From the NCBI GenBank assembly GCA_020403455.1, contig JADBXP010000012.1, positions 1 through 64,000 of the forward strand: a stretch of 64,000 nt of DNA, in the 5' to 3' direction. Made by a program: the position numbers and the translations under genes. The DNA comes from Chitinophagaceae bacterium (lineage in GTDB: Bacteria; Bacteroidota; Bacteroidia; Chitinophagales; Chitinophagaceae). Within the stretch, counting starts at the first letter, position 1, and the number at the start of each line of letters is the position of its first letter. The notes under the pieces were generated by a model that worked only from the letters and a program-made list of their open reading frames with translations, had not been told where the DNA came from and made no database searches. This document shows positions 1 through 64,000 of the stretch, in pieces.

Positions 1-34
1 CCGGCTGTCCGACAAATTTTTTAACTTCGCTCAT
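1..34 (-). CDS. Possible 5' end of an IS4-type transposase (partial, runs off the left edge)
   Basis: Reading leftward from an ATG at 34, eleven codons are visible (M-S-E-V-K-K-F-V-G-Q-P). A short start followed by F-x-G-Q-P resembles the N-terminus of DUF4372-containing IS4-type transposases common in Bacteroidota, but eleven residues cannot prove this. The sequence between it and position 147 would then be the outer end of the element. It could equally be any leftward gene, or no gene at all. Confidence 0.3.
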   Translation of the reverse strand, partial: MSEVKKFVGQP

Positions 35-73
35 CGTAATGTTTAGTTGTGGTAAACCAAACTTAACGATTAT

Positions 74-103
74 GGGCGGTTCTTAGGAACTGCCCTTTTT
101 TTT
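74..103 (+). terminator. Rho-independent terminator-like hairpin
   Basis: A 9-bp stem (GGGCGGTTC at 74-82, GAACTGCCC at 87-95, one G-T wobble) with a TTAG loop is followed by eight T residues at 96-103. It would stop rightward transcription entering the SDR gene at 148. Such hairpins also sit inside insertion sequence ends to block read-through, which fits the possible transposase start at 34. Confidence 0.7.
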
Positions 104-147
104 GCCAGTTTTATTTTAATTTAGTCGGACAATAGTGAAAAAAAATT

Positions 148-924
148 ATGGACTTACAGCTGAAGGATCAATTATTTATTGTGGGTGGTGCTACATCAGG
201 TTTTGGAAAAGCAATAACTGAACAGTTGCTGCAAGAAGGGGCCCGCATCATTGCAGTTGCCAGGGGAAAGGAAAAATTAGAAGCATTGCAACAGACTGCC
301 CCGGATAAAATAATCATTGTATGTGCTGATATCTCATCAGATGAGTGTCGCCAGCAATTAATGGAAGTTACAAAAGACAAAGTGGTACATGGACTTATAA
401 TCAATGCCGGTGGTCCTCCGGCAAAAACGGTAATGGAAACTTCTGCCTCCGACTGGGATGAGGCGTATCGACTGCTCTTGCGTTGGAAAGTTTTACTTGC
501 GCAACAATATGTTCCCGGTATGGTGAAGAATAAGTATGGAAGAATTCTTTTTATTGAGAGTGCTACGGTAAAACAACCCTTAGAAAATCTGGTGTTAAGT
601 AATTCCTTGCGGGCTGCAGTGGTTGGTATGGTGAAGACGCTCTCACAGGAGATTGCTTCTACCGGCGTGACTTTAAATGTAATGGCTCCCGGTTCTCACA
701 ATACACCTGCTATAGACAGGATTTATAAAAAGAAAAGCGAGCAAACCGGATTGCCTTTTGAACAAGTAAGAGCCACAGCAATTCAACAAATTCCGGTTGG
801 TTTTCTGGGAGAAGCTGCAGACTTTGCCTCATTGGCTGCCTGGTTGTTAAGTCCGTATAGTCGATTCATTACGGGGCAGACAATATCAGTCGATGGCGGT
901 GCTGTGCGTGGTATAATGGGATAA
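148..924 (+). CDS. SDR-family protein with an altered Tyr-Lys active site
   Basis: A 258-residue short-chain dehydrogenase/reductase homologue. The N-terminal nucleotide-binding glycine motif (GGATSGFG, residues 13-20) and the NAG motif (86-88) are present, and Ser138 occupies the usual catalytic serine position. Where classical SDRs carry Y-x-x-x-K, this protein has Ser151 and Arg155 in S-N-S-L-R, so the standard proton-relay pair is missing. SDR-like proteins of this pattern are often annotated as 3-oxoacyl-ACP reductase-like; their chemistry is not clear to me. It is the first gene of the island, 53 bp upstream of an MFS carrier, and a weak copy of the island operator lies in that gap. The ATG at 148 is the only sensible start before the glycine motif. 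Confidence 0.85.
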   Translation: MDLQLKDQLFIVGGATSGFGKAITEQLLQEGARIIAVARGKEKLEALQQTAPDKIIIVCADISSDECRQQLMEVTKDKVVHGLIINAGGPPAKTVMETSASDWDEAYRLLLRWKVLLAQQYVPGMVKNKYGRILFIESATVKQPLENLVLSNSLRAAVVGMVKTLSQEIASTGVTLNVMAPGSHNTPAIDRIYKKKSEQTGLPFEQVRATAIQQIPVGFLGEAADFASLAAWLLSPYSRFITGQTISVDGGAVRGIMG

Positions 925-943
925 GTAAGTAAGATGATCTGGT

Positions 944-964
944 TTAGTTATATTCATGAACGAT
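944..964. promoter_or_regulatory. Degenerate copy of the MarR-type palindromic operator
   Basis: TTAGTTAT-ATTCA-TGAACGAT matches 16 of 21 positions of the strong site at 5832-5852. It lies 13 bp before the MFS start at 978, in the same relative place as the strong copies. If real, it would autoregulate the carrier and the MarR gene. The mismatches are mainly in the right arm, so this is a candidate only. Confidence 0.4.
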
Positions 965-977
965 TAATGTAATCCGT

Positions 978-2213
978 ATGAGAAAATATTATTGCTGGGT
1001 GGTACTTGCTTGTCTTTTTCTAATGTACATGGCAAGCAATGGTATTGTGTTAAATACTTTTAATCTCTATCTGCCTGAGTTTGCCAAGGAGTTCAACGTT
1101 GACATAGGCAAGGCAACAGGGCTGGCTGCTACACTATATTTGGTATTGGCCCTTCCGTTACCATTTGTGGGTAACCTGCTGGAAAAATTTTCCACTAAAA
1201 AAATAATTCTGATAGGTGCATTTGGTGTATCTGCGGGATTATACTATTTGTCTACTGCGACTAGTTTCAAAATGATTCAACTATTTGTTATCGTATATCC
1301 TCTTTTTCTCTGTCTGGTCGGCTTGCTCACAAGTATGTATGTAATCAATAACTGGTTTGTAAAATACAAAGGTATCGCAACCGGAATTTTACTAATGGCA
1401 AGTAGTGTGGGACCCGCAATTTTTGCCCCAATCGTTGGGAAATGGATCAAGACCCTGGGTTGGCAGGCAGCGGTACAAAATCAATTTCTTTTGTGCAGTT
1501 GCCTGATTATATTACCGGCCTTATTGATTTATAGCCATCCCTCCATCATCAATAGTTCTGCTGATGGTATTCCAGGTACTGTTGGCCGCCAGCCGGTGGT
1601 TGATAAGGCTGCCAGCAAGGCATTGTTAAAGAAAGCAGTATTGTCCTTGGACTTTTACCTGGTCGCCCTGATTACTGCAGCACTCTGGTTTTGTATCGGT
1701 GGATTCATTCAGAACCAGCGCAATTATCAGGCAGACCTGCAATTAGACGTGGCAGAAAGCGGAAGGCTGCAGGGTATCTTCTTTCTTTTTGGTCTACTTG
1801 GAAAATTATTGTTCGGTTATCTGGGAGATAAATTCAGCGTAAAAAAAATTATGTTGCTGAGTGTTTTTAATATGTTACTGGGATGTTTGCTCCTCTACTG
1901 GAGTTTACAAGATTCCCGCTGGGTTATACCCTGTGCGGTTATTTTTGGATTGGGTTATAGCGGCACTTTCACGATGATCCAGTTATACATTATTGATCTC
2001 TTTGGTGGGGCTGCTTATGGAACCATACTGGGTCTGTTGTCTTTCATTGATACGCTTTGCGCTTCAATCGGAGTGGCTATGTTGGGCTCGATGCGAAAGA
2101 TGAATGGAAATTATGAAAAAGCATTTCTCATCATGATTGTGCTGACAGTTTTCTCACTGCTGGCAACCTTTTATATTAATCGGCGCGCTCAAAAAGGAGT
2201 TATAGCCCTGTAA
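978..2213 (+). CDS. MFS transporter, monocarboxylate/oxalate-formate-like
   Basis: A 411-residue polytopic protein with about twelve hydrophobic spans in two halves joined by a hydrophilic loop near residues 190-215. The NWF-x-x-x-x-G-x-x-x-G stretch after the fourth span resembles monocarboxylate/oxalate-formate-type MFS members, suggesting an organic acid or related anion as cargo. It sits between the SDR and the MarR regulator, with 12 bp to the latter, so carrier and regulator are probably co-transcribed. It is one of three MFS carriers in the island and is more like the one at 15484 than the one at 27704. The substrate is unknown. Confidence 0.88.
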   Translation: MRKYYCWVVLACLFLMYMASNGIVLNTFNLYLPEFAKEFNVDIGKATGLAATLYLVLALPLPFVGNLLEKFSTKKIILIGAFGVSAGLYYLSTATSFKMIQLFVIVYPLFLCLVGLLTSMYVINNWFVKYKGIATGILLMASSVGPAIFAPIVGKWIKTLGWQAAVQNQFLLCSCLIILPALLIYSHPSIINSSADGIPGTVGRQPVVDKAASKALLKKAVLSLDFYLVALITAALWFCIGGFIQNQRNYQADLQLDVAESGRLQGIFFLFGLLGKLLFGYLGDKFSVKKIMLLSVFNMLLGCLLLYWSLQDSRWVIPCAVIFGLGYSGTFTMIQLYIIDLFGGAAYGTILGLLSFIDTLCASIGVAMLGSMRKMNGNYEKAFLIMIVLTVFSLLATFYINRRAQKGVIAL

Positions 2214-2225
2214 AGAACTGCCAGC

Positions 2226-2693
2226 ATGCTTAAAAAAAATATCAACGCTTCCGTTATTTTTCATTCCATTAAGTTATCGGAAACATGGAAAAAGAATGGT
2301 GATCTCATAACCCAAAAATTTGGTATCACTACCCAACAGTGGTTCATTTTATTGTTACTGGCAAAGGATCCTAATATTTTATATTTTAAACTACATCCAC
2401 ACACCAAGCCGTTGATGGCGAAGGAACTTGCTGAAGCAATGAATGTAAGCCGAGCCAATATCACCAATATGTTGAATGTGCTCATTAGAAAAAAATTGGT
2501 GGTACAAATAAGCGATAAGGAAGATAAAAGAAGAAAGAGACTTTCACTCACCCCGCAGGGTATGCAGCTTGTAGAAAAATTAGAAAAACTTCGATATACC
2601 TATAACAATAGAATGTTGTCTCAGTTTACACTTGAAGAGAAAAGACAGTTCATTCGATTCGTTGACATCTGTCTCCAGCTGATGCATGCATGA
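2226..2693 (+). CDS. MarR-family transcriptional regulator
   Basis: A 155-residue winged-helix protein. An N-terminal dimerisation helix is followed by the helix-turn-helix (about residues 60-90, containing MAKELAEAMNVSRANITNM) and a basic wing (DKEDKRRKRLSLTPQG), the standard MarR layout. Family members are dimers that bind short palindromes and are usually released by a small ligand, often an aromatic or a pathway substrate. It is the only regulator gene in the 28-kb island. The repeated TTAGTTAA-n5-TTAACTAA palindromes upstream of the island's promoters are the right size for a MarR dimer, so I infer that this protein controls them. Binding itself is not shown by the sequence. Confidence 0.93.
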   Translation: MLKKNINASVIFHSIKLSETWKKNGDLITQKFGITTQQWFILLLLAKDPNILYFKLHPHTKPLMAKELAEAMNVSRANITNMLNVLIRKKLVVQISDKEDKRRKRLSLTPQGMQLVEKLEKLRYTYNNRMLSQFTLEEKRQFIRFVDICLQLMHA

Positions 2694-2707
2694 TGTGTGC
2701 ATGTGAA

Positions 2708-3346
2708 TTATCTTCTTTTATATATGATAGGGGTATCATAGGAAGTAAGACGCTGGCCATTTTTTTCCAAAAGTTCCATTACCTGCAAGGTTGTTGAAGT
2801 GAATGTTTCACTTAATGTAAATTTCAGTCCATTTCCCAGATCATTTACAGATACTGTTGAAAAAGTTTTGTTATCAGGATTCCAGGTATAATCTGCCCCC
2901 TGGAATGTTGGGGAAGGGGTTAGTGTGAGAAAATCAAATCGGAGTGATGTATTATCGTTCCGCAATTCCTCCTTTTTATAATTGGTTAATTGGTAGGTGG
3001 TCAGGTGAATGATACCGGAAGGTCGATGAGTAAAGAGGAAGAGATAGGGTTTGCTTTCCATTACTTTCCCTTCGTTGAGATAATAACTTTCCTCCAAAAC
3101 AAAAAATCCATTCAGATCAAGTGGTTTATTCAATACTTTTTCATCTGCAACCCTGTTCACATGAACCGACAAAGGATGTACGATTTTTCCGGCTTTCATT
3201 TCTTCAACCAATTGGTTTGAATTATCGAAATCTCCGGTTATGTATTCCCGAAATTTTTTCAACAGTTTATTACCTGATAGCGGTTGCTGGGCAGATAAGT
3301 TCAAAGCTAACAAGCATGTTGTAGCAATACATACTATGATTTTCAT
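2708..3346 (-). CDS. Exported CpcT/CpeT-like protein
   Basis: A 212-residue protein with a clear signal peptide (cleavage near residues 19-20, after LNLSAQ). The mature part carries features of the CpcT/CpeT fold: a G-x-F-D-N-S-x-Q segment near residue 40, a F-x-V-x-E-x-x-Y segment near residues 80-90, and PYLFLF. In cyanobacteria that beta-barrel family attaches bilins to phycobiliproteins. This organism shows no phycobiliproteins, so here it is probably a lipocalin-like binder of a hydrophobic molecule. It is the last gene of the leftward nitrilase-ALDH operon, 6 bp after the aldehyde dehydrogenase. The family assignment is from pattern only. Confidence 0.6.
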   Translation of the reverse strand: MKIIVCIATTCLLALNLSAQQPLSGNKLLKKFREYITGDFDNSNQLVEEMKAGKIVHPLSVHVNRVADEKVLNKPLDLNGFFVLEESYYLNEGKVMESKPYLFLFTHRPSGIIHLTTYQLTNYKKEELRNDNTSLRFDFLTLTPSPTFQGADYTWNPDNKTFSTVSVNDLGNGLKFTLSETFTSTTLQVMELLEKNGQRLTSYDTPIIYKRR

Positions 3347-3352
3347 ATTTAT

Positions 3353-4774
3353 CTAAGCTTTTCTCTGTAGTTGGATAGTCCAGGGCGAAGGCTCTACGTT
3401 CTCTTTGATGATGAAAACTTTCTGCCTCAAAAACCTTTTCAGGGCTGCTGCTCCCATGCGTGTACCGCCGATACCACTCAATTTGAAAGATGTCTTTTCT
3501 CCCTCATGCATAATGGCGGTCAGTGCAGCATCGTTGATACTGATAGCTCCTCCGGTAACATGCTTCCCCAATTCCATCGCCTCTTCTACACTTCCTGCAA
3601 AAACTGCACCACTGAGTCCATAGACACTATCATTGGCCAAGCGTATGGCTTCCTCCTTGTTACTGAAGGTCATAACAGGTAAAATGGGACCGAAGGTTTC
3701 TTCCTGCATGATTTTCATCGAGTGATTTACATTAACAAGGACCGTTGGGCGACAATAGTATCCTCCATTAATAAGTTCGCAAGACCGACTTCCTGTTAGA
3801 ATTTCCGCTCCTTTTTCCAGGGCATCTTTTAAATGCTCGTCTATGATTTGTACTTGTTTATCAAAAATGATTGGACCTATTTCTCCTTCTTCAATATCTC
3901 GGTCATTTAGCATCAGTTGTGATGCTCTTTCTGTTAATTTGGTGATGAATTCATGGGCAATTTTATCATGCACATAAATTCGCTCGATACTCAGACAGCT
4001 TTGTCCTGCGTTGGCCGTACTTCCCCAGCAGATAGAAGCAGCTGCAATATCCAGATTGGCAGAGGGTAATACGATTGCGGGATCTTTTCCCCCCAGTTCC
4101 AGAAATACAGGAATCATCCGCTCGGCAGCTGCAGCATATACTTTTCGTCCTGTTGCGGTACTACCGGTAAAGCAAATCAGATCTGCTTCCTGTACCAACG
4201 CTGCCCCTGTTGTTCCATCACCTGCAACATAGCGCAGAACTTTTTTTAGTTCGGGCACTTTTGATATACTTCTATTCATTACCTCTATGAAACGGGGAGT
4301 TACTTCACTGGGTTTAACAATCACCGAGCAACCTGCGAGCAGGGCAGGGATGGTATCGATCAGGGATAGTAGTAAAGGGAAGTTCCAGGGAGAAATGACA
4401 CCTACCAAACCATAAGGGACCCAATCTTGTTGTAGTCGAATAAATGGTATTTGCGTTTTCTTAGTTGGGATAGGTTCAAAAAATTCTTCTGCGTGCTTAC
4501 ACCAGCGGTCTATGCTGCTGAACAGGAGGTCGATTTCGAGTTTGGTTTCCCAACTTCTTCCTGTATCCTGTTGAAGTGCTTCCAGTAAAGCGGTTTTTTC
4601 CTGCTGAAGCACTAATTTCCATTCTTGTAAAACTGCTGATCTGGCTGTTAATCCATTTTCATTCCAGTCGGGTTGGGCAGATCTAGCCTGCGAGCACAAA
4701 GCAGCAAGTTCTTCCGCCGGCATGGCGGAGAAAAAATAATCCTTTTCTCCGGTTCTTGGATTTCTGGTATTCAA
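3353..4774 (-). CDS. NAD(P)-dependent aldehyde dehydrogenase
   Basis: A 473-residue aldehyde dehydrogenase with the full active site: PWNFP (129-133), Lys154 in the cofactor pocket, FTGS (202-205), the general base Glu227 in LELGGK, nucleophile Cys260 in NAGQSC, and the E-T-F-G-P motif near residue 357. It oxidises an aldehyde to the acid. The length and the lack of a CoA-type signature fit the non-acylating ALDH class, nearest in style to class 3-like enzymes. It lies 8 bp downstream of the nitrilase-fold gene and 6 bp upstream of the CpcT-like gene, in an operon whose promoter overlaps the palindrome at 5832-5852. It probably handles an aldehyde released in the pathway. Confidence 0.93.
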   Translation of the reverse strand: MNTRNPRTGEKDYFFSAMPAEELAALCSQARSAQPDWNENGLTARSAVLQEWKLVLQQEKTALLEALQQDTGRSWETKLEIDLLFSSIDRWCKHAEEFFEPIPTKKTQIPFIRLQQDWVPYGLVGVISPWNFPLLLSLIDTIPALLAGCSVIVKPSEVTPRFIEVMNRSISKVPELKKVLRYVAGDGTTGAALVQEADLICFTGSTATGRKVYAAAAERMIPVFLELGGKDPAIVLPSANLDIAAASICWGSTANAGQSCLSIERIYVHDKIAHEFITKLTERASQLMLNDRDIEEGEIGPIIFDKQVQIIDEHLKDALEKGAEILTGSRSCELINGGYYCRPTVLVNVNHSMKIMQEETFGPILPVMTFSNKEEAIRLANDSVYGLSGAVFAGSVEEAMELGKHVTGGAISINDAALTAIMHEGEKTSFKLSGIGGTRMGAAALKRFLRQKVFIIKENVEPSPWTIQLQRKA

Positions 4775-4782
4775 TTGTTGAC

Positions 4783-5817
4783 TTATTGGATGATCTTTTT
4801 CTCTTTCAACGTTGCAATAACATTTTGTTGTTGCTGTATGTAGTGACTGCGGGAGGGATTTTTTCCCTGCAATGAATTTGCAGGATAGATCGATTGGGCG
4901 TAAGTAGGTGCAAACAATTCAAATCTTTGACGTGAAAGATAATTGCTCATTCCGGGGCGCATACGATGTTCCCGCAAGGCACCAAGATGAATTGTAGCAT
5001 TGGCAACCATGCTCTCTCCAAATCCGGCTTCACATAGCACCATGCCCTCATATTGTACAATCTGAGAATGTCCGTCGGTAGATTGAGCAGGAATTGAATA
5101 TCCGGTAATACCGGCACTGTTTGCACTGATAACGTACGCCATGTTTTCTATGGCGCGGGCCCGTTTAGCAATATTCTTGGGTGTAGGGGATAGTGCACCA
5201 ACTTCGGAGGTGTGGTGCAGAAAAATCTCTGCTCCTTTGAGTGCGAGGCAACGTGCTATTTCCGGATAGAGAATTTCTTCTGAAGCGAGGCAGGCCAGAT
5301 TTCCCAATGGGGTATTAGCAACGGGGAACAAACTGTCAACACCATACACAGAAATGTATTCATCCAATACATCATGTGGTGTGGCCGCATACATTGAATT
5401 CAGTCGTCGATAGCGGATAAGTATATTTCCTCCGGGTCCAATGATGAAGGAAGTTTGGAAGAAGAGTTGTTGGAAGTGATCATCCAGTTCATAAACGTTA
5501 CCACTTAAATAGATGTTACAGTCCTCTGCCAGGTGTTTCAATGCTCCATAAATCTCATCATTGGGATGAATGCACCCTTTTTCCTGCCATTCTGCTGTTG
5601 TTTCCCCCATAGGAAAACCGGTTAAAAAATATTCAGGAAGTACTACCAATTGGAGGTCACTGCCAATGAATGCTTTAGATGCCTTGATTTGTGCATGAAT
5701 CCGGCTGACAGCAGCCAGCATTTGATTCCTGGATTCATGACTGGAAGTACAGGAATTCACAGAAGCTGTCGTAAGCTGCAGTGCAAGTGCTTTATAAGAA
5801 GTGAGATGGGTTGCCAT
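4783..5817 (-). CDS. Nitrilase-superfamily protein lacking the catalytic Lys and Cys
   Basis: A 344-residue carbon-nitrogen-hydrolase fold. The first catalytic position is kept (Glu62 in LPEYF). The lysine expected in Y-R-K-x-H is replaced in YRRLN (Arg138), and the nucleophilic cysteine expected just before the E/D-x-x-x-P-E segment is replaced by Ser179 (LACLASEE); the neighbouring Cys176 is three residues too early. I checked the codons for this stretch on the reverse strand. It heads a leftward operon with an aldehyde dehydrogenase. Its ATG is 14 bp from the operator at 5832-5852. It may be a non-hydrolytic binder or use a changed mechanism. Confidence 0.88.
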   Translation of the reverse strand: MATHLTSYKALALQLTTASVNSCTSSHESRNQMLAAVSRIHAQIKASKAFIGSDLQLVVLPEYFLTGFPMGETTAEWQEKGCIHPNDEIYGALKHLAEDCNIYLSGNVYELDDHFQQLFFQTSFIIGPGGNILIRYRRLNSMYAATPHDVLDEYISVYGVDSLFPVANTPLGNLACLASEEILYPEIARCLALKGAEIFLHHTSEVGALSPTPKNIAKRARAIENMAYVISANSAGITGYSIPAQSTDGHSQIVQYEGMVLCEAGFGESMVANATIHLGALREHRMRPGMSNYLSRQRFELFAPTYAQSIYPANSLQGKNPSRSHYIQQQQNVIATLKEKKIIQ

Positions 5818-5831
5818 GAGTTGGTTTAAAA

Positions 5832-5852
5832 TTAGTTAACTTCATTAACTAA
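5832..5852. promoter_or_regulatory. Palindromic operator, probably for the MarR regulator (site 1)
   Basis: TTAGTTAA (5832-5839), spacer CTTCA, TTAACTAA (5845-5852): a perfect 8-bp inverted repeat with a 5-bp spacer. It sits in the 66-bp gap between the divergent nitrilase-fold gene (14 bp away) and FAD oxidoreductase gene (31 bp away), so one bound dimer could control both. Near-identical copies occur at 8171, 14181 and 16764. Confidence 0.82.
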
Positions 5853-5883
5853 ATCGGTTTTTCATTCCTCTAATTTACTATTT

Positions 5884-7314
5884 GTGGATGATATTCTCAT
5901 CATAGGAGCAGGTGCAGCCGGTATGACTTCGGCCATCAGGGCTGCTCAAAGAGGCAAAAAAGTAACGGTCCTGGAAAAAATGGACAAGGTAGGTGGTACT
6001 TTATCACTTACTGCAGGTCATTTGAGCGGTGCTGCAACACAAAGACAATTGTATGCGGGTATTCAGGATACAACCGACAGTCATTACAATGATATTGTTC
6101 GAATTTGTAGGGATACCATGGATCCAATCATTGCCCGTAAGGCAGTCGATCTTGCTTCCTCCACCATAGATTGGTTGACAGAATTGGGATATCCTTTTCA
6201 CGACAGAGCACCTGCGGTTATTTACGGGCATGAAGCCTATTCAATAGCACGAACTTATTTTGGAAAAGAGGATGTTCATCCGCGAATGCAGGAACCCGGT
6301 CAAACTATTTTGCGGTTGTTAATGCCTTTATGGAATGAGCAGGTGCAAAATGGGAATATACGTTTGATCACCGGGTGTAAACTAAAGCAGATCCTTGTAG
6401 ATAAGAATTCAGTAGTGGGAATTGTAGCAGAACAAGATGACCGGGAATTTACTTTCACAGCACATCATTATTTACTGACCACAGGTGGTTATGCTTCCAA
6501 TCCCTCCTTCTTTAACACCTCTTCTCCCGGAACTTCACGGTGGATGTCTGCTGCCAATCCTGCTTCCACTGGTGATGGAATCAAAGCTGCACTTCAAATA
6601 GGGGCTGTATTTCAGGGTGCGGATAAGCAAATGTTTACGCTTGGTGGTATTGAGCTTCAGCCGGGAAGTGGCAGAGTCAATTTCTGGGAAGCATGGGCAA
6701 GGATGAGCAATGGCATTGATAGAAAGCAACGGGAGATTTATGTCAATATGCTGGGTGAGCGTTTCATGAATGAATACGATTGGTCAGTTGATCAGCGAGA
6801 GCGTGCCATGTTGGCTCAGCCCGGGAAAAAATGCTGGATTTTATTTGACCAGCGTGCATTGTATGATGGGGATTCCTTGGTGCCTCAATGGACAACTGAT
6901 CAACTGGTACAAGAAAGTTATCGGGAGCAAGCCGTATGGCAGGCTGCATCTCTGCGTGAGTTGGCAATGAAAACGGGCTTGCCGCTAGAAGCTTTGGAGG
7001 CGACAGTTGCAAAATACAATGCGGATTGTGCCTTGGGAGCTGATTCTTTGTGGGGAAGGACATACCTGGAACACCCATTGGCTAGTCCGCCTTATTTTGC
7101 TGTGTTGGTCTATGCCTATGCCTTGATAAGTTTTGGTGGATTACAAGTGAATGAGCAGTTACAAGTTGTGCGGGCGGAAGGACAAACGATTGATAATTTA
7201 TATGCTGCAGGTGAAATTCTGGGGGCTGCAGCAACCAGTGGCCAGGCATTTTGTGGTGGCATGTTGCTAACCCCGGCAATCAGTTTTGGGAAATGGCTGG
7301 GCGATCATCTGTAA
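5884..7314 (+). CDS. FAD-dependent oxidoreductase, fumarate-reductase/ketosteroid-dehydrogenase type
   Basis: A 476-residue flavoprotein. The N-terminal dinucleotide motif I-I-G-A-G-A-A-G-M begins at residue 6, followed by an acidic residue in VLEK. The C-terminal FAD segment (NLYAAGEILGA, then CGGMLLTPAISFG) is typical of the fumarate reductase/succinate dehydrogenase flavoprotein superfamily, which includes 3-ketosteroid delta-1 dehydrogenases and 2-enoate reductases. It probably reduces or introduces a C=C bond next to a carbonyl. Translation must start at the GTG at 5884, since the next ATG lies inside the FAD motif. It is a single-gene unit, convergent with the hydrolase-fold gene 7 bp away, and driven from operator site 1. 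Confidence 0.9.
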   Translation: MDDILIIGAGAAGMTSAIRAAQRGKKVTVLEKMDKVGGTLSLTAGHLSGAATQRQLYAGIQDTTDSHYNDIVRICRDTMDPIIARKAVDLASSTIDWLTELGYPFHDRAPAVIYGHEAYSIARTYFGKEDVHPRMQEPGQTILRLLMPLWNEQVQNGNIRLITGCKLKQILVDKNSVVGIVAEQDDREFTFTAHHYLLTTGGYASNPSFFNTSSPGTSRWMSAANPASTGDGIKAALQIGAVFQGADKQMFTLGGIELQPGSGRVNFWEAWARMSNGIDRKQREIYVNMLGERFMNEYDWSVDQRERAMLAQPGKKCWILFDQRALYDGDSLVPQWTTDQLVQESYREQAVWQAASLRELAMKTGLPLEALEATVAKYNADCALGADSLWGRTYLEHPLASPPYFAVLVYAYALISFGGLQVNEQLQVVRAEGQTIDNLYAAGEILGAAATSGQAFCGGMLLTPAISFGKWLGDHL

Positions 7315-7321
7315 GCGGAAC

Positions 7322-8158
7322 CTATTGAGTAGAATTGAGCGTTGAGAAAATTGTCTGTTGCATTACCTGCCATCTTGCTTTTGGTTCTGCAGGAGTTGTA
7401 ACGACCCGTATTTGTTCAGGTAAAGGATGTTGAATTAGCTGATCAATATAAGGAAGTAGGGGGCTTCCCAGCCATCTGAACACAATTGCAGGTATGGTAA
7501 GTTGTTGAACATGCTCTGCTTTTTCATGTAGAAAAGCAGCACGGTAAGCCCTCGCATAATCGGGTCCCGCTATAATGTAATCCTCCATCATTTTTTCTAT
7601 AATTTCAGCCGGGGGAAGTTTGTCGGAAAATCGATGTTTTTCATCGGTACTGAACCAGGGAAAGAACAAACAACTTTTTTCTACCATCTCGCGCAGACGG
7701 GTCAGTTCAGTGCCATCTTTTTCCGGATGCAACGAGATGAAATAGTGCTGTAAAATCTGCTTTCTCATGTCTTCCTCAAAATGCGCGGCATTGTCCAAAA
7801 ACAATTGTTCAACCCTTTGGGGGTAGGCCAGTGCGTAGGCAATGGCTAACTGAGCGCCTGTAGCGGTTCCATATAAATAGAAGGTATTGCTGCCCAGTTC
7901 CTCTCTGAGGGCTTCGATAAATGGGCAATAGTCGCTTATTTTTTCTGCTGCCGGGCTGAAGGGATCTGAATATCCATATCCGGGTGTATCGGGAGCCACT
8001 ACATGAAATCGTTCTGACAGCAAAGAAATCAATCCTTCCATCCTTCCTGAATGTTGGGGGGAGGGATGCAAGAGCATCAATAATGGGCCGTTGCCACAAC
8101 TTCTGTAAAAAAGTTGTCCCCCGGCATAGCGGAGATGATTTTTTTGGATGGTGGGCAT
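7322..8158 (-). CDS. Alpha/beta-hydrolase-fold protein without Ser-His catalytic residues
   Basis: A 278-residue alpha/beta-hydrolase. The oxyanion strand (LLMLHPSP, 26-33), the D-T-P-G-Y-G-x-S motif (57-64) and the nucleophile elbow are recognisable, and the closest style is meta-cleavage-product or haloalkane-type hydrolases. The elbow reads G-T-A-T-G (97-101), putting Ala at position 99 where Ser, Cys or Asp is expected; the codon GCT was checked on the reverse strand. The C-terminal segment where the catalytic His normally follows the last strand (TTPAEPKARW) has no His. It is therefore unlikely to be an ordinary esterase. It is transcribed leftward from operator site 2, 12 bp upstream. 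Confidence 0.88.
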   Translation of the reverse strand: MPTIQKNHLRYAGGQLFYRSCGNGPLLMLLHPSPQHSGRMEGLISLLSERFHVVAPDTPGYGYSDPFSPAAEKISDYCPFIEALREELGSNTFYLYGTATGAQLAIAYALAYPQRVEQLFLDNAAHFEEDMRKQILQHYFISLHPEKDGTELTRLREMVEKSCLFFPWFSTDEKHRFSDKLPPAEIIEKMMEDYIIAGPDYARAYRAAFLHEKAEHVQQLTIPAIVFRWLGSPLLPYIDQLIQHPLPEQIRVVTTPAEPKARWQVMQQTIFSTLNSTQ

Positions 8159-8170
8159 ACAACGGTAAAA

Positions 8171-8191
8171 ATAGTTAACTTCATTAACTAA
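8171..8191. promoter_or_regulatory. Palindromic operator, probably for the MarR regulator (site 2)
   Basis: ATAGTTAA (8171-8178), spacer CTTCA, TTAACTAA (8184-8191). One arm mismatch relative to site 1; the spacer is identical. It fills the 43-bp gap between divergent genes at 8158 and 8202, leaving 12 and 10 bp on either side. Confidence 0.82.
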
Positions 8192-8201
8192 TCATTGCTG
8201 C

Positions 8202-9206
8202 ATGTTCAATACCCGCTATGTTCTCGCTTCCCGGCCACAGGGGCCGGCTACTGAAGCCAATTTCAGGACGGAAGAAGCTCCTCTTGCAGAGCTGCGGGAG
8301 GGGGAGGTGTTAGTAAGGATTCATTACATATCCTTGGACCCAGCCATGCGAGGATGGATGAATGCGGGTACAACTTACGTGCCCGGTGTAGAACTGGGTG
8401 CTGTTATGCGGGCTTTTGCGGCTGGGGAAGTAATCGTTTCCCGCCATCCGAATTGGAAAACAGGCCAGATGGTGACGGGGCTATTGGGGGTTCAGACTTA
8501 TGCAGTAGTTAAAGGAGAGCACTTGACTGCAGTAGATACAGCATTAGCTCCGCTTAGCTGGTACCTGGGTATTCTGGGTATGCCTGGCTTAACGGCTTAT
8601 TTTGGTTTGCTCGATAAAGGAAATCCGAAACCGGGTGAAACAGTTTTGGTCAGCGGTGCTGCAGGTATGGTAGGGTCACTGGTAGGTCAGATTGCTCGTA
8701 TCAAGGGATGTCGGGTGGCAGGAATTGCCGGAGGTGAGGACAAATGTTCTTTTCTGAAAGACGAGTTGAAATGGGATGTGGTAATAGATTATAAAAATTC
8801 ACCCGATCTATCTGCTGTTTTGAAGGAGCAATTGCCTGAAGGGATTAATGTTTTTTTTGACAATGTAGGGGGGAATATTTTAGATGCAGCACTTACTAAT
8901 CTTGCAAGAGATTGCCGCATCATTATTTGCGGAGCGATCAGTCAATACAATCAACCTGCCATTCAGGGGCCTTCGAATTATATGAAAATTGTTACTGCCC
9001 GGGGTACTTTATCGGGAATCATTGTATTGGATTATTTTGACAGAGCAGCAGAGGCATTGACTGATTTGTCTGGTTGGCTAAAGGCGGGAAAAATTATTTA
9101 CCGCGAACATATCATTCCGGGGATCGATCAGTTCCCATTCGCTTTGAATCAGTTGTTTACCGGTGGGAATAACGGAAAATTATTATTGCAAAATACTTAC
9201 GAATGA
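8202..9206 (+). CDS. Zinc-free MDR oxidoreductase, NADP-dependent enone/alkenal reductase type
   Basis: A 334-residue medium-chain dehydrogenase/reductase of the leukotriene B4 12-hydroxydehydrogenase/curcumin reductase class. Seen directly: S-L-D-P-A-M-R-G-W near residue 46, GMPGLTAY near 127, the nucleotide-binding VSGAAGMVGSLVGQIA near 148, and FFDNVGG near 226. No zinc-ligand cysteine cluster is present, which is normal for the class. Enzymes of this class reduce the C=C bond of alpha,beta-unsaturated ketones with NADPH. It heads a three-gene operon with two exported proteins, its stop overlapping the next start. A second member is encoded at 14423. Confidence 0.92.
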   Translation: MFNTRYVLASRPQGPATEANFRTEEAPLAELREGEVLVRIHYISLDPAMRGWMNAGTTYVPGVELGAVMRAFAAGEVIVSRHPNWKTGQMVTGLLGVQTYAVVKGEHLTAVDTALAPLSWYLGILGMPGLTAYFGLLDKGNPKPGETVLVSGAAGMVGSLVGQIARIKGCRVAGIAGGEDKCSFLKDELKWDVVIDYKNSPDLSAVLKEQLPEGINVFFDNVGGNILDAALTNLARDCRIIICGAISQYNQPAIQGPSNYMKIVTARGTLSGIIVLDYFDRAAEALTDLSGWLKAGKIIYREHIIPGIDQFPFALNQLFTGGNNGKLLLQNTYE

Positions 9207-10321
9207 AGATGCAGAAATTTTTCTTGAGTTGGTTACTGGTGGGATTTTTTTTCACCAGCAGGGCACAGGATAGCATTCCGGCTACTGGTATCAGTGGGGT
9301 ATATGAAGTGGTTGTGGGAACAAATCAGGCATCTGCCGCAATACAATATTTTGGTGAGTTTGGTTTTCAGGTAGTAGATAGTGCCCGATTAACTGCTGTT
9401 CAAGCCGCATCCCTTTACCAGGTACCTGTAGCCGCCAGAGTATATCGGCTTCAGAATGGCAAAATAGATTCACACGGGTTGCTGCGTATCATTGAATGGG
9501 AGCGTCTGCTGGGACCCGGGGTGGGGTATGCTGTGCCTGAAACAGTAGGACAACGGTTAAGTGTGATGCTAACAAAAGACATCATTCGGCTCACCGATAT
9601 ATATCAGTTGCTTCGCACAAAGCAAGAGAAATGGTTGCCAACAGTTCCGGTTTTCGATGATCCGTTGCGCATTAATTCCGGAACAGAAACCGGATTTTAC
9701 AAGCGTCCTGTAGGGGTGAGGGAAAATGCAGTGTATGGGGAATTTTTTAACCATGTGTTTTTTCAACGGTATGGATATACCATACCTGGCTATGGAACAA
9801 TAGACCCGGCTACTCCTTTACAAACCAGTGAGTTTACCCACCATGATTTCTGCATAAAAGTAGACAGCATGCGACAACTGATGTACCTGCAAACAGCTTT
9901 CGGATTAAAAGCGGAGCGGCTACCGGTGGTAGATGGAGATAATAACAAAGGGCCAAAGGCGACCTTCTTGATGCCTGACGGTTACTCCCACTATTATCAG
10001 GGCTTTGTTAGTCCGAATAATATTTGTGGCAAGCTAAAATTTTTTATGGCTGTAAGAGGCGATAAACCGGATGCTTCAGCGCGACAGCGACTGGGTGAGC
10101 CGGGTATTACCATGCATACTTTTTACACACCCCGGTTGCAGTTGATACATGAATTGGTGAAGCGGCATGGACTGCAACCGACCACTATAACTACCAATGA
10201 ATTTGGTGAACTTAGCTTTGTGGTGCGTGGACCGGAGGGTGCAACCTGGCAACTCATAGATAAAAAAAGAACCAACCACCAACCAGTAACAATTTTATCT
10301 ACTCAATTTACCAAAGATTAA
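9203..10321 (+). CDS. Exported two-domain VOC/glyoxalase-like protein
   Basis: A 372-residue protein with a signal peptide (hydrophobic core 5-19, cleavage after about residue 21, TSRAQD). The mature part resembles two vicinal-oxygen-chelate units: the first begins with YEVVVGTNQASAAIQYF (about 34-50) and the second with HHDFCIKVDS (about 213-222). VOC proteins are metal-dependent isomerases, dioxygenases and lyases, or binders; most are cytosolic, so an exported one is unusual. Its ATG overlaps the stop of the upstream reductase, and DUF1838 follows 11 bp later, so the three are co-expressed. Whether metal ligands are complete cannot be judged without an alignment. Confidence 0.72.
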   Translation: MKMQKFFLSWLLVGFFFTSRAQDSIPATGISGVYEVVVGTNQASAAIQYFGEFGFQVVDSARLTAVQAASLYQVPVAARVYRLQNGKIDSHGLLRIIEWERLLGPGVGYAVPETVGQRLSVMLTKDIIRLTDIYQLLRTKQEKWLPTVPVFDDPLRINSGTETGFYKRPVGVRENAVYGEFFNHVFFQRYGYTIPGYGTIDPATPLQTSEFTHHDFCIKVDSMRQLMYLQTAFGLKAERLPVVDGDNNKGPKATFLMPDGYSHYYQGFVSPNNICGKLKFFMAVRGDKPDASARQRLGEPGITMHTFYTPRLQLIHELVKRHGLQPTTITTNEFGELSFVVRGPEGATWQLIDKKRTNHQPVTILSTQFTKD

Positions 10322-10332
10322 ATCCCAACCAC

Positions 10333-11202
10333 ATGAAACAATTATTTGGATGCTTATGCTCTTTTTTGCTGCTTCATTCAGCAATATGGGCTCAGAACAA
10401 ATCAGGTTACAATCTAGAAGATGCCCGCGACAATATGGATGCCTACATGAAAGTGAGAGGTTCACTTTCGCCTACAGACGAGGTTGTTTTTTATGCTAAA
10501 GGGGCCATTTATGCCTATGACCCTGAAAAACCATGGAAGCATCTTTTCAATTTTGAGATGTACAATATTGCACGCAGTGAGAAACTTCCTGGTGATAGCG
10601 GATGGCGGTTGATTACACGCGAGATGCTGGTGTACCAAGATCCCAAGACCAATGAAATAATTTCTAGCTGGAAAAATCCATGGACCGGTGAAGAGGTAGA
10701 AGTGATGCATGTTTGGAATGATCCCGTGAACCAGCAGTTTAAATATGGTTCTTTTAAAGTGCCTTATCAGCGCATGGGAAGTGACAGGTTAGGCATGTTC
10801 AACGATGTGCCGCTTTCTTATCCTTCCCCCCTCAAAAAATCTGAATGGCCAGACAACACCCGCAGTGATGTGTACCAGGGTGCTGAGCTTTTCAACTTTT
10901 TTTGTAGTGAAAAAGAGCTCAACAATAAAAAAATTGTCAATGCCACTGCAGACGTATCCTGGACAAGATTCAGTGATTTTCTTCCTTGGATGAAAATGAG
11001 TAGCAGGCCTGGTAACTTATTGTACCAGGGCAGAGGGTATAAATTGAAGAATGGATATGCGGATCTGCCTGAAAAAATTAAATCTTTTGTCGAAAGCAAT
11101 TTCCCTGAATACGCACATGCTCCTGCTACCTACACATCTCCCAATATGACCAGCTGGAAATATTACAAGAAGGTAATGGAAGAGAGAAAGAAAAAAGGGT
11201 AA
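10333..11202 (+). CDS. Exported DUF1838-family protein
   Basis: A 289-residue protein with a signal peptide (cleavage near IWAQN, residue 21). The body matches the DUF1838 pattern: NLEDARDNMDAYMKVRGSL at the start of the domain, then aromatic-rich strands with NPWTGEEVEVMHVWNDPV around residues 115-132. The family has no established function that I know of; I recall members lying in degradation clusters of other bacteria. It is the last gene of the reductase-VOC-DUF1838 operon, followed by a strong hairpin terminator at 11221. Confidence 0.8.
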   Translation: MKQLFGCLCSFLLLHSAIWAQNKSGYNLEDARDNMDAYMKVRGSLSPTDEVVFYAKGAIYAYDPEKPWKHLFNFEMYNIARSEKLPGDSGWRLITREMLVYQDPKTNEIISSWKNPWTGEEVEVMHVWNDPVNQQFKYGSFKVPYQRMGSDRLGMFNDVPLSYPSPLKKSEWPDNTRSDVYQGAELFNFFCSEKELNNKKIVNATADVSWTRFSDFLPWMKMSSRPGNLLYQGRGYKLKNGYADLPEKIKSFVESNFPEYAHAPATYTSPNMTSWKYYKKVMEERKKKG

Positions 11203-11220
11203 GCAATTACTCAACAAAAA

Positions 11221-11253
11221 AAATACCCCTGGATTTCCAGGGGTATTTTTTTT
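11221..11253. terminator. Bidirectional rho-independent terminator
   Basis: AAATACCCCTGG (11221-11232), loop ATTT, CCAGGGGTATTT (11237-11248), flanked by an A-run on the left and a T-run on the right. It lies between the convergent DUF1838 gene (ends 11202) and TonB receptor gene (ends 11273) and can stop both. Confidence 0.92.
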
Positions 11254-11272
11254 GGGGTATTGTGTTCTACAA

Positions 11273-14152
11273 TTAAAAGTCAAATGAAATATAAGCTATC
11301 CATCTTCTGGGTAATTGTAAATAGCCTTGTGACCAGATAGCTACACCATTGTTAACGAAGTTAGGTGTGGTTTGTAACTGTCCCATAGCGGTAGAGTTTT
11401 CTTGCAGACCTGCAATTTGCTGAACACCCTGGCGGTTGCCGATGTTCTTACACTGCAGACCTACTCTGAATTCTTTCTTGCCACCGATGCCTACGCGAAC
11501 GTAACCACCCGCATTTAAAACAGTCATTTTACCTAAGTCAATCAGGTTGGTAGCATCTGCGTAACGTGTTCCTACTGCATTAGCAGAGAAGTCAAGACCA
11601 AACCATTTACCCTGATAAAGGGCCACTGTATTCCAGATATAGTCGGGTACATTGGGCAGACGGTTACCTACCACGTCTATCGATGTTTGTCCGCTACCTT
11701 CGTTGATTACCTTCAATCCGAACAGATTACCGTTCACGTCAACGTCTGGCAGATTAGATTGTTTGCCAATGATACCGCCGGATACTGCGTTGGATATTTT
11801 GAAATTGGTGAAGGTGGCTTTCTGAAGAGTCACACTGCTTCTAACACTTAATCCGCGAAGGAACCCGGTGGGAGCCCACGACAAAGAAATTTCAGAACCC
11901 ATGATTCTGTTGGAACCGAAAGGTTTAGAAACCAGTAGACCGTTTTCAAAAATAGATGCCAGCCTGTTCTTGATGGTGTTGTGATAGAAGGAGAAGTCGA
12001 AACCGAAGTCTCCTGCTTGTCCTTTGAATCCACCCTCGAATGAAGTGATGATCTCATTGCCGGATAATCCATCTGGCAAGCGCAACAACCTGCTGGCAGT
12101 GGCGTTGTTGGCTGTTGGACCAACATACTCCAATGATGTGAAGGCGGTATAGTCTGGCATGCGGTATGCACGGTTGGCGTTGGCATAAATGGCAGCGTTT
12201 CTGCTAAACATATAATTCAGACCAAATGAAACGGAATAGTCACCAAACTCAAGTATACGGGTAATGGCACTGTCGAATGGAGCTTTGGTTTCCCGCAGAT
12301 CCATATTCAGCCAGTCGTAACGGGCACCCACATTGATGGTGAGTTTATCATTGAATTTGATTTCATGTCCGGCAAAGAGTGCATTCACCTGCTCGTTGTA
12401 GCGACCGCGGCGGGTAATGGAGCCTCTTTGTGGGTTAGCAGTTGCGTTGGCAATTGTTATATTCAAAGGAATAGTGGCAACAGGTGATACTGCCAGTCTG
12501 CCCGGAATTACACCATTGATCATCTGCAGATTGAATGGATCTGAAGGATTCACAAAATGTGAATAGCTATAAGTAGTCGGCTTCAGGTTAGTATTAGAGA
12601 AATAATAACCAATCTGAAAGGTTTGACGTTTTCCATTACCGTTGTTCCATGTCTTTTTTAATCTCAATTCATTCATGAAATCATCATCATAGGCATCTCC
12701 ATCCAACATCAGTCTGAATGCACCACCTGAAGATGAATAGAGGGTGCCTGGTGCAAAGGTGGAGGGAAGCACTGCTGAAGAATACAGTCCATTGCTATTA
12801 TAGAAGGAAGGAATGGAGAATGGATATTTAGTACCGCTGTAAAGACTCTGGAAGCGGAATTTATTTTCTATTGTCCAGTTTCTTTTAAGGTTCCTCTCAA
12901 AAGAGAAATTCAGTTGGAGATTTCTGGAGGTATTGTTGTCTCTCAACTGTTGGTCAATATTGCGGGTGATTTGTTGTCCGGTTACAGGATCTACAACAGG
13001 AATGCCACCCGGGCGGGGCAGCGTAGCGCTGCTGCGTGTTCCGAATACGGAATAATTCTGACTTGCAAATCCCGGGAAGATGAAGGTGTGAATGTTCTGC
13101 CAGTTACCGGGTAATTTCTTGGTAACCGGATCAAGGGGAACATCTGTCAGGTTCTGGAAGCTGTAATTGCCATAGATAAATCCAAGGCGAATTTTTCCCT
13201 TACCATCTGCGTTGAGGAAATCAAAGTTTCCTCTTAATTGATAACCTTGGTCATTGTAGCCGGTTTTTCTGAATCCGCGATCATCAATGGTCCATCCGCC
13301 AATGTTGTAGCGAACTAACTTATCTTTTGATAAAGAGCCGTTCACGTTCCAGTCGATGCGATAGTTGAGGTAGTTGTTATCGGTGTGAATGTTATCATAG
13401 CGGCTGAATTTGAAAGAGCCGTGGGTTTCCTCACCTCCGGTCTTACTGATGATATTTACAACACCTGCTGCAGCAGAACGACCGTAAACAGTTGCTGTGC
13501 TACCACGAACAACCTCTACTTTTTCAACGTTGTCATCGAAGCCAAAACCTGCATCGGGCAGGCGGCCGGCGCTACCAAAGGCAGGCAGACCATCGATCAG
13601 TATGCTGGTATATACCAGACCGCCCAATGGGTTGCCATCGGGAAAGCCCCGAATTACAATCCCTCCTCTTCTACCCTGGGAGTTATTGGCAAATACACCG
13701 GGTGTAAGCGTTACGGCTTCAGCAAAGCTTTCGGGCTTAATAGATTTAAGTACTTTGTTGCTAATGATATCAACTGCTTGGGTGGCTTCAATCTTTCGCA
13801 CCGGCTGTCGGCCTGCAGTTACACTCACTTCATTCAGTTGGTTGATCTCTTCTTCCAGCCAAACCTCAACCGATGTTCGGTTATTCAGGTCAATTTGCTG
13901 GGAACGATGGTTCACCGCGCTGATAACAAGGCGGGCATTGGCGGAGGATACCCGAATGGAAAACTGTCCGTTTTTGTCGGTTGTTACACCGGTTTTGGTA
14001 CCTTTTTCCTGTACGGAGGCGCCATCCAGGGCGGCTTTGGTTTCTTTATCTACTACCTTTCCAGAAATAGTTACCTGTGCATAAGCGGCAGGCAGAACCA
14101 ACAGAAAGCAGATGAATAAACCAAGTGCTCTTTTCAGCATGTTCAGATGCAT
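11273..14152 (-). CDS. TonB-dependent outer-membrane receptor with CarboxypepD-regulatory-like domain
   Basis: A 959-residue receptor. A signal peptide (cleavage near AAYAQ, residue 25-26) leads to a carboxypeptidase-regulatory-like domain (about 27-110, VTISGKVVDKETKAALDGA), a plug domain (about 120-235, with VEVVRGS and YGRSAAAGVVNIISK) and a 22-strand-type beta-barrel ending in phenylalanine. No SusD partner is nearby, so it is not a classical polysaccharide system; the architecture fits uptake of a small organic compound or a chelate. It is monocistronic, transcribed leftward 28 bp from operator site 3, and is probably the outer-membrane entry step for the island's substrate. Confidence 0.95.
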   Translation of the reverse strand: MHLNMLKRALGLFICFLLVLPAAYAQVTISGKVVDKETKAALDGASVQEKGTKTGVTTDKNGQFSIRVSSANARLVISAVNHRSQQIDLNNRTSVEVWLEEEINQLNEVSVTAGRQPVRKIEATQAVDIISNKVLKSIKPESFAEAVTLTPGVFANNSQGRRGGIVIRGFPDGNPLGGLVYTSILIDGLPAFGSAGRLPDAGFGFDDNVEKVEVVRGSTATVYGRSAAAGVVNIISKTGGEETHGSFKFSRYDNIHTDNNYLNYRIDWNVNGSLSKDKLVRYNIGGWTIDDRGFRKTGYNDQGYQLRGNFDFLNADGKGKIRLGFIYGNYSFQNLTDVPLDPVTKKLPGNWQNIHTFIFPGFASQNYSVFGTRSSATLPRPGGIPVVDPVTGQQITRNIDQQLRDNNTSRNLQLNFSFERNLKRNWTIENKFRFQSLYSGTKYPFSIPSFYNSNGLYSSAVLPSTFAPGTLYSSSGGAFRLMLDGDAYDDDFMNELRLKKTWNNGNGKRQTFQIGYYFSNTNLKPTTYSYSHFVNPSDPFNLQMINGVIPGRLAVSPVATIPLNITIANATANPQRGSITRRGRYNEQVNALFAGHEIKFNDKLTINVGARYDWLNMDLRETKAPFDSAITRILEFGDYSVSFGLNYMFSRNAAIYANANRAYRMPDYTAFTSLEYVGPTANNATASRLLRLPDGLSGNEIITSFEGGFKGQAGDFGFDFSFYHNTIKNRLASIFENGLLVSKPFGSNRIMGSEISLSWAPTGFLRGLSVRSSVTLQKATFTNFKISNAVSGGIIGKQSNLPDVDVNGNLFGLKVINEGSGQTSIDVVGNRLPNVPDYIWNTVALYQGKWFGLDFSANAVGTRYADATNLIDLGKMTVLNAGGYVRVGIGGKKEFRVGLQCKNIGNRQGVQQIAGLQENSTAMGQLQTTPNFVNNGVAIWSQGYLQLPRRWIAYISFDF

Positions 14153-14180
14153 AAAAATAGTTTTTGGTGGAAGATGAATA

Positions 14181-14201
14181 ATAGTTAACTACATTAACTA
14201 A
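14181..14201. promoter_or_regulatory. Palindromic operator, probably for the MarR regulator (site 3)
   Basis: ATAGTTAA (14181-14188), spacer CTACA, TTAACTAA (14194-14201). It lies 28 bp before the TonB receptor start and 221 bp before the reductase at 14423, so its nearer target is the receptor. The spacer differs from sites 1 and 2 by one base. Confidence 0.82.
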
Positions 14202-14422
14202 TCTGAAAAATACTGAATTATCATCGATTAAACAATTATTCAGTCACTTTTTTCCATCCGGAGTTCCTAAAATCCTTATTTTACAATCATTTAGAGGTCT
14301 TTCATTCTACCGATTTCCCGGCCTGTATATTGGTGATTCCCGTAATTATTTCTTCTGCAGGAAGGTTGAAATCGAATAGGTTGAATACTTCATCATCCAA
14401 TCATTTCCCCAATTTTTAAAAA

Positions 14423-15475
14423 ATGCACGAAGCCCACATACAGTCCAACTTGCCGCACTCGATGCAACAGTGGGTGTTGAGAGAACGTCCTGTGCATCAG
14501 GTGGAGGAGCGTCATTTTGAACTTCTGGAAGCTCCGCTTCCTGTTCCGGGTGATGGGCAGGTTTTAGTGAAGGTATTGTTCCTGGGACTAGCACCTGTTA
14601 TGCTGCGATACATGCGCAACGAAACCAGTTTCGAGCGACCACTGGCTTTGGGTGATGTTATGCATGGAAGAGGAGTTGGTAGAGTAATACAGAGTAATCA
14701 TCCGGGGTACCAAATTGGGGATATTATTCAGGCGAAAATGGGATGGAGAGAATATGCATTGATTGATGGCAATGACCCGTATTATCTCATCTATAAAATG
14801 AATCACACTGACCTCCCTTTATCGCATGGCATAAGTAGTCTCGCGATGAGTGGGTTTACTGCACTGATAGGTATGCGCGATATAGGATTAGTAAAATCCG
14901 GGGACAGGGTTTTGGTATCCGGAGCTGCAGGAGGTGTAGGCAGTCAGTGTGCTTTTATTGCCAAAGCATTAGATGCAGGTAAAGTTGTTGGTCTAGCTGG
15001 AGGTCCGGAAAAATGTAACTACCTGGTAACTAAAATGGGTTATGACATGGCGATCGATTATAAGCAGGAAAGTATGCTTGCGGAACTCGATCGGCAATTT
15101 CCGGATGGCATTGATGTTTTCTTTGACAATGTGGGAGGAAAGCTGCTCGATGATGTACTGGCGCGTATCAGAAGAAAGGCGCGAATAGTTATTTGTGGAA
15201 GGATTTCTGAGTATTTGCTAGATCCCTCGCAGTACCATGCTTACAAAAATATTCATCGGATTGGATTACAGGATGCTAAAATGGAAGCTTTTTTTGTTTA
15301 TGATTATACTGCACACTTCAAGGAGTATGAAACTACGCTTGCGCAATGGATCAGACAAGGCCGGCTTCATACTTCTGAGCACATACTCCAAGGGATCGAG
15401 CAGATGCCCAGGGCTTTGATGAATCTCTATGAAGGTGTTAATGTTGGTGTAATGATGGTACAAGTAGCCGAATAA
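14423..15475 (+). CDS. Zinc-free MDR oxidoreductase, second enone/alkenal reductase
   Basis: A 350-residue protein of the same class as the one at 8202: V-L-V-S-G-A-A-G-G-V-G-S nucleotide-binding segment near residue 165 and VFFDNVGG near 235. Starts at 14423 or at the ATG at 14462 (MQQWVLRERP) are both possible; the latter aligns better with the usual family N-terminus. It is 8 bp upstream of an MFS gene and probably co-transcribed with it. Two divergent copies in one regulon suggest two distinct unsaturated intermediates. A 270-bp gap separates it from the TonB gene and holds operator site 3; nothing else stands out there. Confidence 0.9.
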   Translation: MHEAHIQSNLPHSMQQWVLRERPVHQVEERHFELLEAPLPVPGDGQVLVKVLFLGLAPVMLRYMRNETSFERPLALGDVMHGRGVGRVIQSNHPGYQIGDIIQAKMGWREYALIDGNDPYYLIYKMNHTDLPLSHGISSLAMSGFTALIGMRDIGLVKSGDRVLVSGAAGGVGSQCAFIAKALDAGKVVGLAGGPEKCNYLVTKMGYDMAIDYKQESMLAELDRQFPDGIDVFFDNVGGKLLDDVLARIRRKARIVICGRISEYLLDPSQYHAYKNIHRIGLQDAKMEAFFVYDYTAHFKEYETTLAQWIRQGRLHTSEHILQGIEQMPRALMNLYEGVNVGVMMVQVAE

Positions 15476-15483
15476 AAAATGTT

Positions 15484-16734
15484 ATGATGAATAATTGGAA
15501 GAAGTTTTTACCCTGGATAATGGTTGTACTTGCCTTATTGACTATTACGATCAATAGTGGCATAAGTGCTTCTATTACTTCCATCTTCGACACTTTTCTT
15601 AAAGACACCTTTCAAATTGATAACAAACATTTACACCTGCTCAAATGGCGCGATGCTATCAGTGATCTGTCTGCAGCAATATTCGTTTTTCTTGCCGGGG
15701 TAATGATCGATCGGCTTGGCCCCAAGCGGGTCATTCTCTTTGGCACCATCATTTTATGCTTGGCTTATTTCCTATATAGTAAAACAACCAACATCTACCA
15801 GGTATATGGTGTTCACATTCTTTTGGCTGTTGCATTGGTGACATCAGGAAGCATTCCCAACATTATTTTGGTATCTTCCTGGTTTCAGCGAAACAGAGGT
15901 CTCGCTCTGGGAATTATACTAACAGGTACCAGTCTGGGAGGTTTTATCGCTACTAAGTCCCCATTGCTCGCTTATATCGAATCGAATGGATGGCGAGCGG
16001 CGATGCAACTGCTGGCTGTTTTGCCTTTTTTGCTGGCCATACTGGTGATTCTGGTTATGCGCAATAAGCCTACATCGAATGGAGAAACGAAAGAGAATTC
16101 AACCCCTACAAGACAGGGTAGTCAATCTGCTGACGGAATGGAATTTAGTGCTGCTATCCGAACCCCCCTCTTTATCCTACTTTGCCTCTGCTCCTTCTGC
16201 GTTTTTTATAGCATTGTTGCCATGATCAAGAATACGGTGTTATATGTTACAGAAGCGGGGTATCCGCTGACCATGGCAGTTAACTGGCTTGGCACTTATT
16301 TTTTGTTTTCCATTATAGGTAAATTCATCTTTTCTTTTATAGCTGATTATGTCAGTGCATTTTATATGTATGCCCTCTGCTGTATCCTGATGTTTGTAGG
16401 GTCATTGGGATTCAGTTTTGCTTCTGTCGCACAGTTAGACTATCTGATGCCGATAATGGCTATGGGGTGGGGTGGTATTTATAGTATTGGTAATTTACTC
16501 ATCATGCGCAACTTCGGAACACGCGCCGCAGGAAAGATCAATGGAACCATCAGTATTGTACAATCAGCCGGACTTGCTCTGGGACCAATCCTGACAGCTT
16601 ACCTTCACGATGCTTTTTCCTATGCTACCGGATTTAAAGTGGTGAGTATCTTGTTGCTGCTGGCATGTATTTTGTCTACCCGACTGGTCCGACATGCTAT
16701 TCCTGCCACCAACGCATCAACAGAGAAATTCTGA
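15484..16734 (+). CDS. MFS transporter, monocarboxylate/oxalate-formate-like
   Basis: A 416-residue protein with about twelve membrane spans and a central hydrophilic loop (about 197-220, rich in Asn, Glu, Thr). The motif MIDRLGPKRVILFG after span 2 is the canonical MFS loop, and SSWFQRNRGLALGI resembles the NWF motif of the carrier at 978, placing both in the same broad subgroup. It follows the second reductase by 8 bp and precedes operator site 4. Its direction and cargo are not deducible. Confidence 0.88.
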   Translation: MMNNWKKFLPWIMVVLALLTITINSGISASITSIFDTFLKDTFQIDNKHLHLLKWRDAISDLSAAIFVFLAGVMIDRLGPKRVILFGTIILCLAYFLYSKTTNIYQVYGVHILLAVALVTSGSIPNIILVSSWFQRNRGLALGIILTGTSLGGFIATKSPLLAYIESNGWRAAMQLLAVLPFLLAILVILVMRNKPTSNGETKENSTPTRQGSQSADGMEFSAAIRTPLFILLCLCSFCVFYSIVAMIKNTVLYVTEAGYPLTMAVNWLGTYFLFSIIGKFIFSFIADYVSAFYMYALCCILMFVGSLGFSFASVAQLDYLMPIMAMGWGGIYSIGNLLIMRNFGTRAAGKINGTISIVQSAGLALGPILTAYLHDAFSYATGFKVVSILLLLACILSTRLVRHAIPATNASTEKF

Positions 16735-16759
16735 ACTAAATTAAATTTGACCCCTTCGA

Positions 16760-16788
16760 AAAATTAGTTAACTTTATTAACTAATTTT
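16760..16788. promoter_or_regulatory. Palindromic operator, probably for the MarR regulator (site 4)
   Basis: Core TTAGTTAA (16764-16771), spacer CTTTA, TTAACTAA (16777-16784). Symmetry extends to 12-bp arms over 16760-16788, making this the most perfect copy. It ends 14 bp before the first gene of the twelve-gene operon. A sequence matching the Bacteroidota minus-7 box pattern TAnnTTTG (TAAATTTG, 16742-16749) lies just upstream, so a bound repressor would cover the likely start region; that promoter call is tentative. Confidence 0.85.
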
Positions 16789-16802
16789 CAAAAGTCTTTG
16801 TT

Positions 16803-17291
16803 ATGGCACACTTACTACTATTCCCTGACATGACAGGCGTTTGGGAAGGGACTTACACCCGCATCAGCGAATCGGGAGAAGTGCTTTTCCGTCACAAAAG
16901 CAGACTGACACTTCACCTCAAAGACAATGAATGGCGTCAGTCGAATCTCTATTCTTTTGACAATGGTCGCGAAGAGTTTCACAATTTCGGCATGTCGCCC
17001 TTCGATGAAAATGGAGTCATGAAATACGACAACCAACGCATCACAGGAGAAGCCTGGGAAGCCAATGGTGGAAAGAACATTCTGCTCTGGTGGACATACA
17101 AGCAGTTTCCGGGTTCAATGCTGTATGAAATGATTACCCCTATTTCTCCTACCCATCGCATGCGTGTATGGCAACACTCGATGAATGGAAAATTTGAGGG
17201 GATCACGATGATTGAAGAGCATAAAAAAGCTGATCAATCCACTATATCTTTATCACATTATGATCAGTCCAGTTATATCAAAGAGGCCTGA
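16803..17291 (+). CDS. Small lipocalin-like protein (DUF3598-like)
   Basis: A 162-residue protein with no signal peptide. The start D-M-T-G-V-W-E-G-T-Y, alternating strand pattern and length suggest a lipocalin/DUF3598-type beta-barrel, a fold that binds or isomerises small hydrophobic molecules. I do not recognise catalytic residues. It is the first gene of the long operon, 14 bp downstream of operator site 4 and 35 bp upstream of the hydro-lyase large subunit. The family call is weak; an uncharacterised pathway protein is the safe description. Confidence 0.65.
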   Translation: MAHLLLFPDMTGVWEGTYTRISESGEVLFRHKSRLTLHLKDNEWRQSNLYSFDNGREEFHNFGMSPFDENGVMKYDNQRITGEAWEANGGKNILLWWTYKQFPGSMLYEMITPISPTHRMRVWQHSMNGKFEGITMIEEHKKADQSTISLSHYDQSSYIKEA

Positions 17292-17326
17292 TTGGGTTTA
17301 ATTATTTTAAAATTAAGTAGCAGATT

Positions 17327-18598
17327 ATGGGAATGACCATTACAGAGAAGATCATGGCTTTCAACAGCGGCCGTTCTTCAGTGGTGCCGGGGCAGTTGGT
17401 CTGGGCAAATGTGCATACGGTGATGACAATGGATTACCTGGGAAAGCAGTGCTTTTCGGCATTTGAAAGTCTTTCCGCGGAAAAGAAACTGTTTGATAAG
17501 GAGAGAGTGATTTGCGTAAGTGACCACCTTGTTCCCCCTCCAACAGAACAGTTTGCAACCATGTTGAATGAATGGCGGGAGACTGTAAGAAAATATGATA
17601 TACCTTATTTCTATGACCTTGGTCGGCAGGGAATCGCTCACCAGCTAATGGTAGAGCAAGGACATGTGCTTCCGGGTAAAGTATCCATTGGTACAGACTC
17701 TCACGCCAACACTTATGGTGCGGTAGGTGCCATGGGTAATGCCATCGGCGTAACGGATGCAGCCATTGCGATGGCTACCGGAAAGTGCTGGTTCCGGGTT
17801 CCTGAATCTGTCAAGTTTGTTGTTCGGGGCGAGTGGCAACCATGGGTGATGGCAAAAGATCTGAGTCTGCACATCATGGGTATGATGCATTGGAATGGTC
17901 ACCTCATCTACAAGGCACTTGAATTTGCAGGTCCTGCTATAGAATCACTGGGAATAGCAGGCCGTATGACACTTTGCAATATGACCGTTGACCTCGGTGC
18001 CAAGAATGGTATCATTGCTCCGGATGATACAACCATCGAATTCCTGCGCCCGGTGCAAAAGGGTGAGTGGGAAATGTTGCAGAGCGATGCGGACGCCCAC
18101 TACGATGCCATTTATGAAGTAGATGTTACCAATGTTGGGCCTACCATTTCTCTCCCCGATAAACTGGATGACGTTGTTCCTGTGGAAAAACTAATAGGTA
18201 CAAAATTCAATAAAGCTTTCGTTGGCACTTGCACCAATGGACGGACAGAGGATTTCGCTATCATGGCTAGTATCTTGAAAGACAAACAAATTCACCGGAA
18301 TGTGAACATGGTTTGTATCCCCGCCAGCCAGGCAGTGTACCTGGAATGCATACAAAAGGGATATTTTGAAACACTCATCAAAGCTGGCGCTGCCATCGAA
18401 ACCCCCAGCTGCGGGCCTTGCGCCGGAATACATACCGGTGTAGCCGGGGATGGTGACATTATTCTGAGTGCCGGCAACAGAAATATGAAAGGCAGAATGG
18501 GCAGTAAAAATGCAAAAATATACCTGACTTCACCTGCAGTTGTTGCTGCCAGCGCCATACGCGGTGAAATCACTGACCCCCGATCTGAGAACTGGTAA
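17327..18598 (+). CDS. Aconitase-family hydro-lyase, large subunit (3-isopropylmalate dehydratase-like)
   Basis: A 423-residue large subunit of the LeuC/homoaconitase type. The three cysteines that hold the 4Fe-4S cluster are visible: Cys302 in GTCTNGR, and Cys362 and Cys365 in PSCGPCAG. GTDSHA (122-127) and NRNMKGRMG (384-392) are family signatures. The enzyme dehydrates and rehydrates a hydroxy-acid. The small subunit follows 14 bp later. No leuA or leuB is nearby and the setting is catabolic, so a dedicated substrate is more likely than leucine synthesis. The translated start MGMTITEK could also be the second ATG at 17333. Confidence 0.92.
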   Translation: MGMTITEKIMAFNSGRSSVVPGQLVWANVHTVMTMDYLGKQCFSAFESLSAEKKLFDKERVICVSDHLVPPPTEQFATMLNEWRETVRKYDIPYFYDLGRQGIAHQLMVEQGHVLPGKVSIGTDSHANTYGAVGAMGNAIGVTDAAIAMATGKCWFRVPESVKFVVRGEWQPWVMAKDLSLHIMGMMHWNGHLIYKALEFAGPAIESLGIAGRMTLCNMTVDLGAKNGIIAPDDTTIEFLRPVQKGEWEMLQSDADAHYDAIYEVDVTNVGPTISLPDKLDDVVPVEKLIGTKFNKAFVGTCTNGRTEDFAIMASILKDKQIHRNVNMVCIPASQAVYLECIQKGYFETLIKAGAAIETPSCGPCAGIHTGVAGDGDIILSAGNRNMKGRMGSKNAKIYLTSPAVVAASAIRGEITDPRSENW

Positions 18599-18612
18599 AA
18601 AATTATAAGACT

Positions 18613-19149
18613 ATGGCCATCATTACAGGAAAAGCATGGGTAGCTAAAAACTACGTGATGAGTTTTGATATGATTCTACAGAAATACTGGACATCTCCCA
18701 TTAATCCCGCAGAGAACGCGAAATGGGTAATGGCAGGGGTGTCTGAAGAATTCAACAGAGAAAATGCCTTCATCGAGGCTGGATATACCTTCATCATTGC
18801 CGGACACAATTTCGCCGGCGGAGGAAAGAGCATTGAACACTGTGTTACCGGACTAATTGGTGCCGGCATACAGGCAGTTTTTGCAACCAGCTTTGCCCGC
18901 CTGCAATTCAGGAATGCTATTAATTACGGACTGCCTTTCATCACCAGCAAAGACATCAATCTTTCCTGTGAGACCGGCGATGTACTGGAATACGATTCTG
19001 ATAGCGGTACCATCAAGAATCTTTCCAATGGAAAAGTATTTTCGAGTGTTCCCGTTGCACCATTTGTTGCAGAAGTTGCAGCCAGCGGCGGACTCATGAA
19101 TTTTATCCGTCAAAAAATGGCAGATGGAACCATTCATGAATTACATTGA
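18613..19149 (+). CDS. Aconitase-family hydro-lyase, small (swivelling) subunit with altered substrate motif
   Basis: A 178-residue LeuD-like swivelling domain. The active-site loop that in LeuD and aconitase reads N-F-G-C-G-S-S-R-E-H is here N-F-A-G-G-G-K-S-I-E-H (66-76): the loop is one residue longer and the arginine that binds the substrate carboxylate is replaced by isoleucine. Downstream A-T-S-F-A-R-L-Q-F-R-N matches the family pattern. With the large subunit just upstream it should form the active heterodimer; the loop change suggests a substrate other than isopropylmalate. Confidence 0.9.
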   Translation: MAIITGKAWVAKNYVMSFDMILQKYWTSPINPAENAKWVMAGVSEEFNRENAFIEAGYTFIIAGHNFAGGGKSIEHCVTGLIGAGIQAVFATSFARLQFRNAINYGLPFITSKDINLSCETGDVLEYDSDSGTIKNLSNGKVFSSVPVAPFVAEVAASGGLMNFIRQKMADGTIHELH

Positions 19150-19177
19150 TTGTTAAAGACGTTTATTCAAATAGCAC

Positions 19178-19939
19178 ATGATAAATTCTTTGAAGAAAAG
19201 ATTGGCGGAGGATAAGACTTGCTACGGAGTGATATCTCCCACTACCGATCCTGCCATCTGCGAGTACCTGGGTTGGATGGGAATGGATTTTTACATCATC
19301 GATGGTGAGCATGGCCCCATCACCCTTACAGAAACAACACACCTTGTTCGTGCCATGGAATGTGCAGGTATTACTCCATTGGCCCGGGTTCGTAGTCTGG
19401 ATGAAAAACTCATATTACAATTTCTGGATGCCGGTGTGATGGGCATCATGATGCCCGGAACATCTACTGCCGTTGATTGTGAACGACTCGTACAGGCAGT
19501 TAAATACCATCCATTGGGTGAACGGGGATTGGGTCCGGTTAGAGCAGCTCGGTATATGTCTGGTGGCGTAACACAGCAACAATACATTGAGTCTGCCAAC
19601 TCAGCAACACTGGTATTGCCCATGGTGGAATCCTTTCAGGCAGTGGAACAATTAGAGTCTATGTGCAAAGTTCCCGGCGTAGATGGATTCATCATTGGTC
19701 CGCGGGATTTGGCATTGAGTATGGGTTTTACCGATGGACCTCAACATCAGGAAGTAAAGGAACTCATTGATAAAGCCATTGCTATCATGGTGAAGAACGG
19801 GAAAATCGCAGGAACTGTTGCGGCCAATGCAGAACAGGCAAGTGAGTTATCTGCGAAAGGCGTTCGTTTGCTGCTGAATAGCGTGCAGGGCTTGCTAGCA
19901 ACAGGGGTAGCTGCTTTCATGAAAGACAGAGTGCTTTAA
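19178..19939 (+). CDS. HpcH/HpaI-family metal-dependent aldolase
   Basis: A 253-residue class II aldolase of the HpcH/HpaI family, which cleaves 4-hydroxy-2-oxo acids to pyruvate plus an aldehyde. Key positions agree with HpaI: His45 (DGEHG), Arg70, metal ligands Glu151 (PMVES) and Asp177 (GPRDL). The GERGLGP motif (114-120) is also standard. It lies 28 bp after the hydro-lyase and 22 bp before the HapK-like gene. The product aldehyde could be the substrate of the ALDH at 3353. Citrate-lyase-like activity on a CoA ester is less likely given the HpaI residues. Confidence 0.92.
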   Translation: MINSLKKRLAEDKTCYGVISPTTDPAICEYLGWMGMDFYIIDGEHGPITLTETTHLVRAMECAGITPLARVRSLDEKLILQFLDAGVMGIMMPGTSTAVDCERLVQAVKYHPLGERGLGPVRAARYMSGGVTQQQYIESANSATLVLPMVESFQAVEQLESMCKVPGVDGFIIGPRDLALSMGFTDGPQHQEVKELIDKAIAIMVKNGKIAGTVAANAEQASELSAKGVRLLLNSVQGLLATGVAAFMKDRVL

Positions 19940-19961
19940 CATCATCTAAAAATATAACTCC

Positions 19962-20270
19962 ATGCCAACGATTGTCGTCCTATTCAACCTTAAGCCGGGA
20001 GCATCGGTTGCTGATTACGAAAATTGGGCTCGCGCCAAAGATCTCCCTGTTGTTAACGCTCTCCCTTCCGTGGAAAAATTCCGGGTTCTAAAAATGGGCA
20101 ATCTGCTCGGGAGTGATGCAAAAGGGCCTTATCAATACTGCGAGCTAATCGAAGTTCCTGATATGAATACTTTTTTTGGCGATTTGTCGCGTGAAGATGT
20201 TCAGGCCGGCGCTAAACAATTCAATGAATTTGCTGATCAACCCCTTTTTATTGTGGCAGATGATCTTTAA
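19962..20270 (+). CDS. HapK-like (REDY-like) small protein
   Basis: A 102-residue single-domain protein beginning with an I-V-V-L-F-N-L-K-P-G strand. The pattern (A-D-Y-E-x-W-A at 26-32, FRVLKMGNLLG near 42-52, YCELIEV near 60) resembles the HapK/REDY-like family, which has a dimeric alpha/beta-barrel ferredoxin-like fold. HapK was named from a prodiginine cluster, but its homologues are widespread and mostly unstudied. Similar folds include EthD and small cyclases or isomerases. It is tightly packed between the aldolase and an SDR, so it probably acts on a pathway intermediate. Confidence 0.7.
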   Translation: MPTIVVLFNLKPGASVADYENWARAKDLPVVNALPSVEKFRVLKMGNLLGSDAKGPYQYCELIEVPDMNTFFGDLSREDVQAGAKQFNEFADQPLFIVADDL

Positions 20271-20281
20271 AACAAAAGGAG

Positions 20282-21115
20282 ATGTATCAATTAAACAATA
20301 AAGTTGCAATCGTTACCGGTTCGGGAAGACACAAGGGAATTGGTGAAGCCATTGTTTTGCGCCTGGCAGCGGAAGGTTGTCGGGTTGTAATCAGTGATAT
20401 CGGTCAGCCCAAGGGAAATGAGTTTTCAGCTCAACACATTGGCGTAAGTGAAGAAATGCAGCAGATTGCTAACGCTTGTCGGGCATTGGGCGCAGAAGTA
20501 CTAACTATTCCTTGTGATGTAAGAATTGAGAACGAATGCCAGCAATTGATGGCTGCAACAGTTGAGAGTTTCGGACAAGTAGATATTTTGGTCAACAATG
20601 CCGGTGTGGGTTATCTAATGGAACCCTTCACTGAATTCAAAGAATCGAGTTGGGATGCTGTATTGGATGTTAACCTGAAAGGAGCGTTTCTATGCAGTAA
20701 ACATGCAGCAATTCAAATGATACAACAAGGAAACGGAGGATCCATCATCAACATTGCTTCTCAAGCGGCCAAAAGTGGATTCCCTTTTGCTGCTGCTTAT
20801 ACAGCCAGTAAACACGGGTTGGTTGGACTAACCCGCAGCAATGCTGTTGAATTGGGTAAACATAAAATTCGTGTCAATGCTGTTTGTCCGAACCACATTA
20901 CCACCGGACTTGGACATTGGCAAAATAGTTTTTTCAGCGAGAAGCTGGGGATGGATTATGCAACTTATCTGCAATCCATCGTTCAAAAAAATCCTTTGGG
21001 CAGAACCGGGTTAACAGAGGACATTGCCAAGGCAGTAGCCTTCCTTTGCAGTGAAGAATCCGCTTATATCACGGGAGAGGCAATGAATGTGAGTGGGGGA
21101 GAAGAATATCATTGA
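20282..21115 (+). CDS. Short-chain dehydrogenase/reductase (classical)
   Basis: A 277-residue classical SDR with an intact active site: TGSGRHKGIG (12-21), NNAG (105-108), Ser160, Tyr173 and Lys177 in Y-T-A-S-K. It oxidises an alcohol or reduces a ketone with NAD(P). The 15 or so extra residues after strand 2 (about 43-60) are longer than the minimal SDR. It starts 11 bp after the HapK-like gene and ends 4 bp before hyuA. In contrast to the SDR at 148, nothing in its catalytic set is missing. Confidence 0.93.
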   Translation: MYQLNNKVAIVTGSGRHKGIGEAIVLRLAAEGCRVVISDIGQPKGNEFSAQHIGVSEEMQQIANACRALGAEVLTIPCDVRIENECQQLMAATVESFGQVDILVNNAGVGYLMEPFTEFKESSWDAVLDVNLKGAFLCSKHAAIQMIQQGNGGSIINIASQAAKSGFPFAAAYTASKHGLVGLTRSNAVELGKHKIRVNAVCPNHITTGLGHWQNSFFSEKLGMDYATYLQSIVQKNPLGRTGLTEDIAKAVAFLCSEESAYITGEAMNVSGGEEYH

Positions 21116-21119
21116 TTGT

Positions 21120-23183
21120 ATGAAACTAGGTATCGATATTGGAGGCACTTTCACCGATCTGGTTTTGCTGGAACCCCGTTCCGGCAAATTGTTTTTTGGA
21201 AAGACGCTGACTACTTATCCTGACCCGACCCGCGGAATCCTAAACGGATTACAGGAACTCATGTCACTACATGGAAAATCAGTGGCAGAGGTTACAACCC
21301 TGATACATGGAACAACCCTGGTCACCAATGCGATTATCGAACGCAAGGGTGCTCTAACTGCCTTGTTGACGACATCCGGCTTTGAAGATGTGCTGGAGAT
21401 CGGGAGAGAGATGCGGTATGATATCTATGATGTTTTCATACGGATGCCGGCACCTCTGGTACCAGCATCCTTGCGTTTTGGTATCAGAGAACGAGTGCAT
21501 GCAACAGGAAAAGTTATTCAGCCATTGGATGAAAGGGAAGTGGTGAAAACTTTGCGTGCCCTGGTAAATAAAGGTGTACGAGCTGTTGCGGTATCCCTTT
21601 TGCATTCCTATGCGAATCCCGCTCATGAGAAGAGAATAGGAGAAATAATACGAACACAATTTCCTACGCTTGCTTATTCACTGAGTTCAGAAATCATGCC
21701 TGAAATAAGAGAGTATGAGCGAACAAGCGCTACGGCAATGAATGCTTATGTACAACCACTTACCAGTCATTATCTTTCTCAACTGGAAACTATATTAGGT
21801 GATGCCGGTTTCAAGGGGCAACTACATATCATGAACTCTGCAGGTAGACTGACAACCATTCAGGGCGCCGGTAAAGCACCCATTCAATTGTTGGAGAGCG
21901 GACCTGCAGGCGGTACGATGGCAGGTATTTTCTTCGGAGAATTGCTGAAGAAAAAAAATCTGGTTGCTTTTGATATGGGTGGAACAACTGCCAAAGCATC
22001 TATTATTCGCAATGGACAACCAGAAATCACCAATCATTTTGAAGCAGCCAGAGAAAAAAGGTTCAAGAAAGGAAGTGGACTTCCTGTTCGCATTCCAGTG
22101 ATTGATATGATTGAAATAGGTGCGGGTGGAGGTAGCATTGCCCACCTCAATCACCTGGGACTGCTAACGGTAGGGCCTGAGAGTGCCGCATCACAACCCG
22201 GTCCGGCTTGTTATAACCGGGGCGGAGACTTGCCGACAGTAACAGATGCAGACCTTGTACTTGGGTTTCTCAATGAAGGATATTTTTTAGGTGGTACCAT
22301 GAAACTAAGTCGTGAAAAGGCCAGGGCTGCGATTAAAAAGCACATCGCAGCACCCCTTGGTATTTCAATAGAGCAGGCTGCCTGGGGCATACATCGGTTG
22401 GTGAATGAAAACATGGCCAATGCAGCACGAGTTCATATCATCGAAAAAGGTCTTGATCCACGTCACTTTTCAATGATGGCTTTTGGAGGAGCGGGCCCCG
22501 TTCATGCCTATCATGTTGCCAGACAATTGAATGCTCCTCAACTTATAGTTCCGGCAGGTGCCGGTGTACTCAGTGCACTTGGATTTTTGGTGAGTCCTAT
22601 CGCAACGGAAGAAATTACGAGTTATATCAGTACGTTGCAACAAATCAACTGGACCCACCTGCAAAAGATCTTAGAAAGCATGACTGAAAAAGGCAGACAG
22701 TTTCTTGCAAAGGCAGGCGTACCTTCCACTCGTACAAAAGTTAAGGTAGTGGCCGACATGCGGTATGCTGGTCAAGGTCATGAGATCAGCGTTTCACTTC
22801 CCGGTAGTAAGTTATCGGCAGCATCTATACCTGCTATTACACGTTCTTTCCGGGAAGAATACCGGTTGCGGTATGGAAGAGATATGGAAGGTATTCCCAT
22901 AGAAGCAGTAACGTGGAGGGTCTTGGTGAGTGGGCCAAAAACAGCACTTCATCCCAAACAATCTGTGGTAGGAAAACATACCCTTCCCCTAAAAGGGAAA
23001 AGAAAAGTTTATTGGGGCAAGAAGTATGTATTCACGCCAGTGTATGACCGTTATTTATTAAAGCCGGGACAACGCATCAAGGGTCCTTGTATCATAGAGG
23101 AATTTGAAAGTACGACCATCATTGGTGAACATGGTGTTGTTACCTCTGATCAATACAATAATCTTGTCATTGAACTCTCATGA
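21120..23183 (+). CDS. hyuA: Hydantoinase/oxoprolinase family subunit A (HyuA-like)
   Basis: A 687-residue ATP-binding subunit of the HyuA family (N-methylhydantoinase, 5-oxoprolinase, acetone and acetophenone carboxylases). The actin-like phosphate motif G-I-D-I-G-G-T-F-T-D starts at residue 4; FDMGGTTAK and EIGAGGGSIA follow. I place the start at the ATG at 21120, four bases after the previous stop; an in-frame start at 21093 would overlap the SDR and add residues before the conserved N-terminus. With HyuB it should form an ATP-dependent enzyme that either opens a cyclic amide or carboxylates a ketone. Confidence 0.92.
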   Translation: MKLGIDIGGTFTDLVLLEPRSGKLFFGKTLTTYPDPTRGILNGLQELMSLHGKSVAEVTTLIHGTTLVTNAIIERKGALTALLTTSGFEDVLEIGREMRYDIYDVFIRMPAPLVPASLRFGIRERVHATGKVIQPLDEREVVKTLRALVNKGVRAVAVSLLHSYANPAHEKRIGEIIRTQFPTLAYSLSSEIMPEIREYERTSATAMNAYVQPLTSHYLSQLETILGDAGFKGQLHIMNSAGRLTTIQGAGKAPIQLLESGPAGGTMAGIFFGELLKKKNLVAFDMGGTTAKASIIRNGQPEITNHFEAAREKRFKKGSGLPVRIPVIDMIEIGAGGGSIAHLNHLGLLTVGPESAASQPGPACYNRGGDLPTVTDADLVLGFLNEGYFLGGTMKLSREKARAAIKKHIAAPLGISIEQAAWGIHRLVNENMANAARVHIIEKGLDPRHFSMMAFGGAGPVHAYHVARQLNAPQLIVPAGAGVLSALGFLVSPIATEEITSYISTLQQINWTHLQKILESMTEKGRQFLAKAGVPSTRTKVKVVADMRYAGQGHEISVSLPGSKLSAASIPAITRSFREEYRLRYGRDMEGIPIEAVTWRVLVSGPKTALHPKQSVVGKHTLPLKGKRKVYWGKKYVFTPVYDRYLLKPGQRIKGPCIIEEFESTTIIGEHGVVTSDQYNNLVIELS

Positions 23184-23935
23184 AGAAAATCTGGCTCATA
23201 TTTTTCATCTACGGATTTTCGGGGGTAGGTAATGCCCAGACCGCGCGTGAGATTTTACAAATGGCTGTAGCAGCATCGGGAGGCAGTCTTTGGCAACAAC
23301 CAGAAACACTGGAACTACATGGCACTGCTTTGTTCACTCCTTACGGAAAAACAGATCCGGCCCATCAAAAACTATTTGATACCTATTCCATGTACCGCAT
23401 CTTTCCGGGTGACAATAAAGCTGCGCACCAGGCAAATGGTAAAATAAGATTCGATGCTGCAGAAGGCGAAAAGATGTTCATGCAACTGATTTTTGACGGA
23501 TCCGCCACTCAGAACCAATTAAGCGATGATGCCCGTCCCTATCGGGAACATTTTTCCTGGAGCAACAACTTTGGATTTGGGATAATACGTTTTGCTGATC
23601 GAGACTCATTTCTTGTTGAACGATTAACAGATGAATTGAATGACGGCTTTCCTTGTTTTACCGTGCAAATCACAGATCCTAAAAAAATGATCACCGTTTT
23701 TCAAATTGATAAGAAAAGTCACCTGATACGTGGAGTTAGTTTTTCTACTACTGTAGGGTATCACCATAGAATTTATGGTGATTTCAAGAAAATAAAAGTC
23801 GGCAATCGGTTTTTTGTACAACCACAGCGTGTTCGGCTTTTTTTCGATGGTGTTAGATGGATGGATATACAATGGCAAAAGCACCGGATAAATCAACCCA
23901 TTGATGACAAAGTATTTTTATTGGCAAAGCAATGA
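23180..23935 (+). CDS. Exported LolA-like protein of unknown function, between hyuA and hyuB
   Basis: A 251-residue protein with a signal peptide (cleavage near GVGNAQ, residue 20). The mature part has the alternating strands of LolA/DUF-type periplasmic lipid-binding half-barrels: A-R-E-I-L-Q-M-A-V-A-A-S-G-G-x-x-x-W at the start, then paired strands up to the C-terminus. Its start overlaps the hyuA stop (ATGA) and its stop overlaps the hyuB start, so it is translationally coupled to both. An exported protein coded between two cytosolic subunits is unexpected. It may bind the substrate in the periplasm. Confidence 0.75.
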   Translation: MKKIWLIFFIYGFSGVGNAQTAREILQMAVAASGGSLWQQPETLELHGTALFTPYGKTDPAHQKLFDTYSMYRIFPGDNKAAHQANGKIRFDAAEGEKMFMQLIFDGSATQNQLSDDARPYREHFSWSNNFGFGIIRFADRDSFLVERLTDELNDGFPCFTVQITDPKKMITVFQIDKKSHLIRGVSFSTTVGYHHRIYGDFKKIKVGNRFFVQPQRVRLFFDGVRWMDIQWQKHRINQPIDDKVFLLAKQ

Positions 23936-25530
23936 GTATGAAAAGAAAAAAGAGTTCACTAACATTCGATGCCATAGAACTAAGTATTCTCTGGAGTCGA
24001 CTCATTTCATTGGTCGATGAAGCAGGAACTACCCTGCAAAGAACTGCTTTCTCTTCTGTTACCCGGGAAAGTGCCGATTTCGCTGTCGTGTTAATGGATA
24101 CAAAAGGGCAGTCGCTCGCGCAAAGCAGTGTCAGTGTTCCTTCTTTCTTGGGTGTAATGCCTTTTCTGGTAAAAGCATTGATTAAAGATCATTTTCCTCT
24201 TCCTACCTGGAAAGAAGGGGATGTTGTCATTACCAACGATCCGTGGTTATGTGCCGGACACAAACCTGATATTGGAATTGTAACTCCCATTTTTCGCAAG
24301 AAAAAATTAATTGGATTCATAGGCTGTATTGCTCACTCCCCTGACATCGGTGGTACACTTTGGGGAGCAGGGGCCCGAGACTTTTATGAGGAAGGTTTAT
24401 ACTTGCCTCCCATGAAACTTTTTGATGGAGGGGTGAGGAATGAAACCATTTTCTTACTCATCTCTTCTAATGTAAGGGCCTCCCGTCAAACCATCGGAGA
24501 TATATTGGCCCAGGTAGCGGCAAATGACCAGGGTATCCGTGGCTTGCACAGAATGATGGATGAGAACAACCTGGATACAATTGATGAGTTGGGTGCAAGC
24601 ATCATTCAATCTTCTGAGAAGGCCATGCGGGATGCCATCCGCAAAGCACCGGATGGCGTTTATCGGTCAGTTTATCACGCTGATGGAGACGGAATAAAGG
24701 AAGCCATACAATTTGTCTGCACGTTGACCATTCGGGGTGATGAAATTGAAGTGGACTATGATGGTACCTCACCTGCACATTCCCTTGCAATCAACGCGGT
24801 ATTGAATTATGTATTTGCTTATACAGCTTATCCGATCAAATGCGTTTTTAGTCCGGAGGTTCCCAATAATGAGGGCAGCTTTCGTCCCATTCGGGTTACA
24901 GCACCTGAAGGATGTCTGCTGAATGCTAAAAAGCCATCTCCCCTGGGTGCACGCAATGTAACCGGTAATTTATTACATGGACCCGTGATGAAGGCATTGT
25001 CGCAGGCAGTGCCCGATCAGGTGCAGGCAGATTGCGGTGCTGCAGTATGGGTAATGGTTTTGAGTGGTCGCAGGAATGATGGTTCTGAATATGTAGAATA
25101 TTTATTCCTTGCGGGTGGATATGGAGGAAGAAAAGGATTAGCAGGTCCCCCAACACTTTGCTATCCCACAAATGTCGCCAATGTGCCCATTGAAGTCTTT
25201 GAACATGATGCTCCTGTGCTCGTAACAGAAAAAAGTCTAATCAAAGGAAGTGGCGGAACTGGTAAATATCCCGGAGGGGATGGTCAGCGATTTGCTTACA
25301 AGAATATTGGTACTCTGCCGATTCACATTAGCAATGTGACCGAAAAAATAAATCACCAGGCGTATGGATTACTGGGTGGCTCCTCCGGGAAAAAGGGAAA
25401 TTTATACGTGCGAACAGCCGCAGGCAAAAAAAGATTTACACCCCCCAAAGGACATGACTATCTGCAACCCGGTGAAGAATTGGTGATGGAATTACCCGGT
25501 GGGGGTGGATATGGCAAACCAAAAGGATAA
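23932..25530 (+). CDS. hyuB: Hydantoinase/oxoprolinase family subunit B (HyuB-like)
   Basis: A 532-residue HyuB homologue. Typical features: RTAFSSVTRESADFAV near residue 38, I-T-N-D-P-W-x-C-A-G-H near 98, a glycine-rich SGGTGKYPGGDGQ near 440 and the family's C-terminal LPGGGGYG. It is the partner of the HyuA-like protein. The start may be the ATG at 23932 or the one at 23938. Whether the complex hydrolyses a lactam or carboxylates a ketone cannot be told; acetone and acetophenone carboxylases need extra subunits, and no gamma subunit was recognised here. Confidence 0.92.
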   Translation: MSMKRKKSSLTFDAIELSILWSRLISLVDEAGTTLQRTAFSSVTRESADFAVVLMDTKGQSLAQSSVSVPSFLGVMPFLVKALIKDHFPLPTWKEGDVVITNDPWLCAGHKPDIGIVTPIFRKKKLIGFIGCIAHSPDIGGTLWGAGARDFYEEGLYLPPMKLFDGGVRNETIFLLISSNVRASRQTIGDILAQVAANDQGIRGLHRMMDENNLDTIDELGASIIQSSEKAMRDAIRKAPDGVYRSVYHADGDGIKEAIQFVCTLTIRGDEIEVDYDGTSPAHSLAINAVLNYVFAYTAYPIKCVFSPEVPNNEGSFRPIRVTAPEGCLLNAKKPSPLGARNVTGNLLHGPVMKALSQAVPDQVQADCGAAVWVMVLSGRRNDGSEYVEYLFLAGGYGGRKGLAGPPTLCYPTNVANVPIEVFEHDAPVLVTEKSLIKGSGGTGKYPGGDGQRFAYKNIGTLPIHISNVTEKINHQAYGLLGGSSGKKGNLYVRTAAGKKRFTPPKGHDYLQPGEELVMELPGGGGYGKPKG

Positions 25531-25559
25531 TTTTGTTTATATTGTAAAAAACCAACACC

Positions 25560-26759
25560 ATGTCTTACCAGTTACCCCCTGTATGGACAAAATTGCAGCA
25601 ACATGCTGTGTTTCCTGAGTTCAATCATGATGAAAGAGCGCGGTACAATTTTCTGGCCAACCTGAACCGCTTTGTCAGCACAGTGATTGCACCCGGCAAT
25701 AAACTGGCATATGATAGAAGAGTTGAGCCAAACTTTAAAAAAGAGCATGGACGCGGGTTTGCTGACAGATTTGAAGTAGGTGAAGCCATGAAGCAAGATC
25801 CTGTCTATCAAATGTGGGCTGCGTTGCGCAGAAGTACCATGGAAATGCGGCAGCAAAACGGAAGGGCGGTGGTATTGAGGCAGGCAAAGCAACTGGCTTC
25901 AAAGGTGGCAGAAGAACTGAAGGGTAGCGATAGCCTGCAACTGAACGATGATTTTCGGGTACCACCCTATCTCACCCATGTTGATAATCATTTGATGCCC
26001 GGTAGTTATCATACTGAATATTTCCCCGGCGATGTTTCCAATGCTGCCAACTACGATAGCGGGTTGTTTGTAACAAGCGGTGGGATGTTGGGTAGTCTCA
26101 CCGACGGAGGTGGTCGAGCCATAGCCGCATGGGTAAAAGAAACATATCCGGATTTTCATCCTACACGAATCCTGGATATTGGGTGCGGACTAGGTCATAA
26201 TACACTGCCCATTGCTCAGGCCTTTCCGGAGGCGGAGGTGATTGGTATTGATGCCGGAGCACCCATGTTGCGCTATGGTGCAGCCAGAGCTCACGCACTC
26301 GGTATTCAAAATGTTAAGTTCATTCAGGCAGATGCTGCCAATATGAACGAGTTTACAGATGAAAGCTTTGACTGGGTGCAGACCACCATGTTCCTGCATG
26401 AAACCGGAGGAAAATCTATCCATACTATTTTTGGCGAAATTAAAAGAGTGCTGAAAAATGGTGGACTCAACCTGCACATAGAACAACCGCAATACACACC
26501 TCAGATGAGCATGTATGAGCAATTCATGCGAGACTGGGATGCTTATTATAACGCAGAGCCCTATTGGGGACACATGCATGACCTGGAACCGGCTGACCTG
26601 ATGGTGGAGGCCGGAGTGCCCAAAGATAAATTCATGCAGGTGGGCGTTAAAGCCATCAATGACCTGGATAAAAAGAAACAAGACGGGAAGGTGACAGAAG
26701 ACTATGGGCGGAGTCCTATCTGGAATGTTTTTGGCGGATGGAAATCTGCAGGCAAATAA
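25560..26759 (+). CDS. Class I SAM-dependent methyltransferase with a long N-terminal domain
   Basis: A 399-residue protein. A Rossmann methyltransferase domain fills the C-terminal half: motif I R-I-L-D-I-G-C-G-L-G (203-212), acidic motif VIGIDAG (about 225-231), then QADAANMNEF and FDWVQTTMFLHE. About 190 residues before it have no motif I recognise and look helical, perhaps a substrate lid. The enzyme probably methylates (or, with the family's variants, otherwise uses SAM on) a pathway compound. It is 29 bp downstream of hyuB and 26 bp upstream of the small acidic protein, in the same operon. Confidence 0.85.
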   Translation: MSYQLPPVWTKLQQHAVFPEFNHDERARYNFLANLNRFVSTVIAPGNKLAYDRRVEPNFKKEHGRGFADRFEVGEAMKQDPVYQMWAALRRSTMEMRQQNGRAVVLRQAKQLASKVAEELKGSDSLQLNDDFRVPPYLTHVDNHLMPGSYHTEYFPGDVSNAANYDSGLFVTSGGMLGSLTDGGGRAIAAWVKETYPDFHPTRILDIGCGLGHNTLPIAQAFPEAEVIGIDAGAPMLRYGAARAHALGIQNVKFIQADAANMNEFTDESFDWVQTTMFLHETGGKSIHTIFGEIKRVLKNGGLNLHIEQPQYTPQMSMYEQFMRDWDAYYNAEPYWGHMHDLEPADLMVEAGVPKDKFMQVGVKAINDLDKKKQDGKVTEDYGRSPIWNVFGGWKSAGK

Positions 26760-26785
26760 TTTTGAATAATCTATAATTGGATGGT

Positions 26786-27205
26786 ATGAAAACAGAATTA
26801 AGTGGATCTCATGCGGGGGGTTCCATTACTGAAACATCAGCAGCAGATGCTGTAAATGACATTGTAATGGCAGGAAATAAGAGCAAAGGTGGACGCCCTT
26901 ATTTTCTTGAAGACCCAGCAGTAGAAAGAGTTTTAAATATCAGCATGGCAATAGCTGCCGACTTAGCGGTCTTACATGAAAGACTCGATACAATCGAAAG
27001 ATTGTTAGAAGCAAAGGGTCATCTGAAAAGAGCCGAAATTGAAGCATATGTACCCGATGATGCTGCCGCGGAAGAAAGACAAGCCTGGCATGCACGCTTC
27101 AGTGCACGTATTCTCCGCATCGTTCAGCAGGAAGTAGAGGCCGTAGCCAACCCGGAAAACAATGTGCCCATGCGTACCATTGCAGATGAGATCAATGAAA
27201 TGTAA
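26786..27205 (+). CDS. Small acidic helical protein, function unknown
   Basis: About 139 residues. I chose the ATG at 26786; an in-frame TTG at 26777 is possible but unnecessary. After a low-complexity N-terminus rich in Ser, Ala and Gly, a G-R-P-Y-F-L-E-D-P motif precedes two long amphipathic helices (about 43-70 and 88-115). I recall similar proteins next to methyltransferases in other phyla, which suggests a partner of the enzyme encoded at 25560. No catalytic motif or signal peptide is seen. Confidence 0.7.
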   Translation: MKTELSGSHAGGSITETSAADAVNDIVMAGNKSKGGRPYFLEDPAVERVLNISMAIAADLAVLHERLDTIERLLEAKGHLKRAEIEAYVPDDAAAEERQAWHARFSARILRIVQQEVEAVANPENNVPMRTIADEINEM

Positions 27206-27248
27206 TTAGATCTTTTTTAAACCAAAGTGGAAATCCATCAAGTGTAAT

Positions 27249-27692
27249 ATGCAATCAGCAATTGCTACCGTTAACGAGCATTATCAGGTTATCATCGAAA
27301 AAGATCTTAAAGGAATATTGGCAAAATATGTTGCCGACGAAGATACTTATGTGGTATTGGAAGGACCCAGACTGACCTCAAAAGGCTATACCAAAATAAG
27401 CAAGGGTTGGGGAGATTTTTGCATGTCACCGATACAACTCATATCCATTGATTGGACTGAAGGGCCTTTTGCTGAGGAGACAGCCGAAATGGCTTGGGTT
27501 AGTGGCATCATACGGTTGCAAGTTCAAATAAGTGATCGGACTTTTGACAATATTTTCAGGGCTAGTTTTGTATTGGTAAGAAGAGAAGACCAATGGCAGA
27601 TACATCATGAACATGTATCTGTTGTGCATCCGGATCCTTATGGTATTGGTGACTGGCTAAAGCAAACAACACCTAGTCCCGAAGCCTCCTAA
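27249..27692 (+). CDS. SnoaL/NTF2-like protein
   Basis: A 147-residue protein of the NTF2/SnoaL-like cone fold: N-terminal helices (AIATVNEHYQVIIEKDLKGI), then V-V-L-E-G-P-R and strands ending in Q-W-Q-I-H-H-E-H-V-S. The fold includes isomerases (ketosteroid isomerase), cyclases and polyketide-modifying enzymes as well as simple binders. Conserved acidic and histidine residues line the predicted pocket, but no subfamily is certain. It is 11 bp before the MFS gene, within the long operon. Confidence 0.78.
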   Translation: MQSAIATVNEHYQVIIEKDLKGILAKYVADEDTYVVLEGPRLTSKGYTKISKGWGDFCMSPIQLISIDWTEGPFAEETAEMAWVSGIIRLQVQISDRTFDNIFRASFVLVRREDQWQIHHEHVSVVHPDPYGIGDWLKQTTPSPEAS

Positions 27693-27703
27693 CTATCAGC
27701 AGT

Positions 27704-28927
27704 ATGCATGAGCAAATAACCAGAAAAGCCATCATTGGTGTAGTTGTATCTGCACTGGGCTTTTTTGTTGATTTGTATGATATCATCATTTTTAGTGCAG
27801 AGCGGGTAGATAGTTTTCGGTCTTTGGCCATTCCGGAAGCTGAGTGGCCCATACATACGCGAAATATCTTAAATGCTCAAATGCTTGGAATGTTGATTGG
27901 TGGCTTTCTCTGGGGAACAATTGGTGATAAAATGGGGCGCTTGAAAGTACTATTTGGATCCATTCTCATGTACAGTGTTTTTACTTTATTGAATGCTTTC
28001 GTGAAAGATGTAGATAGTTACATGTGGTGTAGATTTTTAGCCGGCCTCGGATTGGCAGGAGAATTGGGAGCAGGCATAACATTGGTTAGTGAACAAATGC
28101 CGGGCAAATACAGAGGTATGGCAGTTGCTTTGGTAGGTGGTATCGGCATGTTCGGTGCAGTAACAGCAGGCATCATTGCCACCTTTTTCAGTTGGCAAAC
28201 CAGTTTCATCATTGGGGGGATACTGGGTGTAGTTTTATTGTTGCTTCGTTTCAGCGTAGTGGAGAGTGGACTCTTTACCGGAATGGAGTCGAAGGAAGTA
28301 GCCAAAGGTGATTTTGGAATTATCTTGCGGAGCCGAAAAAGAGCCTGGAGATTTCTTTGCGTGTTACTGGTAGGAATGCCGGGTTGGTTTGCTACAGGCG
28401 TTTTAATCACCTTTACCAGAGAAATCGCAGGCAGCATGGGAATGTCAACTTTACCTGTCGCAGCCACCGTAATCTCATTTAATTTCCTGGGATTTGCCTT
28501 TGGTGATCCACTTTGTGGACTTCTTAGCCAATACCTCAAAAGCAGAAAAAAAGCCATTTTCATTTTCTTGGCTTCTTATAGTTTTTTCATCGCCTTGTTT
28601 TTCCTTTTCGCCAGACATTCACTATTTCTTTATTATCTGTTCTTTGCTTTTATGGGACTCAGCGTTGGCTTTACGATTATGTTGTTGACTCTAACTGCAG
28701 AGCAGTTCGGGACGAACATAAGAACATTGGTTACCAGTTCTGCGCTGAATCTCATTCGGGGTTGGGTTATACCGCTGAGCTTTGCCTTTCAATGGGTCGC
28801 GGCATGGTTCAATGGAAATTATTATTACAGTGCTATAGTGATTGCTGCAGCTGCTTTAGTCATTGCCTTTTATGCGCTCTCCCAGTTAGAGGAAACCTAT
28901 CATAAGAATCTCGATTTCTACGAATAA
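27704..28927 (+). CDS. MFS transporter, metabolite:H+ symporter-like
   Basis: A 407-residue carrier with about twelve spans. FVDLYDIIIF in span 1, GDKMGRLKVLFG after span 2 and RFLAGLGLAGELGAG in span 4 match the sugar-porter/metabolite:H+ symporter branch of the MFS, whose members import organic acids and osmolytes. It is the last gene of the long operon. Two paralogues lie in tandem at 46200 and 47557; all three share A-E-Q-F-G-T-N near the fifth-last span. The cargo is unknown; an importer for the island's substrate is the simplest reading. Confidence 0.9.
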   Translation: MHEQITRKAIIGVVVSALGFFVDLYDIIIFSAERVDSFRSLAIPEAEWPIHTRNILNAQMLGMLIGGFLWGTIGDKMGRLKVLFGSILMYSVFTLLNAFVKDVDSYMWCRFLAGLGLAGELGAGITLVSEQMPGKYRGMAVALVGGIGMFGAVTAGIIATFFSWQTSFIIGGILGVVLLLLRFSVVESGLFTGMESKEVAKGDFGIILRSRKRAWRFLCVLLVGMPGWFATGVLITFTREIAGSMGMSTLPVAATVISFNFLGFAFGDPLCGLLSQYLKSRKKAIFIFLASYSFFIALFFLFARHSLFLYYLFFAFMGLSVGFTIMLLTLTAEQFGTNIRTLVTSSALNLIRGWVIPLSFAFQWVAAWFNGNYYYSAIVIAAAALVIAFYALSQLEETYHKNLDFYE

Positions 28928-28999
28928 TTCACCTCTTGGTATTCGTTACAACTGATTTGTATCATCCATATTCAATCTAGGCAAATTCTTCCCCGAATA

Positions 29000-29992
29000 T
29001 CAATCACGGTGGTAATATTTCCGTGTAAATGCATCCATAAGTAAGAAGGAATGGATGGCCTCTTCCGCAGAGCAGGGATTCGGACCCTTACCTAAAAAGT
29101 ATTGGGTTACCTTTTCAATCATGGGCTGCTGAATATGTTGCGGGGGCGCGAATTCAATTTTTTCTTCTCCTGAAACGGATATAATGGTTAAGTCATGTCC
29201 AAAAGTGGAGAAAATCATTCTACCCGAAGTACCCTTGATTTCAAACAGATCTTCTTTTATGGTGTTAGGGGCGCAAAAATGCCATTCTCCGGAAAACTCA
29301 ATTCCATTGGGCAACCGTGCGATACCGGATACTGTATCTTCGGCTTCATAAAGGCCAGCCTGATTGGTGGCCGTTCCGTTGTGATCTATTGCCTGGCCAA
29401 AGAAATATATCAGCAGGTCTAATTGATGGGGTGCCAGGTCAAAGAAAATACCTCCACCCGAAATTGCCGGAAGGATTCGCCAATTGTTTTCTCCACGGGC
29501 TGCCAATTCCACGGATTGATCGGGCAGGTTCATTCTAATTTGAACTGTACATACTTTTCCAATTACTTCCTGCTCTAAAATTTTTTTGATGGCAAGGAAT
29601 TTAGGCAGTGCCCTACGGTAATGCGCTATGCAAAGAGGTATACCGCTCTTTTTAGCAGCAGCCTGCATACGGTAACAGCCGTCAAGTGATGATGAAAAGG
29701 GCTTCTCAACATACACCGGTTTTCCTGCTTCCAGTGCCGCAATTGTATATTTCTCGTGAAACGCCGGAGGGGTAGCTATGTAAAGGGCGGTAACATCCGG
29801 ATCGGCAATTAAATCCTCTGCTCGATTGTACCACTTGGGTACCCTGTGTCTTTGGGCATAATCTGCCGCCTTAGCCCCGTCTCTTCTCATCACCGCCACC
29901 AGTGATGAGTCCGGAACCTGTTGAAAGGCAGGTCCGCTCTTCACTTCTGTTACATTTCCGCAACCAATTATACCCCAGGATACTTTTTCCAT
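29000..29992 (-). CDS. Gfo/Idh/MocA-family oxidoreductase
   Basis: A 330-residue NAD(P)-dependent sugar-type oxidoreductase. The Rossmann start (WGIIGCGNV, residues 6-14) and YVEKPFSS near residue 95, which carries the family's conserved Lys, are clear. Such enzymes oxidise or reduce sugars, inositols or related polyols. It is a single gene, transcribed divergently from the TIM-barrel gene at 30158, with 165 bp between. No copy of the island operator is upstream, so it is probably outside the regulon. Confidence 0.92.
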   Translation of the reverse strand: MEKVSWGIIGCGNVTEVKSGPAFQQVPDSSLVAVMRRDGAKAADYAQRHRVPKWYNRAEDLIADPDVTALYIATPPAFHEKYTIAALEAGKPVYVEKPFSSSLDGCYRMQAAAKKSGIPLCIAHYRRALPKFLAIKKILEQEVIGKVCTVQIRMNLPDQSVELAARGENNWRILPAISGGGIFFDLAPHQLDLLIYFFGQAIDHNGTATNQAGLYEAEDTVSGIARLPNGIEFSGEWHFCAPNTIKEDLFEIKGTSGRMIFSTFGHDLTIISVSGEEKIEFAPPQHIQQPMIEKVTQYFLGKGPNPCSAEEAIHSFLLMDAFTRKYYHRD

Positions 29993-30157
29993 TGAATAAA
30001 AGGAGAATAATTTCTTCCTGTCTAAAATTAAGTATTATTCAAACTGTAAATAATCTCTGACAATATTTATCCTTGAAGATTTTTACAGGGTTTAGTAAAT
30101 TGTAAGTGTTTTTGGAGAGTTATTGTTATTCAGATCTTATTCATTCAATCTTTGTTT

Positions 30158-30985
30158 ATGAGTTCTTCCAGACGTTTGTTTATTTTCCAATCACTTTTGG
30201 CGGCAGCATCTGTTCCATCTAGCTTTAAAGGAACAGCACAGGGAATTCCAAGTGAACCGGCCTTTCCTATCGGCATCGCAGGATATACTTTTTATCGAAT
30301 CGATGTACAGTCAACCATACGTATGATGCAGCGATTGGGAGTTCAACATCTTTCCCTGAAAGACATGCACTTGCCTCTCAATAGTTCAGATGAAGTTATC
30401 AAGTCAACCATGGCTCAATTTTCTGCAGCCGGTATTCAGGTGTATGCAGTGGGCGTAATCTATATGAAGAGCAAGGAGGCGGTAGATCAGGCGTTTCGGT
30501 ATGCTGAGCAAGCGGGGGTTGCCATGATAGTAGGGGTTCCGGACTATGCGTTATTAGATTATTGCGAGCAAAAAGTGAAGCAGACGAATATTCGGTTGGC
30601 CATCCACAATCATGGACCCAAAGATCCTTTGTATCCGGGACCTGGCGATGCATATAATCGCATAAAGAACAGAGATCAGCGAATGGGACTCTGCATAGAT
30701 ATAGGACATGCCATACGTGCAGGTGTTTTGCCACAAAAAGCAGTCATTGATTATCAGGATCGCTTAATGGATTTACATATCAAAGATGTGACGCTGGCTA
30801 CGAATGAGGGAGTTGCCATTGAAATGGGCAGGGGTGTTATCAACTTTCCCGCATTGGTTCGTGCATTGAAAAAGATTAACTACAGGGGTATTTGCAGTAT
30901 AGAATACGAGAAGGACATGCAAGATCCCTTGCCAGGGATAGCTGAATCACTGGGATATTTCAGGGCAATGCTGACCGACAAATAG
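30158..30985 (+). CDS. Tat-exported sugar isomerase/epimerase-like TIM barrel
   Basis: About 275 residues from the ATG at 30158; an upstream in-frame TTG at 30152 is less likely. The N-terminus has a twin-arginine type signal (S-R-R-L-F-I-F, then a hydrophobic stretch to about residue 28). The mature part is an AP-endonuclease-2/xylose-isomerase TIM barrel with IHNHGP, C-I-D-I-G-H, DLHIKDV and SIEYE supplying putative metal ligands. It may isomerise or bind a sugar-like substrate in the periplasm. It pairs with the divergent oxidoreductase, as is common in sugar catabolism. Confidence 0.87.
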   Translation: MSSSRRLFIFQSLLAAASVPSSFKGTAQGIPSEPAFPIGIAGYTFYRIDVQSTIRMMQRLGVQHLSLKDMHLPLNSSDEVIKSTMAQFSAAGIQVYAVGVIYMKSKEAVDQAFRYAEQAGVAMIVGVPDYALLDYCEQKVKQTNIRLAIHNHGPKDPLYPGPGDAYNRIKNRDQRMGLCIDIGHAIRAGVLPQKAVIDYQDRLMDLHIKDVTLATNEGVAIEMGRGVINFPALVRALKKINYRGICSIEYEKDMQDPLPGIAESLGYFRAMLTDK

Positions 30986-31002
30986 CAGAATAGAATTAAA
31001 GT

Positions 31003-33609
31003 CTACTGCTGCTGATTGGGGTCTGCCGGCGGAGTTGTACCCGGTGGGTTTATACAATTCAGGTTGTAAAGTCTGCGGGCATCACTGTAACCCTTGGCTT
31101 CTGAAGTCAGAAAGGATTGGCAACCTTCGGGAACCTTACCTACATTGTACAGGCAAATACCTCGATAGTATTCAGCCTTTCCATCCCTGGTCCATTTATT
31201 ATTCACTACCCTTTCAAAATAAGGAAGAGCTGCGCCCCATTCTTTGTTCAGAAAATGAACCAATCCAATGTTTTCAATTACGGGTGAAAATTTAGAATTG
31301 ATTTTTCTGGCACTCTCATAAAGTTCCATGGCAGTCTTGAGGTCATTCTTGGTGAACGCTTCATTGCCCCGCTTAAAAAAGTCATAAAAGCGAAGACTAT
31401 CCTGATAGGCCTCCGGCGTAGGTGCGGGGGCACCACCTGGTGTGATTGCCGGCGGGGGTACACCCGGTTGAGATTGAGTCGCCATGGCGGGCGGGGTTAC
31501 CTGAGTCTGTGTTGCCGGTGCCTGAGCTTGAGCTGCATTTTGCAGCGGCAGGTCTCCCAGGTCAGTGTGTAACTTTATGCTATTCTTTATGGTAACAGAA
31601 TCCTTGGGGTAAAGAGCCAATGCAGAATCTGCGACTCTTGACATGAATCGAAGGGGATATTTCATTTCTTGTAGTGCAAAGAGATAGTTATTCCAGCCTT
31701 TTGCCATTCCCTCATCGTTCCTGTATTTGCGAATTAGGTTAAAATTGCGGAACAGGCGACCTGAATCATTTTTATTGGCACAGACGAAGGCCAACAGTCC
31801 AAAGTACGCAACATTTCGAGGTCTGTTTTCAAAACAGAGAATTCCATATTTATAGGCACTGTCATAGTAACTTTTGTCAATGCTCGCATTCTCATAATAC
31901 CATCTGCCTTTGATGAACTCGGCATAATACATATAGGGATTTTCCTTCTTCACATTTTCAAACATTTCCATGGCCTCCTTTATCTTCTTTTCATTCAGAA
32001 GATACCTGCCTTTCATTAAGCTGAGTGGGAGACCCCACATCGTTACATTGGTCAAAGAAGGCAGTTGATCATTGATCTCAGTTGTTCTTTTACTAACTAC
32101 GTCTGCATTAACATCTTCGAACAAGGCAGATTGAACAATCATTGATTGGTTGGTTTGATAAGTTACCCAATTGGTGCCCAGGGTCAATAGCAGGAAAGCA
32201 GGCAGCAGCCATTTCAAGCGGTTGGAATAATTTTTATTCTCCGGATTCCGCAACTTATTGAGACGAGCATTCTCAACGGCATTGAGGCCAAAGAGCAGAA
32301 TGAAATATACTTGCATGGTGGCTCGTTCCATGGGGAAGTTGAGGAACGCATCTGTGAAATAGCCGGCGAGACCAATCAACGATAGAAGCAGAGGAATTTT
32401 TTCATGTCGTTCGATATCGGAAGACAGAATATTTTTTAATGAGTAAAAGGGCAGCAAGAGAAATACCAGCAGATAAGCAATCCCACCAAAAATGCCACTC
32501 TCACCCAGCGCTTCAATAAAATCATTGTGTGCATGCACACTCATTGAGTTGTCGTCATTGGATAACTGGTCGAATTCCTGAGAAGTTATTTTCCAGTTAC
32601 CATATCCTCTTCCTGTGAGCGGGTAATGTTTGAATAAGTCAATTCCAACTTTCCAAATACCGATACGATTGGAAGATCCACGTTCTGTGAATGTGATGGT
32701 ATTGAATCGTTCAGTTACAGTACCAAAGGAAGAAGGCTGGTTACCACCAACGACTGTTCTACGTTGTGTTTCAACGGTCAATTGAGAAAGCATCAATGCC
32801 AGAACGATAGGAATCAGGAATAGTGAAATATCTTGTAGCACTTTTCTGACATCTTGGTGGCCTATGAATTCGTAGATGCAAAAAGCAAGAAAAACAATCA
32901 ATTGAAAAATGATACCTATGTAGGAAGAACGTGCATTGGTGAGAGCAATTGCGTATAGGGCGAGAAAAAGAATCACAAGATTCAATACTCGTTTCCATTT
33001 GGTTCCGATATATATGGAGTAAAGAGCAAATGGAAGTTTTACAACGATGGCGCTGGCGAAGATATTTTTATTACCGGTTACCCCCTTCATATTCAATACA
33101 GCTCCATCGAAACCCAATTCGCCAACATCGTTGAAAAAAATCTGCAGGGCCTTGAAAACATTGAGAAACAGAATAAGCGAAACAATCTGTGCCAGGATAG
33201 GAAGAATTCTATTGGTTTGTAACATCAGGCAGGCAACACTGGCAAATGCTATGAAAGCGATGATGCAACGGGCATAATTAACAATGAACTCATTTTTATT
33301 GAACGCAAAGAAGAAACTCAGTCCCGATAAAATACAAAAGATGGTAAACATGATCGCCGGGGGCTGCGATATTGCCCTGCTAAACTGCTGGCTAACATCG
33401 CTATATCTGCTCTTGTTTGCCGTGAAAAGGTATGCAACGGCAATGAGGTTTACAATGCTTAGATAAAGCCATTGTGGTCCGTTGAAGTCTATGGATTCAC
33501 CTCGGGGAATAAAATCAACAAAAGTGTACAGACAGAGGATGGCGAGGGTAGCATAGTTGGTGCCGCTTAAACTGCTGAGACTGATTGCGGTGGCTTTCTT
33601 TTCTTTCAT
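31003..33609 (-). CDS. O-antigen ligase-family membrane protein with C-terminal TPR region
   Basis: An 868-residue protein. About a dozen spans occupy residues 15-480, with the Wzy_C/O-antigen ligase segment around 280-380 (HYPLTGRGYGNW and the H-A-H-N-D-F-I-E motif). The remaining periplasmic part carries helical tetratricopeptide-like repeats (about 520-660 and 735-840), separated by a Pro/Ala/Gln-rich linker near 690-730. Family members transfer or polymerise surface glycans, and some glycosylate proteins. Convergent with the TIM-barrel gene, 17 bp apart, and monocistronic. Which glycan it handles is not visible. Confidence 0.85.
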   Translation of the reverse strand: MKEKKATAISLSSLSGTNYATLAILCLYTFVDFIPRGESIDFNGPQWLYLSIVNLIAVAYLFTANKSRYSDVSQQFSRAISQPPAIMFTIFCILSGLSFFFAFNKNEFIVNYARCIIAFIAFASVACLMLQTNRILPILAQIVSLILFLNVFKALQIFFNDVGELGFDGAVLNMKGVTGNKNIFASAIVVKLPFALYSIYIGTKWKRVLNLVILFLALYAIALTNARSSYIGIIFQLIVFLAFCIYEFIGHQDVRKVLQDISLFLIPIVLALMLSQLTVETQRRTVVGGNQPSSFGTVTERFNTITFTERGSSNRIGIWKVGIDLFKHYPLTGRGYGNWKITSQEFDQLSNDDNSMSVHAHNDFIEALGESGIFGGIAYLLVFLLLPFYSLKNILSSDIERHEKIPLLLSLIGLAGYFTDAFLNFPMERATMQVYFILLFGLNAVENARLNKLRNPENKNYSNRLKWLLPAFLLLTLGTNWVTYQTNQSMIVQSALFEDVNADVVSKRTTEINDQLPSLTNVTMWGLPLSLMKGRYLLNEKKIKEAMEMFENVKKENPYMYYAEFIKGRWYYENASIDKSYYDSAYKYGILCFENRPRNVAYFGLLAFVCANKNDSGRLFRNFNLIRKYRNDEGMAKGWNNYLFALQEMKYPLRFMSRVADSALALYPKDSVTIKNSIKLHTDLGDLPLQNAAQAQAPATQTQVTPPAMATQSQPGVPPPAITPGGAPAPTPEAYQDSLRFYDFFKRGNEAFTKNDLKTAMELYESARKINSKFSPVIENIGLVHFLNKEWGAALPYFERVVNNKWTRDGKAEYYRGICLYNVGKVPEGCQSFLTSEAKGYSDARRLYNLNCINPPGTTPPADPNQQQ

Positions 33610-33753
33610 GAGGAACGGTTAGGTTTTTCGGGATCAGGGAGTCCATTTGCCTTTCGGCGGACTTCCCTCTGCAAATGTAAGAACGATAAAAAAACCGGAA
33701 TATAATGGCTGGAGCAGTTTTTTTTGTATTTTGGGGAAAATAAACTGAAAAAT

Positions 33754-33960
33754 ATGCCAACCGGAGTAGTAAAATGGTTCAATGATGCCAAGGGTTTTGG
33801 GTTCATCACTCCTGATGATGGAGGAGAAGACTTGTTTGCACATTTCTCTGCCATTAACATGGGCGGATTCAAATCACTGAAAGAAGGACAGAAAGTGAGT
33901 TTTGAAATAACCGATGGGAAAAAAGGTAAGCAGGCAGCCAATATTCAGGCAATTCAATAA
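33754..33960 (+). CDS. Cold-shock domain protein
   Basis: A 68-residue single CSD protein. The RNP1 motif KGFGFI (13-18) and an RNP2-like DLFAHF (26-31) are present; it binds single-stranded RNA/DNA and acts as an RNA chaperone. I place the start at 33754, which gives the standard M-x-x-G-x-V-K-W-F start; the longer in-frame extension to 33724 would begin at TTG and adds unrelated residues. The 144 bp between the divergent ligase start and this start contain its promoter and leader. A hairpin terminator follows at 33989. Confidence 0.95.
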
Positions 33961-33988
33961 ATTGACCAGCCCCCTTTCAAAAGACAAC

Positions 33989-34018
33989 AATGACTCCTCG
34001 CGGGGTCATTTTAGTTTT
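33989..34018 (+). terminator. Rho-independent terminator of the cold-shock gene
   Basis: AATGACTCC (33989-33997), loop TCGC, GGGGTCATT (34002-34010), one G-T wobble, followed by a T-rich tail. It overlaps the last codon of the convergent outer-membrane protein gene. Confidence 0.8.
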
Positions 34019-35423
34019 CCCAGCAGTCAAGTTTGCCGGGTGTTTTCTTTTTTCCGAAGGGATGAATAGACAGCATGGCATAACCCCCTCCCCGAAGGCG
34101 AGGTTCGCGACTTAGGGGGCGGGTTATCTCAAAATGATGAAGTCCAACTGTCAGTGGACCGATTTTTACTGCAGCACCTGCCCAAATCTCCCCCTGTTGT
34201 GTGAGTTGAACCGGCAGGAATACCCCAAGACCCCTGCTCTCCCAGCGGGGTGTGATGCCCAGCAAATTATTTTCTCTTGTTCTCCAATGTCTGGAATTGG
34301 CATCAGATAGCAGGTTCAGGCTGAGATTGGTATTTACAAAGATTCCCTTGTAAATTCTTTTATCAAAATTGATGATGAGCTTGGTGGGAAGACTTACTCT
34401 GAATATCCCTGTATAGGGATTGATGGATGTAAACAAGGTACTGACTGAATCTACCAATGAGGAAAGATCGGGGGCGCCGGTTAATTTGTTTTCTAACATT
34501 CCATCGGTAATCGGATAAATTGGATCTCCCCAGCTGCGGGAAGAACCTGCATACTGGAATCGATTCACCCCCAGGTCCATCAGACTGATGCCCACTTTCC
34601 AGTTATAGCGAAGTAATTTTTTTTCCTCGTCGTCCTCGTCACCATCCTCGCCGTCTTCCCACCGAATGTATTCAGCGCCCCAACTAAGTCCCAGAGAGGT
34701 TTTGGATTGGTTCATTACATCTTTGAAGCTATTGATACTGATGGAGGGATCATAAACGGAAGAGAGTCCGAATCGACCGCTGCCTCCTGAAAAAACATAA
34801 GCTGTATCGGGTGGGTTGGTAAATTCCTGGAAAGTAATTTGGCGCATTTGGAAAAAAGCAGCTGACATGCCTTTCATAATCTGGAGGGTAACTCCGGCAC
34901 TAAGTCTGCCGCTCTTGTTAGACATCAATACACCCGAGACATTGATATCTCCCTGAAGCCATCCCTGGTGTAAGATATGGCCACCGATAGAAGGTGTAGT
35001 TCTGTTGTCTTGCAGAAAGCTAAATAGGCTGGTAGTAGTATCTACAATATTGACCGGTTGTGTGCGGTAATGATTATAAGTTCTGGCCCTGATACCCGCA
35101 CTCACTGCCAATCGTGGGGAGAGTTTTACCATGAAATTCAACAATCCAAGATCCAAATTACCGTGAATCTGGTGACGCAGCAATCCCGGACGCACCCTGA
35201 AGCTGGAGCTATCTGCCCACAAATGATTGCTAAAGAGTGATAGCTGAACTCCCATAGGAGCGACTTCCCAATTATATGCCCCTAAAACAGGAGATGCTGG
35301 ATTGTTAAATCTTGCACTGCTTCCTGCAAACGGTGAGCCATGTAAGGCGTGATAGCTTTGTGCACGTAACACTTCACCACAAATGAGGAACAACAACAAG
35401 TATAGAAAAAATTTGCGGGACAT
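34011..35423 (-). CDS. DUF5723-like outer-membrane beta-barrel protein
   Basis: About 470 residues from the ATG at 35423, which begins the signal peptide (M-S-R-K-F-F-L-Y-L, cleavage near LRAQS). An in-frame start at 35528 would add 35 residues with no signal character and is unlikely. The mature protein is rich in alternating strands and aromatic residues, as in the DUF5723/PorV-like outer-membrane barrels of Bacteroidota. A very acidic patch (EDGEDGDEDDEE, near residue 270) lies in a probable loop and could bind cations. Function unknown. Confidence 0.75.
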   Translation of the reverse strand: MSRKFFLYLLLFLICGEVLRAQSYHALHGSPFAGSSARFNNPASPVLGAYNWEVAPMGVQLSLFSNHLWADSSSFRVRPGLLRHQIHGNLDLGLLNFMVKLSPRLAVSAGIRARTYNHYRTQPVNIVDTTTSLFSFLQDNRTTPSIGGHILHQGWLQGDINVSGVLMSNKSGRLSAGVTLQIMKGMSAAFFQMRQITFQEFTNPPDTAYVFSGGSGRFGLSSVYDPSISINSFKDVMNQSKTSLGLSWGAEYIRWEDGEDGDEDDEEKKLLRYNWKVGISLMDLGVNRFQYAGSSRSWGDPIYPITDGMLENKLTGAPDLSSLVDSVSTLFTSINPYTGIFRVSLPTKLIINFDKRIYKGIFVNTNLSLNLLSDANSRHWRTRENNLLGITPRWESRGLGVFLPVQLTQQGEIWAGAAVKIGPLTVGLHHFEITRPLSREPRLRGGGYAMLSIHPFGKKKTPGKLDCWEN

Positions 35424-36025
35424 TAAAAATGGCAGATTGTATTTCCTATAAATTGAGTTGAGTTGATATAGGAAGAGCTGTATTGTTGAAAATGAATTTT
35501 GCTTACAAATAAAGGGAGAATTCTGCATTTGGTGAAGGTTTTCATAGATTCTAACATGCTATTCACTCATATCGGATCATAGAAGTGACATGATTTTTTC
35601 TTGGTGAATAGACAAGGATGGTTCTGATAGGGTTGCTGAGCTCATTTTTTGATAGGAATCTGCCTTAGGGCAGATGGATTTTTTTCAGTTTTTTTCCAAG
35701 ATGAAGTAGCATGGTTTTATCTATCTACGATACTTTTTTTGATTGGGGTGCGTATGTAGGGACTGTTAAATTGATTCAGAAGGGTAAAAAGTTCAGGTGC
35801 ACCAGCAGCTTTTGAACTGATATCAGCAAAGGGGAACTGGGTTTTTGTATTACTATTCAATAACTTAGAACATCTTTACTCCCTGCAACAAGTAAAAGAA
35901 TGACGGATTTGAGGTAAATCCGGATACACAGGTTATTAACATTTTTAATGTGAGTAAACCATTTGTTAATATTAAAGTCTAAAAGGTGCTTAAAAGACTC
36001 TACATTTACACACTTTTTTGAAGAC
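35424..36025. other. 602-bp non-coding region with two hairpins
   Basis: No ORF of credible length on either strand. It carries the leader of the leftward outer-membrane gene, a terminator-like hairpin at 35658-35685 and a second hairpin (CGGATTT at 35904-35910, AAATCCG at 35916-35922) without a T-run. The right end is the leader of the small gene at 36026. Short peptides such as one beginning at the ATG near 35622 are possible but unsupported. Confidence 0.6.
35658..35685 (+). terminator. Orphan terminator-like hairpin
   Basis: ATCTGCC (35658-35664), loop TTAG, GGCAGAT (35669-35675), then GGA and seven T residues. No rightward gene ends nearby: the nearest, the cold-shock gene, ends at 33960 and has its own terminator. 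It may mark the 3' end of a small RNA. Confidence 0.6.
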
Positions 36026-36220
36026 ATGGAATTAAAAACAAATTTGATACGGAATTCCGCTAGTAAGGGAAATGAGCAGGTTCAACGGAGAGACGAGCAA
36101 ATTAGGCGGATACTTAGTGCTGCTCAATATAAAAAATACAAGGAGGCGGAAAGAGCTGTTCAATCCGCCATCAAGGGAAATGACCAGGAAAAAATCCCCT
36201 CCCCGGCTTTGAAATCCTAA
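36026..36220 (+). CDS. Small basic hypothetical protein
   Basis: About 64 residues from the ATG at 36026. It is highly charged (many Lys, Arg, Glu, Gln) with the helical stretch RRDEQIRRILSAAQYKKYKE around residues 19-38, which resembles the C-terminal helical segment of Bacteroidota Spy/heat-shock-like proteins that end in A-Q-Y-x-K-Y. No signal peptide, so it may be a remnant or a small cytosolic protein. The longer in-frame start at 35963 begins at TTG and adds no clear feature. Confidence 0.45.
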   Translation: MELKTNLIRNSASKGNEQVQRRDEQIRRILSAAQYKKYKEAERAVQSAIKGNDQEKIPSPALKS

Positions 36221-36578
36221 ATTACAAACACTGCTGTTCCAGGTTAGTGGTCAATTTATTGGAACCATTCCATTAAGCAGCTTTAATTCCAGCGTTTGAC
36301 TATTGATTTTTTTAAATCTAGTTGCATTTTCCAGATTCATTTCGGTAGAAATACTTTTTCATTAAAGGCAAAAAAAATCCCCTGTAGAAACAGGGGAGAT
36401 TTACGATTGCTTGCTTATAAAAACCAAAAAACGAACTAAATAATTGATTGTAAATTAGTTACTAAAAATATGAAATATATAATAATATTTATTAATAAAT
36501 GTATATTTCCTATTTAATACACAAATATACTAATTTAATTTGCTAAAACATTATATTAATAATTAATTAATATAATGT
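36221..36578. other. 358-bp very A/T-rich non-coding region
   Basis: No gene seen. The left part is ordinary intergenic DNA. A leftward terminator lies at 36371-36397, and from about 36420 to 36580 the sequence is extremely A/T-rich, ending in a 15-bp perfect inverted repeat at the aminotransferase stop codon. Confidence 0.6.
36371..36397 (-). terminator. Rho-independent terminator (leftward)
   Basis: TCCCCTGT (36378-36385), loop AGAA, ACAGGGGA (36390-36397); read leftward the stem is followed by eight T residues. It lies about 180 bp beyond the aminotransferase stop and probably ends that transcript. Confidence 0.75.
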
Positions 36579-36580
36579 TT
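36546..36580. repeat. 15-bp A/T-only inverted repeat at the 3' end of the aminotransferase gene
   Basis: Arms 36546-36560 and 36566-36580 are perfect inverted repeats around a 5-base AATTA centre and overlap the stop codon at 36579-36581. All but one base pair of the stem is A-T. It could fold as a weak 3'-end hairpin that protects the mRNA or be a protein-binding palindrome. Confidence 0.7.
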
Positions 36581-37772
36581 ATTTTCTACCCGGGTACACT
36601 TCCAGTGCCTTTTCCAGGCAATCCATGGCTTGGTTGATAGAGTCGCTATTCAGTACATAAGCAAGTCTTACCTCCTGTTTCCCCAATCCGGGTGTGCCAT
36701 AAAATCCGGTAGCAGGGGCCAGCATAACAGTAGCTCCCTGATGACTGAAAGATTCCAAGAGCCATTGGCAAAAAAGGTCTGAATCATCAATCGGCAATCT
36801 GGCCATGGCATAAAAAGCTCCACCCGGACAAGGACAATAAACTCCCGGCATGGCGTTAAGTCGGGCTACCAGCAGATCTCTGCGGTTACAATATTCCTTG
36901 CGGGTTTCTTCAAAATAATCTGCCGGTAAGTCGATGGCTGCTTCAGCAGCAATCTGAGCAAAGGAGGGCGGACTTAAACGAGCCTGGGCTAATTTCATTG
37001 CTGCATCCAATACTGCCTTATTCTTGGTTACCAATGCGCCTAATCTGGCACCACAAGCACTGTATCGCTTGCTGATTGTGTCCATTAAAATGACCTGATC
37101 TTCCACCCCCTTCAAATGCATCGCGCTGATTTGATTGCCCTCATAGCAAAATTCCCGGTAAGCCTCATCCGAGAACAAAAACAAAGGATAGCGCAGCAGT
37201 AAATCCCGCAGCTGTTCCATTTCTTCTGCTGTGTACAAATAACCGGTAGGATTATTCGGGTTGCAGATGATGATGGCTTTTGTACGCGGAGTAATTTTTT
37301 TCTCCAGTTCACTTATAGGCGGTAAGGCAAAACCAGTATCTATGTAGGAGGTTACAGGCACTACCTTCACACCTGCGGCTATAGCAAATCCATTGTAATT
37401 GGCGTAGAAGGGTTCCGGAATGATTACCTCATCTCCCGGATCGAGACAAGCGAGCATGCCAAATAAAATCGCCTCGCTTCCTCCTGTTGTTACAATTATT
37501 TCACTTGCCGTAATGTTTATTCCAACTGTCTTGTAATATTCAGTCAATTTTTGCCTATATGATTCATTGCCGGCACTATGGCTGTATTCTAGTACCCGGA
37601 AATCGATATTCCTGACCGCATCCATCATTGACTGGGGGGTGGCAATATCCGGTTGGCCGATGTTTAGGTGAAAAACCTTGGTACCTCTTTTTTTAGCTGC
37701 TTCAGCAAAGGGTACTAATTTTCTGATAGGTGAGGGGGGCATCAATTGTCCCCGTTGACTGATGGTTGGCAT
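36579..37772 (-). CDS. PLP-dependent aminotransferase, class I/II (aspartate-type)
   Basis: A 397-residue fold-type I aminotransferase. Visible: the N-terminal FHLNIGQPDI, the cofactor-contacting TTGGSEA near 112, CNPNNPTG near 170, the SDEAY motif near 203 and the lysine in S-K-R-Y-S near 237 that binds PLP. Substrate is probably aspartate or another amino acid with 2-oxoglutarate. It is a single gene, bracketed by leftward terminators upstream (37817) and downstream (36371). Confidence 0.93.
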   Translation of the reverse strand: MPTISQRGQLMPPSPIRKLVPFAEAAKKRGTKVFHLNIGQPDIATPQSMMDAVRNIDFRVLEYSHSAGNESYRQKLTEYYKTVGINITASEIIVTTGGSEAILFGMLACLDPGDEVIIPEPFYANYNGFAIAAGVKVVPVTSYIDTGFALPPISELEKKITPRTKAIIICNPNNPTGYLYTAEEMEQLRDLLLRYPLFLFSDEAYREFCYEGNQISAMHLKGVEDQVILMDTISKRYSACGARLGALVTKNKAVLDAAMKLAQARLSPPSFAQIAAEAAIDLPADYFEETRKEYCNRRDLLVARLNAMPGVYCPCPGGAFYAMARLPIDDSDLFCQWLLESFSHQGATVMLAPATGFYGTPGLGKQEVRLAYVLNSDSINQAMDCLEKALEVYPGRK

Positions 37773-37816
37773 GGTGCAAAGATAAATCTACTTCATTGGT
37801 CACTCCAAAAAACAAA

Positions 37817-37842
37817 AAAGCGCAGTTGGTAAACCGCGCTTT
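37817..37842 (-). terminator. Rho-independent terminator of the DUF1573 pair
   Basis: AAAGCGC (37817-37823) pairs with GCGCTTT (37836-37842), with a GGT-aa-ACC top helix and an AGTT bulge. Read leftward a T-rich tract follows. It separates the DUF1573 genes from the aminotransferase. Confidence 0.75.
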
Positions 37843-37866
37843 ACAATTCGATTAAATTAACAACAT

Positions 37867-38241
37867 TTATTTCTTTTCCTGAATTACCTCCCCATCAATG
37901 GTCAGGATATAGGGTGATGCTATGCCGGCAAATTTAACAGTGATGTTTTTCTTGAAGCTACCGGCGGTTTCGGAATTGAACGTTACTTTAATTTCACTGG
38001 TCTTCCCCTTTAAAATAGCGCCTTTCGCATGTTCCGGTGAGGTACAACCACACTCTGCAGTAGCTGTTTCAATTACAACTGGGCGGGAAGAAGTATTGGT
38101 GAAAATAAAAGTGTGTGTTACTGGCACATGCTGTTTGATCTTACCAAAAGAATGCGTTTTTTCTGCGAAAGTAACTTCCGTTTGTGCTTGCACAAATGTG
38201 GCTACACCCAGGAAAAATAGCAAGGATAAAAAATTTTTCAT
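37867..38241 (-). CDS. Exported DUF1573 protein
   Basis: A 124-residue protein with a signal peptide (cleavage after about residue 19, FVQAQ) and one immunoglobulin-like DUF1573 domain: F-G-K-I-K-Q-H-V-P-V-T-H-T-F, then TAECGCTSPEH (the conserved C-G-C-T). The family is abundant in Bacteroidota and its role is unknown, probably in the envelope. It lies 17 bp downstream of a second, longer DUF1573 gene, and both end at the terminator at 37817. Confidence 0.9.
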   Translation of the reverse strand: MKNFLSLLFFLGVATFVQAQTEVTFAEKTHSFGKIKQHVPVTHTFIFTNTSSRPVVIETATAECGCTSPEHAKGAILKGKTSEIKVTFNSETAGSFKKNITVKFAGIASPYILTIDGEVIQEKK

Positions 38242-38258
38242 CGCTTTCTAGAGTCGTA

Positions 38259-38708
38259 TTATTGTTTAACTGGATTCGCTGATTGAGCCGGAGCGGGCTC
38301 CTGCTTGGGTTGAACGCCAACGCCGGTTAACATGATGGTTTGAGTCATGTCATGATCAAAATAAATAGTAGTTATCTTACCATAAGAACCCGCTTGTCCA
38401 CCATTATAACTGATAGCAACTTTTACTGTTTGTCCGGGGCCAAATCGTTGGTTGGGAGTAAAGTTCGGTGTAGTGCAGCCGCAGCCTGCTTTCGCATTCA
38501 ACAGAGTTACCGTGTCTTTGCTGATATTTTTGATTTCTACCACAAAATCAACCGGAACACCTACAGGGCGCTCACCTGCATTGAAATTGGTATTAGTAAT
38601 TTCCAATACTTTGCTGATTTCCCATTTTGGGGCCTCATTTGTTTGGTCTTGTGCTTGAACAAGCTGAAAACTCAGCAGGCAAACAAATGCTACAAATAGC
38701 TTTTTCAT
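38259..38708 (-). CDS. Exported DUF1573 protein (paralogue)
   Basis: A 149-residue DUF1573 protein with a signal peptide (cleavage near LVQAQ, residue 19), the A-G-C-G-C-T-T-P motif near residue 75 and a Pro/Ala/Gln-rich C-terminus. It is the first gene of a two-gene leftward operon with the 124-residue paralogue, presumably a local duplication that has diverged. The 197 bp to the divergent dehydrogenase gene hold both promoters. Confidence 0.9.
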   Translation of the reverse strand: MKKLFVAFVCLLSFQLVQAQDQTNEAPKWEISKVLEITNTNFNAGERPVGVPVDFVVEIKNISKDTVTLLNAKAGCGCTTPNFTPNQRFGPGQTVKVAISYNGGQAGSYGKITTIYFDHDMTQTIMLTGVGVQPKQEPAPAQSANPVKQ

Positions 38709-38905
38709 AAGAAGTAATTTATAAGTTAAAATTAATCAAATACGCGTGTTTTGGCAAATACAAGTCCGTTTCAAGCTTATTTGGCACCAATTTTAACAAT
38801 TCAAAGACCCCTCATCCTGCAGCTTCGTTGCCCGGTTAACCTGATTTTATGCACTTGTTTTGTTTTTCCCCCTTGCTATTCCTTCTGTAGTGCTAAATTT
38901 GCGGC

Positions 38906-41296
38906 ATGGAACAAGCCCTTTCTCAGGAGCAGGTTGATAGTAAAATGTCGTACGAGTCATTCAGGCAAGCAATACTGGATGACTATCGAATGGCAGTGAT
39001 CAGTCGTGAGGTAAGTTTACTGGGTCGCAGGGAAGTACTTACCGGTAAAGGGAAGTTTGGCATTTTTGGGGATGGCAAAGAAGTTGCCCAAATTGCAGCT
39101 GCCAAGTTTTTTCAGCCGGGAGATTTCAGAGCAGGATATTACAGGGATCAAACCTTTATGCTCGCAGCAGGCATCACCAATGTGCAACAGTTTTTTGCAC
39201 AACTCTACGGAGATCCTGATCCGAACCATGATCCGTTCAGTGCAGGCAGACAAATGGATGCGCATTTTTCTACACCAGTAACAGATGAAGCAGGTAATTG
39301 GCTGGATCTCATCCATCAAAAAAATAGTTCTTCCGATATGGCGCCTACCGCTTCTCAAATGCCGAGAGCGGTTGGTTTGGCACTTGCTTCTAAATTATTC
39401 CGGAATGCGAATCGTCCTGATATTTTTGGTCACCTGAGTCAGGCAGGAAATGAAGTATGTTTTTGTACCATTGGCGACGCCAGTACCTCTGAAGGTCATT
39501 TCTGGGAGGCAGTGAATGCTGCGGGTGTACTTCAAATACCTCTGGCTGTATTTGTTTGGGATGATGGTTATGGTATCTCCGTTCCTACCCGCTTTCAGAC
39601 GACCAAAGGTTCGATCTCGGAAGCACTGCGGGGCATGGAAAAAGAGGAAGGAACCAATGGCATCCGCATTTATAAAGTAAAGGCATGGGATTATGCCGGC
39701 ATGTGTGAGGTATTTGAATCTGCCATCCGACAATTGCGCATTGATCATGTACCTGTTTTATTTCATGTACAGGAAGTTACACAACCTCAAGGTCATTCTA
39801 CCAGTGGTAGCCACGAAAGATATAAGCCCACAGAAAGGTTGGAATGGGAACGTGAATGGGATTGCAATAAAAAAATGAAAGAATGGCTGTTGATGTGTGA
39901 GTTGGCAACAGCTGATGAAATTGCTGCTATAGAATCTGAAGCACGTGAGCATGTGAAAGAGAGCAGAATACAGGCATGGGAATCTTACCAGGCGCCCATC
40001 CGAGAATTGGCCGATCGGGCAGCCGATCTCATCCGATCTACGATTACCAATGACATGCAGGTGTATCAGCAACTGCAACAATTGGCAACGCAACTGAGTT
40101 CCTCTTCTGATCTGCTGAGAAGAGATGTACTTCGTTCTGTTCACCTGGCCATGGAAATGGCACCCAACTCCCCCAGCTTTGACGAGTTACAATCTTTCCT
40201 GAAGGAATGGGAACCGGTTCACAAAGATTTGTACAATTCATATCTCTACAACGAGGGTCCTCGTCGCACGTTGGCTGTTCCGCCAGTGTCTGCCCGATTT
40301 TCACCCGATTCACCGGTCATCAATGGATACGAGGTTCTGAACAGGTACTTCGATCAGCTACTGGCCAGTAACCCATTTGTGTATGCATTCGGTGAAGATG
40401 TTGGCAAAATTGGAGATGTGAACCAGGGCTTTGCCGGACTTCAGGAAAAGCATGGTGTTGACCGTGTATCTGATACGGGAATCCGGGAACTAACCATCGT
40501 TGGTCAGGCCATTGGACTTTCCTTGCGCGGACTTCGCCCGATTGCAGAAATACAATACCTGGATTATGTGTTGTATGCATTGCAGACCTTGAGTGACGAT
40601 GTGGCAACGGTACATTACCGCACAGTGGGAAAACAAAGTTATCCCTTGATCATCCGCACCCGCGGTCATCGGTTGGAAGGGATCTGGCATACAGGCTCAC
40701 CCATGGGAATGATGATACATGCGTTGAGAGGAATGTACCTCTGTGTTCCCCGTAACATGGTGCAAGCGATGGGCATGTACAATACACTATTGCAAGCCAA
40801 TGACCCCGCTATTATAGTTGAATGCCTGAATGGATATCGACTCAAAGAAAAAATGCCCGATAATCCATTGGAGTTTCGGGTAGCACTAGGTATTCCGGAA
40901 GTGATTCGGCAGGGGGACGATGTAACGATTGTTTCCTATGGTTCTACGCTCCGTATTGTTGAAGATGCTGCAGAAAGGCTGAATCGAATGGGCATATCCT
41001 GTGAGATTATTGATGTACAGACATTATTGCCTTTTGATATCCACCACCAGATCATTGAATCTTTGAAAAAGACTAGCCGGCTTTTATTGGTAGATGAAGA
41101 TGTGCCCGGAGGAGCAACCGGCTTCATGCTCTCCAAGATCATGGAAGAACAGCAGGCTTTTCGTTACTTGGATGTGGCTCCTCGTTCCTTGACTGCGAAG
41201 GAGCACAGAACCGGATACGGAAGTGATGGTGATTATTTCGGTAAGCCCAATGCCGAACAGGTTGTCGACGTTGTATTGCAAATGATGCGGGAGTAA
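38906..41296 (+). CDS. 2-oxoacid dehydrogenase E1, alpha-beta fusion (branched-chain type)
   Basis: A 796-residue fusion of E1 alpha and beta. The alpha half (about 20-400) carries the TPP/Mg motif G-D-A-S-T (190-194) and Q-G-H-S-T-S-G-S-H phosphorylation-loop-like segment near 295; the beta half (from about 470) has FGEDVGKIGDV and R-V-S-D-T-G-I-R-E-L. It decarboxylates 2-oxoacids from branched-chain amino acids and loads the acyl group onto E2 lipoyl. The fusion is normal in Bacteroidota. E2 and E3 are not in the window. It ends 1 bp before the convergent DCC-family gene. Confidence 0.93.
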   Translation: MEQALSQEQVDSKMSYESFRQAILDDYRMAVISREVSLLGRREVLTGKGKFGIFGDGKEVAQIAAAKFFQPGDFRAGYYRDQTFMLAAGITNVQQFFAQLYGDPDPNHDPFSAGRQMDAHFSTPVTDEAGNWLDLIHQKNSSSDMAPTASQMPRAVGLALASKLFRNANRPDIFGHLSQAGNEVCFCTIGDASTSEGHFWEAVNAAGVLQIPLAVFVWDDGYGISVPTRFQTTKGSISEALRGMEKEEGTNGIRIYKVKAWDYAGMCEVFESAIRQLRIDHVPVLFHVQEVTQPQGHSTSGSHERYKPTERLEWEREWDCNKKMKEWLLMCELATADEIAAIESEAREHVKESRIQAWESYQAPIRELADRAADLIRSTITNDMQVYQQLQQLATQLSSSSDLLRRDVLRSVHLAMEMAPNSPSFDELQSFLKEWEPVHKDLYNSYLYNEGPRRTLAVPPVSARFSPDSPVINGYEVLNRYFDQLLASNPFVYAFGEDVGKIGDVNQGFAGLQEKHGVDRVSDTGIRELTIVGQAIGLSLRGLRPIAEIQYLDYVLYALQTLSDDVATVHYRTVGKQSYPLIIRTRGHRLEGIWHTGSPMGMMIHALRGMYLCVPRNMVQAMGMYNTLLQANDPAIIVECLNGYRLKEKMPDNPLEFRVALGIPEVIRQGDDVTIVSYGSTLRIVEDAAERLNRMGISCEIIDVQTLLPFDIHHQIIESLKKTSRLLLVDEDVPGGATGFMLSKIMEEQQAFRYLDVAPRSLTAKEHRTGYGSDGDYFGKPNAEQVVDVVLQMMRE

Positions 41297-41297
41297 C

Positions 41298-41753
41298 TTA
41301 TCTGTTTTCCAATTCTTCTATTGAGGCAGGAAATCTCTTCACCCATTCTTTACTGGGTACCATGCAAGTATCCGTTTTTCCCCACCAGCGATAGCGGTTT
41401 TTTGCAATAAAATTATAAACGCCATCTCTGATAAATGGGGGTACAAGTATGAAAACATAGAGCAATGGCCATAACCCGGATAATTTTTTGGCGATGCGCA
41501 ATACTGCAGTTGAGCGGTAGCTGACTTTCCCTTCCTCCCATAAAATGATACTGCCCTGGCCGTTGGCAGAGGTTATGACATCGGGAATCAGTTGATTGGC
41601 TAATCCCTCCTGAAGGGAAGCAAAGAGGAAATTCCCACCGGGATCTCTAGGTAAGATGAACTGAACTGAACGCTGACAAAGGTTGCAAACACCATCAAAA
41701 AAGACAATGCGCCTTACTTGTGTTTTGCTATTGATTGATTGGTTTTCGATCAC
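41298..41753 (-). CDS. DCC-family thiol-disulfide oxidoreductase-like protein (DUF393)
   Basis: A 151-residue protein with the family start V-F-F-D-G-V-C-N-L-C (Cys23, Cys26), which forms the D-x-x-C-x-x-C redox motif, and the later YRSTAVLRI and the W-P-L-L-Y segment. The family is thioredoxin-like but poorly characterised. It lies 24 bp downstream of yebC and is probably co-transcribed with it. Substrate unknown. Confidence 0.9.
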   Translation of the reverse strand: MIENQSINSKTQVRRIVFFDGVCNLCQRSVQFILPRDPGGNFLFASLQEGLANQLIPDVITSANGQGSIILWEEGKVSYRSTAVLRIAKKLSGLWPLLYVFILVPPFIRDGVYNFIAKNRYRWWGKTDTCMVPSKEWVKRFPASIEELENR

Positions 41754-41777
41754 CCGTTATTTAAAAAACTACTGAGC

Positions 41778-42500
41778 TTAACCCATGTTGTGAAACACTT
41801 TGTTCACGTCGTCGTCTTGTTCCAGTCGCTCAATCAACTTACTTACTTCTTCTGCCTGTTCATCGGTAACGGGAACTGTGTTTTGGGGAATCCATTCTAA
41901 TTCCGCACTAATGGGCGTAATACCCCGGTCTTCCAATCCTTTTTGAAGTTTTCCAAAATCAACAAATTGACAACGCAAGACCACTACGGGTTTGTTTTGT
42001 TCATCTACACTTTCTCCCATTTCTTCCAAACCAACATCTATCAACTCAAGTTCTAACTCTTCTGTATTCAATCCTTCGGGCTTTAATTTGAAAACGCCCA
42101 TCTTATTGAACTGAAAGCTTACGCTGCCGGTGGTACCCATGGCTCCGTTTCCCTTGTTGAAATGACTTTTTACGTTGGCAACAGTTCTCACATGGTTATC
42201 GGTGGCAGTTTCTACGAGTATGGCAACACCATGTGGACCATAACCTTCGTATAATATTTCCTCGTAGTTGGTTGTATCTTTTCCGGATGCCCGCTTGATG
42301 GCAGCTTCCACCCGGTCTTTGGGCATACCCACGCTACGGGCATTCTGGAAGCAGCGACGCAGGGCAGGATTGGTGGCTGGGTCGGGACCTCCGGCTTTAA
42401 CGGCAATAACGATTTCCTTCCCGATGCGGGTAAATTGCTTCGCCATGCGGTCCCAGCGGGCAAACATGGTGGCTTTTCTTACTTCAAATATGCGACCCAT
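41778..42500 (-). CDS. yebC: YebC/PmpR-family protein
   Basis: A 240-residue YebC homologue. The N-terminus is the familiar [20 protein letters not shown], followed by [14 protein letters not shown] and the central [18 protein letters not shown]. The family was long annotated as a transcriptional regulator; more recent work on YebC-type proteins links them to translation of difficult peptide sequences. Length and three-domain layout are complete. The DCC-family gene follows by 24 bp on the same strand. The start at 42500 gives the conserved [10 protein letters not shown]-terminus. Confidence 0.95.
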
Positions 42501-42546
42501 AATGCAGATTTATTTGCGGTGCAAATGTAAGCAAATCAATAAAAAA

Positions 42547-42572
42547 AGCCGATGGTTGTTGTACCACCGGCT
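42547..42572 (-). terminator. Rho-independent terminator of the amino-acid permease
   Basis: AGCCG-A-TGGT (42547-42556) pairs with ACCA-C-CGGCT (42563-42572) around a TGTTGT loop; read leftward a run of T residues follows. It lies 24 bp past the permease stop and before yebC. Confidence 0.85.
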
Positions 42573-42595
42573 CTCATTTTAAAAAATTGAGGTAA

Positions 42596-44092
42596 TTAAC
42601 TATTCAATTTGCTTCGCTTTTTACTGTAGGCAAAATAGACTACAAGTCCTAGTATCATCCATACCATTGCAAACTTTAGTGTGCGTTGGTCGATCGCTGC
42701 TATCATCCCGAGACAGATTACTGCGCCCAAAATAGGTACCACCGGAACCAGTGGTGTCTTAAAAGGTCTGGGCATATCTGGGTTTTCTCTTCGCATGATC
42801 CATACACCCAAGCTAACCAATACAAATGCGAAGAGCGTACCGAAAGATGTGAGGTCGCCCGCCACATGTCCGGGTACAAAAGCTGCAAAAGCTCCTACAA
42901 AAACAAAGAGAATCAAATTAGCTTTATAGGGAGTTTGAAATTTCGGGTGCAGCTCTCCAAATGCCTTTGGAATCAGGCCATCGTTACTCATAGAATAGAA
43001 AATTCGACTTTGTCCCATCAACATCACCAGTATTACTGAAGAGAATCCAGCCAAAATCGCAACTGTTACAGCTGTAGCCAGCCATTCATATCCTTTCATA
43101 TAATTGGAGATGGCATAAGCAACAGAAGCTTCTCTACCTTTTTCCGGATCTACGAACTCTTGCCAATTGGCAACACCGGTCAGCACATGTCCGAAAAGAA
43201 TGTATAGAATTGTACAAACAACGAGGGATCCTAAAATTCCAATTGGCATATCTCTTTTCGGATTCTTAGCTTCCTGCGCGGCAGTGCTCACTGCATCGAA
43301 TCCGATGAAAGCAAAGAAAACGATGGCAGCACCACCCAGTACTCCACCCAGCCCATGTTTGAAAAACCCGTCGTAATTCACCAATTCAACACCTGCCGCA
43401 TCAACTACCGGCTTGGTGCCTTCAGGAATCATATAAGGTGTATGGTTTTCCGGTTTAATGAACTGCCAGCCAACCACAATAAATAAGATTACAATAGCTA
43501 CTTTGATGAAGACGATGATGGCATTCACCATAGCACTTTCCTGTGTTCCTTTAATCAACAAAAGTGTCAATAGCAATAAAATAACCAAGGCAGGTGCATT
43601 CATGATACCCTGGTGCAGTACTCCAGCGCTATCTGTAAAACTTTCAAATGGCGAATGGCACCATTCATACGGGACCGCCCCCCCCAGCAGTTTGTTGAGG
43701 TATTCGCTCCAGGCAATTGATACAGTAGCAGCACCCAATGCATATTCCATGATCAATGCCCAGCCAATGATCCAGGCAATCGTTTCACCCATTGTTACAT
43801 AGGAGTATGCATAAGCACTTCCTGAGATAGGTATCATCGCAGCGAATTCTGCATAGCAGAGTCCTGCAAATGCACATCCGACGGCAGCAATAATAAATGA
43901 AATGGTAACAGCAGGTCCGGCAGCTTGTCCTGCAGCCGCAGCTGTTCTTACAAATAACCCCGCGCCAATAATGGCTCCAATGCCTAGGGCCACCAGATTA
44001 CCTGCCCCCAGGGTTCTCTTCAATCCCTTTTCAGAGTCTCCGGCCTGTGCCAGTAACAGATCGAGGGATTTTTTTCTGCTGAATAAACTCAT
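42596..44092 (-). CDS. APC-family amino-acid permease
   Basis: A 498-residue carrier with about twelve to fourteen spans. The start L-G-A-G-N-L-V-A-L-G-I-G-A-I-I-G-A-G-L-F is the APC superfamily signature in span 1, and the length and E-Y-A-L-G-A-A-T-V region fit the cationic amino-acid transporter (CAT/YfnA-like) branch. It imports amino acids with protons. Single gene, own terminator at 42547; 146 bp to the divergent symporter start at 44239. Confidence 0.92.
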   Translation of the reverse strand: MSLFSRKKSLDLLLAQAGDSEKGLKRTLGAGNLVALGIGAIIGAGLFVRTAAAAGQAAGPAVTISFIIAAVGCAFAGLCYAEFAAMIPISGSAYAYSYVTMGETIAWIIGWALIMEYALGAATVSIAWSEYLNKLLGGAVPYEWCHSPFESFTDSAGVLHQGIMNAPALVILLLLTLLLIKGTQESAMVNAIIVFIKVAIVILFIVVGWQFIKPENHTPYMIPEGTKPVVDAAGVELVNYDGFFKHGLGGVLGGAAIVFFAFIGFDAVSTAAQEAKNPKRDMPIGILGSLVVCTILYILFGHVLTGVANWQEFVDPEKGREASVAYAISNYMKGYEWLATAVTVAILAGFSSVILVMLMGQSRIFYSMSNDGLIPKAFGELHPKFQTPYKANLILFVFVGAFAAFVPGHVAGDLTSFGTLFAFVLVSLGVWIMRRENPDMPRPFKTPLVPVVPILGAVICLGMIAAIDQRTLKFAMVWMILGLVVYFAYSKKRSKLNS

Positions 44093-44238
44093 GATACAAA
44101 TGTTAGGTTTTCAAATAAATTCATCCGGAAAAATAGGCAATTCTTCGCTCTTATAACAAAAGTTTTTGTAGCCTCCCCCATTTTTTGCCCCCACGGCTTT
44201 CGAGGGATTCATTATCTTGCAAGCTAATCATCGCCCAT

Positions 44239-45495
44239 ATGAAAAAGTCGAACCGGCTCACGATTTATATCCTGATTGCTATGGTCGCAGGAGCCATTCT
44301 GGGCTATGTAGTCCATGTCAATGCAGAGCAGCCATTTATTGATACTTTCTCAAAAAATATCAAGTTACTCACAACGGTTTTTATCAGGTTGGTGCAGATG
44401 ATCATCGCTCCACTCGTTTTTTCCACCTTGGTAGTTGGGATCGCTAAACTGGGCGACCTGAAGTCTGTGGGAAGGGTAGGTGGAAAAGCCATGCTTTGGT
44501 TCATTGCAGCTTCCCTCGTCAGTCTTTTACTGGGAATGGTTCTGGTCAATTTTTTCCAACCCGGTGCCGGCTTTACCGAAATAAAAGGGGATGCCACTGA
44601 AGCAGGTAAGCTGGTCAGCAATACCCAACAATTCAACCTGCAGCAATTTGTTGAACACATTGTACCCCGCAGCGTATTTGAAGCAATGGCTACCAATGAA
44701 ATTCTGCAGCTAGTTATTTTCAGTATATTTTTTGGTGTGGCAACAGCAGCCCTGGGCGATAAGGCAAAACTGATCGTAAAGGGATTAGACGCAGTTGCAC
44801 ATATCATTCTGAAAATGGTTGGCTATGTGATGAATGTTGCTCCCCTGGGCGTTTTCGGGGCCATCGCCGCCGTTATAGCTGCAAAAGGACTGGATGTGTT
44901 TATCTTCTACAGCAAGTATCTTTTGTACTTTTTAATCGGCATTACTTTACTCTGGCTCATATTGCTTACCGTCGGCTATCTTATTCTCGGCAAGAGATTA
45001 CCAGAATTGCTGCGACAAATCGTTTCACCACTGATCATCGCTTTCAGTACCACCAGCAGCGAAGCCGTTTTTCCCAAGCTAACAGAAGAGTTGGAAAAAT
45101 TTGGCTGTAAGAATAAAATTGTATCCTTTATCCTCCCACTGGGTTATTCTTTTAATCTTGATGGCAGCATGATGTACATGACATTTGCCAGCATCGCCAT
45201 CGCTCAGGCCAATAATATTCACCTCGATACAGGCACCCAACTTACCATGCTACTCGTTTTGATGCTCACCAGCAAAGGTATTGCCGGAGTTCCTCGTGCA
45301 TCTCTTGTTGTTGTTACTGCCACCTGTGCCATGTTCAAGATTCCCCCGGAAGGCATTGCCCTGATACTTCCAATTGATCACTTCTGCGATATGTTCCGCA
45401 CTGCGACCAATGTGCTGGGAAATACACTCGCTACTGCCGTTGTGAGCAAATGGGAAAATGAATTGGGTCCGGCTCAAACCTCCGTAGAATCTTGA
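44239..45495 (+). CDS. Dicarboxylate/amino-acid:cation symporter (DAACS family)
   Basis: About 418 residues from the ATG at 44239. The serine-rich re-entrant loop S-T-T-S-S-E-A-V-F-P and the N-L-D-G-S-M-M-Y-M segment define the glutamate/dicarboxylate symporter family (GltP, DctA). The upstream in-frame start at 44185 adds 18 residues without character. It moves glutamate, aspartate or C4-dicarboxylates with H+ or Na+. Followed 22 bp later by a DedA gene in the same direction. Confidence 0.93.
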   Translation: MKKSNRLTIYILIAMVAGAILGYVVHVNAEQPFIDTFSKNIKLLTTVFIRLVQMIIAPLVFSTLVVGIAKLGDLKSVGRVGGKAMLWFIAASLVSLLLGMVLVNFFQPGAGFTEIKGDATEAGKLVSNTQQFNLQQFVEHIVPRSVFEAMATNEILQLVIFSIFFGVATAALGDKAKLIVKGLDAVAHIILKMVGYVMNVAPLGVFGAIAAVIAAKGLDVFIFYSKYLLYFLIGITLLWLILLTVGYLILGKRLPELLRQIVSPLIIAFSTTSSEAVFPKLTEELEKFGCKNKIVSFILPLGYSFNLDGSMMYMTFASIAIAQANNIHLDTGTQLTMLLVLMLTSKGIAGVPRASLVVVTATCAMFKIPPEGIALILPIDHFCDMFRTATNVLGNTLATAVVSKWENELGPAQTSVES

Positions 45496-45517
45496 TATAC
45501 ATAATAACTTAATTCAG

Positions 45518-46219
45518 ATGTTACTCTCATTGTTGCTAGGCGCAGAATTTCACTGGACTCAATTGTTGCAGCCCCAGTTTTATGTGGAACATGGTGGACT
45601 ATGGCTGGTGGTGCTCGTGGTATTTGCAGAGACCGGACTATTCGCCGGATTTTTTCTTCCCGGTGATAGTCTTTTATTCGTTGCCGGAATTTATAGCAGT
45701 GATCTGGCTCGTTCTCTTTTTAGTACCGGAAATGAAGTGGGTGATCTGCTCCTCATAGGGAGTTTGATATCAGCAGCCGGTATAGCCGGAAATTTTGTTG
45801 GTTTCTGGTTTGGAAATAAAGTAGGACATGCCATGTATGAATGGAAAGATAACCTGCTTTTCAAAAAACGGTACCTGACACAGGCACATGATTTTTATGA
45901 AAAGCACGGAGGTGGTGCCATAGTTATCGCCCGATTCATTCCAATTGTTCGCACATTTGCACCTATCGTTGCGGGTATTGTTGGCATGGATAAAAAGAAA
46001 TTCAGCTTCTTCAATATCGTCGGGTGCGTTGCCTGGGTGTTCAGCATGCTTTTTGCCGGACACTTCCTGCAAAAATGGATACTCGCCCGTTTTGGCTTCG
46101 ATCTGCGCCTTCACCTGGAAGTGATTGTTCTCGGAATCGTTTTTGTCACTACCGCACCATTGATTTACAAACTGATCTTTCACAAGAAGCAGTCCGAAAG
46201 TGATCAAACACCCAGCTAA
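45518..46219 (+). CDS. DedA/VTT-domain membrane protein
   Basis: A 233-residue membrane protein with the VTT (SNARE-associated) domain. Visible landmarks are F-A-E-T-G-L-F-A-G-F-F-L-P-G-D-S near residue 36 and R-F-I-P-I-V-R-T-F-A-P near 144, the acidic and basic re-entrant motifs of DedA proteins. Members act in undecaprenyl-phosphate or phospholipid recycling. The stop at 46217 lies inside the start of the next MFS gene, a 20-bp overlap, suggesting coupled translation. Confidence 0.93.
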   Translation: MLLSLLLGAEFHWTQLLQPQFYVEHGGLWLVVLVVFAETGLFAGFFLPGDSLLFVAGIYSSDLARSLFSTGNEVGDLLLIGSLISAAGIAGNFVGFWFGNKVGHAMYEWKDNLLFKKRYLTQAHDFYEKHGGGAIVIARFIPIVRTFAPIVAGIVGMDKKKFSFFNIVGCVAWVFSMLFAGHFLQKWILARFGFDLRLHLEVIVLGIVFVTTAPLIYKLIFHKKQSESDQTPS

Positions 46220-47459
46220 TCAACTCCAGTCAACATCCGGATATCCGGGACTTTTCTCCCTGCCTGTTTTGGTAGGTGCCCTGGGATTCTTTGTCGATAT
46301 TTTCGATCTACTTCTTTTTTCCATCGTACGTAAACCCAGCCTGGCTTCTCTGGGCCTGTCTTCTGAAGAAGTACTTCATAGCGGAGAACTCATCATTAGT
46401 GTTCAAATGATTGGGCTTACATTGGGAGGGATACTTTGGGGTATCATGGGAGATAAAAAAGGCAGATTGAGTGTTCTCTTCGGTTCCATACTTCTTTACT
46501 CCCTTGCTAACCTCGCCAATGGTATGGTACAAACAGTTCCTCAATATGTACTGGTTCGCTTCCTGGCAGGTTTAGGTTTGGCCGGTGAACTGGGCGCCAG
46601 TATTACATTGGTTACCGAAATGCTACCTGCACACCGAAGGGGATTGGCAGCTACGATCATTGCTTCCACCGGCGTTGCCGGTGCACTCGTTGCCTATCTT
46701 GTTTACAATGCTACCCAAGACTGGCGGTTGTGTTATTATATTGGAGGTGGCCTGGGTATTTTACTTTTACTGCTGCGTGCACGAATGAGCGAGAGTGGCC
46801 TTTACCATGAAGTGAAATCATCCCAGGTGCGACGAGGTGATTTTTGGATGTTGTTCAACAACCGCGATCGTTTTTTAAGGTACGCCAAGGGGGTGTTGAT
46901 TGGTTTTCCAGTATGGTTTGTCATTGGTGTTTTGATTACTTTTTCAGATCAGTTTGGCAAAGAAATGGGAATTGAAGGGATTGACCCGGCTAAAGCAATT
47001 TTTTATCAATACATAGCCATCGGATTAGGAGATATCAGCGCCGGATTACTGAGCAATTATTTAAAAAGCAGAAAAAAGGCTTTGACTGTATTTTATGTCA
47101 TACTGGTGATTTCCATTACTCTCTACTTCCTGCAATCACAGGGATGGGGCAACCAAACTACGATGTACTGGATATGCGCTGCCATGGGTTTTGGTTCGGG
47201 TATTTCTGTTCTATACATTACCATGTCTGCAGAGCAATTCGGAACCAATCTGCGGGCTACAACCGCTATTTCCATTCCTAATCTGGTTAGAGGACTTCTG
47301 CCTCTTATTTTGATTTTTCAGCGATTACTGCAGCAGATTACCCATAGTTATCTGAAGGCAGGAATGATCGCCGCAGTATTTGTGATGGTTGCTTCTGCCT
47401 GGGCACTGTATACTACCCGCGAAACTTTCGGTAAAGACATGGATTTTATTGAGTCATGA
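46200..47459 (+). CDS. MFS transporter, metabolite:H+ symporter-like (paralogue 1)
   Basis: A 419-residue carrier with about twelve spans. FFVDIFDLLLF in span 1, GDKKGRLSVLFG, RFLAGLGLAGELGAS and SAEQFGTNLRAT match the carriers at 27704 and 47557. Translation appears to start at the GTG at 46200, 20 bp inside the DedA gene; I see no better start before span 1. It is the first of two tandem paralogues, 97 bp apart. Cargo unknown, probably an organic acid or osmolyte. Confidence 0.9.
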   Translation: MIKHPANQLQSTSGYPGLFSLPVLVGALGFFVDIFDLLLFSIVRKPSLASLGLSSEEVLHSGELIISVQMIGLTLGGILWGIMGDKKGRLSVLFGSILLYSLANLANGMVQTVPQYVLVRFLAGLGLAGELGASITLVTEMLPAHRRGLAATIIASTGVAGALVAYLVYNATQDWRLCYYIGGGLGILLLLLRARMSESGLYHEVKSSQVRRGDFWMLFNNRDRFLRYAKGVLIGFPVWFVIGVLITFSDQFGKEMGIEGIDPAKAIFYQYIAIGLGDISAGLLSNYLKSRKKALTVFYVILVISITLYFLQSQGWGNQTTMYWICAAMGFGSGISVLYITMSAEQFGTNLRATTAISIPNLVRGLLPLILIFQRLLQQITHSYLKAGMIAAVFVMVASAWALYTTRETFGKDMDFIES

Positions 47460-47556
47460 GTTAATTTCATGTAACATGCTGTAAATTGAGGAGCAACTTT
47501 ACATTGCCATCAACAAGGTTGAATAAAGATTGCATCGGGCATCTAAAAATCGAACC

Positions 47557-48798
47557 ATGAATCAAAAACCGCTTTCTATTTTTTCTATACCTGTACTGGT
47601 TGCAGCTCTGGGCTATTTTGTCGATGTATATGACTTATTGCTATTTACTATTGTACGCGAACCCAGTCTGAAAGGAATTGGCCTTGATCTCAGCGATAAG
47701 GCATCAATATTGGCTGCCAGCACCAAAATCATCAATTGGCAAATGGTGGGGCTGCTTATTGGAGGTCTATTGTGGGGAACATTGGGTGACAAAAAAGGTC
47801 GGCTGAGTGTTCTGTTTGGTTCGATAGCACTTTATTCAGTTGCCAATTTCGTCACCGGATATGTTCAGACAGTGGACCAATATGCCTGGCTGCGATTTGT
47901 AGCCGGGGTAGGATTGGCAGGGGAGCTGGGGGCGGGAGTTACCCTGGTGAGCGAATTGCTTCCTAAAGAAAAAAGAGGGGTAGGTACTTCATTGGTAGCA
48001 GGAATCGGACTCTTTGGGGCAGTATTTGCGTACTTTGTTTATCAATTAACAGATGACTGGCGTCTATGTTATAAAATAGGTGGGATACTTGGCATAGGAT
48101 TGCTCTTATTGCGAATATCAGTTGCTGAAAGCGGCATGTTCAAAGAGGTAAAAGAAAAGAAAGTGAGCCGGGGAGACTTTACAATGTTCTTCAGCAATAA
48201 AGATCGATTTAAAAAATATATGCTGGCGATTTTAATTGGACTCCCCACCTGGTATGTAATCGGAATTTTGGTCAATCTCAGCAATCGATTCGCGGGCGAG
48301 TTTTTCGGTTCTATCTCTATTGACAGCGGACGAGCCATCATGTTTGCCTATGTAGGAATAGCTACCGGAGATATTGTAATCGGTCTGGTAAGTCAATACT
48401 TCAAGAGCAGAAAAAAGGCTCTATTGACATTCTACATCATGACCATTCTTGGATTGATCTATTTCTTCAGTCCCCTGAATACTTCCGATTCAACCATGTA
48501 TGCGGTATGCGGTTACCTGGGTTTCAGCACCGGTTTCTGGGCCATTTTTGTCACCATGGGTGCCGAACAATTTGGCACCAACCTACGCGCAACAGCAGCA
48601 ACTACCATTCCCAATATGGTGCGCGGAGCACTCCCATTAATCAATTTAATGTTCCTGGATCTTTTCCAGAAAACTTATGGCTGGAATCTGTCTACAAGTG
48701 GTATGGTTACGGGTGCAATTGTAATGAGTATAACATTGCTGGCTTTTTACCACACGGAAGAGACGTTTCACAAAGACCTCAATTACATCGAGGAATAG
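47557..48798 (+). CDS. MFS transporter, metabolite:H+ symporter-like (paralogue 2)
   Basis: About 413 residues from the ATG at 47557; a TTG at 47530 in frame is unlikely. FVDVYDLLLF, GDKKGRLSVLFG, RFVAGVGLAGELGAG and GAEQFGTNLRAT are shared with the neighbours at 46200 and with 27704. Tandem duplication with 46200 is the likely origin. A 12-span topology is retained and nothing looks degraded. No operator of the island type is upstream, so regulation differs from the carrier at 27704. Confidence 0.9.
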   Translation: MNQKPLSIFSIPVLVAALGYFVDVYDLLLFTIVREPSLKGIGLDLSDKASILAASTKIINWQMVGLLIGGLLWGTLGDKKGRLSVLFGSIALYSVANFVTGYVQTVDQYAWLRFVAGVGLAGELGAGVTLVSELLPKEKRGVGTSLVAGIGLFGAVFAYFVYQLTDDWRLCYKIGGILGIGLLLLRISVAESGMFKEVKEKKVSRGDFTMFFSNKDRFKKYMLAILIGLPTWYVIGILVNLSNRFAGEFFGSISIDSGRAIMFAYVGIATGDIVIGLVSQYFKSRKKALLTFYIMTILGLIYFFSPLNTSDSTMYAVCGYLGFSTGFWAIFVTMGAEQFGTNLRATAATTIPNMVRGALPLINLMFLDLFQKTYGWNLSTSGMVTGAIVMSITLLAFYHTEETFHKDLNYIEE

Positions 48799-48874
48799 AA
48801 GGTAACTAACAGTGGAACCAACAAATTCAATTCCATATTGCGGAAGCAATTACTTTTACAGTGAATAAATAGTT

Positions 48875-49882
48875 ATGAAGCTGCTGGTAATTCGATTTTC
48901 TTCCATTGGTGACATCGTACTAACGACTCCTGTCTTGCGCTGTATTAAAAAGCAACTGCCCGGCACTGAATTGCATTTCCTTACAAAAGAGAGGTATCGA
49001 TCGATATTGGAGGCCAATCCTTATGTAGATAAAATCATCACACTTGGACTTAGCAAGACATTGATGATGCATCAATTGAAGACGGAGAAGTATGATGCCA
49101 TCATTGATTTACACCATAATATTCGAACCTGGGAAGTAAAGCGTGCATTGAAGGGGGTTCCCGCTTACTCATTTCATAAGCTCAATTGGCAAAAATGGCT
49201 GATGACAGCCTGTAAGATCAATCGACTTCCTCAACAACACATCGTTGATCGCTATTTGGCAACTACATCTAGTTTTGGAGTGATGAATGATGGGGAGGGG
49301 TTGGATTATTTTATTCCGGAGGAGCAACAAGTAACGGCGAATGATCTTCCGCTATCGCACCAAATGGGATACATTGCATTGGTAATTGGGGCAGCTCATG
49401 CTACCAAGCAATTGCCCGTAGAACGGTGCATTGAATTGTGTCGCCTACTTTCACTGCCCGTGATTTTATTGGGAGGGAAAGTGGATCATGCCAGAGGAGA
49501 GCAAATTGCCAATCATGACCCCATCAAAGTTTATAATGCCTGCGGAAAATTTTCTTTGCATGAAAGTGCAGATCTGGTGCGCAAATCTCTCTTGGTCATT
49601 ACACCTGATACAGGACTCATGCACATTGCTGCTGCCTTCAAGAAGCCCATCATCAGTATCTGGGGGAATACGATTCCGGCTTTCGGCATGACGCCTTATT
49701 ATGGACGTCATCAGGTACCCCAACAGTTTTCGGAAGTGCAACTGGGATGTCGACCCTGCAGTAAAATTGGCCATGATGCTTGTCCAAAAAAACATTTCAA
49801 CTGTATGCAACAGCAGGACCTTCAGCCGATACAGCAATGGGTACAAGAATTGCTTTCATATGCCCAAGGCTCCATGAAATAA
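48875..49882 (+). CDS. Glycosyltransferase family 9 (heptosyltransferase-like)
   Basis: A 335-residue GT9 enzyme. N-terminal R-F-S-S-I-G-D-I-V-L-T-T-P is the family hallmark, with Asp in the catalytic position, and T-P-D-T-G-L-M-H-I-A near residue 245 binds the nucleotide. It transfers a heptose or related sugar to lipopolysaccharide core. A cysteine cluster (C-R-P-C near residue 292) close to the C-terminus is common in the family. Single gene, ended by the hairpin at 49881. Confidence 0.92.
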   Translation: MKLLVIRFSSIGDIVLTTPVLRCIKKQLPGTELHFLTKERYRSILEANPYVDKIITLGLSKTLMMHQLKTEKYDAIIDLHHNIRTWEVKRALKGVPAYSFHKLNWQKWLMTACKINRLPQQHIVDRYLATTSSFGVMNDGEGLDYFIPEEQQVTANDLPLSHQMGYIALVIGAAHATKQLPVERCIELCRLLSLPVILLGGKVDHARGEQIANHDPIKVYNACGKFSLHESADLVRKSLLVITPDTGLMHIAAAFKKPIISIWGNTIPAFGMTPYYGRHQVPQQFSEVQLGCRPCSKIGHDACPKKHFNCMQQQDLQPIQQWVQELLSYAQGSMK

Positions 49883-49918
49883 AAGAGGCCGTCTCAAATG
49901 ATAGAGACAGCCTCTTTT
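49881..49918. terminator. Bidirectional rho-independent terminator
   Basis: AAAAGAGGC-c-GTCTC (49881-49895) pairs with GAGAC-a-GCCTCTTTT (49904-49918). It lies between the convergent glycosyltransferase (ends 49882) and malate dehydrogenase (ends 49983) genes. Confidence 0.92.
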
Positions 49919-49982
49919 ATTATTCATATCCCTCTTCATGTTGAAGAGGATTTTTTTTCATGGTTCACATGTGCCTGTTTGA

Positions 49983-50912
49983 TTACAGGGTTTTCAGTAC
50001 TTCATTCATGTTTCTCACCGCATCTGCACTCTTATTGAAGAGTTCTTGTTCTGCAGCAGTAAGGTTCATCGGAAGGATTTTTTCCCAACCGGATTTTCCG
50101 ATAACCACCGGAACACCCAGGCAGATATCAGATTGACCATACTCGCCATTCAGAGAAACACAACAGGTGAAAAGTTTTTTCTCGTCGCGAACAATGCTTT
50201 CCACCAGTGCAGCGCCGGCAGCACCGGGGGCATACCAGGCAGAAGTACCGAGTAATTTGGTCAGGGTTGCACCACCTACCATTGTGTCTGCAATGATCTG
50301 CTGTTGCTGTGCTTCCGTCAGGAAGTTGGTAACCGGAATGCTGTTCCAAGTAGCATGGCCGATAAGAGGAATCATGGTTGTATCTCCGTGACCACCAATA
50401 ACTATTGCATTGAGGTCGGAAGGACTGCAACCCAGGTGTTGGCTCAACTGATATTTGAATCTCGAACTATCAAGTGTACCACCCATACCGATGATGCGAT
50501 TTTTAGGAAGACCGGAGCTGGTAAGTGTCAGATAGGTCATTGTATCCATGGGATTGCTCACCACGATAATGATGGCATTGGGTGAGTGCTCCAGAATTTG
50601 ATTGGTGACACCACGAACAATACCTGCATTGGTGCCAATGAGTTCTTCGCGGGTCATCCCGGGTTTGCGGGGAATGCCTGAAGTGATCACAACTACTTCT
50701 GATCCGGCAGTCTTCTTATAATCATTGGTGCTGCCAGTTATGCGGGTATCGAAGCCCAGCAAAGTGGCAGTTTGCATCATATCTTGGGCTTTGCCTTCGG
50801 CAAAACCTTCTTTGATATCCAATAAAACCAGTTCATCAGCCAATTCGGCACGGGCAATGTTATCGGCACAGGTAGCGCCTACGGCACCGGCACCTACTAC
50901 GGTAATTTTCAT
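49983..50912 (-). CDS. mdh: Malate dehydrogenase (lactate-dehydrogenase-like type)
   Basis: A 309-residue NAD-dependent malate dehydrogenase. The nucleotide motif GAGAVG (7-12), Asp32 at the end of strand 2, substrate-binding Arg82, Arg88 and Arg151, and the catalytic His175 in G-G-H-G-D-T are all present. Arg82 in the coenzyme/substrate loop marks malate rather than lactate. It interconverts malate and oxaloacetate in the citrate cycle. Single leftward gene, bounded by a bidirectional terminator. Confidence 0.96.
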   Translation of the reverse strand: MKITVVGAGAVGATCADNIARAELADELVLLDIKEGFAEGKAQDMMQTATLLGFDTRITGSTNDYKKTAGSEVVVITSGIPRKPGMTREELIGTNAGIVRGVTNQILEHSPNAIIIVVSNPMDTMTYLTLTSSGLPKNRIIGMGGTLDSSRFKYQLSQHLGCSPSDLNAIVIGGHGDTTMIPLIGHATWNSIPVTNFLTEAQQQQIIADTMVGGATLTKLLGTSAWYAPGAAGAALVESIVRDEKKLFTCCVSLNGEYGQSDICLGVPVVIGKSGWEKILPMNLTAAEQELFNKSADAVRNMNEVLKTL

Positions 50913-50994
50913 ACGATTTGAAGTATAGATGAGGGAATAAATTTTATCACCGCAAAGGTAGGGGTTCGGCTATTTGCTGCACCCTAAATGGCTT

Positions 50995-51513
50995 TTATTT
51001 TGTTTGAATGATTTGCAAAAATTCCCGAAGGCGAAAAGGTTGTTCAGGGTAGCGCCAGATTTGGGTAAGTCGCCTGTCTGGTCCGTACAAGGCTACCAGG
51101 GGGGTATAGGCAATTCGGTAGTAGGGGACGATGGCATAGGATATATCCTGGCCCACTCGTATAAACGGGAATCGATTCAACTGAAAACGCTGGCTGAATG
51201 CCCGGAGCTCATCCAAGGTCTTATATGCTGCCAGTAGAATGAGGGTGTTGGAAAGTGAGTCGACTTTGCCGATCAATTCCTCCGTTAAATCAATGCAGTG
51301 ACCGCAATCGGGAGAAAAATAAATGATCGCAAGGAAGGGTTGTTGGGAGTGCTGATTGCTGATATAAAAGCTGCTGTCAATGAGCTGAAGATGAAAGGCA
51401 GGAATGGTGTCACTCTTTGCAGCGATTGTTTGAGATTGTGTTGGTAAAAAACTAAATAAAAAAAATACTGTGAGCAGCAATGCCGGTAGGAAATGTCGGG
51501 TAGGGGCGTACAT
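50995..51513 (-). CDS. Exported thioredoxin-like protein
   Basis: A 172-residue protein with a signal peptide (hydrophobic 10-25, cleavage near PTQSQ) and a thioredoxin-like domain whose active site is Cys70-Gly-His-Cys73 in FSPDCGHC. It probably reduces or isomerises disulfides in the periplasm. Its start overlaps the stop of the ABC ATPase gene (TAATG), so the two are translationally coupled, though a functional link is unclear. Confidence 0.85.
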   Translation of the reverse strand: MYAPTRHFLPALLLTVFFLFSFLPTQSQTIAAKSDTIPAFHLQLIDSSFYISNQHSQQPFLAIIYFSPDCGHCIDLTEELIGKVDSLSNTLILLAAYKTLDELRAFSQRFQLNRFPFIRVGQDISYAIVPYYRIAYTPLVALYGPDRRLTQIWRYPEQPFRLREFLQIIQTK

Positions 51514-52298
51514 TATTTAGGTTGCTGTGCATTCATCTGTTCCATCATCCGCATTTCTTTGGCATCTTGAAGGAATTCAGAAGCAAAAATGAAATTGTTG
51601 AGTAACTGATCTTTGCTGAAAATGATGTCTTTGTTGCTTCCTTCCCATTGTTTCCTACCCTGGTGCAGGTAGATGATGTGGTCGCCAATTTCCATCACAC
51701 TGTTCATGTCATGAGAAACTACGATGGTGGTGATGTTAAATTCTTGTGTGATTTCCTGGATTAGTTTATCGATCACCATCGAGGTCTGCGGGTCAAGTCC
51801 GGAATTAGGTTCATCGCAAAATAAATAGCGGGGGTTCATAACTACGGCCCGTGCAATACCCACCCTTTTTTTCATACCCCCACTGATTTCTGCAGGATAT
51901 TTTTTATGGGCTTCCTGGAGATTTACCCGGTTGAGTACCTCATCTGCCCTTTTCTTTTTTTCGGCGCTGGTCCAGTTCGTAAACATATTCAGCGGGAACA
52001 AAACATTTTCCTCTACTGTCATGGAATCGAAAAGTGCTGTTCCCTGAAACAACATTCCGATTTGCTGGCGGAGCATCTTTCTTTCATCTGTCCCCATCTC
52101 CAGCATATCTTTCCCATCGAAAAGAATTTTTCCCATGTTCGGCTGGAATAATCCCACCATGCATTTGGTGAGCACTGTTTTTCCACTTCCACTACTTCCG
52201 ATGATGAGGTTGCACTTGCCGGCTTCCATTATAGCACTGATATCTTCCAGGATGACCCGGTCACCGAAGCTTTTGTGTATGTGCTGAATTTCTATCAT
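51513..52298 (-). CDS. ABC transporter ATP-binding protein, MlaF-type
   Basis: A 261-residue ATPase. Walker A is GSSGSGKT (34-41), the signature is I-S-G-G-M-K-K-R-V-G-I-A-R, and Walker B ends in C-D-E-P-N-S-G-L-D-P. The SGGM signature is characteristic of the MlaF/MCE-type lipid transport ATPases that work with MlaE and an MCE protein in phospholipid trafficking. No MlaE or MCE gene is adjacent (lysA lies upstream, a thioredoxin-like gene downstream), so the partners must be elsewhere. Confidence 0.92.
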   Translation of the reverse strand: MIEIQHIHKSFGDRVILEDISAIMEAGKCNLIIGSSGSGKTVLTKCMVGLFQPNMGKILFDGKDMLEMGTDERKMLRQQIGMLFQGTALFDSMTVEENVLFPLNMFTNWTSAEKKKRADEVLNRVNLQEAHKKYPAEISGGMKKRVGIARAVVMNPRYLFCDEPNSGLDPQTSMVIDKLIQEITQEFNITTIVVSHDMNSVMEIGDHIIYLHQGRKQWEGSNKDIIFSKDQLLNNFIFASEFLQDAKEMRMMEQMNAQQPK

Positions 52299-52329
52299 GA
52301 AAGGGGCTGCTATTGCAACATTAAAACTA

Positions 52330-53538
52330 CTATAAAATTTGTAAATGCATCAGGTCATCGAGGGTCTCTCTGCGGCTGATCAAACGGGTATCACCCCGGT
52401 AGTGTAGAACCTGTGCCGGTCTAAAGCGGGCATTATAGCTGCTCGACATTTCATAGCCATAGGCCCCGGCGTTGAAGAAAACGAGCAAATCTCCTTCATT
52501 GATTTCGGGAAGAAGGCGGTCGGTTGCAAATTGATCTGTTTCACAAATATTACCGGTAATGGTATATTTTTTCTTAGGGGCGTTCGGTTGGCTGATATTG
52601 CGGATATGATGATAAGCATCATAGAACATGGGTCTGATCAGGTGATTGAATCCACTGTCTATTCCTGCAAAAACCGTGGAGCCGTTCTCTTTGATTACGT
52701 TTACACGGGTTATTAAATAACCACATTCGCTTACAAGGTATTTACCCGGTTCGAACCAGATTTCAATGGGCCTTCCTGCCCGCTTGCTCATTGCTTCCTG
52801 CATTAACCTTGTTTCTTCTGCCAATTGGAGGATGTTTGTTCCGCTTTCATCGGGTCTGTAAGCAACTTTGAAGCCTCCCCCCAGGTCCATGCAGCTCAGC
52901 TCCGGAAAATGATCAATCAATTCGAGTAAGCGAGTAGCACCCTCCATAAATACCTTGACATCTTTGATCTCACTGCCGGTATGAATGTGCAAACCTCTTA
53001 TGTGCATGTTATGGCGATGCACTATTTGAAGAATTTCATCTATCTGCTCCAGTGGAATACCGAATTTGCTCTGCTCATGACCTGTAGATATTTTTAGGTT
53101 TCCACCAGCCATGATATTGGGTCTTAGTCTGATGCCTACCGGATAATCGTGGCCGTATTTCGCTCCCATTTTTTCCAGGTTACTCAGGCTGTCAATATTG
53201 ATATGAATTCCCAATTCAACTGCGGCCTCTATTTCGTCAAAAGCGATGCCATTGCTGGTATATAGAATCCTTTCAGGTGTAAAACCCGCCCTAACAGCCA
53301 TATATGCTTCGTTAATGGAACTGCAGTCTACCCCGCATCCGAGATCACGGATAAGTTGGAGGATATGTTGATTGGTCAATGCCTTGCAGGCGTAAAAAAA
53401 TCGGGTGGTCTTCGGGTCAAATGATTCCTGCAAATGCTTGTATTGTAGTGCAATTTTGTCGCCACTATAAACATATAGTGGTGTGCCGTATTGCAACACC
53501 AGATCTTTGAAAAAAGCATCAGTAAAAAGTGACTGCAT
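52330..53538 (-). CDS. lysA: Diaminopimelate decarboxylase
   Basis: A 402-residue fold-type III PLP decarboxylase. Lys52 in F-Y-A-C-K-A-L-T-N binds PLP; H-I-H-T-G-S-E, D-L-G-G-G-F and the C-terminal C-E-T-D-Q-F with Y-E-M-S-S-S-Y-N complete the active site of LysA. It makes lysine from meso-diaminopimelate. It may share a transcript with the MlaF-type ATPase gene, 31 bp downstream of it; the 49 bp to scpB are intergenic. Confidence 0.95.
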   Translation of the reverse strand: MQSLFTDAFFKDLVLQYGTPLYVYSGDKIALQYKHLQESFDPKTTRFFYACKALTNQHILQLIRDLGCGVDCSSINEAYMAVRAGFTPERILYTSNGIAFDEIEAAVELGIHINIDSLSNLEKMGAKYGHDYPVGIRLRPNIMAGGNLKISTGHEQSKFGIPLEQIDEILQIVHRHNMHIRGLHIHTGSEIKDVKVFMEGATRLLELIDHFPELSCMDLGGGFKVAYRPDESGTNILQLAEETRLMQEAMSKRAGRPIEIWFEPGKYLVSECGYLITRVNVIKENGSTVFAGIDSGFNHLIRPMFYDAYHHIRNISQPNAPKKKYTITGNICETDQFATDRLLPEINEGDLLVFFNAGAYGYEMSSSYNARFRPAQVLHYRGDTRLISRRETLDDLMHLQIL

Positions 53539-53587
53539 GATGCGAAGATACTATTTGTGGGGTTGGATTAGGCTGTCCTGATGAGAA

Positions 53588-54253
53588 TCATTCAGCACTT
53601 CCGGCATCACTACTTTCAGCAGTATTTTCTGTTGCTGCAGTTTCATCAACTTGTATCACTGTTTCCTGATTTTGGCCCGTAACGATCGTAGGTTCTACAA
53701 TCAGGTCGGCAAGTACTTCTTTGATTTGAGGAAGATCATCGGATGAATTGATACCGAAATAGTCCATGAAGTTTTGGGAAGTCGCATATACCAGCGGACG
53801 GCCGGGAAGTTGTTCATCTCTTCCACTTATCACGATCAATTCTTTTTCCAATAATTTTTGGATGCTGTAATCGGTGTTTACTCCTCGGATAGCTTCTATT
53901 TCACCCTTGGTAATGGGCTGCTTGTATGCTATGATGGATAGTGTTTCCAGCGCAGCATTGGACAATCGTTTTTGGTATTTATCACCATTTAGTTGAGCTA
54001 CAGTAGGGTGATAAATTGATTTGGTGAGGAATTGCCAGCCTCCTCCACTTTGTTTCACTTCAAATGGATAGAATTCGGCACTGTACTTTTCTCTTATTCC
54101 TTCAAGAGCAGCATCCACCTGTTCCTTGGTTGCACGCTCCTCCATGAAGCCAAACGCATTATTGATCAATTCCAATACATCGGCTGATGTCAGTGGCTTT
54201 TCACTGGCGAAGATGAGCACTTCAATGTGCGGTATGATCTGACTTAATTCCAT
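53588..54253 (-). CDS. scpB: Segregation and condensation protein B
   Basis: A 221-residue ScpB with two winged-helix units: N-terminal E-V-L-I-F-A-S-E-K-P-L-T and central E-T-L-S-I-I-A-Y-K-Q-P-I-T-K-G-E-I-E-A-I-R, the family signature. It joins ScpA and SMC in chromosome condensation. The C-terminal 40 residues are acidic and low in complexity (Glu, Thr, Ala). It lies 39 bp downstream of atpG. Confidence 0.95.
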   Translation of the reverse strand: MELSQIIPHIEVLIFASEKPLTSADVLELINNAFGFMEERATKEQVDAALEGIREKYSAEFYPFEVKQSGGGWQFLTKSIYHPTVAQLNGDKYQKRLSNAALETLSIIAYKQPITKGEIEAIRGVNTDYSIQKLLEKELIVISGRDEQLPGRPLVYATSQNFMDYFGINSSDDLPQIKEVLADLIVEPTIVTGQNQETVIQVDETAATENTAESSDAGSAE

Positions 54254-54292
54254 GGCAATTCGTAAAAGTAACCGTTTCAGTATAAATTTTTA

Positions 54293-55177
54293 TCAGGAAC
54301 CCTGTAATGCAGCTGCACCACTTACAATTTCAGTCAATTCAGTAGTAATAGCTGCTTGTCTGGCACGATTGTAACTGATCTTGAGTGACTTCAACAACTC
54401 ATTGGCATTGTCACTGGCCTTGTCCATGGCTGTCATTCGGGCCCCGTGTTCACTGGCGTTTCCATCCAGTACCGCCTTATACAGCTGTGTATTCAAGATC
54501 TTGGGCATCAGTTCAGCAATCAGCTGTTCTTTGGCCGGCTCAAAAATGAAGTCCGATTTTTTCTCTCCCGATTTTCTGGCTACTTTACGGATAGGCAAAA
54601 ATGGTTCGGCAACAAATTTCTGGGTTGCAGCATTTTTAAATTCGCTGTAAACAATCTCTACAGCATCAAAGACTTTGTTCTCAAATGCAGTAATCGCTGC
54701 CTGAGCTGCCTCCTGCACCTGAGCGAAACTCAATTGTAAATAGAGATCGCGGAAACGACCATCAGTAGGATAACCTGCTCTGTTCATAGCTTCCCATCCT
54801 TTTTTACCAATGCTCCAAACGGTAACATTTCCCTTCTTATGCTGGCTAGGATATTTCTCCACAACTGTTGCTTTCGCCAGTTTGATGATATTAGAATTAT
54901 AACCGCCACAGAGACCCCTATCACTCGTAATGACAATCAGCAAAACCTTTTCCACAGCTCTTTCTTCCGCCAATTTGATGGATACACTACCATCCATGTT
55001 GCTCACAATATTGGTCAACATTTCCTGTAATTTTCCTGCATAAGGTCGCATCTGGGTGATGGCGTCTTGGGCACGGCGTAATTTAGCGGCACTCACCATT
55101 TTCATGGCTTTGGTAATTTGCTGCGTGCTTTGTACACTCTTGATCCTGTTCCTTACCTCTTTCAGTTGACCTGGCAT
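54293..55177 (-). CDS. atpG: ATP synthase F1 gamma subunit
   Basis: A 294-residue gamma subunit. The N-terminal helix K-E-V-R-N-R-I-K-S-V-Q-S-T-Q-Q-I-T-K-A-M and the C-terminal N-R-A-R-Q-A-A-I-T-T-E-L-T-E-I-V form the rotor shaft; I-T-S-D-R-G-L-C-G-G-Y-N is the middle signature. It is the central rotor of F1. Unusually no atpA or atpD is adjacent: upstream lies a hypothetical gene on the same strand, downstream scpB. Confidence 0.95.
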   Translation of the reverse strand: MPGQLKEVRNRIKSVQSTQQITKAMKMVSAAKLRRAQDAITQMRPYAGKLQEMLTNIVSNMDGSVSIKLAEERAVEKVLLIVITSDRGLCGGYNSNIIKLAKATVVEKYPSQHKKGNVTVWSIGKKGWEAMNRAGYPTDGRFRDLYLQLSFAQVQEAAQAAITAFENKVFDAVEIVYSEFKNAATQKFVAEPFLPIRKVARKSGEKKSDFIFEPAKEQLIAELMPKILNTQLYKAVLDGNASEHGARMTAMDKASDNANELLKSLKISYNRARQAAITTELTEIVSGAAALQGS

Positions 55178-55324
55178 ATAAAATAATTATATTTATATAT
55201 AATTGGTTATTAATGAATGGAGAAAGCAAAGGTGAATTTGCAGCTGCATTCGGGGTGCAAAATTAACCAAAACGGAGAGAAAATCAATTGATGTGTGCAA
55301 AAATCACTGAATCATGCACCGGAA

Positions 55325-55921
55325 CTAAAAGCGATAGGTTAGTCCGGCACCATTTGTTCCCACATTCCATTGTAGTTTATTGACTTGATCTTGCAGGGCT
55401 TTTCCATTTTTTTGGTGGGCAAAATAATGAACCAGATCTAATACAAGTAGGAAGCTTCCCTGGAAAATCAGACTATTCCCGAAACCTTTGTTTCGGTCAT
55501 TGTTCAATCTAAGTCCTCTTTCCCGCAAGAATAACCCTGTTGTTATATAGGCAGCATCGAGTCCGGTATTTAACAACAAAAACTTTTCCAATACACGTTG
55601 TTCCTGAATCATTTGTGCCGGTCCAAAACTTTGCTTCAGCTGATATTTTAATCCTAGCAGTCCCAATCCTGCAATGGCAACATTCACGCCGTTCCAGTAG
55701 GCATTCATCTGATGAAAATAACGGGCACTTCCGTTGGAATTGCTGGCAGAGATACTCCCCTGAATCAGGTTCGCTGCACCCCAGGCACCTAGAATATAGA
55801 GGTGCTGCCGGTTGATTTCCAGCCGCCTTTTATTGAGGGAGTCCCAATTCAGGCTCTGTCCATTTATTTTTCCGCAGAACAGGAGGCTGGTAAGGATGAA
55901 AACGAATGTTTTTCTTAGCAT
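55325..55921 (-). CDS. Exported or membrane hypothetical protein (DUF6992-like)
   Basis: A 198-residue protein with a signal peptide (cleavage near KINGQS) and two or three hydrophobic segments: about 42-58 (LYILGAWGAANLIQGSI), 78-95 and 145-160. The N-D-R-N-K-G-F-G-N-S-L-I-x-Q-G segment with a following F-L-L-V-L-D matches a Bacteroidota family of unknown role, possibly DUF6992. It is 147 bp upstream of atpG and 165 bp from the divergent secA start. Confidence 0.65.
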   Translation of the reverse strand: MLRKTFVFILTSLLFCGKINGQSLNWDSLNKRRLEINRQHLYILGAWGAANLIQGSISASNSNGSARYFHQMNAYWNGVNVAIAGLGLLGLKYQLKQSFGPAQMIQEQRVLEKFLLLNTGLDAAYITTGLFLRERGLRLNNDRNKGFGNSLIFQGSFLLVLDLVHYFAHQKNGKALQDQVNKLQWNVGTNGAGLTYRF

Positions 55922-56086
55922 CTGATTATTAATATTTTACTAGCGGTTAAAGGAATGAACCTAAATACCCCGGTATGGTGGCAAATTCTTTACCTTTGAC
56001 GGCTCTGGAAAAGGTGCCAAATTGTCGCAAAGGCAGATTCAGCATCTTTTTTGGCTGTATTTGAAACGATCAACGAGGTTTATTTT

Positions 56087-59000
56087 ATGCTCAAATTTAT
56101 TTCAAAATTATTCGGTGGCAGTAAAAGTGAGAAAGATGTTCAGAAAATCATGCCGGTGGTTCAACAAACCCTCGCCAGTTTTTCCGGACTTTCTACTTTA
56201 AGTAATGATGAATTGCGGCACAAGACAATTGAGTTCAGGGAAAGAATTCACGGACACCTTTCTTCTATTGACCAGAACATACAAGAGCAGAAACTTGCAG
56301 CAGAGCAACTGCCTGTAGAAGAGATTCATGGGCGAGATGAAATCTATAAGAACATAGACAAACTAAAAAAGGAACGCGATAAAAAAATAGAAGAGATTCT
56401 GGCCATTATTCAGCCGGAGGCTTTTGCAGTGGTGAAAGAGGCGGCACGTAGGTTTACCCACAATGAAACTTTGAGAAGTACTGCTACCGAACTGGACAGA
56501 GAGCTGAGTGTTAAAAAACCTTATATCACGATTCAGGGAAATGAATCTATTTACGCGAATAGTTGGACGGCCGGTGGTGGTAAAATAACCTGGAACATGG
56601 TACACTATGATGTGCAGCTGATAGGCGGCTCTGTGTTACACCAGGGAAAAATTGCTGAAATGGCAACCGGTGAAGGTAAAACGCTGGTGTCAACTTTGCC
56701 GGCATATCTCAATGCGCTGGCAGGTGAAGGAGTTCACATCGTAACGGTGAATGACTACCTGTCCAAACGAGACAGTGAATGGAATGGTCCTTTGTTTGAG
56801 TGGCTTGGATTGCGGGTTGATTGTATTGACAAGCATGAACCCAACAGTGAGGCTCGTCGCAATGCATATCTGGCAGACATAACTTACGGAACCAACAATG
56901 AGTTTGGTTTCGATTACCTGCGGGATAATATGGTGCACACTCCCGGAGAGATGGTACAAAGAAAACACCACTTTGCCATGGTGGATGAAGTGGACAGCGT
57001 TTTGATCGATGATGCACGTACTCCCTTGATCATTTCCGGTCCTGTTGGACATGTTACAGGTGAGCAGCAATTTTTTGAGCTTAAGCCAAGAATCGAAAAG
57101 TTGGTGGAAGCCCAAAAACGAGCTGCCAATCAATTCCTGAATGAAGCACGGAAAAAAATCGCCGAGGGAAACGATGATCCCAAGGATGGCGGGCTGGCAC
57201 TTTTCAGAGCACACAGAGGTCTTCCCAAAAACAATGCACTGATTAAATTTTTGAGTGAGCCGGGGATTCGTGTTATCCTCCAAAAGACTGAAAATTACTA
57301 CCTGGCTGACCAGTCAAAAGAAATGCCCAAAGCAGATGCTGAACTCTTTTTCTATATCGAGGAAAAAAATAATTCAGTAGAACTAACTGATAAGGGTATT
57401 CAGCTGATAACTAAATCCGGAGAAGATCCCAATTTTTTTGTATTGCCAGATATCAGTCTTTCCCTAGCAGCTGTCGAGGGCGAAACAACCTTATCAACAG
57501 ATGATAAATTACACCGCAAGGAAATTATCATCAATGAGTATTCTGTAAAAGCTGACCGCATCCATACAGTGCACCAGCTGCTGAAAGCGTACACACTTTT
57601 TGATAAAGATGTAGAGTATGTAGTGATGGATGGAGCAGTGAAAATTGTGGACGAACAAACCGGTCGTATCCTCGATGGGAGAAGATATTCCGATGGCTTG
57701 CACCAGGCCATTGAAGCCAAGGAGAATGTGAAGATTGAAGCTGCTACACAAACTTATGCAACCATCACCTTGCAGAATTATTTCCGCATGTACCATAAGT
57801 TGGCGGGTATGACGGGTACTGCCGAAACAGAGGCGGCGGAATTCTGGGATATCTATAAGTTGGATGTGGTGAGTATTCCTACCAATGTTCCTGCTATTCG
57901 TCAAGATCAGGAAGACCTGCTCTTCAAGACGAAGCGTGAAAAATACAAGGCAGTAATTGAAGAGATCATTCGATTGCGCAATGCCCAACGTCCTGTTCTT
58001 GTCGGAACTACCTCCGTAGAAGTGAGTGAGTTATTGAGTCGTATGCTCACACAGAATAAAATTCCTCACAACGTACTCAATGCTAAGCAACATGCACGAG
58101 AAGCACAAATTGTTGTAGAAGCAGGTTTTGCAGGTGCAGTTACCATAGCAACCAACATGGCGGGTCGGGGAACAGATATTAAACTTGGACCCGGTGTAAA
58201 AGATGCCGGAGGTTTGGCCATATTAGGTACGGAACGACATGAATCCCGTCGTGTCGATCGTCAGTTAAGAGGTCGTGCCGGTCGTCAGGGTGATCCGGGT
58301 TCTTCTCTCTTCTTTGTTTCATTGGAAGATGATTTGATGCGCATGTTTGGAAGTGAGCGCATTGCAAAAGTGATGGATTTTGCGGGGTACAAAGAAGGGG
58401 AAGTGATTCAGGAAAGGATGATCACCAAGTCAATTGAGAGAGCCCAGAAAAAAGTTGAAGAGAACAATTTTGGAATTCGGAAGCGGTTACTGGAATATGA
58501 TGATGTAATGAACAAGCAGCGGACGGTTATTTATACCAAACGCAACCATGCACTCTTCGGTGAACGCCTTGCGTTGGATTTGGACAATGCATTCTATTCC
58601 GTGGCAGAAGAGCAAGTAGCTGCATATAAAGACATGAATGATTTCGAAGGGTTCCGTCTTGCTGTAATTGTAAATTTTGGAATTGATGTTCCATTCTCCG
58701 AATCGGAAATGGATAAAAAATCACACGCAGAACTCTCTGAAATACTTTATCGTGCATCCATTGCTTCCTATGAGCGGAAAAAAGGAGAGATGCGGAAGCA
58801 ATCCATCCCTGTGTTTAGCAATATCCGCCAACAACAAGGACGTCATATAGAAAATGTAGTGGTTCCATTCACCGATGGCAGAAAAGTAATTCAGGTTCTA
58901 TCTCCATTGCAACCAACCATTGACAGCAAAGGACAAGAAATGGTCAACGCATTAGAGCGTACTGCAGCCCTGGCCATTATTGATGATGCCTGGAAAGAGC

Positions 59001-59392
59001 ATCTTCGTTCCATGGATGATTTGAAGCAAAGTGTTCAGACTGCCACCTATGAGCAAAAGGATCCTTTGGTTATTTATAAAATGGAGGCTTTTGAATTGTT
59101 TAGAAGAATGGACGCAGAAGTAAACAGAGAAATCGTTCAATTCCTCTGCCATTCCTACATTCCATTGAATGAGGGGGATGAATTAAAAGAAGGTCGCCAG
59201 GAGAAAACAGATATGAGCCACATGAGTACCAGTAAAATAGATGTGAATGGTGCTCCGACAGAAAATGAATACTTCGATCCATCAGCAGCCAAGCAACAAC
59301 CGGTGGTTGCGGCTCCCAAAATAGGACGCAATGATCCTTGTCCCTGTGGAAGTGGCAAAAAATTCAAGGCCTGCCATGGACGAGAATCATAG
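56087..59392 (+). CDS. secA: Preprotein translocase ATPase SecA
   Basis: About 1101 residues from the ATG at 56087 ([11 protein letters not shown]); an in-frame TTG at 56051 is less likely. Walker A (A-T-G-E-G-K-T), the D-E-V-D motif of the first RecA-like domain, and the second RecA-like domain ([20 protein letters not shown]) are present, and the C-terminus ends in a zinc-binding SEC-C motif ([14 protein letters not shown]). It is about 200 residues longer than E. coli SecA, mostly through insertions in the first half, as in other Bacteroidota. Confidence 0.97.
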
Positions 59393-59415
59393 AGTGGAGC
59401 ATTCAATGAATTGTC

Positions 59416-60087
59416 ATGCAACTGAACCATTTAATAGACCATACTTTACTCAAACCAACGACTTTGGTGAGTGAAATCCAGCAGTTGTGTGATGAAGCTT
59501 TGCATTTCCAATTTGCCGCAGTATGTGTTCCTCCGCCTTTCGTGAAAATTGCGCATGAGCAAGTTGCCGGGAGTAACGTTAAAGTTGCCACCGTAATTGG
59601 TTTCCCTTTCGGATATTCCGCTGTTGAAGCCAAAATTGCTGAGTCTGTATTGGCGATGGTTGATGGAAGTGATGAACTAGATATAGTAGCAAGTATAGTC
59701 GCTATTAAGAATCATGACTGGACTTATCTTGCCAATGAAATTAACCATCTGTTACCTGTTATCAAGAGTAAAAACAAGGTGATCAAAGTGATCATTGAAT
59801 CGGGTGTTTTGACAGAGCAGGAAATCATCACTTGCTGTGACATTTATGGTGCAGCCGGTATTGATTTTTTAAAAACCTCTACCGGATATGCTGATCGGGG
59901 GGCCACAGAGGAAGCTATACGTCTCTTTCGCCAACATTTACCTGCCTCAGTAAAAATTAAGGCGTCTGGCGGAATTCGAAATTATGAGCAGGCTCAGAAG
60001 ATGGTGTTGGCAGGTGCCGACAGATTGGGATGCAGTGCCAGTGTTGCTATTGTTACAGGAACTACTTCCACATCATCAACATATTAA
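59416..60087 (+). CDS. deoC: Deoxyribose-phosphate aldolase
   Basis: A 223-residue class I aldolase. Lys153 in F-L-K-T-S-T-G-Y forms the Schiff base; K-I-K-A-S-G-G-I-R near 183-191 carries the second lysine and D-E-L-D-I-V the acidic residue. It cleaves 2-deoxyribose-5-phosphate to glyceraldehyde-3-phosphate and acetaldehyde in nucleoside salvage. It starts 23 bp after secA and ends 13 bp before the SPOR gene, so the run of four genes may be transcribed together. Confidence 0.95.
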   Translation: MQLNHLIDHTLLKPTTLVSEIQQLCDEALHFQFAAVCVPPPFVKIAHEQVAGSNVKVATVIGFPFGYSAVEAKIAESVLAMVDGSDELDIVASIVAIKNHDWTYLANEINHLLPVIKSKNKVIKVIIESGVLTEQEIITCCDIYGAAGIDFLKTSTGYADRGATEEAIRLFRQHLPASVKIKASGGIRNYEQAQKMVLAGADRLGCSASVAIVTGTTSTSSTY

Positions 60088-60100
60088 TCACTTTGGGGGC

Positions 60101-60550
60101 ATGAAATATTTAATCATTAATTCTTTTTTGGTCGGATTGGTTAGCTGTTTTTCTCAGGAAGCATTCGCAACTGTTCCCGATACCATTATTGTCGGCCAGG
60201 ACCCTCGATTAGAAGTGCTTAGTCAGAAACAAAAGATTGTCAATAAAAAACAATCGATGATGGCAGGGAATGGCCTGTACCGGGGGTTTCGAATACAAGT
60301 GATCAGTACCAATCAGCGAGATCAGGCATTTCGGATCAAGGCAGAATTGTTGACTAATTTCCCCGACCACAAGTCTTATATCATTTATCAGAGTCCTAAC
60401 TTTAAAGTACGCATTGGAAATTTCATCAAGAAAGAAGATGCTGAAATGCTGAAATCGCAGCTAAACAAATTTTATCCCAGGGGAGTATACATTGTAGATG
60501 ATGCAGTTGAGTACAATCCCAGGGAAGATGAATTGAATCTTCAACCATGA
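60101..60550 (+). CDS. Exported SPOR-domain protein
   Basis: About 149 residues from the ATG at 60101; the in-frame extension to 59984 overlaps deoC and lacks a signal. The signal peptide (cleavage near AFATV, residue 24) precedes a C-terminal SPOR domain (about 60-140: Y-R-G-F-R-I-Q-V-I-S and F-K-V-R-I-G-N-F), which binds denuded peptidoglycan glycans at division sites. Its stop overlaps the start of the M20 gene (ATGA). Confidence 0.9.
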   Translation: MKYLIINSFLVGLVSCFSQEAFATVPDTIIVGQDPRLEVLSQKQKIVNKKQSMMAGNGLYRGFRIQVISTNQRDQAFRIKAELLTNFPDHKSYIIYQSPNFKVRIGNFIKKEDAEMLKSQLNKFYPRGVYIVDDAVEYNPREDELNLQP

Positions 60551-61743
60551 ACATGCTGGCCAATAAAATCAAAGAACTAGCTCATCAACTTGCTCCCTCT
60601 TTTGTCGAAGTAAGACGACACCTGCATGCACATCCGGAACTTAGTTATCAGGAAGTGCAGACGTCTGCCTACGTGCAGGCTCAGTTGAAAAAAATGGGTA
60701 TTCCCTTTCAGGTGATGTCTTCCACAGGTGTAGTCGGAATCATTGAGGGAAATAATCCCAACAGTCGCATACTTGCTCTTCGAGCAGATATGGATGCACT
60801 TCCTATTGAGGAAAAAAATGAGGTATCTTATCGGTCGTTGAATCTGGGCGTAATGCATGCCTGTGGACATGATGTTCATACTTCTATATTATTGGGGGCT
60901 GCCAAAATATTGTTTGAATTGCGCCATCAATGGTCGGGAACAATTAAGTTGATTTTTCAACCGGGCGAAGAAAAGAATCCGGGTGGTGCGAGTTACATGA
61001 TTCGGGATGGTGTTCTTAAAGACCCTGTTCCTCAAGGTATTATTGCGCTGCACGTTCATCCCGGATTACCATGTGGCCAACTTAGTTTTCGAAAAGGCCG
61101 GGTGATGGCAAGTGCTGATGAAATTTATATTACCATCCGGGGGAAGGGCGGTCATGCAGCAGCACCCCATCTCACAGCAGATACGCTGTTGATCGCATCG
61201 CACCTGGTTGTATCACTGCAACAGATCATTTCCCGCAACAACAATCCAGTAATTCCTTCTGTACTTTCTATTTGCTCTATACAAGGAGGGAATACGACCA
61301 ATGTAATACCCAGTGAAGTAAAGTTAATGGGAACTTTCAGGGCCATGGATGAAAAATGGCGCTATCAGGCACATGAGTTAATCAAGAAGCAAACCAGGTC
61401 TTTGGTAGAGGGAATGGGTGCGGAAGTGGATATTCATATTGATGTTGGGTATCCTGCTGTAGACAATCATCCGGCATTTACCGACGAGGTTTGGAATAGG
61501 GCAGCTGACTGGCTGGGAAAGGAAAATGTATCTGAAACCGAATTAAGGATGGGCGCGGAAGATTTTGGCTATTATTCCCAACAAATTCCCGGATGTTTTT
61601 TTAGACTAGGCGTAAGAAATGAAGCCAAGGGAATTGTTCACCAGGTTCATACACCCTTATTCAACATCGATGAGCAGGCAATTGAAATAGGAATGGGTAC
61701 AATGGCTTTGCTGGGGGCAACCGTTCAACCTATCATCAACTGA
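60547..61743 (+). CDS. M20-family amidohydrolase/peptidase
   Basis: A 398-residue metallo-amidohydrolase. L-R-A-D-M-D-A-L-P-I-E-E (about 75-86), M-H-A-C-G-H-D-V-H (about 103-111) and F-Q-P-G-E-E-K-N-P-G (about 138-147) provide the two-metal site; G-A-E-D-F-G near residue 338 is the second conserved acidic pair. Family members cleave N-acyl amino acids or peptides such as hippurate and N-acetyl-L,L-diaminopimelate. It overlaps the SPOR gene by 4 bp and may act in peptidoglycan turnover, but this is inferred from context only. Confidence 0.93.
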   Translation: MNMLANKIKELAHQLAPSFVEVRRHLHAHPELSYQEVQTSAYVQAQLKKMGIPFQVMSSTGVVGIIEGNNPNSRILALRADMDALPIEEKNEVSYRSLNLGVMHACGHDVHTSILLGAAKILFELRHQWSGTIKLIFQPGEEKNPGGASYMIRDGVLKDPVPQGIIALHVHPGLPCGQLSFRKGRVMASADEIYITIRGKGGHAAAPHLTADTLLIASHLVVSLQQIISRNNNPVIPSVLSICSIQGGNTTNVIPSEVKLMGTFRAMDEKWRYQAHELIKKQTRSLVEGMGAEVDIHIDVGYPAVDNHPAFTDEVWNRAADWLGKENVSETELRMGAEDFGYYSQQIPGCFFRLGVRNEAKGIVHQVHTPLFNIDEQAIEIGMGTMALLGATVQPIIN

Positions 61744-61826
61744 TGGTCAGGCAGTCAAATTAATCTCCATATTTTAATTACAAGTGATAACTTCGTAACA
61801 ATCATTGGTGACTGAAAACCCCCTAA

Positions 61827-64000
61827 ATGGCTAAACAAACTGAATTACGCAGGGCACAGGCACTGGAATACCATGCCAGCGGCCGACCCGGCAAAATTGA
61901 AGTGGTTCCTACCAAGGAAGCCAAAACGCAACGTGACTTATCATTGGCATACAGTCCGGGCGTCGCAGAACCTTGCAAAGAGATTGCAGCAAACCCTGAA
62001 GATGTCTATAAATACACAGCAAAGAGTAACTTGGTTGCTGTTATAACCAATGGAACAGCAGTTCTTGGTTTGGGTGATATCGGACCTGCTGCCAGCAAAC
62101 CGGTGATGGAAGGGAAGGGAGTGCTTTTCAAAATTTTTGCCGACATCGATGTATTTGACATAGAAATAGATGAAAAAGATCCGGATAAATTTGTTCAGAT
62201 TGTAAAAGCGTTGGGCCCGACTTTTGGCGGAATAAACCTGGAAGATATCAAAGCACCCGAGTGTTTTTATATTGAAAAACAATTGCGGGAACAGATGAAC
62301 ATCCCGGTGATGCATGATGACCAGCACGGTACAGCCATCATCAGCAGTGCAGCACTGTTGAATGCTTTGGAGTTACAGAAGAAAAAAATCGAAAAAGTAA
62401 AGTTCGTGGTCAATGGCGCAGGAGCTGCAGCCATGGCTTGTGTTCAACTCTATGTTGCGCTGGGAGCACGCTACAGTAACTTTATCTTGTTTGATAAGGA
62501 TGGTGTTCTGCATACCGGAAGAACAGACCTGGGTGAAATTCAACGCAAGTATGCTGTCGAAAAAGCAAATTGGACCCTGGACAAGGCGATGAAAGATGCA
62601 GATGTTTTTCTGGGGTTGAGTGTGGGTAATGTGGTTACAACCGAGATGATAAAATCTATGGCAAAAAATCCTATTGTTTTTGCCATGGCCAATCCGGATC
62701 CGGAAATCACTTACGACCTGGCTACTTCTGTTCGAAAGGACATTATAATGGCAACGGGGCGCTCCGATTATCCGAATATGGTAAACAACGTATTGGGCTT
62801 CCCATATATCTTCCGAGGTGCACTTGATGTTCGTGCCACGCAGATCAATGAGCCCATGAAGCTGGCTGCCGTTCATGCCCTTGCAGGACTAGCCAAGTTG
62901 CCGGTACCTGATATCGTGAACATGGCATACAATCAACAAAACATGGCGTTCGGTCCGGAATACATCATCCCCAAACCCCTGGATCCCCGATTGTTATCTG
63001 CAGTGGCTCCCGCAGTTGCTCAGGCTGCAATGGACAGTGGAGTGGCTCAAAAAATGATAACTGATAAAGAGGCCTATGAAGTTGAATTGAATAAACGTCT
63101 GGGCCTCGACAATCAATTGATGCGTGTTCTGGGAAATAAGGCCAGAAGAGATCCAAAACGTTTGTTGTTTGCAGAAGCGGATAACCAGAAAATATTAAAG
63201 GCCGCCAGTATTCTATATGATGAAGGCATCGCTTATCCTATTTTGTTGGGTGACCCCGTTAAAATTGGTCAGATAGCAGACGAGAATAATATTGATCTGA
63301 CCGATATTCCAATCATTGATCCACGCAGTGATGAACAGGAAGCAAAACGAGAATTCTATGGCCAACTTTTTTTCAAAAAGCGCCAGCGCAAAGGTGTCAA
63401 CCATTATGAGAGTGTTAAGCTGATGAAAGACAGAAATCATTTTGGTTGCATGATGGTGGAAACCGGCGATGCAGATGCTATGTTGAGCGGGCTTACCAAA
63501 AATTATGCAGAAGCAATTCGGCCTGCACTTCAAATTATTGGTACAGAGGAGGGGGTAAAGAAGATTGCCGGTATGTATCTGTTGCTGACGAAAAAAGGAC
63601 CCTTGTTCCTGGCAGATACTACTGTAAATTTTAATCCTACAGCTGAAGAATTAGCCGACATTACTCAGATCGTTGCTAAGGAAGTTAGAAATTTTAATCT
63701 GACACCGCGAATTGCCATGCTGAGCTACAGCAATTTTGGTAGCAGTGATTCTGCTGAAGCAAGGGTGGTAGCTGAGGCAACCAGGTTGCTCAAGCAGCGC
63801 AATCCTTCGATGATTGTAGATGGAGAAATGCAGGGAAGTCTGGCTTTCAATAAAGAGATTTTGCGAGATAATTATCCATTCAGTGAATTAGTAGATAAAG
63901 AAGTAAATGTTTTAATCTTCCCTAACCTCACTGCAGGAAACGTATCGTACAACCTCCTCAAGGAAATTGGAGGTGCAGATGCAATTGGTCCGATATTATT
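61827..64000 (+). CDS. maeB: NADP-dependent malic enzyme, MaeB type (3'-truncated by the window)
   Basis: An ORF from the ATG at 61827 runs off the right edge without a stop after 724 codons. The malic-enzyme half has Y-S-P-G-V-A-E-P-C near residue 42, the catalytic Lys/Asp region K-A-P-E-C-F and H-D-D-Q-H-G-T-A near 155-162, and the nucleotide motif V-V-N-G-A-G-A-A-A near 193. From about residue 430 a phosphotransacetylase-like domain follows (K-R-L-L-F-A-E-A). It decarboxylates malate to pyruvate; the second domain is usually regulatory. Full length should be about 760 residues, so only a few tens of codons are missing. 83 bp separate it from the M20 gene. Confidence 0.95.

What the first reader, a model, noticed from the sequence alone, without database searches (positions are those of the whole stretch)
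944..16788. A repeated palindrome (TTAGTTAA-n5-TTAACTAA) marks the promoters of one island
Four near-identical 21-bp palindromes lie 10 to 31 bp from start codons at 5832, 8171, 14181 and 16764, with a weaker copy at 944. Between them they cover the nitrilase/ALDH operon, the FAD enzyme, the hydrolase-fold gene, the reductase operon, the TonB receptor, the twelve-gene operon and the regulator's own operon. The island encodes one MarR protein, and MarR dimers bind palindromes of about this size. Together they define a regulon from sequence alone. I saw no other copy in the 29-64 kb part.
Basis: partly seen in the sequence, partly recalled or inferred. Interest (0 to 1): 0.75.

Follow-up and report, generated by a model that had tools for sequence, protein, structure and literature searches.

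The report
MarR-type operator of a catabolic island
Near-identical 21-base palindromes sit just before the start codons of most operons of one large gene cluster and recur at operon starts of the same cluster in nine related genomes; they are likely the binding sites through which the cluster's own MarR-type regulator is predicted to switch what looks like an unstudied breakdown pathway on and off.

Summary
Four palindromes (5832, 8171, 14181, 16764) match TTAGTTAA-n5-TTAACTAA with 0-1 mismatch; shuffles give 0.43 at up to 3. The 3.14 Mb genome has five copies at up to 1 mismatch: these four and one on contig C15. The C15 copy is a divergent promoter that relatives keep in the same cluster, so it is probably the island's left part, cut off at an insertion-sequence-like end. 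The 944 copy is weak: -0.3 bits against >30.

Relatives repeat the pattern. In island stretches of 12 genomes, 40 of 40 sites (up to 2 mismatches) lie at an island gene start, in 10 of the 12; shuffles give about 0.55. Five further fetched sites lie at unrelated genes. Sites track new operon starts.

Best reading: operator of a local MarR repressor lying on the promoters. Binding, repression, ligand and substrate are untested. Against it: several more distant genomes with this MarR and island genes lack the palindrome. A new member of a known kind.

The parts
5832..5852 (.). strong palindrome between nitrilase-family gene and FAD enzyme (divergent)
   Evidence: 0 mismatches; same place in G353, G354, G355, G357, G359 and G364
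8171..8191 (.). strong palindrome between alpha/beta-hydrolase gene and PTGR1 reductase operon (divergent)
   Evidence: 1 mismatch; same place in G353, G354, G357, G358, G359, G361 and G369
14181..14201 (.). strong palindrome 28 bp before the TonB receptor gene, 221 bp before PTGR2
   Evidence: 1 mismatch; a site before the TonB gene also in G353, G357, G358 and G361
16764..16784 (.). strong palindrome 18 bp before the 13-gene operon
   Evidence: 0 mismatches; a site before the DUF3598 gene also in G353, G357, G358, G364 and G369
944..964 (.). weak candidate site 13 bp before the MFSa-marR genes
   Evidence: 4 mismatches; -0.3 bits; the MFSa site is strong in G355 and G359 (24.2 bits), 13.0 in G354, weak in G353 and G357, absent in G356, G358, G361 and G364
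2226..2693 (+). MarR-family regulator, the proposed reader of the palindrome
   Evidence: Pfam MarR_2 42.6 bits, cut-off 27; AlphaFold2 model pLDDT 89.7 with MarR-fold matches
978..2213 (+). MFS transporter, same direction and 12 bp before marR
   Evidence: Pfam MFS_1
148..924 (+). SDR dehydrogenase; in relatives the gene after DHPase
   Evidence: Pfam; synteny
2708..5817 (-). three-gene operon: nitrilase-family hydrolase, aldehyde dehydrogenase, unknown gene
   Evidence: Pfam CN_hydrolase and Aldedh; third gene without a match
5884..7314 (+). FAD-dependent oxidoreductase
   Evidence: Pfam FAD_binding_2; best NCBIfam flavocytochrome c, below cut-off
7322..8158 (-). alpha/beta hydrolase
   Evidence: Pfam Abhydrolase_1
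8202..11202 (+). reductase operon: PTGR1 (ADH_N_2), unknown gene, DUF1838 gene
11273..14152 (-). TonB-dependent receptor
14423..16734 (+). PTGR2 reductase and MFSb transporter; absent between the two sites in G357
16803..28927 (+). 13-gene operon: DUF3598, aconitase-family large and small subunits, HpcH/HpaI aldolase, HapK-like, SDR, hydantoinase A, unknown, hydantoinase B, methyltransferase, unknown, SnoaL-like, MFS
   Evidence: gaps -23 to 43 bp
1..132 (.). end of an insertion-sequence-like element (TTTAGTCGGACAA) at the contig start, where the island is cut from contig C15

Best explanation
The 21-bp palindrome is the likely operator of the island's own MarR-family protein, which is predicted to sit on it as a dimer and block the promoters of nearly the whole catabolic cluster until a pathway compound releases it. 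Shown by sequence: the five strong copies in this genome, their place a few bases before start codons, often between two divergent genes, and their conservation at island gene starts in nine relatives. Inferred: the protein that binds, repression rather than activation, and a ligand from the pathway. The two GTTAA/TTAAC half-sites are centred 10 bp apart, one helical turn, which suits a MarR dimer (sequence plus general knowledge). Because the palindrome ends 4 to 31 bp before 7 of the 8 start codons next to it, it would have to overlap the core promoter or the very start of the transcript. Autoregulation in relatives would run through the HMGL-type operon, which ends in MFSa-marR; in this genome an insertion-sequence-like end separates the two parts.
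For: Genome scan: all 5 copies at up to 1 mismatch lie in the island (with the C15 part assigned by synteny in L022 and L026). Loci fetched by MarR alone (L022-L041): 21 sites at up to 2 mismatches in 10 of 20 loci, 20 of the 21 at an island gene start, in 9 of 20 loci. Island stretches of 12 genomes: 40 of 40 sites have their nearest island gene start at -8 to 39 bp (starts extrapolated from tblastn), about 0.55 expected from shuffles, 2 for the reversed pattern. At up to 1 mismatch every copy in G353 (4 of 4), G357 (5 of 5) and G359 (4 of 4) is on the marR contig. Sites appear at new operon starts: before hydA in G354 and G359, HydA|HMGL in G364, AcnL1 in G369, VOC9203 in G358, and on contigs apart from marR in G358 and G364. 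Palindrome identity 0.98 against 0.55-0.62 in flanks (n=6) and 0.90 against 0.37-0.56 (n=8) (sites were selected for matching). Island marker gene and MarR co-occur: all 6 marker-positive genomes of 248 are among the 8 MarR-positive ones. 0 of 7 other same-genus genomes have the MarR or a strong copy. No extra ORF of 100 aa or more lies inside the island stretches L022, L030, L086, L089.
Against: No binding or expression data. MarR-positive genomes with island genes but without the palindrome near them exist: G322 and G327 (scan), L037, and G384, G403 and G495 (no copy up to 2 mismatches in G403 and G495; the four in G384 are not on the marR contig). L031 (20 kb, MarR 65%) has none. G641 has the marker gene but no MarR match. 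In the order sample the strong copies of MarR-positive G288 (2) and G293 (1) are not on the contigs that hold marR, and the two of G288 lie at unrelated genes. The genome has 4 other MarR_2 matches, 2 of them over the cut-off. Unknown genes of the island without a Pfam match could in principle be regulators.
Confidence: 0.8

Rival explanations
1. The palindrome is a real operator, but it is read by a regulator encoded elsewhere in the genome, and MarR controls only its own neighbours.
For: Palindrome absent in several genomes that have this MarR and island genes; other MarR_2 proteins exist in the genome; the site before marR itself is weak.
Against: MarR is the only recognised regulator among the window's island genes and marR lies in or beside the cluster in the relatives that carry the sites; weaker but similar palindromes also precede MFSa-marR in more distant loci L015/L035 and L017.
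Confidence: 0.13
2. MarR reads the palindrome but acts mainly as an activator, or as both, instead of as a simple repressor.
For: Some MarR-family proteins activate; HpaR is described as both repressor and activator (title and abstract of PMC7180172 seen in the listing).
Against: Sites lie 4-31 bp from start codons on either side, where a bound dimer would cover the promoter or transcript start; activators normally bind further upstream (general knowledge).
Confidence: 0.1
3. The palindrome works as an RNA hairpin in the 5' leaders.
For: The arms pair in predicted RNA folds; 2 of 4 tested stretches fold better than most shuffles (z -3.56 and -2.43; the other two -0.20 and -1.47).
Against: It serves both divergent genes at once and the start codon may follow after 4 bp; the outermost bases often change on one side only (ATAG...CTAA), which breaks the pair.
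Confidence: 0.03
4. AT-rich promoter sequence that looks palindromic by chance.
For: Raw counts of this pattern in whole genomes are no higher than for the reversed pattern.
Against: 40 sites against about 0.55 expected in island stretches, each at an island gene start, also in loci of 50-57% G+C (L030, L027).
Confidence: 0.01

Closest known systems
MepR of Staphylococcus aureus (MarR family)
   Different: MepR controls a drug efflux operon, not a catabolic cluster; half-site differs in the last base; other MarR structures have slightly higher Z (17.3).
HpaR and other MarR repressors of catabolic operons
   Same: MarR protein encoded within a catabolic cluster with predicted operators at its promoters; NCBIfam HpaR is among the best matches (40.3 bits).
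   Different: Far below the HpaR cut-off of 121.2; none of the enzymes scanned was placed above cut-off in the homoprotocatechuate pathway.
BilQ, bilirubin utilization regulator (NCBIfam NF045593)
   Same: Best NCBIfam match of the MarR protein (40.8 bits).
   Different: Cut-off is 125, so it is not a member; bilirubin genes were not looked for.
PchR/YvmB of Bacillus subtilis
   Same: MarR-like repressor with a 14-bp inverted-repeat box at several promoters and autorepression (passages of PMC4992311).
   Different: Box GTTYMMYMGTAAAC, different spacing and sequence; different pathway.

Membership tests
MarR family of transcription regulators | winged-helix MarR domain above curated cut-off | tested here: met
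   PF12802 42.6 bits (cut-off 27), PF01047 32.5 (cut-off 24.6)
MarR family of transcription regulators | MarR fold | tested here: met
MarR family of transcription regulators | homodimer | not testable with these tools
   only a monomer was predicted
MarR family of transcription regulators | binds a palindrome at its target promoters | tested here: inconclusive
   conserved palindrome at island promoters, but no binding data and several MarR-positive genomes without it
MarR family of transcription regulators | autoregulation (usual, not obligatory) | tested here: inconclusive
   strong site before MFSa-marR in G355 and G359, weak at 944 in the window; in other relatives through the HMGL-type operon
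HpaR (TIGR02337) | curated score cut-off 121.2 | tested here: not met
   40.3 bits
BilQ (NF045593) | curated score cut-off 125 | tested here: not met
   40.8 bits

The most novel reading that the evidence does not exclude
One MarR protein and one 21-bp operator govern a complete, undescribed pathway of about 36 genes for nitrogen-ring compounds (cyclic imides or lactams, for example maleimides from tetrapyrrole breakdown): an allantoinase/hydantoinase-like hydrolase and a caprolactamase-like hydantoinase A/B pair open the rings, a nitrilase-family enzyme removes the amide, two LeuCD/DmdAB-like hydratases, a CaiB CoA-transferase and HMGL- and HpaI-type lyases cut the resulting dicarboxylic acids. 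The operator itself carries the promoter: its asymmetric centre supplies the -7 element of one gene and its edge that of the divergent gene, so one dimer closes both.
Probability: 0.15. Interest if true: 0.65.

Novelty: new member of a known kind. Interest (0 to 1): 0.4.

Why it matters
It ties some 31 genes in 8 operons of one uncharacterised cluster to one operator and names the likely regulator, so that the cluster can be attacked as a unit: one gel-shift and one ligand screen would tell which compound the pathway handles. It also gives a concrete operator sequence for a MarR subfamily of Chitinophagaceae-type bacteria; my paper searches showed no description of it, but the held library is partial and only 12 of the 70 papers found were listed.

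Tried and rejected
Chance and AT-richness: rejected by position and conservation, although raw genome counts do not exceed the reversed pattern.

944 as a full site: not accepted. Its best-in-70-bp score is reached by 0.85% of 2000 mononucleotide shuffles, which is suggestive, but the score is far below the true sites and the same place is weak in the closest relatives G353 and G357.

Other weak candidates: the two-mismatch places C17:75 and C28:4254 hold the same AT-rich sequence near contig ends. Fetched sites without island genes, L096, L102, L103, L104 and L105, lie at unrelated genes or far from starts; they were left out of the 40.

RNA hairpin: only two of four stretches fold better than most shuffles.

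Recognition helix: an alignment of 24 MarR sequences (two cut short) did not separate genomes with and without the palindrome by the recognition helix alone.

Promoter overlap: TAnnTTT, part of the -7 element TANNTTTG (PMC6847099, passages), begins at palindrome position 19 in 22 of 63 gene-oriented flanks and at position 6 in 7 of 63. The TA at position 19 comes from the palindrome itself, the flanks are related, and no control was run, so this stays a hint. The same paper reports leaders of more than 10 nt for 87% of predicted transcripts in Flavobacterium johnsoniae, which fits badly with a -7 element at position 19 in front of the nearest start codons.

Pathway naming: none of the enzymes got a specific equivalog name above cut-off; the only NCBIfam matches above cut-off are subfamily models (HMG-CoA lyase, homoaconitase/isopropylmalate dehydratase family). 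A paper search for dimethylmaleate/maleimide degradation found nothing.
Full report
Observation. The palindrome TTAGTTAA-n5-TTAACTAA is present at 5832, 8171, 14181 and 16764 with 0, 1, 1 and 0 mismatches; at up to 3 mismatches there are only these four in the window, against 0.43 expected. A matrix trained on 35 sites of nine relatives scores the four at 30.7-31.5 bits, the C15 copy at 30.7, the best background match of the window at 4.9 and the 944 copy at -0.3.

Whole genome. The genome has 3.14 Mb in 39 contigs and the window is the start of contig C4. At up to 1 mismatch there are five copies: the four and C15:53057-53077. At two mismatches there are two more and at three 21 more; the reversed pattern gives 125 at up to three and 3 at up to one, so the count alone proves little. 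In 248 genomes of the order sample, 24 have any copy at up to 1 mismatch; the own genome has five, the 23 others one or two each, and the seven other same-genus genomes none.

The fifth copy. It lies between an HMG-CoA-lyase-like gene (4 bp away) and a divergent gene whose first ATG lies inside the palindrome. The HMGL operon goes on with aconitase-family large and small subunits, a CaiB-type CoA-transferase and an allantoinase/hydantoinase-like enzyme. In relatives L022 and L026 that last gene is followed, after about 20 bp, by the SDR gene with which the window begins, then MFSa and marR. In the window's genome C15 ends 131 bp after, and C4 begins just before, matching inverted ends TTGTCCGACTAAA/TTTAGTCGGACAA. 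The left-end pattern occurs exactly four times in the genome, three of them 115-135 bp from a known contig end; the length of the fourth contig, C3, was not seen. So the window's island is most likely one cluster with the C15 part, split by an insertion-sequence-like element; the join itself is inferred.

Extent. Eight of ten operon units carry a strong site within 31 bp of a start codon or, for the gene divergent to HMGL, overlapping it: 31 of 36 genes. Not covered are SDR-MFSa-marR (weak 944 site) and PTGR2-MFSb (221 bp from the 14181 site). In G357 PTGR2-MFSb is missing and the two flanking sites lie in one gap before the TonB and DUF3598 genes, so that pair looks like a later insert or a loss.

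Relatives. A scan with the MarR alignment gave 24 loci, of which L022-L041 (20) are relatives of 37-86% identity. Ten of the 20 carry a site at up to 2 mismatches, 21 sites in all, and 20 of them, in nine loci, are at an island gene start; the exception is in L036. With further stretches, many chosen because they held a site, 12 genomes were compared: 40 sites in 10 genomes, each at an island gene start, about 0.55 expected from shuffles and 2 for the reversed pattern; G356 (5.8 kb held) and G362 (20 kb) have none. Five more sites in fetched stretches without island genes were excluded. In whole genomes of the 20 loci 17 hold a copy at up to 2 mismatches, but the reversed pattern is commoner in 17 of the 20; at up to 1 mismatch every copy in G353, G357 and G359 is on the marR contig.

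Sites follow operon starts. An extra site precedes hydA inside the long operon in G354 and G359; HydA and HMGL share a site in G364; AcnL1 has its own in G369; VOC9203 takes the place of the FAD enzyme in G358; and the ABhyd|PTGR1 site in G358 and the Nitril|FADox site in G364 lie on contigs apart from marR. Within aligned intergenic stretches the palindrome is 98% identical against 55-62% for flanks (n=6) and 90% against 37-56% (n=8); since sites were chosen by matching, this overstates the contrast somewhat.

Who reads it. MarR is the only regulator recognised among 28 window genes scanned with Pfam; six of the nine C15 genes were scanned with NCBIfam and none is a regulator, three were not scanned. 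In island stretches L022, L030, L086 and L089 no extra ORF of 100 aa or more was found. An island marker, the methyltransferase gene, is found in 6 of 248 order genomes, all six among the eight with this MarR, and in five more genomes of a phylum sample of 395, of which three have a strong MarR match, one a partial one (4e-11) and one none. MarR and marker are on one contig in G384 and G403, on different contigs in G495.

Limits. More distant MarR proteins (about 40-48%) go with variant or missing palindromes: AAAGTTAACCTCGTTAACTTT before MFSa in G249, a two-mismatch site before PTGR1 in G288, a four-mismatch one before MFSa in G293, and none in G322, G327, L037, G065, G145 and G285. G403 and G495 have no copy at up to 2 mismatches and G384 none on the marR contig. 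Either the operator has drifted with the protein or another factor reads it; the protein alignment did not decide.

Mechanism. The protein is a typical MarR by domain, model and fold comparison. Its best solved relative by sequence is MepR, which passages describe as self-repressing and as reading GTTAG in major and minor grooves. In the palindrome the GTTAA and TTAAC half-sites are centred 10 bp apart. Start codons follow after 4-31 bp, so a bound dimer would cover the promoter or transcript start of both divergent genes. In 22 of 63 flanks a TAnnTTT, most of the Bacteroidetes -7 element, overlaps the gene-side edge; no control was run and it implies very short leaders. Repression, release by a pathway compound and the substrate are inferred. 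The gene set (ring-opening hydrolases, amide hydrolase, two isopropylmalate-dehydratase-like enzymes, CoA-transferase, two lyases) suggests breakdown of a nitrogen-ring compound to dicarboxylic acids, which is a guess from enzyme classes.

Names such as VOC, DUF1080, phytanoyl-CoA dioxygenase-like and PTGR for island genes are working labels, partly recalled, where no call gave a family name.

Noticed in passing
window 1-147 and L005 15313-15461: Insertion-sequence-like inverted ends, with TGAAAAAAAAT on both outer sides, cut the island between the hydantoinase-like gene and the SDR gene; marR may thereby be uncoupled from the HMGL promoter.
   Followed up: partly
window 11215-11255: A G+C-rich inverted repeat with runs of A and T on either side between the convergent DUF1838 and TonB genes looks like a two-way terminator.
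   Followed up: no
L038 10001-10450 and 15064-15504: This Saprospiraceae locus holds two MarR relatives (45% and 46%) within 6 kb, in one island with palindromes.
   Followed up: no
L029, L032, L039 around 9000-10460: A related MarR (58-64%) sits behind an SDR gene alone; L039 has AAAGTTAACTTCATTAACCAA 112 bp before that gene, so a smaller regulon with a similar operator may exist.
   Followed up: partly
G310:C39 (L126) and G697:C205 (L132): The methyltransferase gene matches read through in-frame stops (2 TAA; 1 TAG), so these copies may be decayed.
   Followed up: no
L119 and L122, gap between the DUF3598 and TonB genes: In G322 and G327 this gap holds TTAACTCAGTTAA, the same half-sites in the opposite arrangement; it may be the drifted operator.
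   Followed up: no
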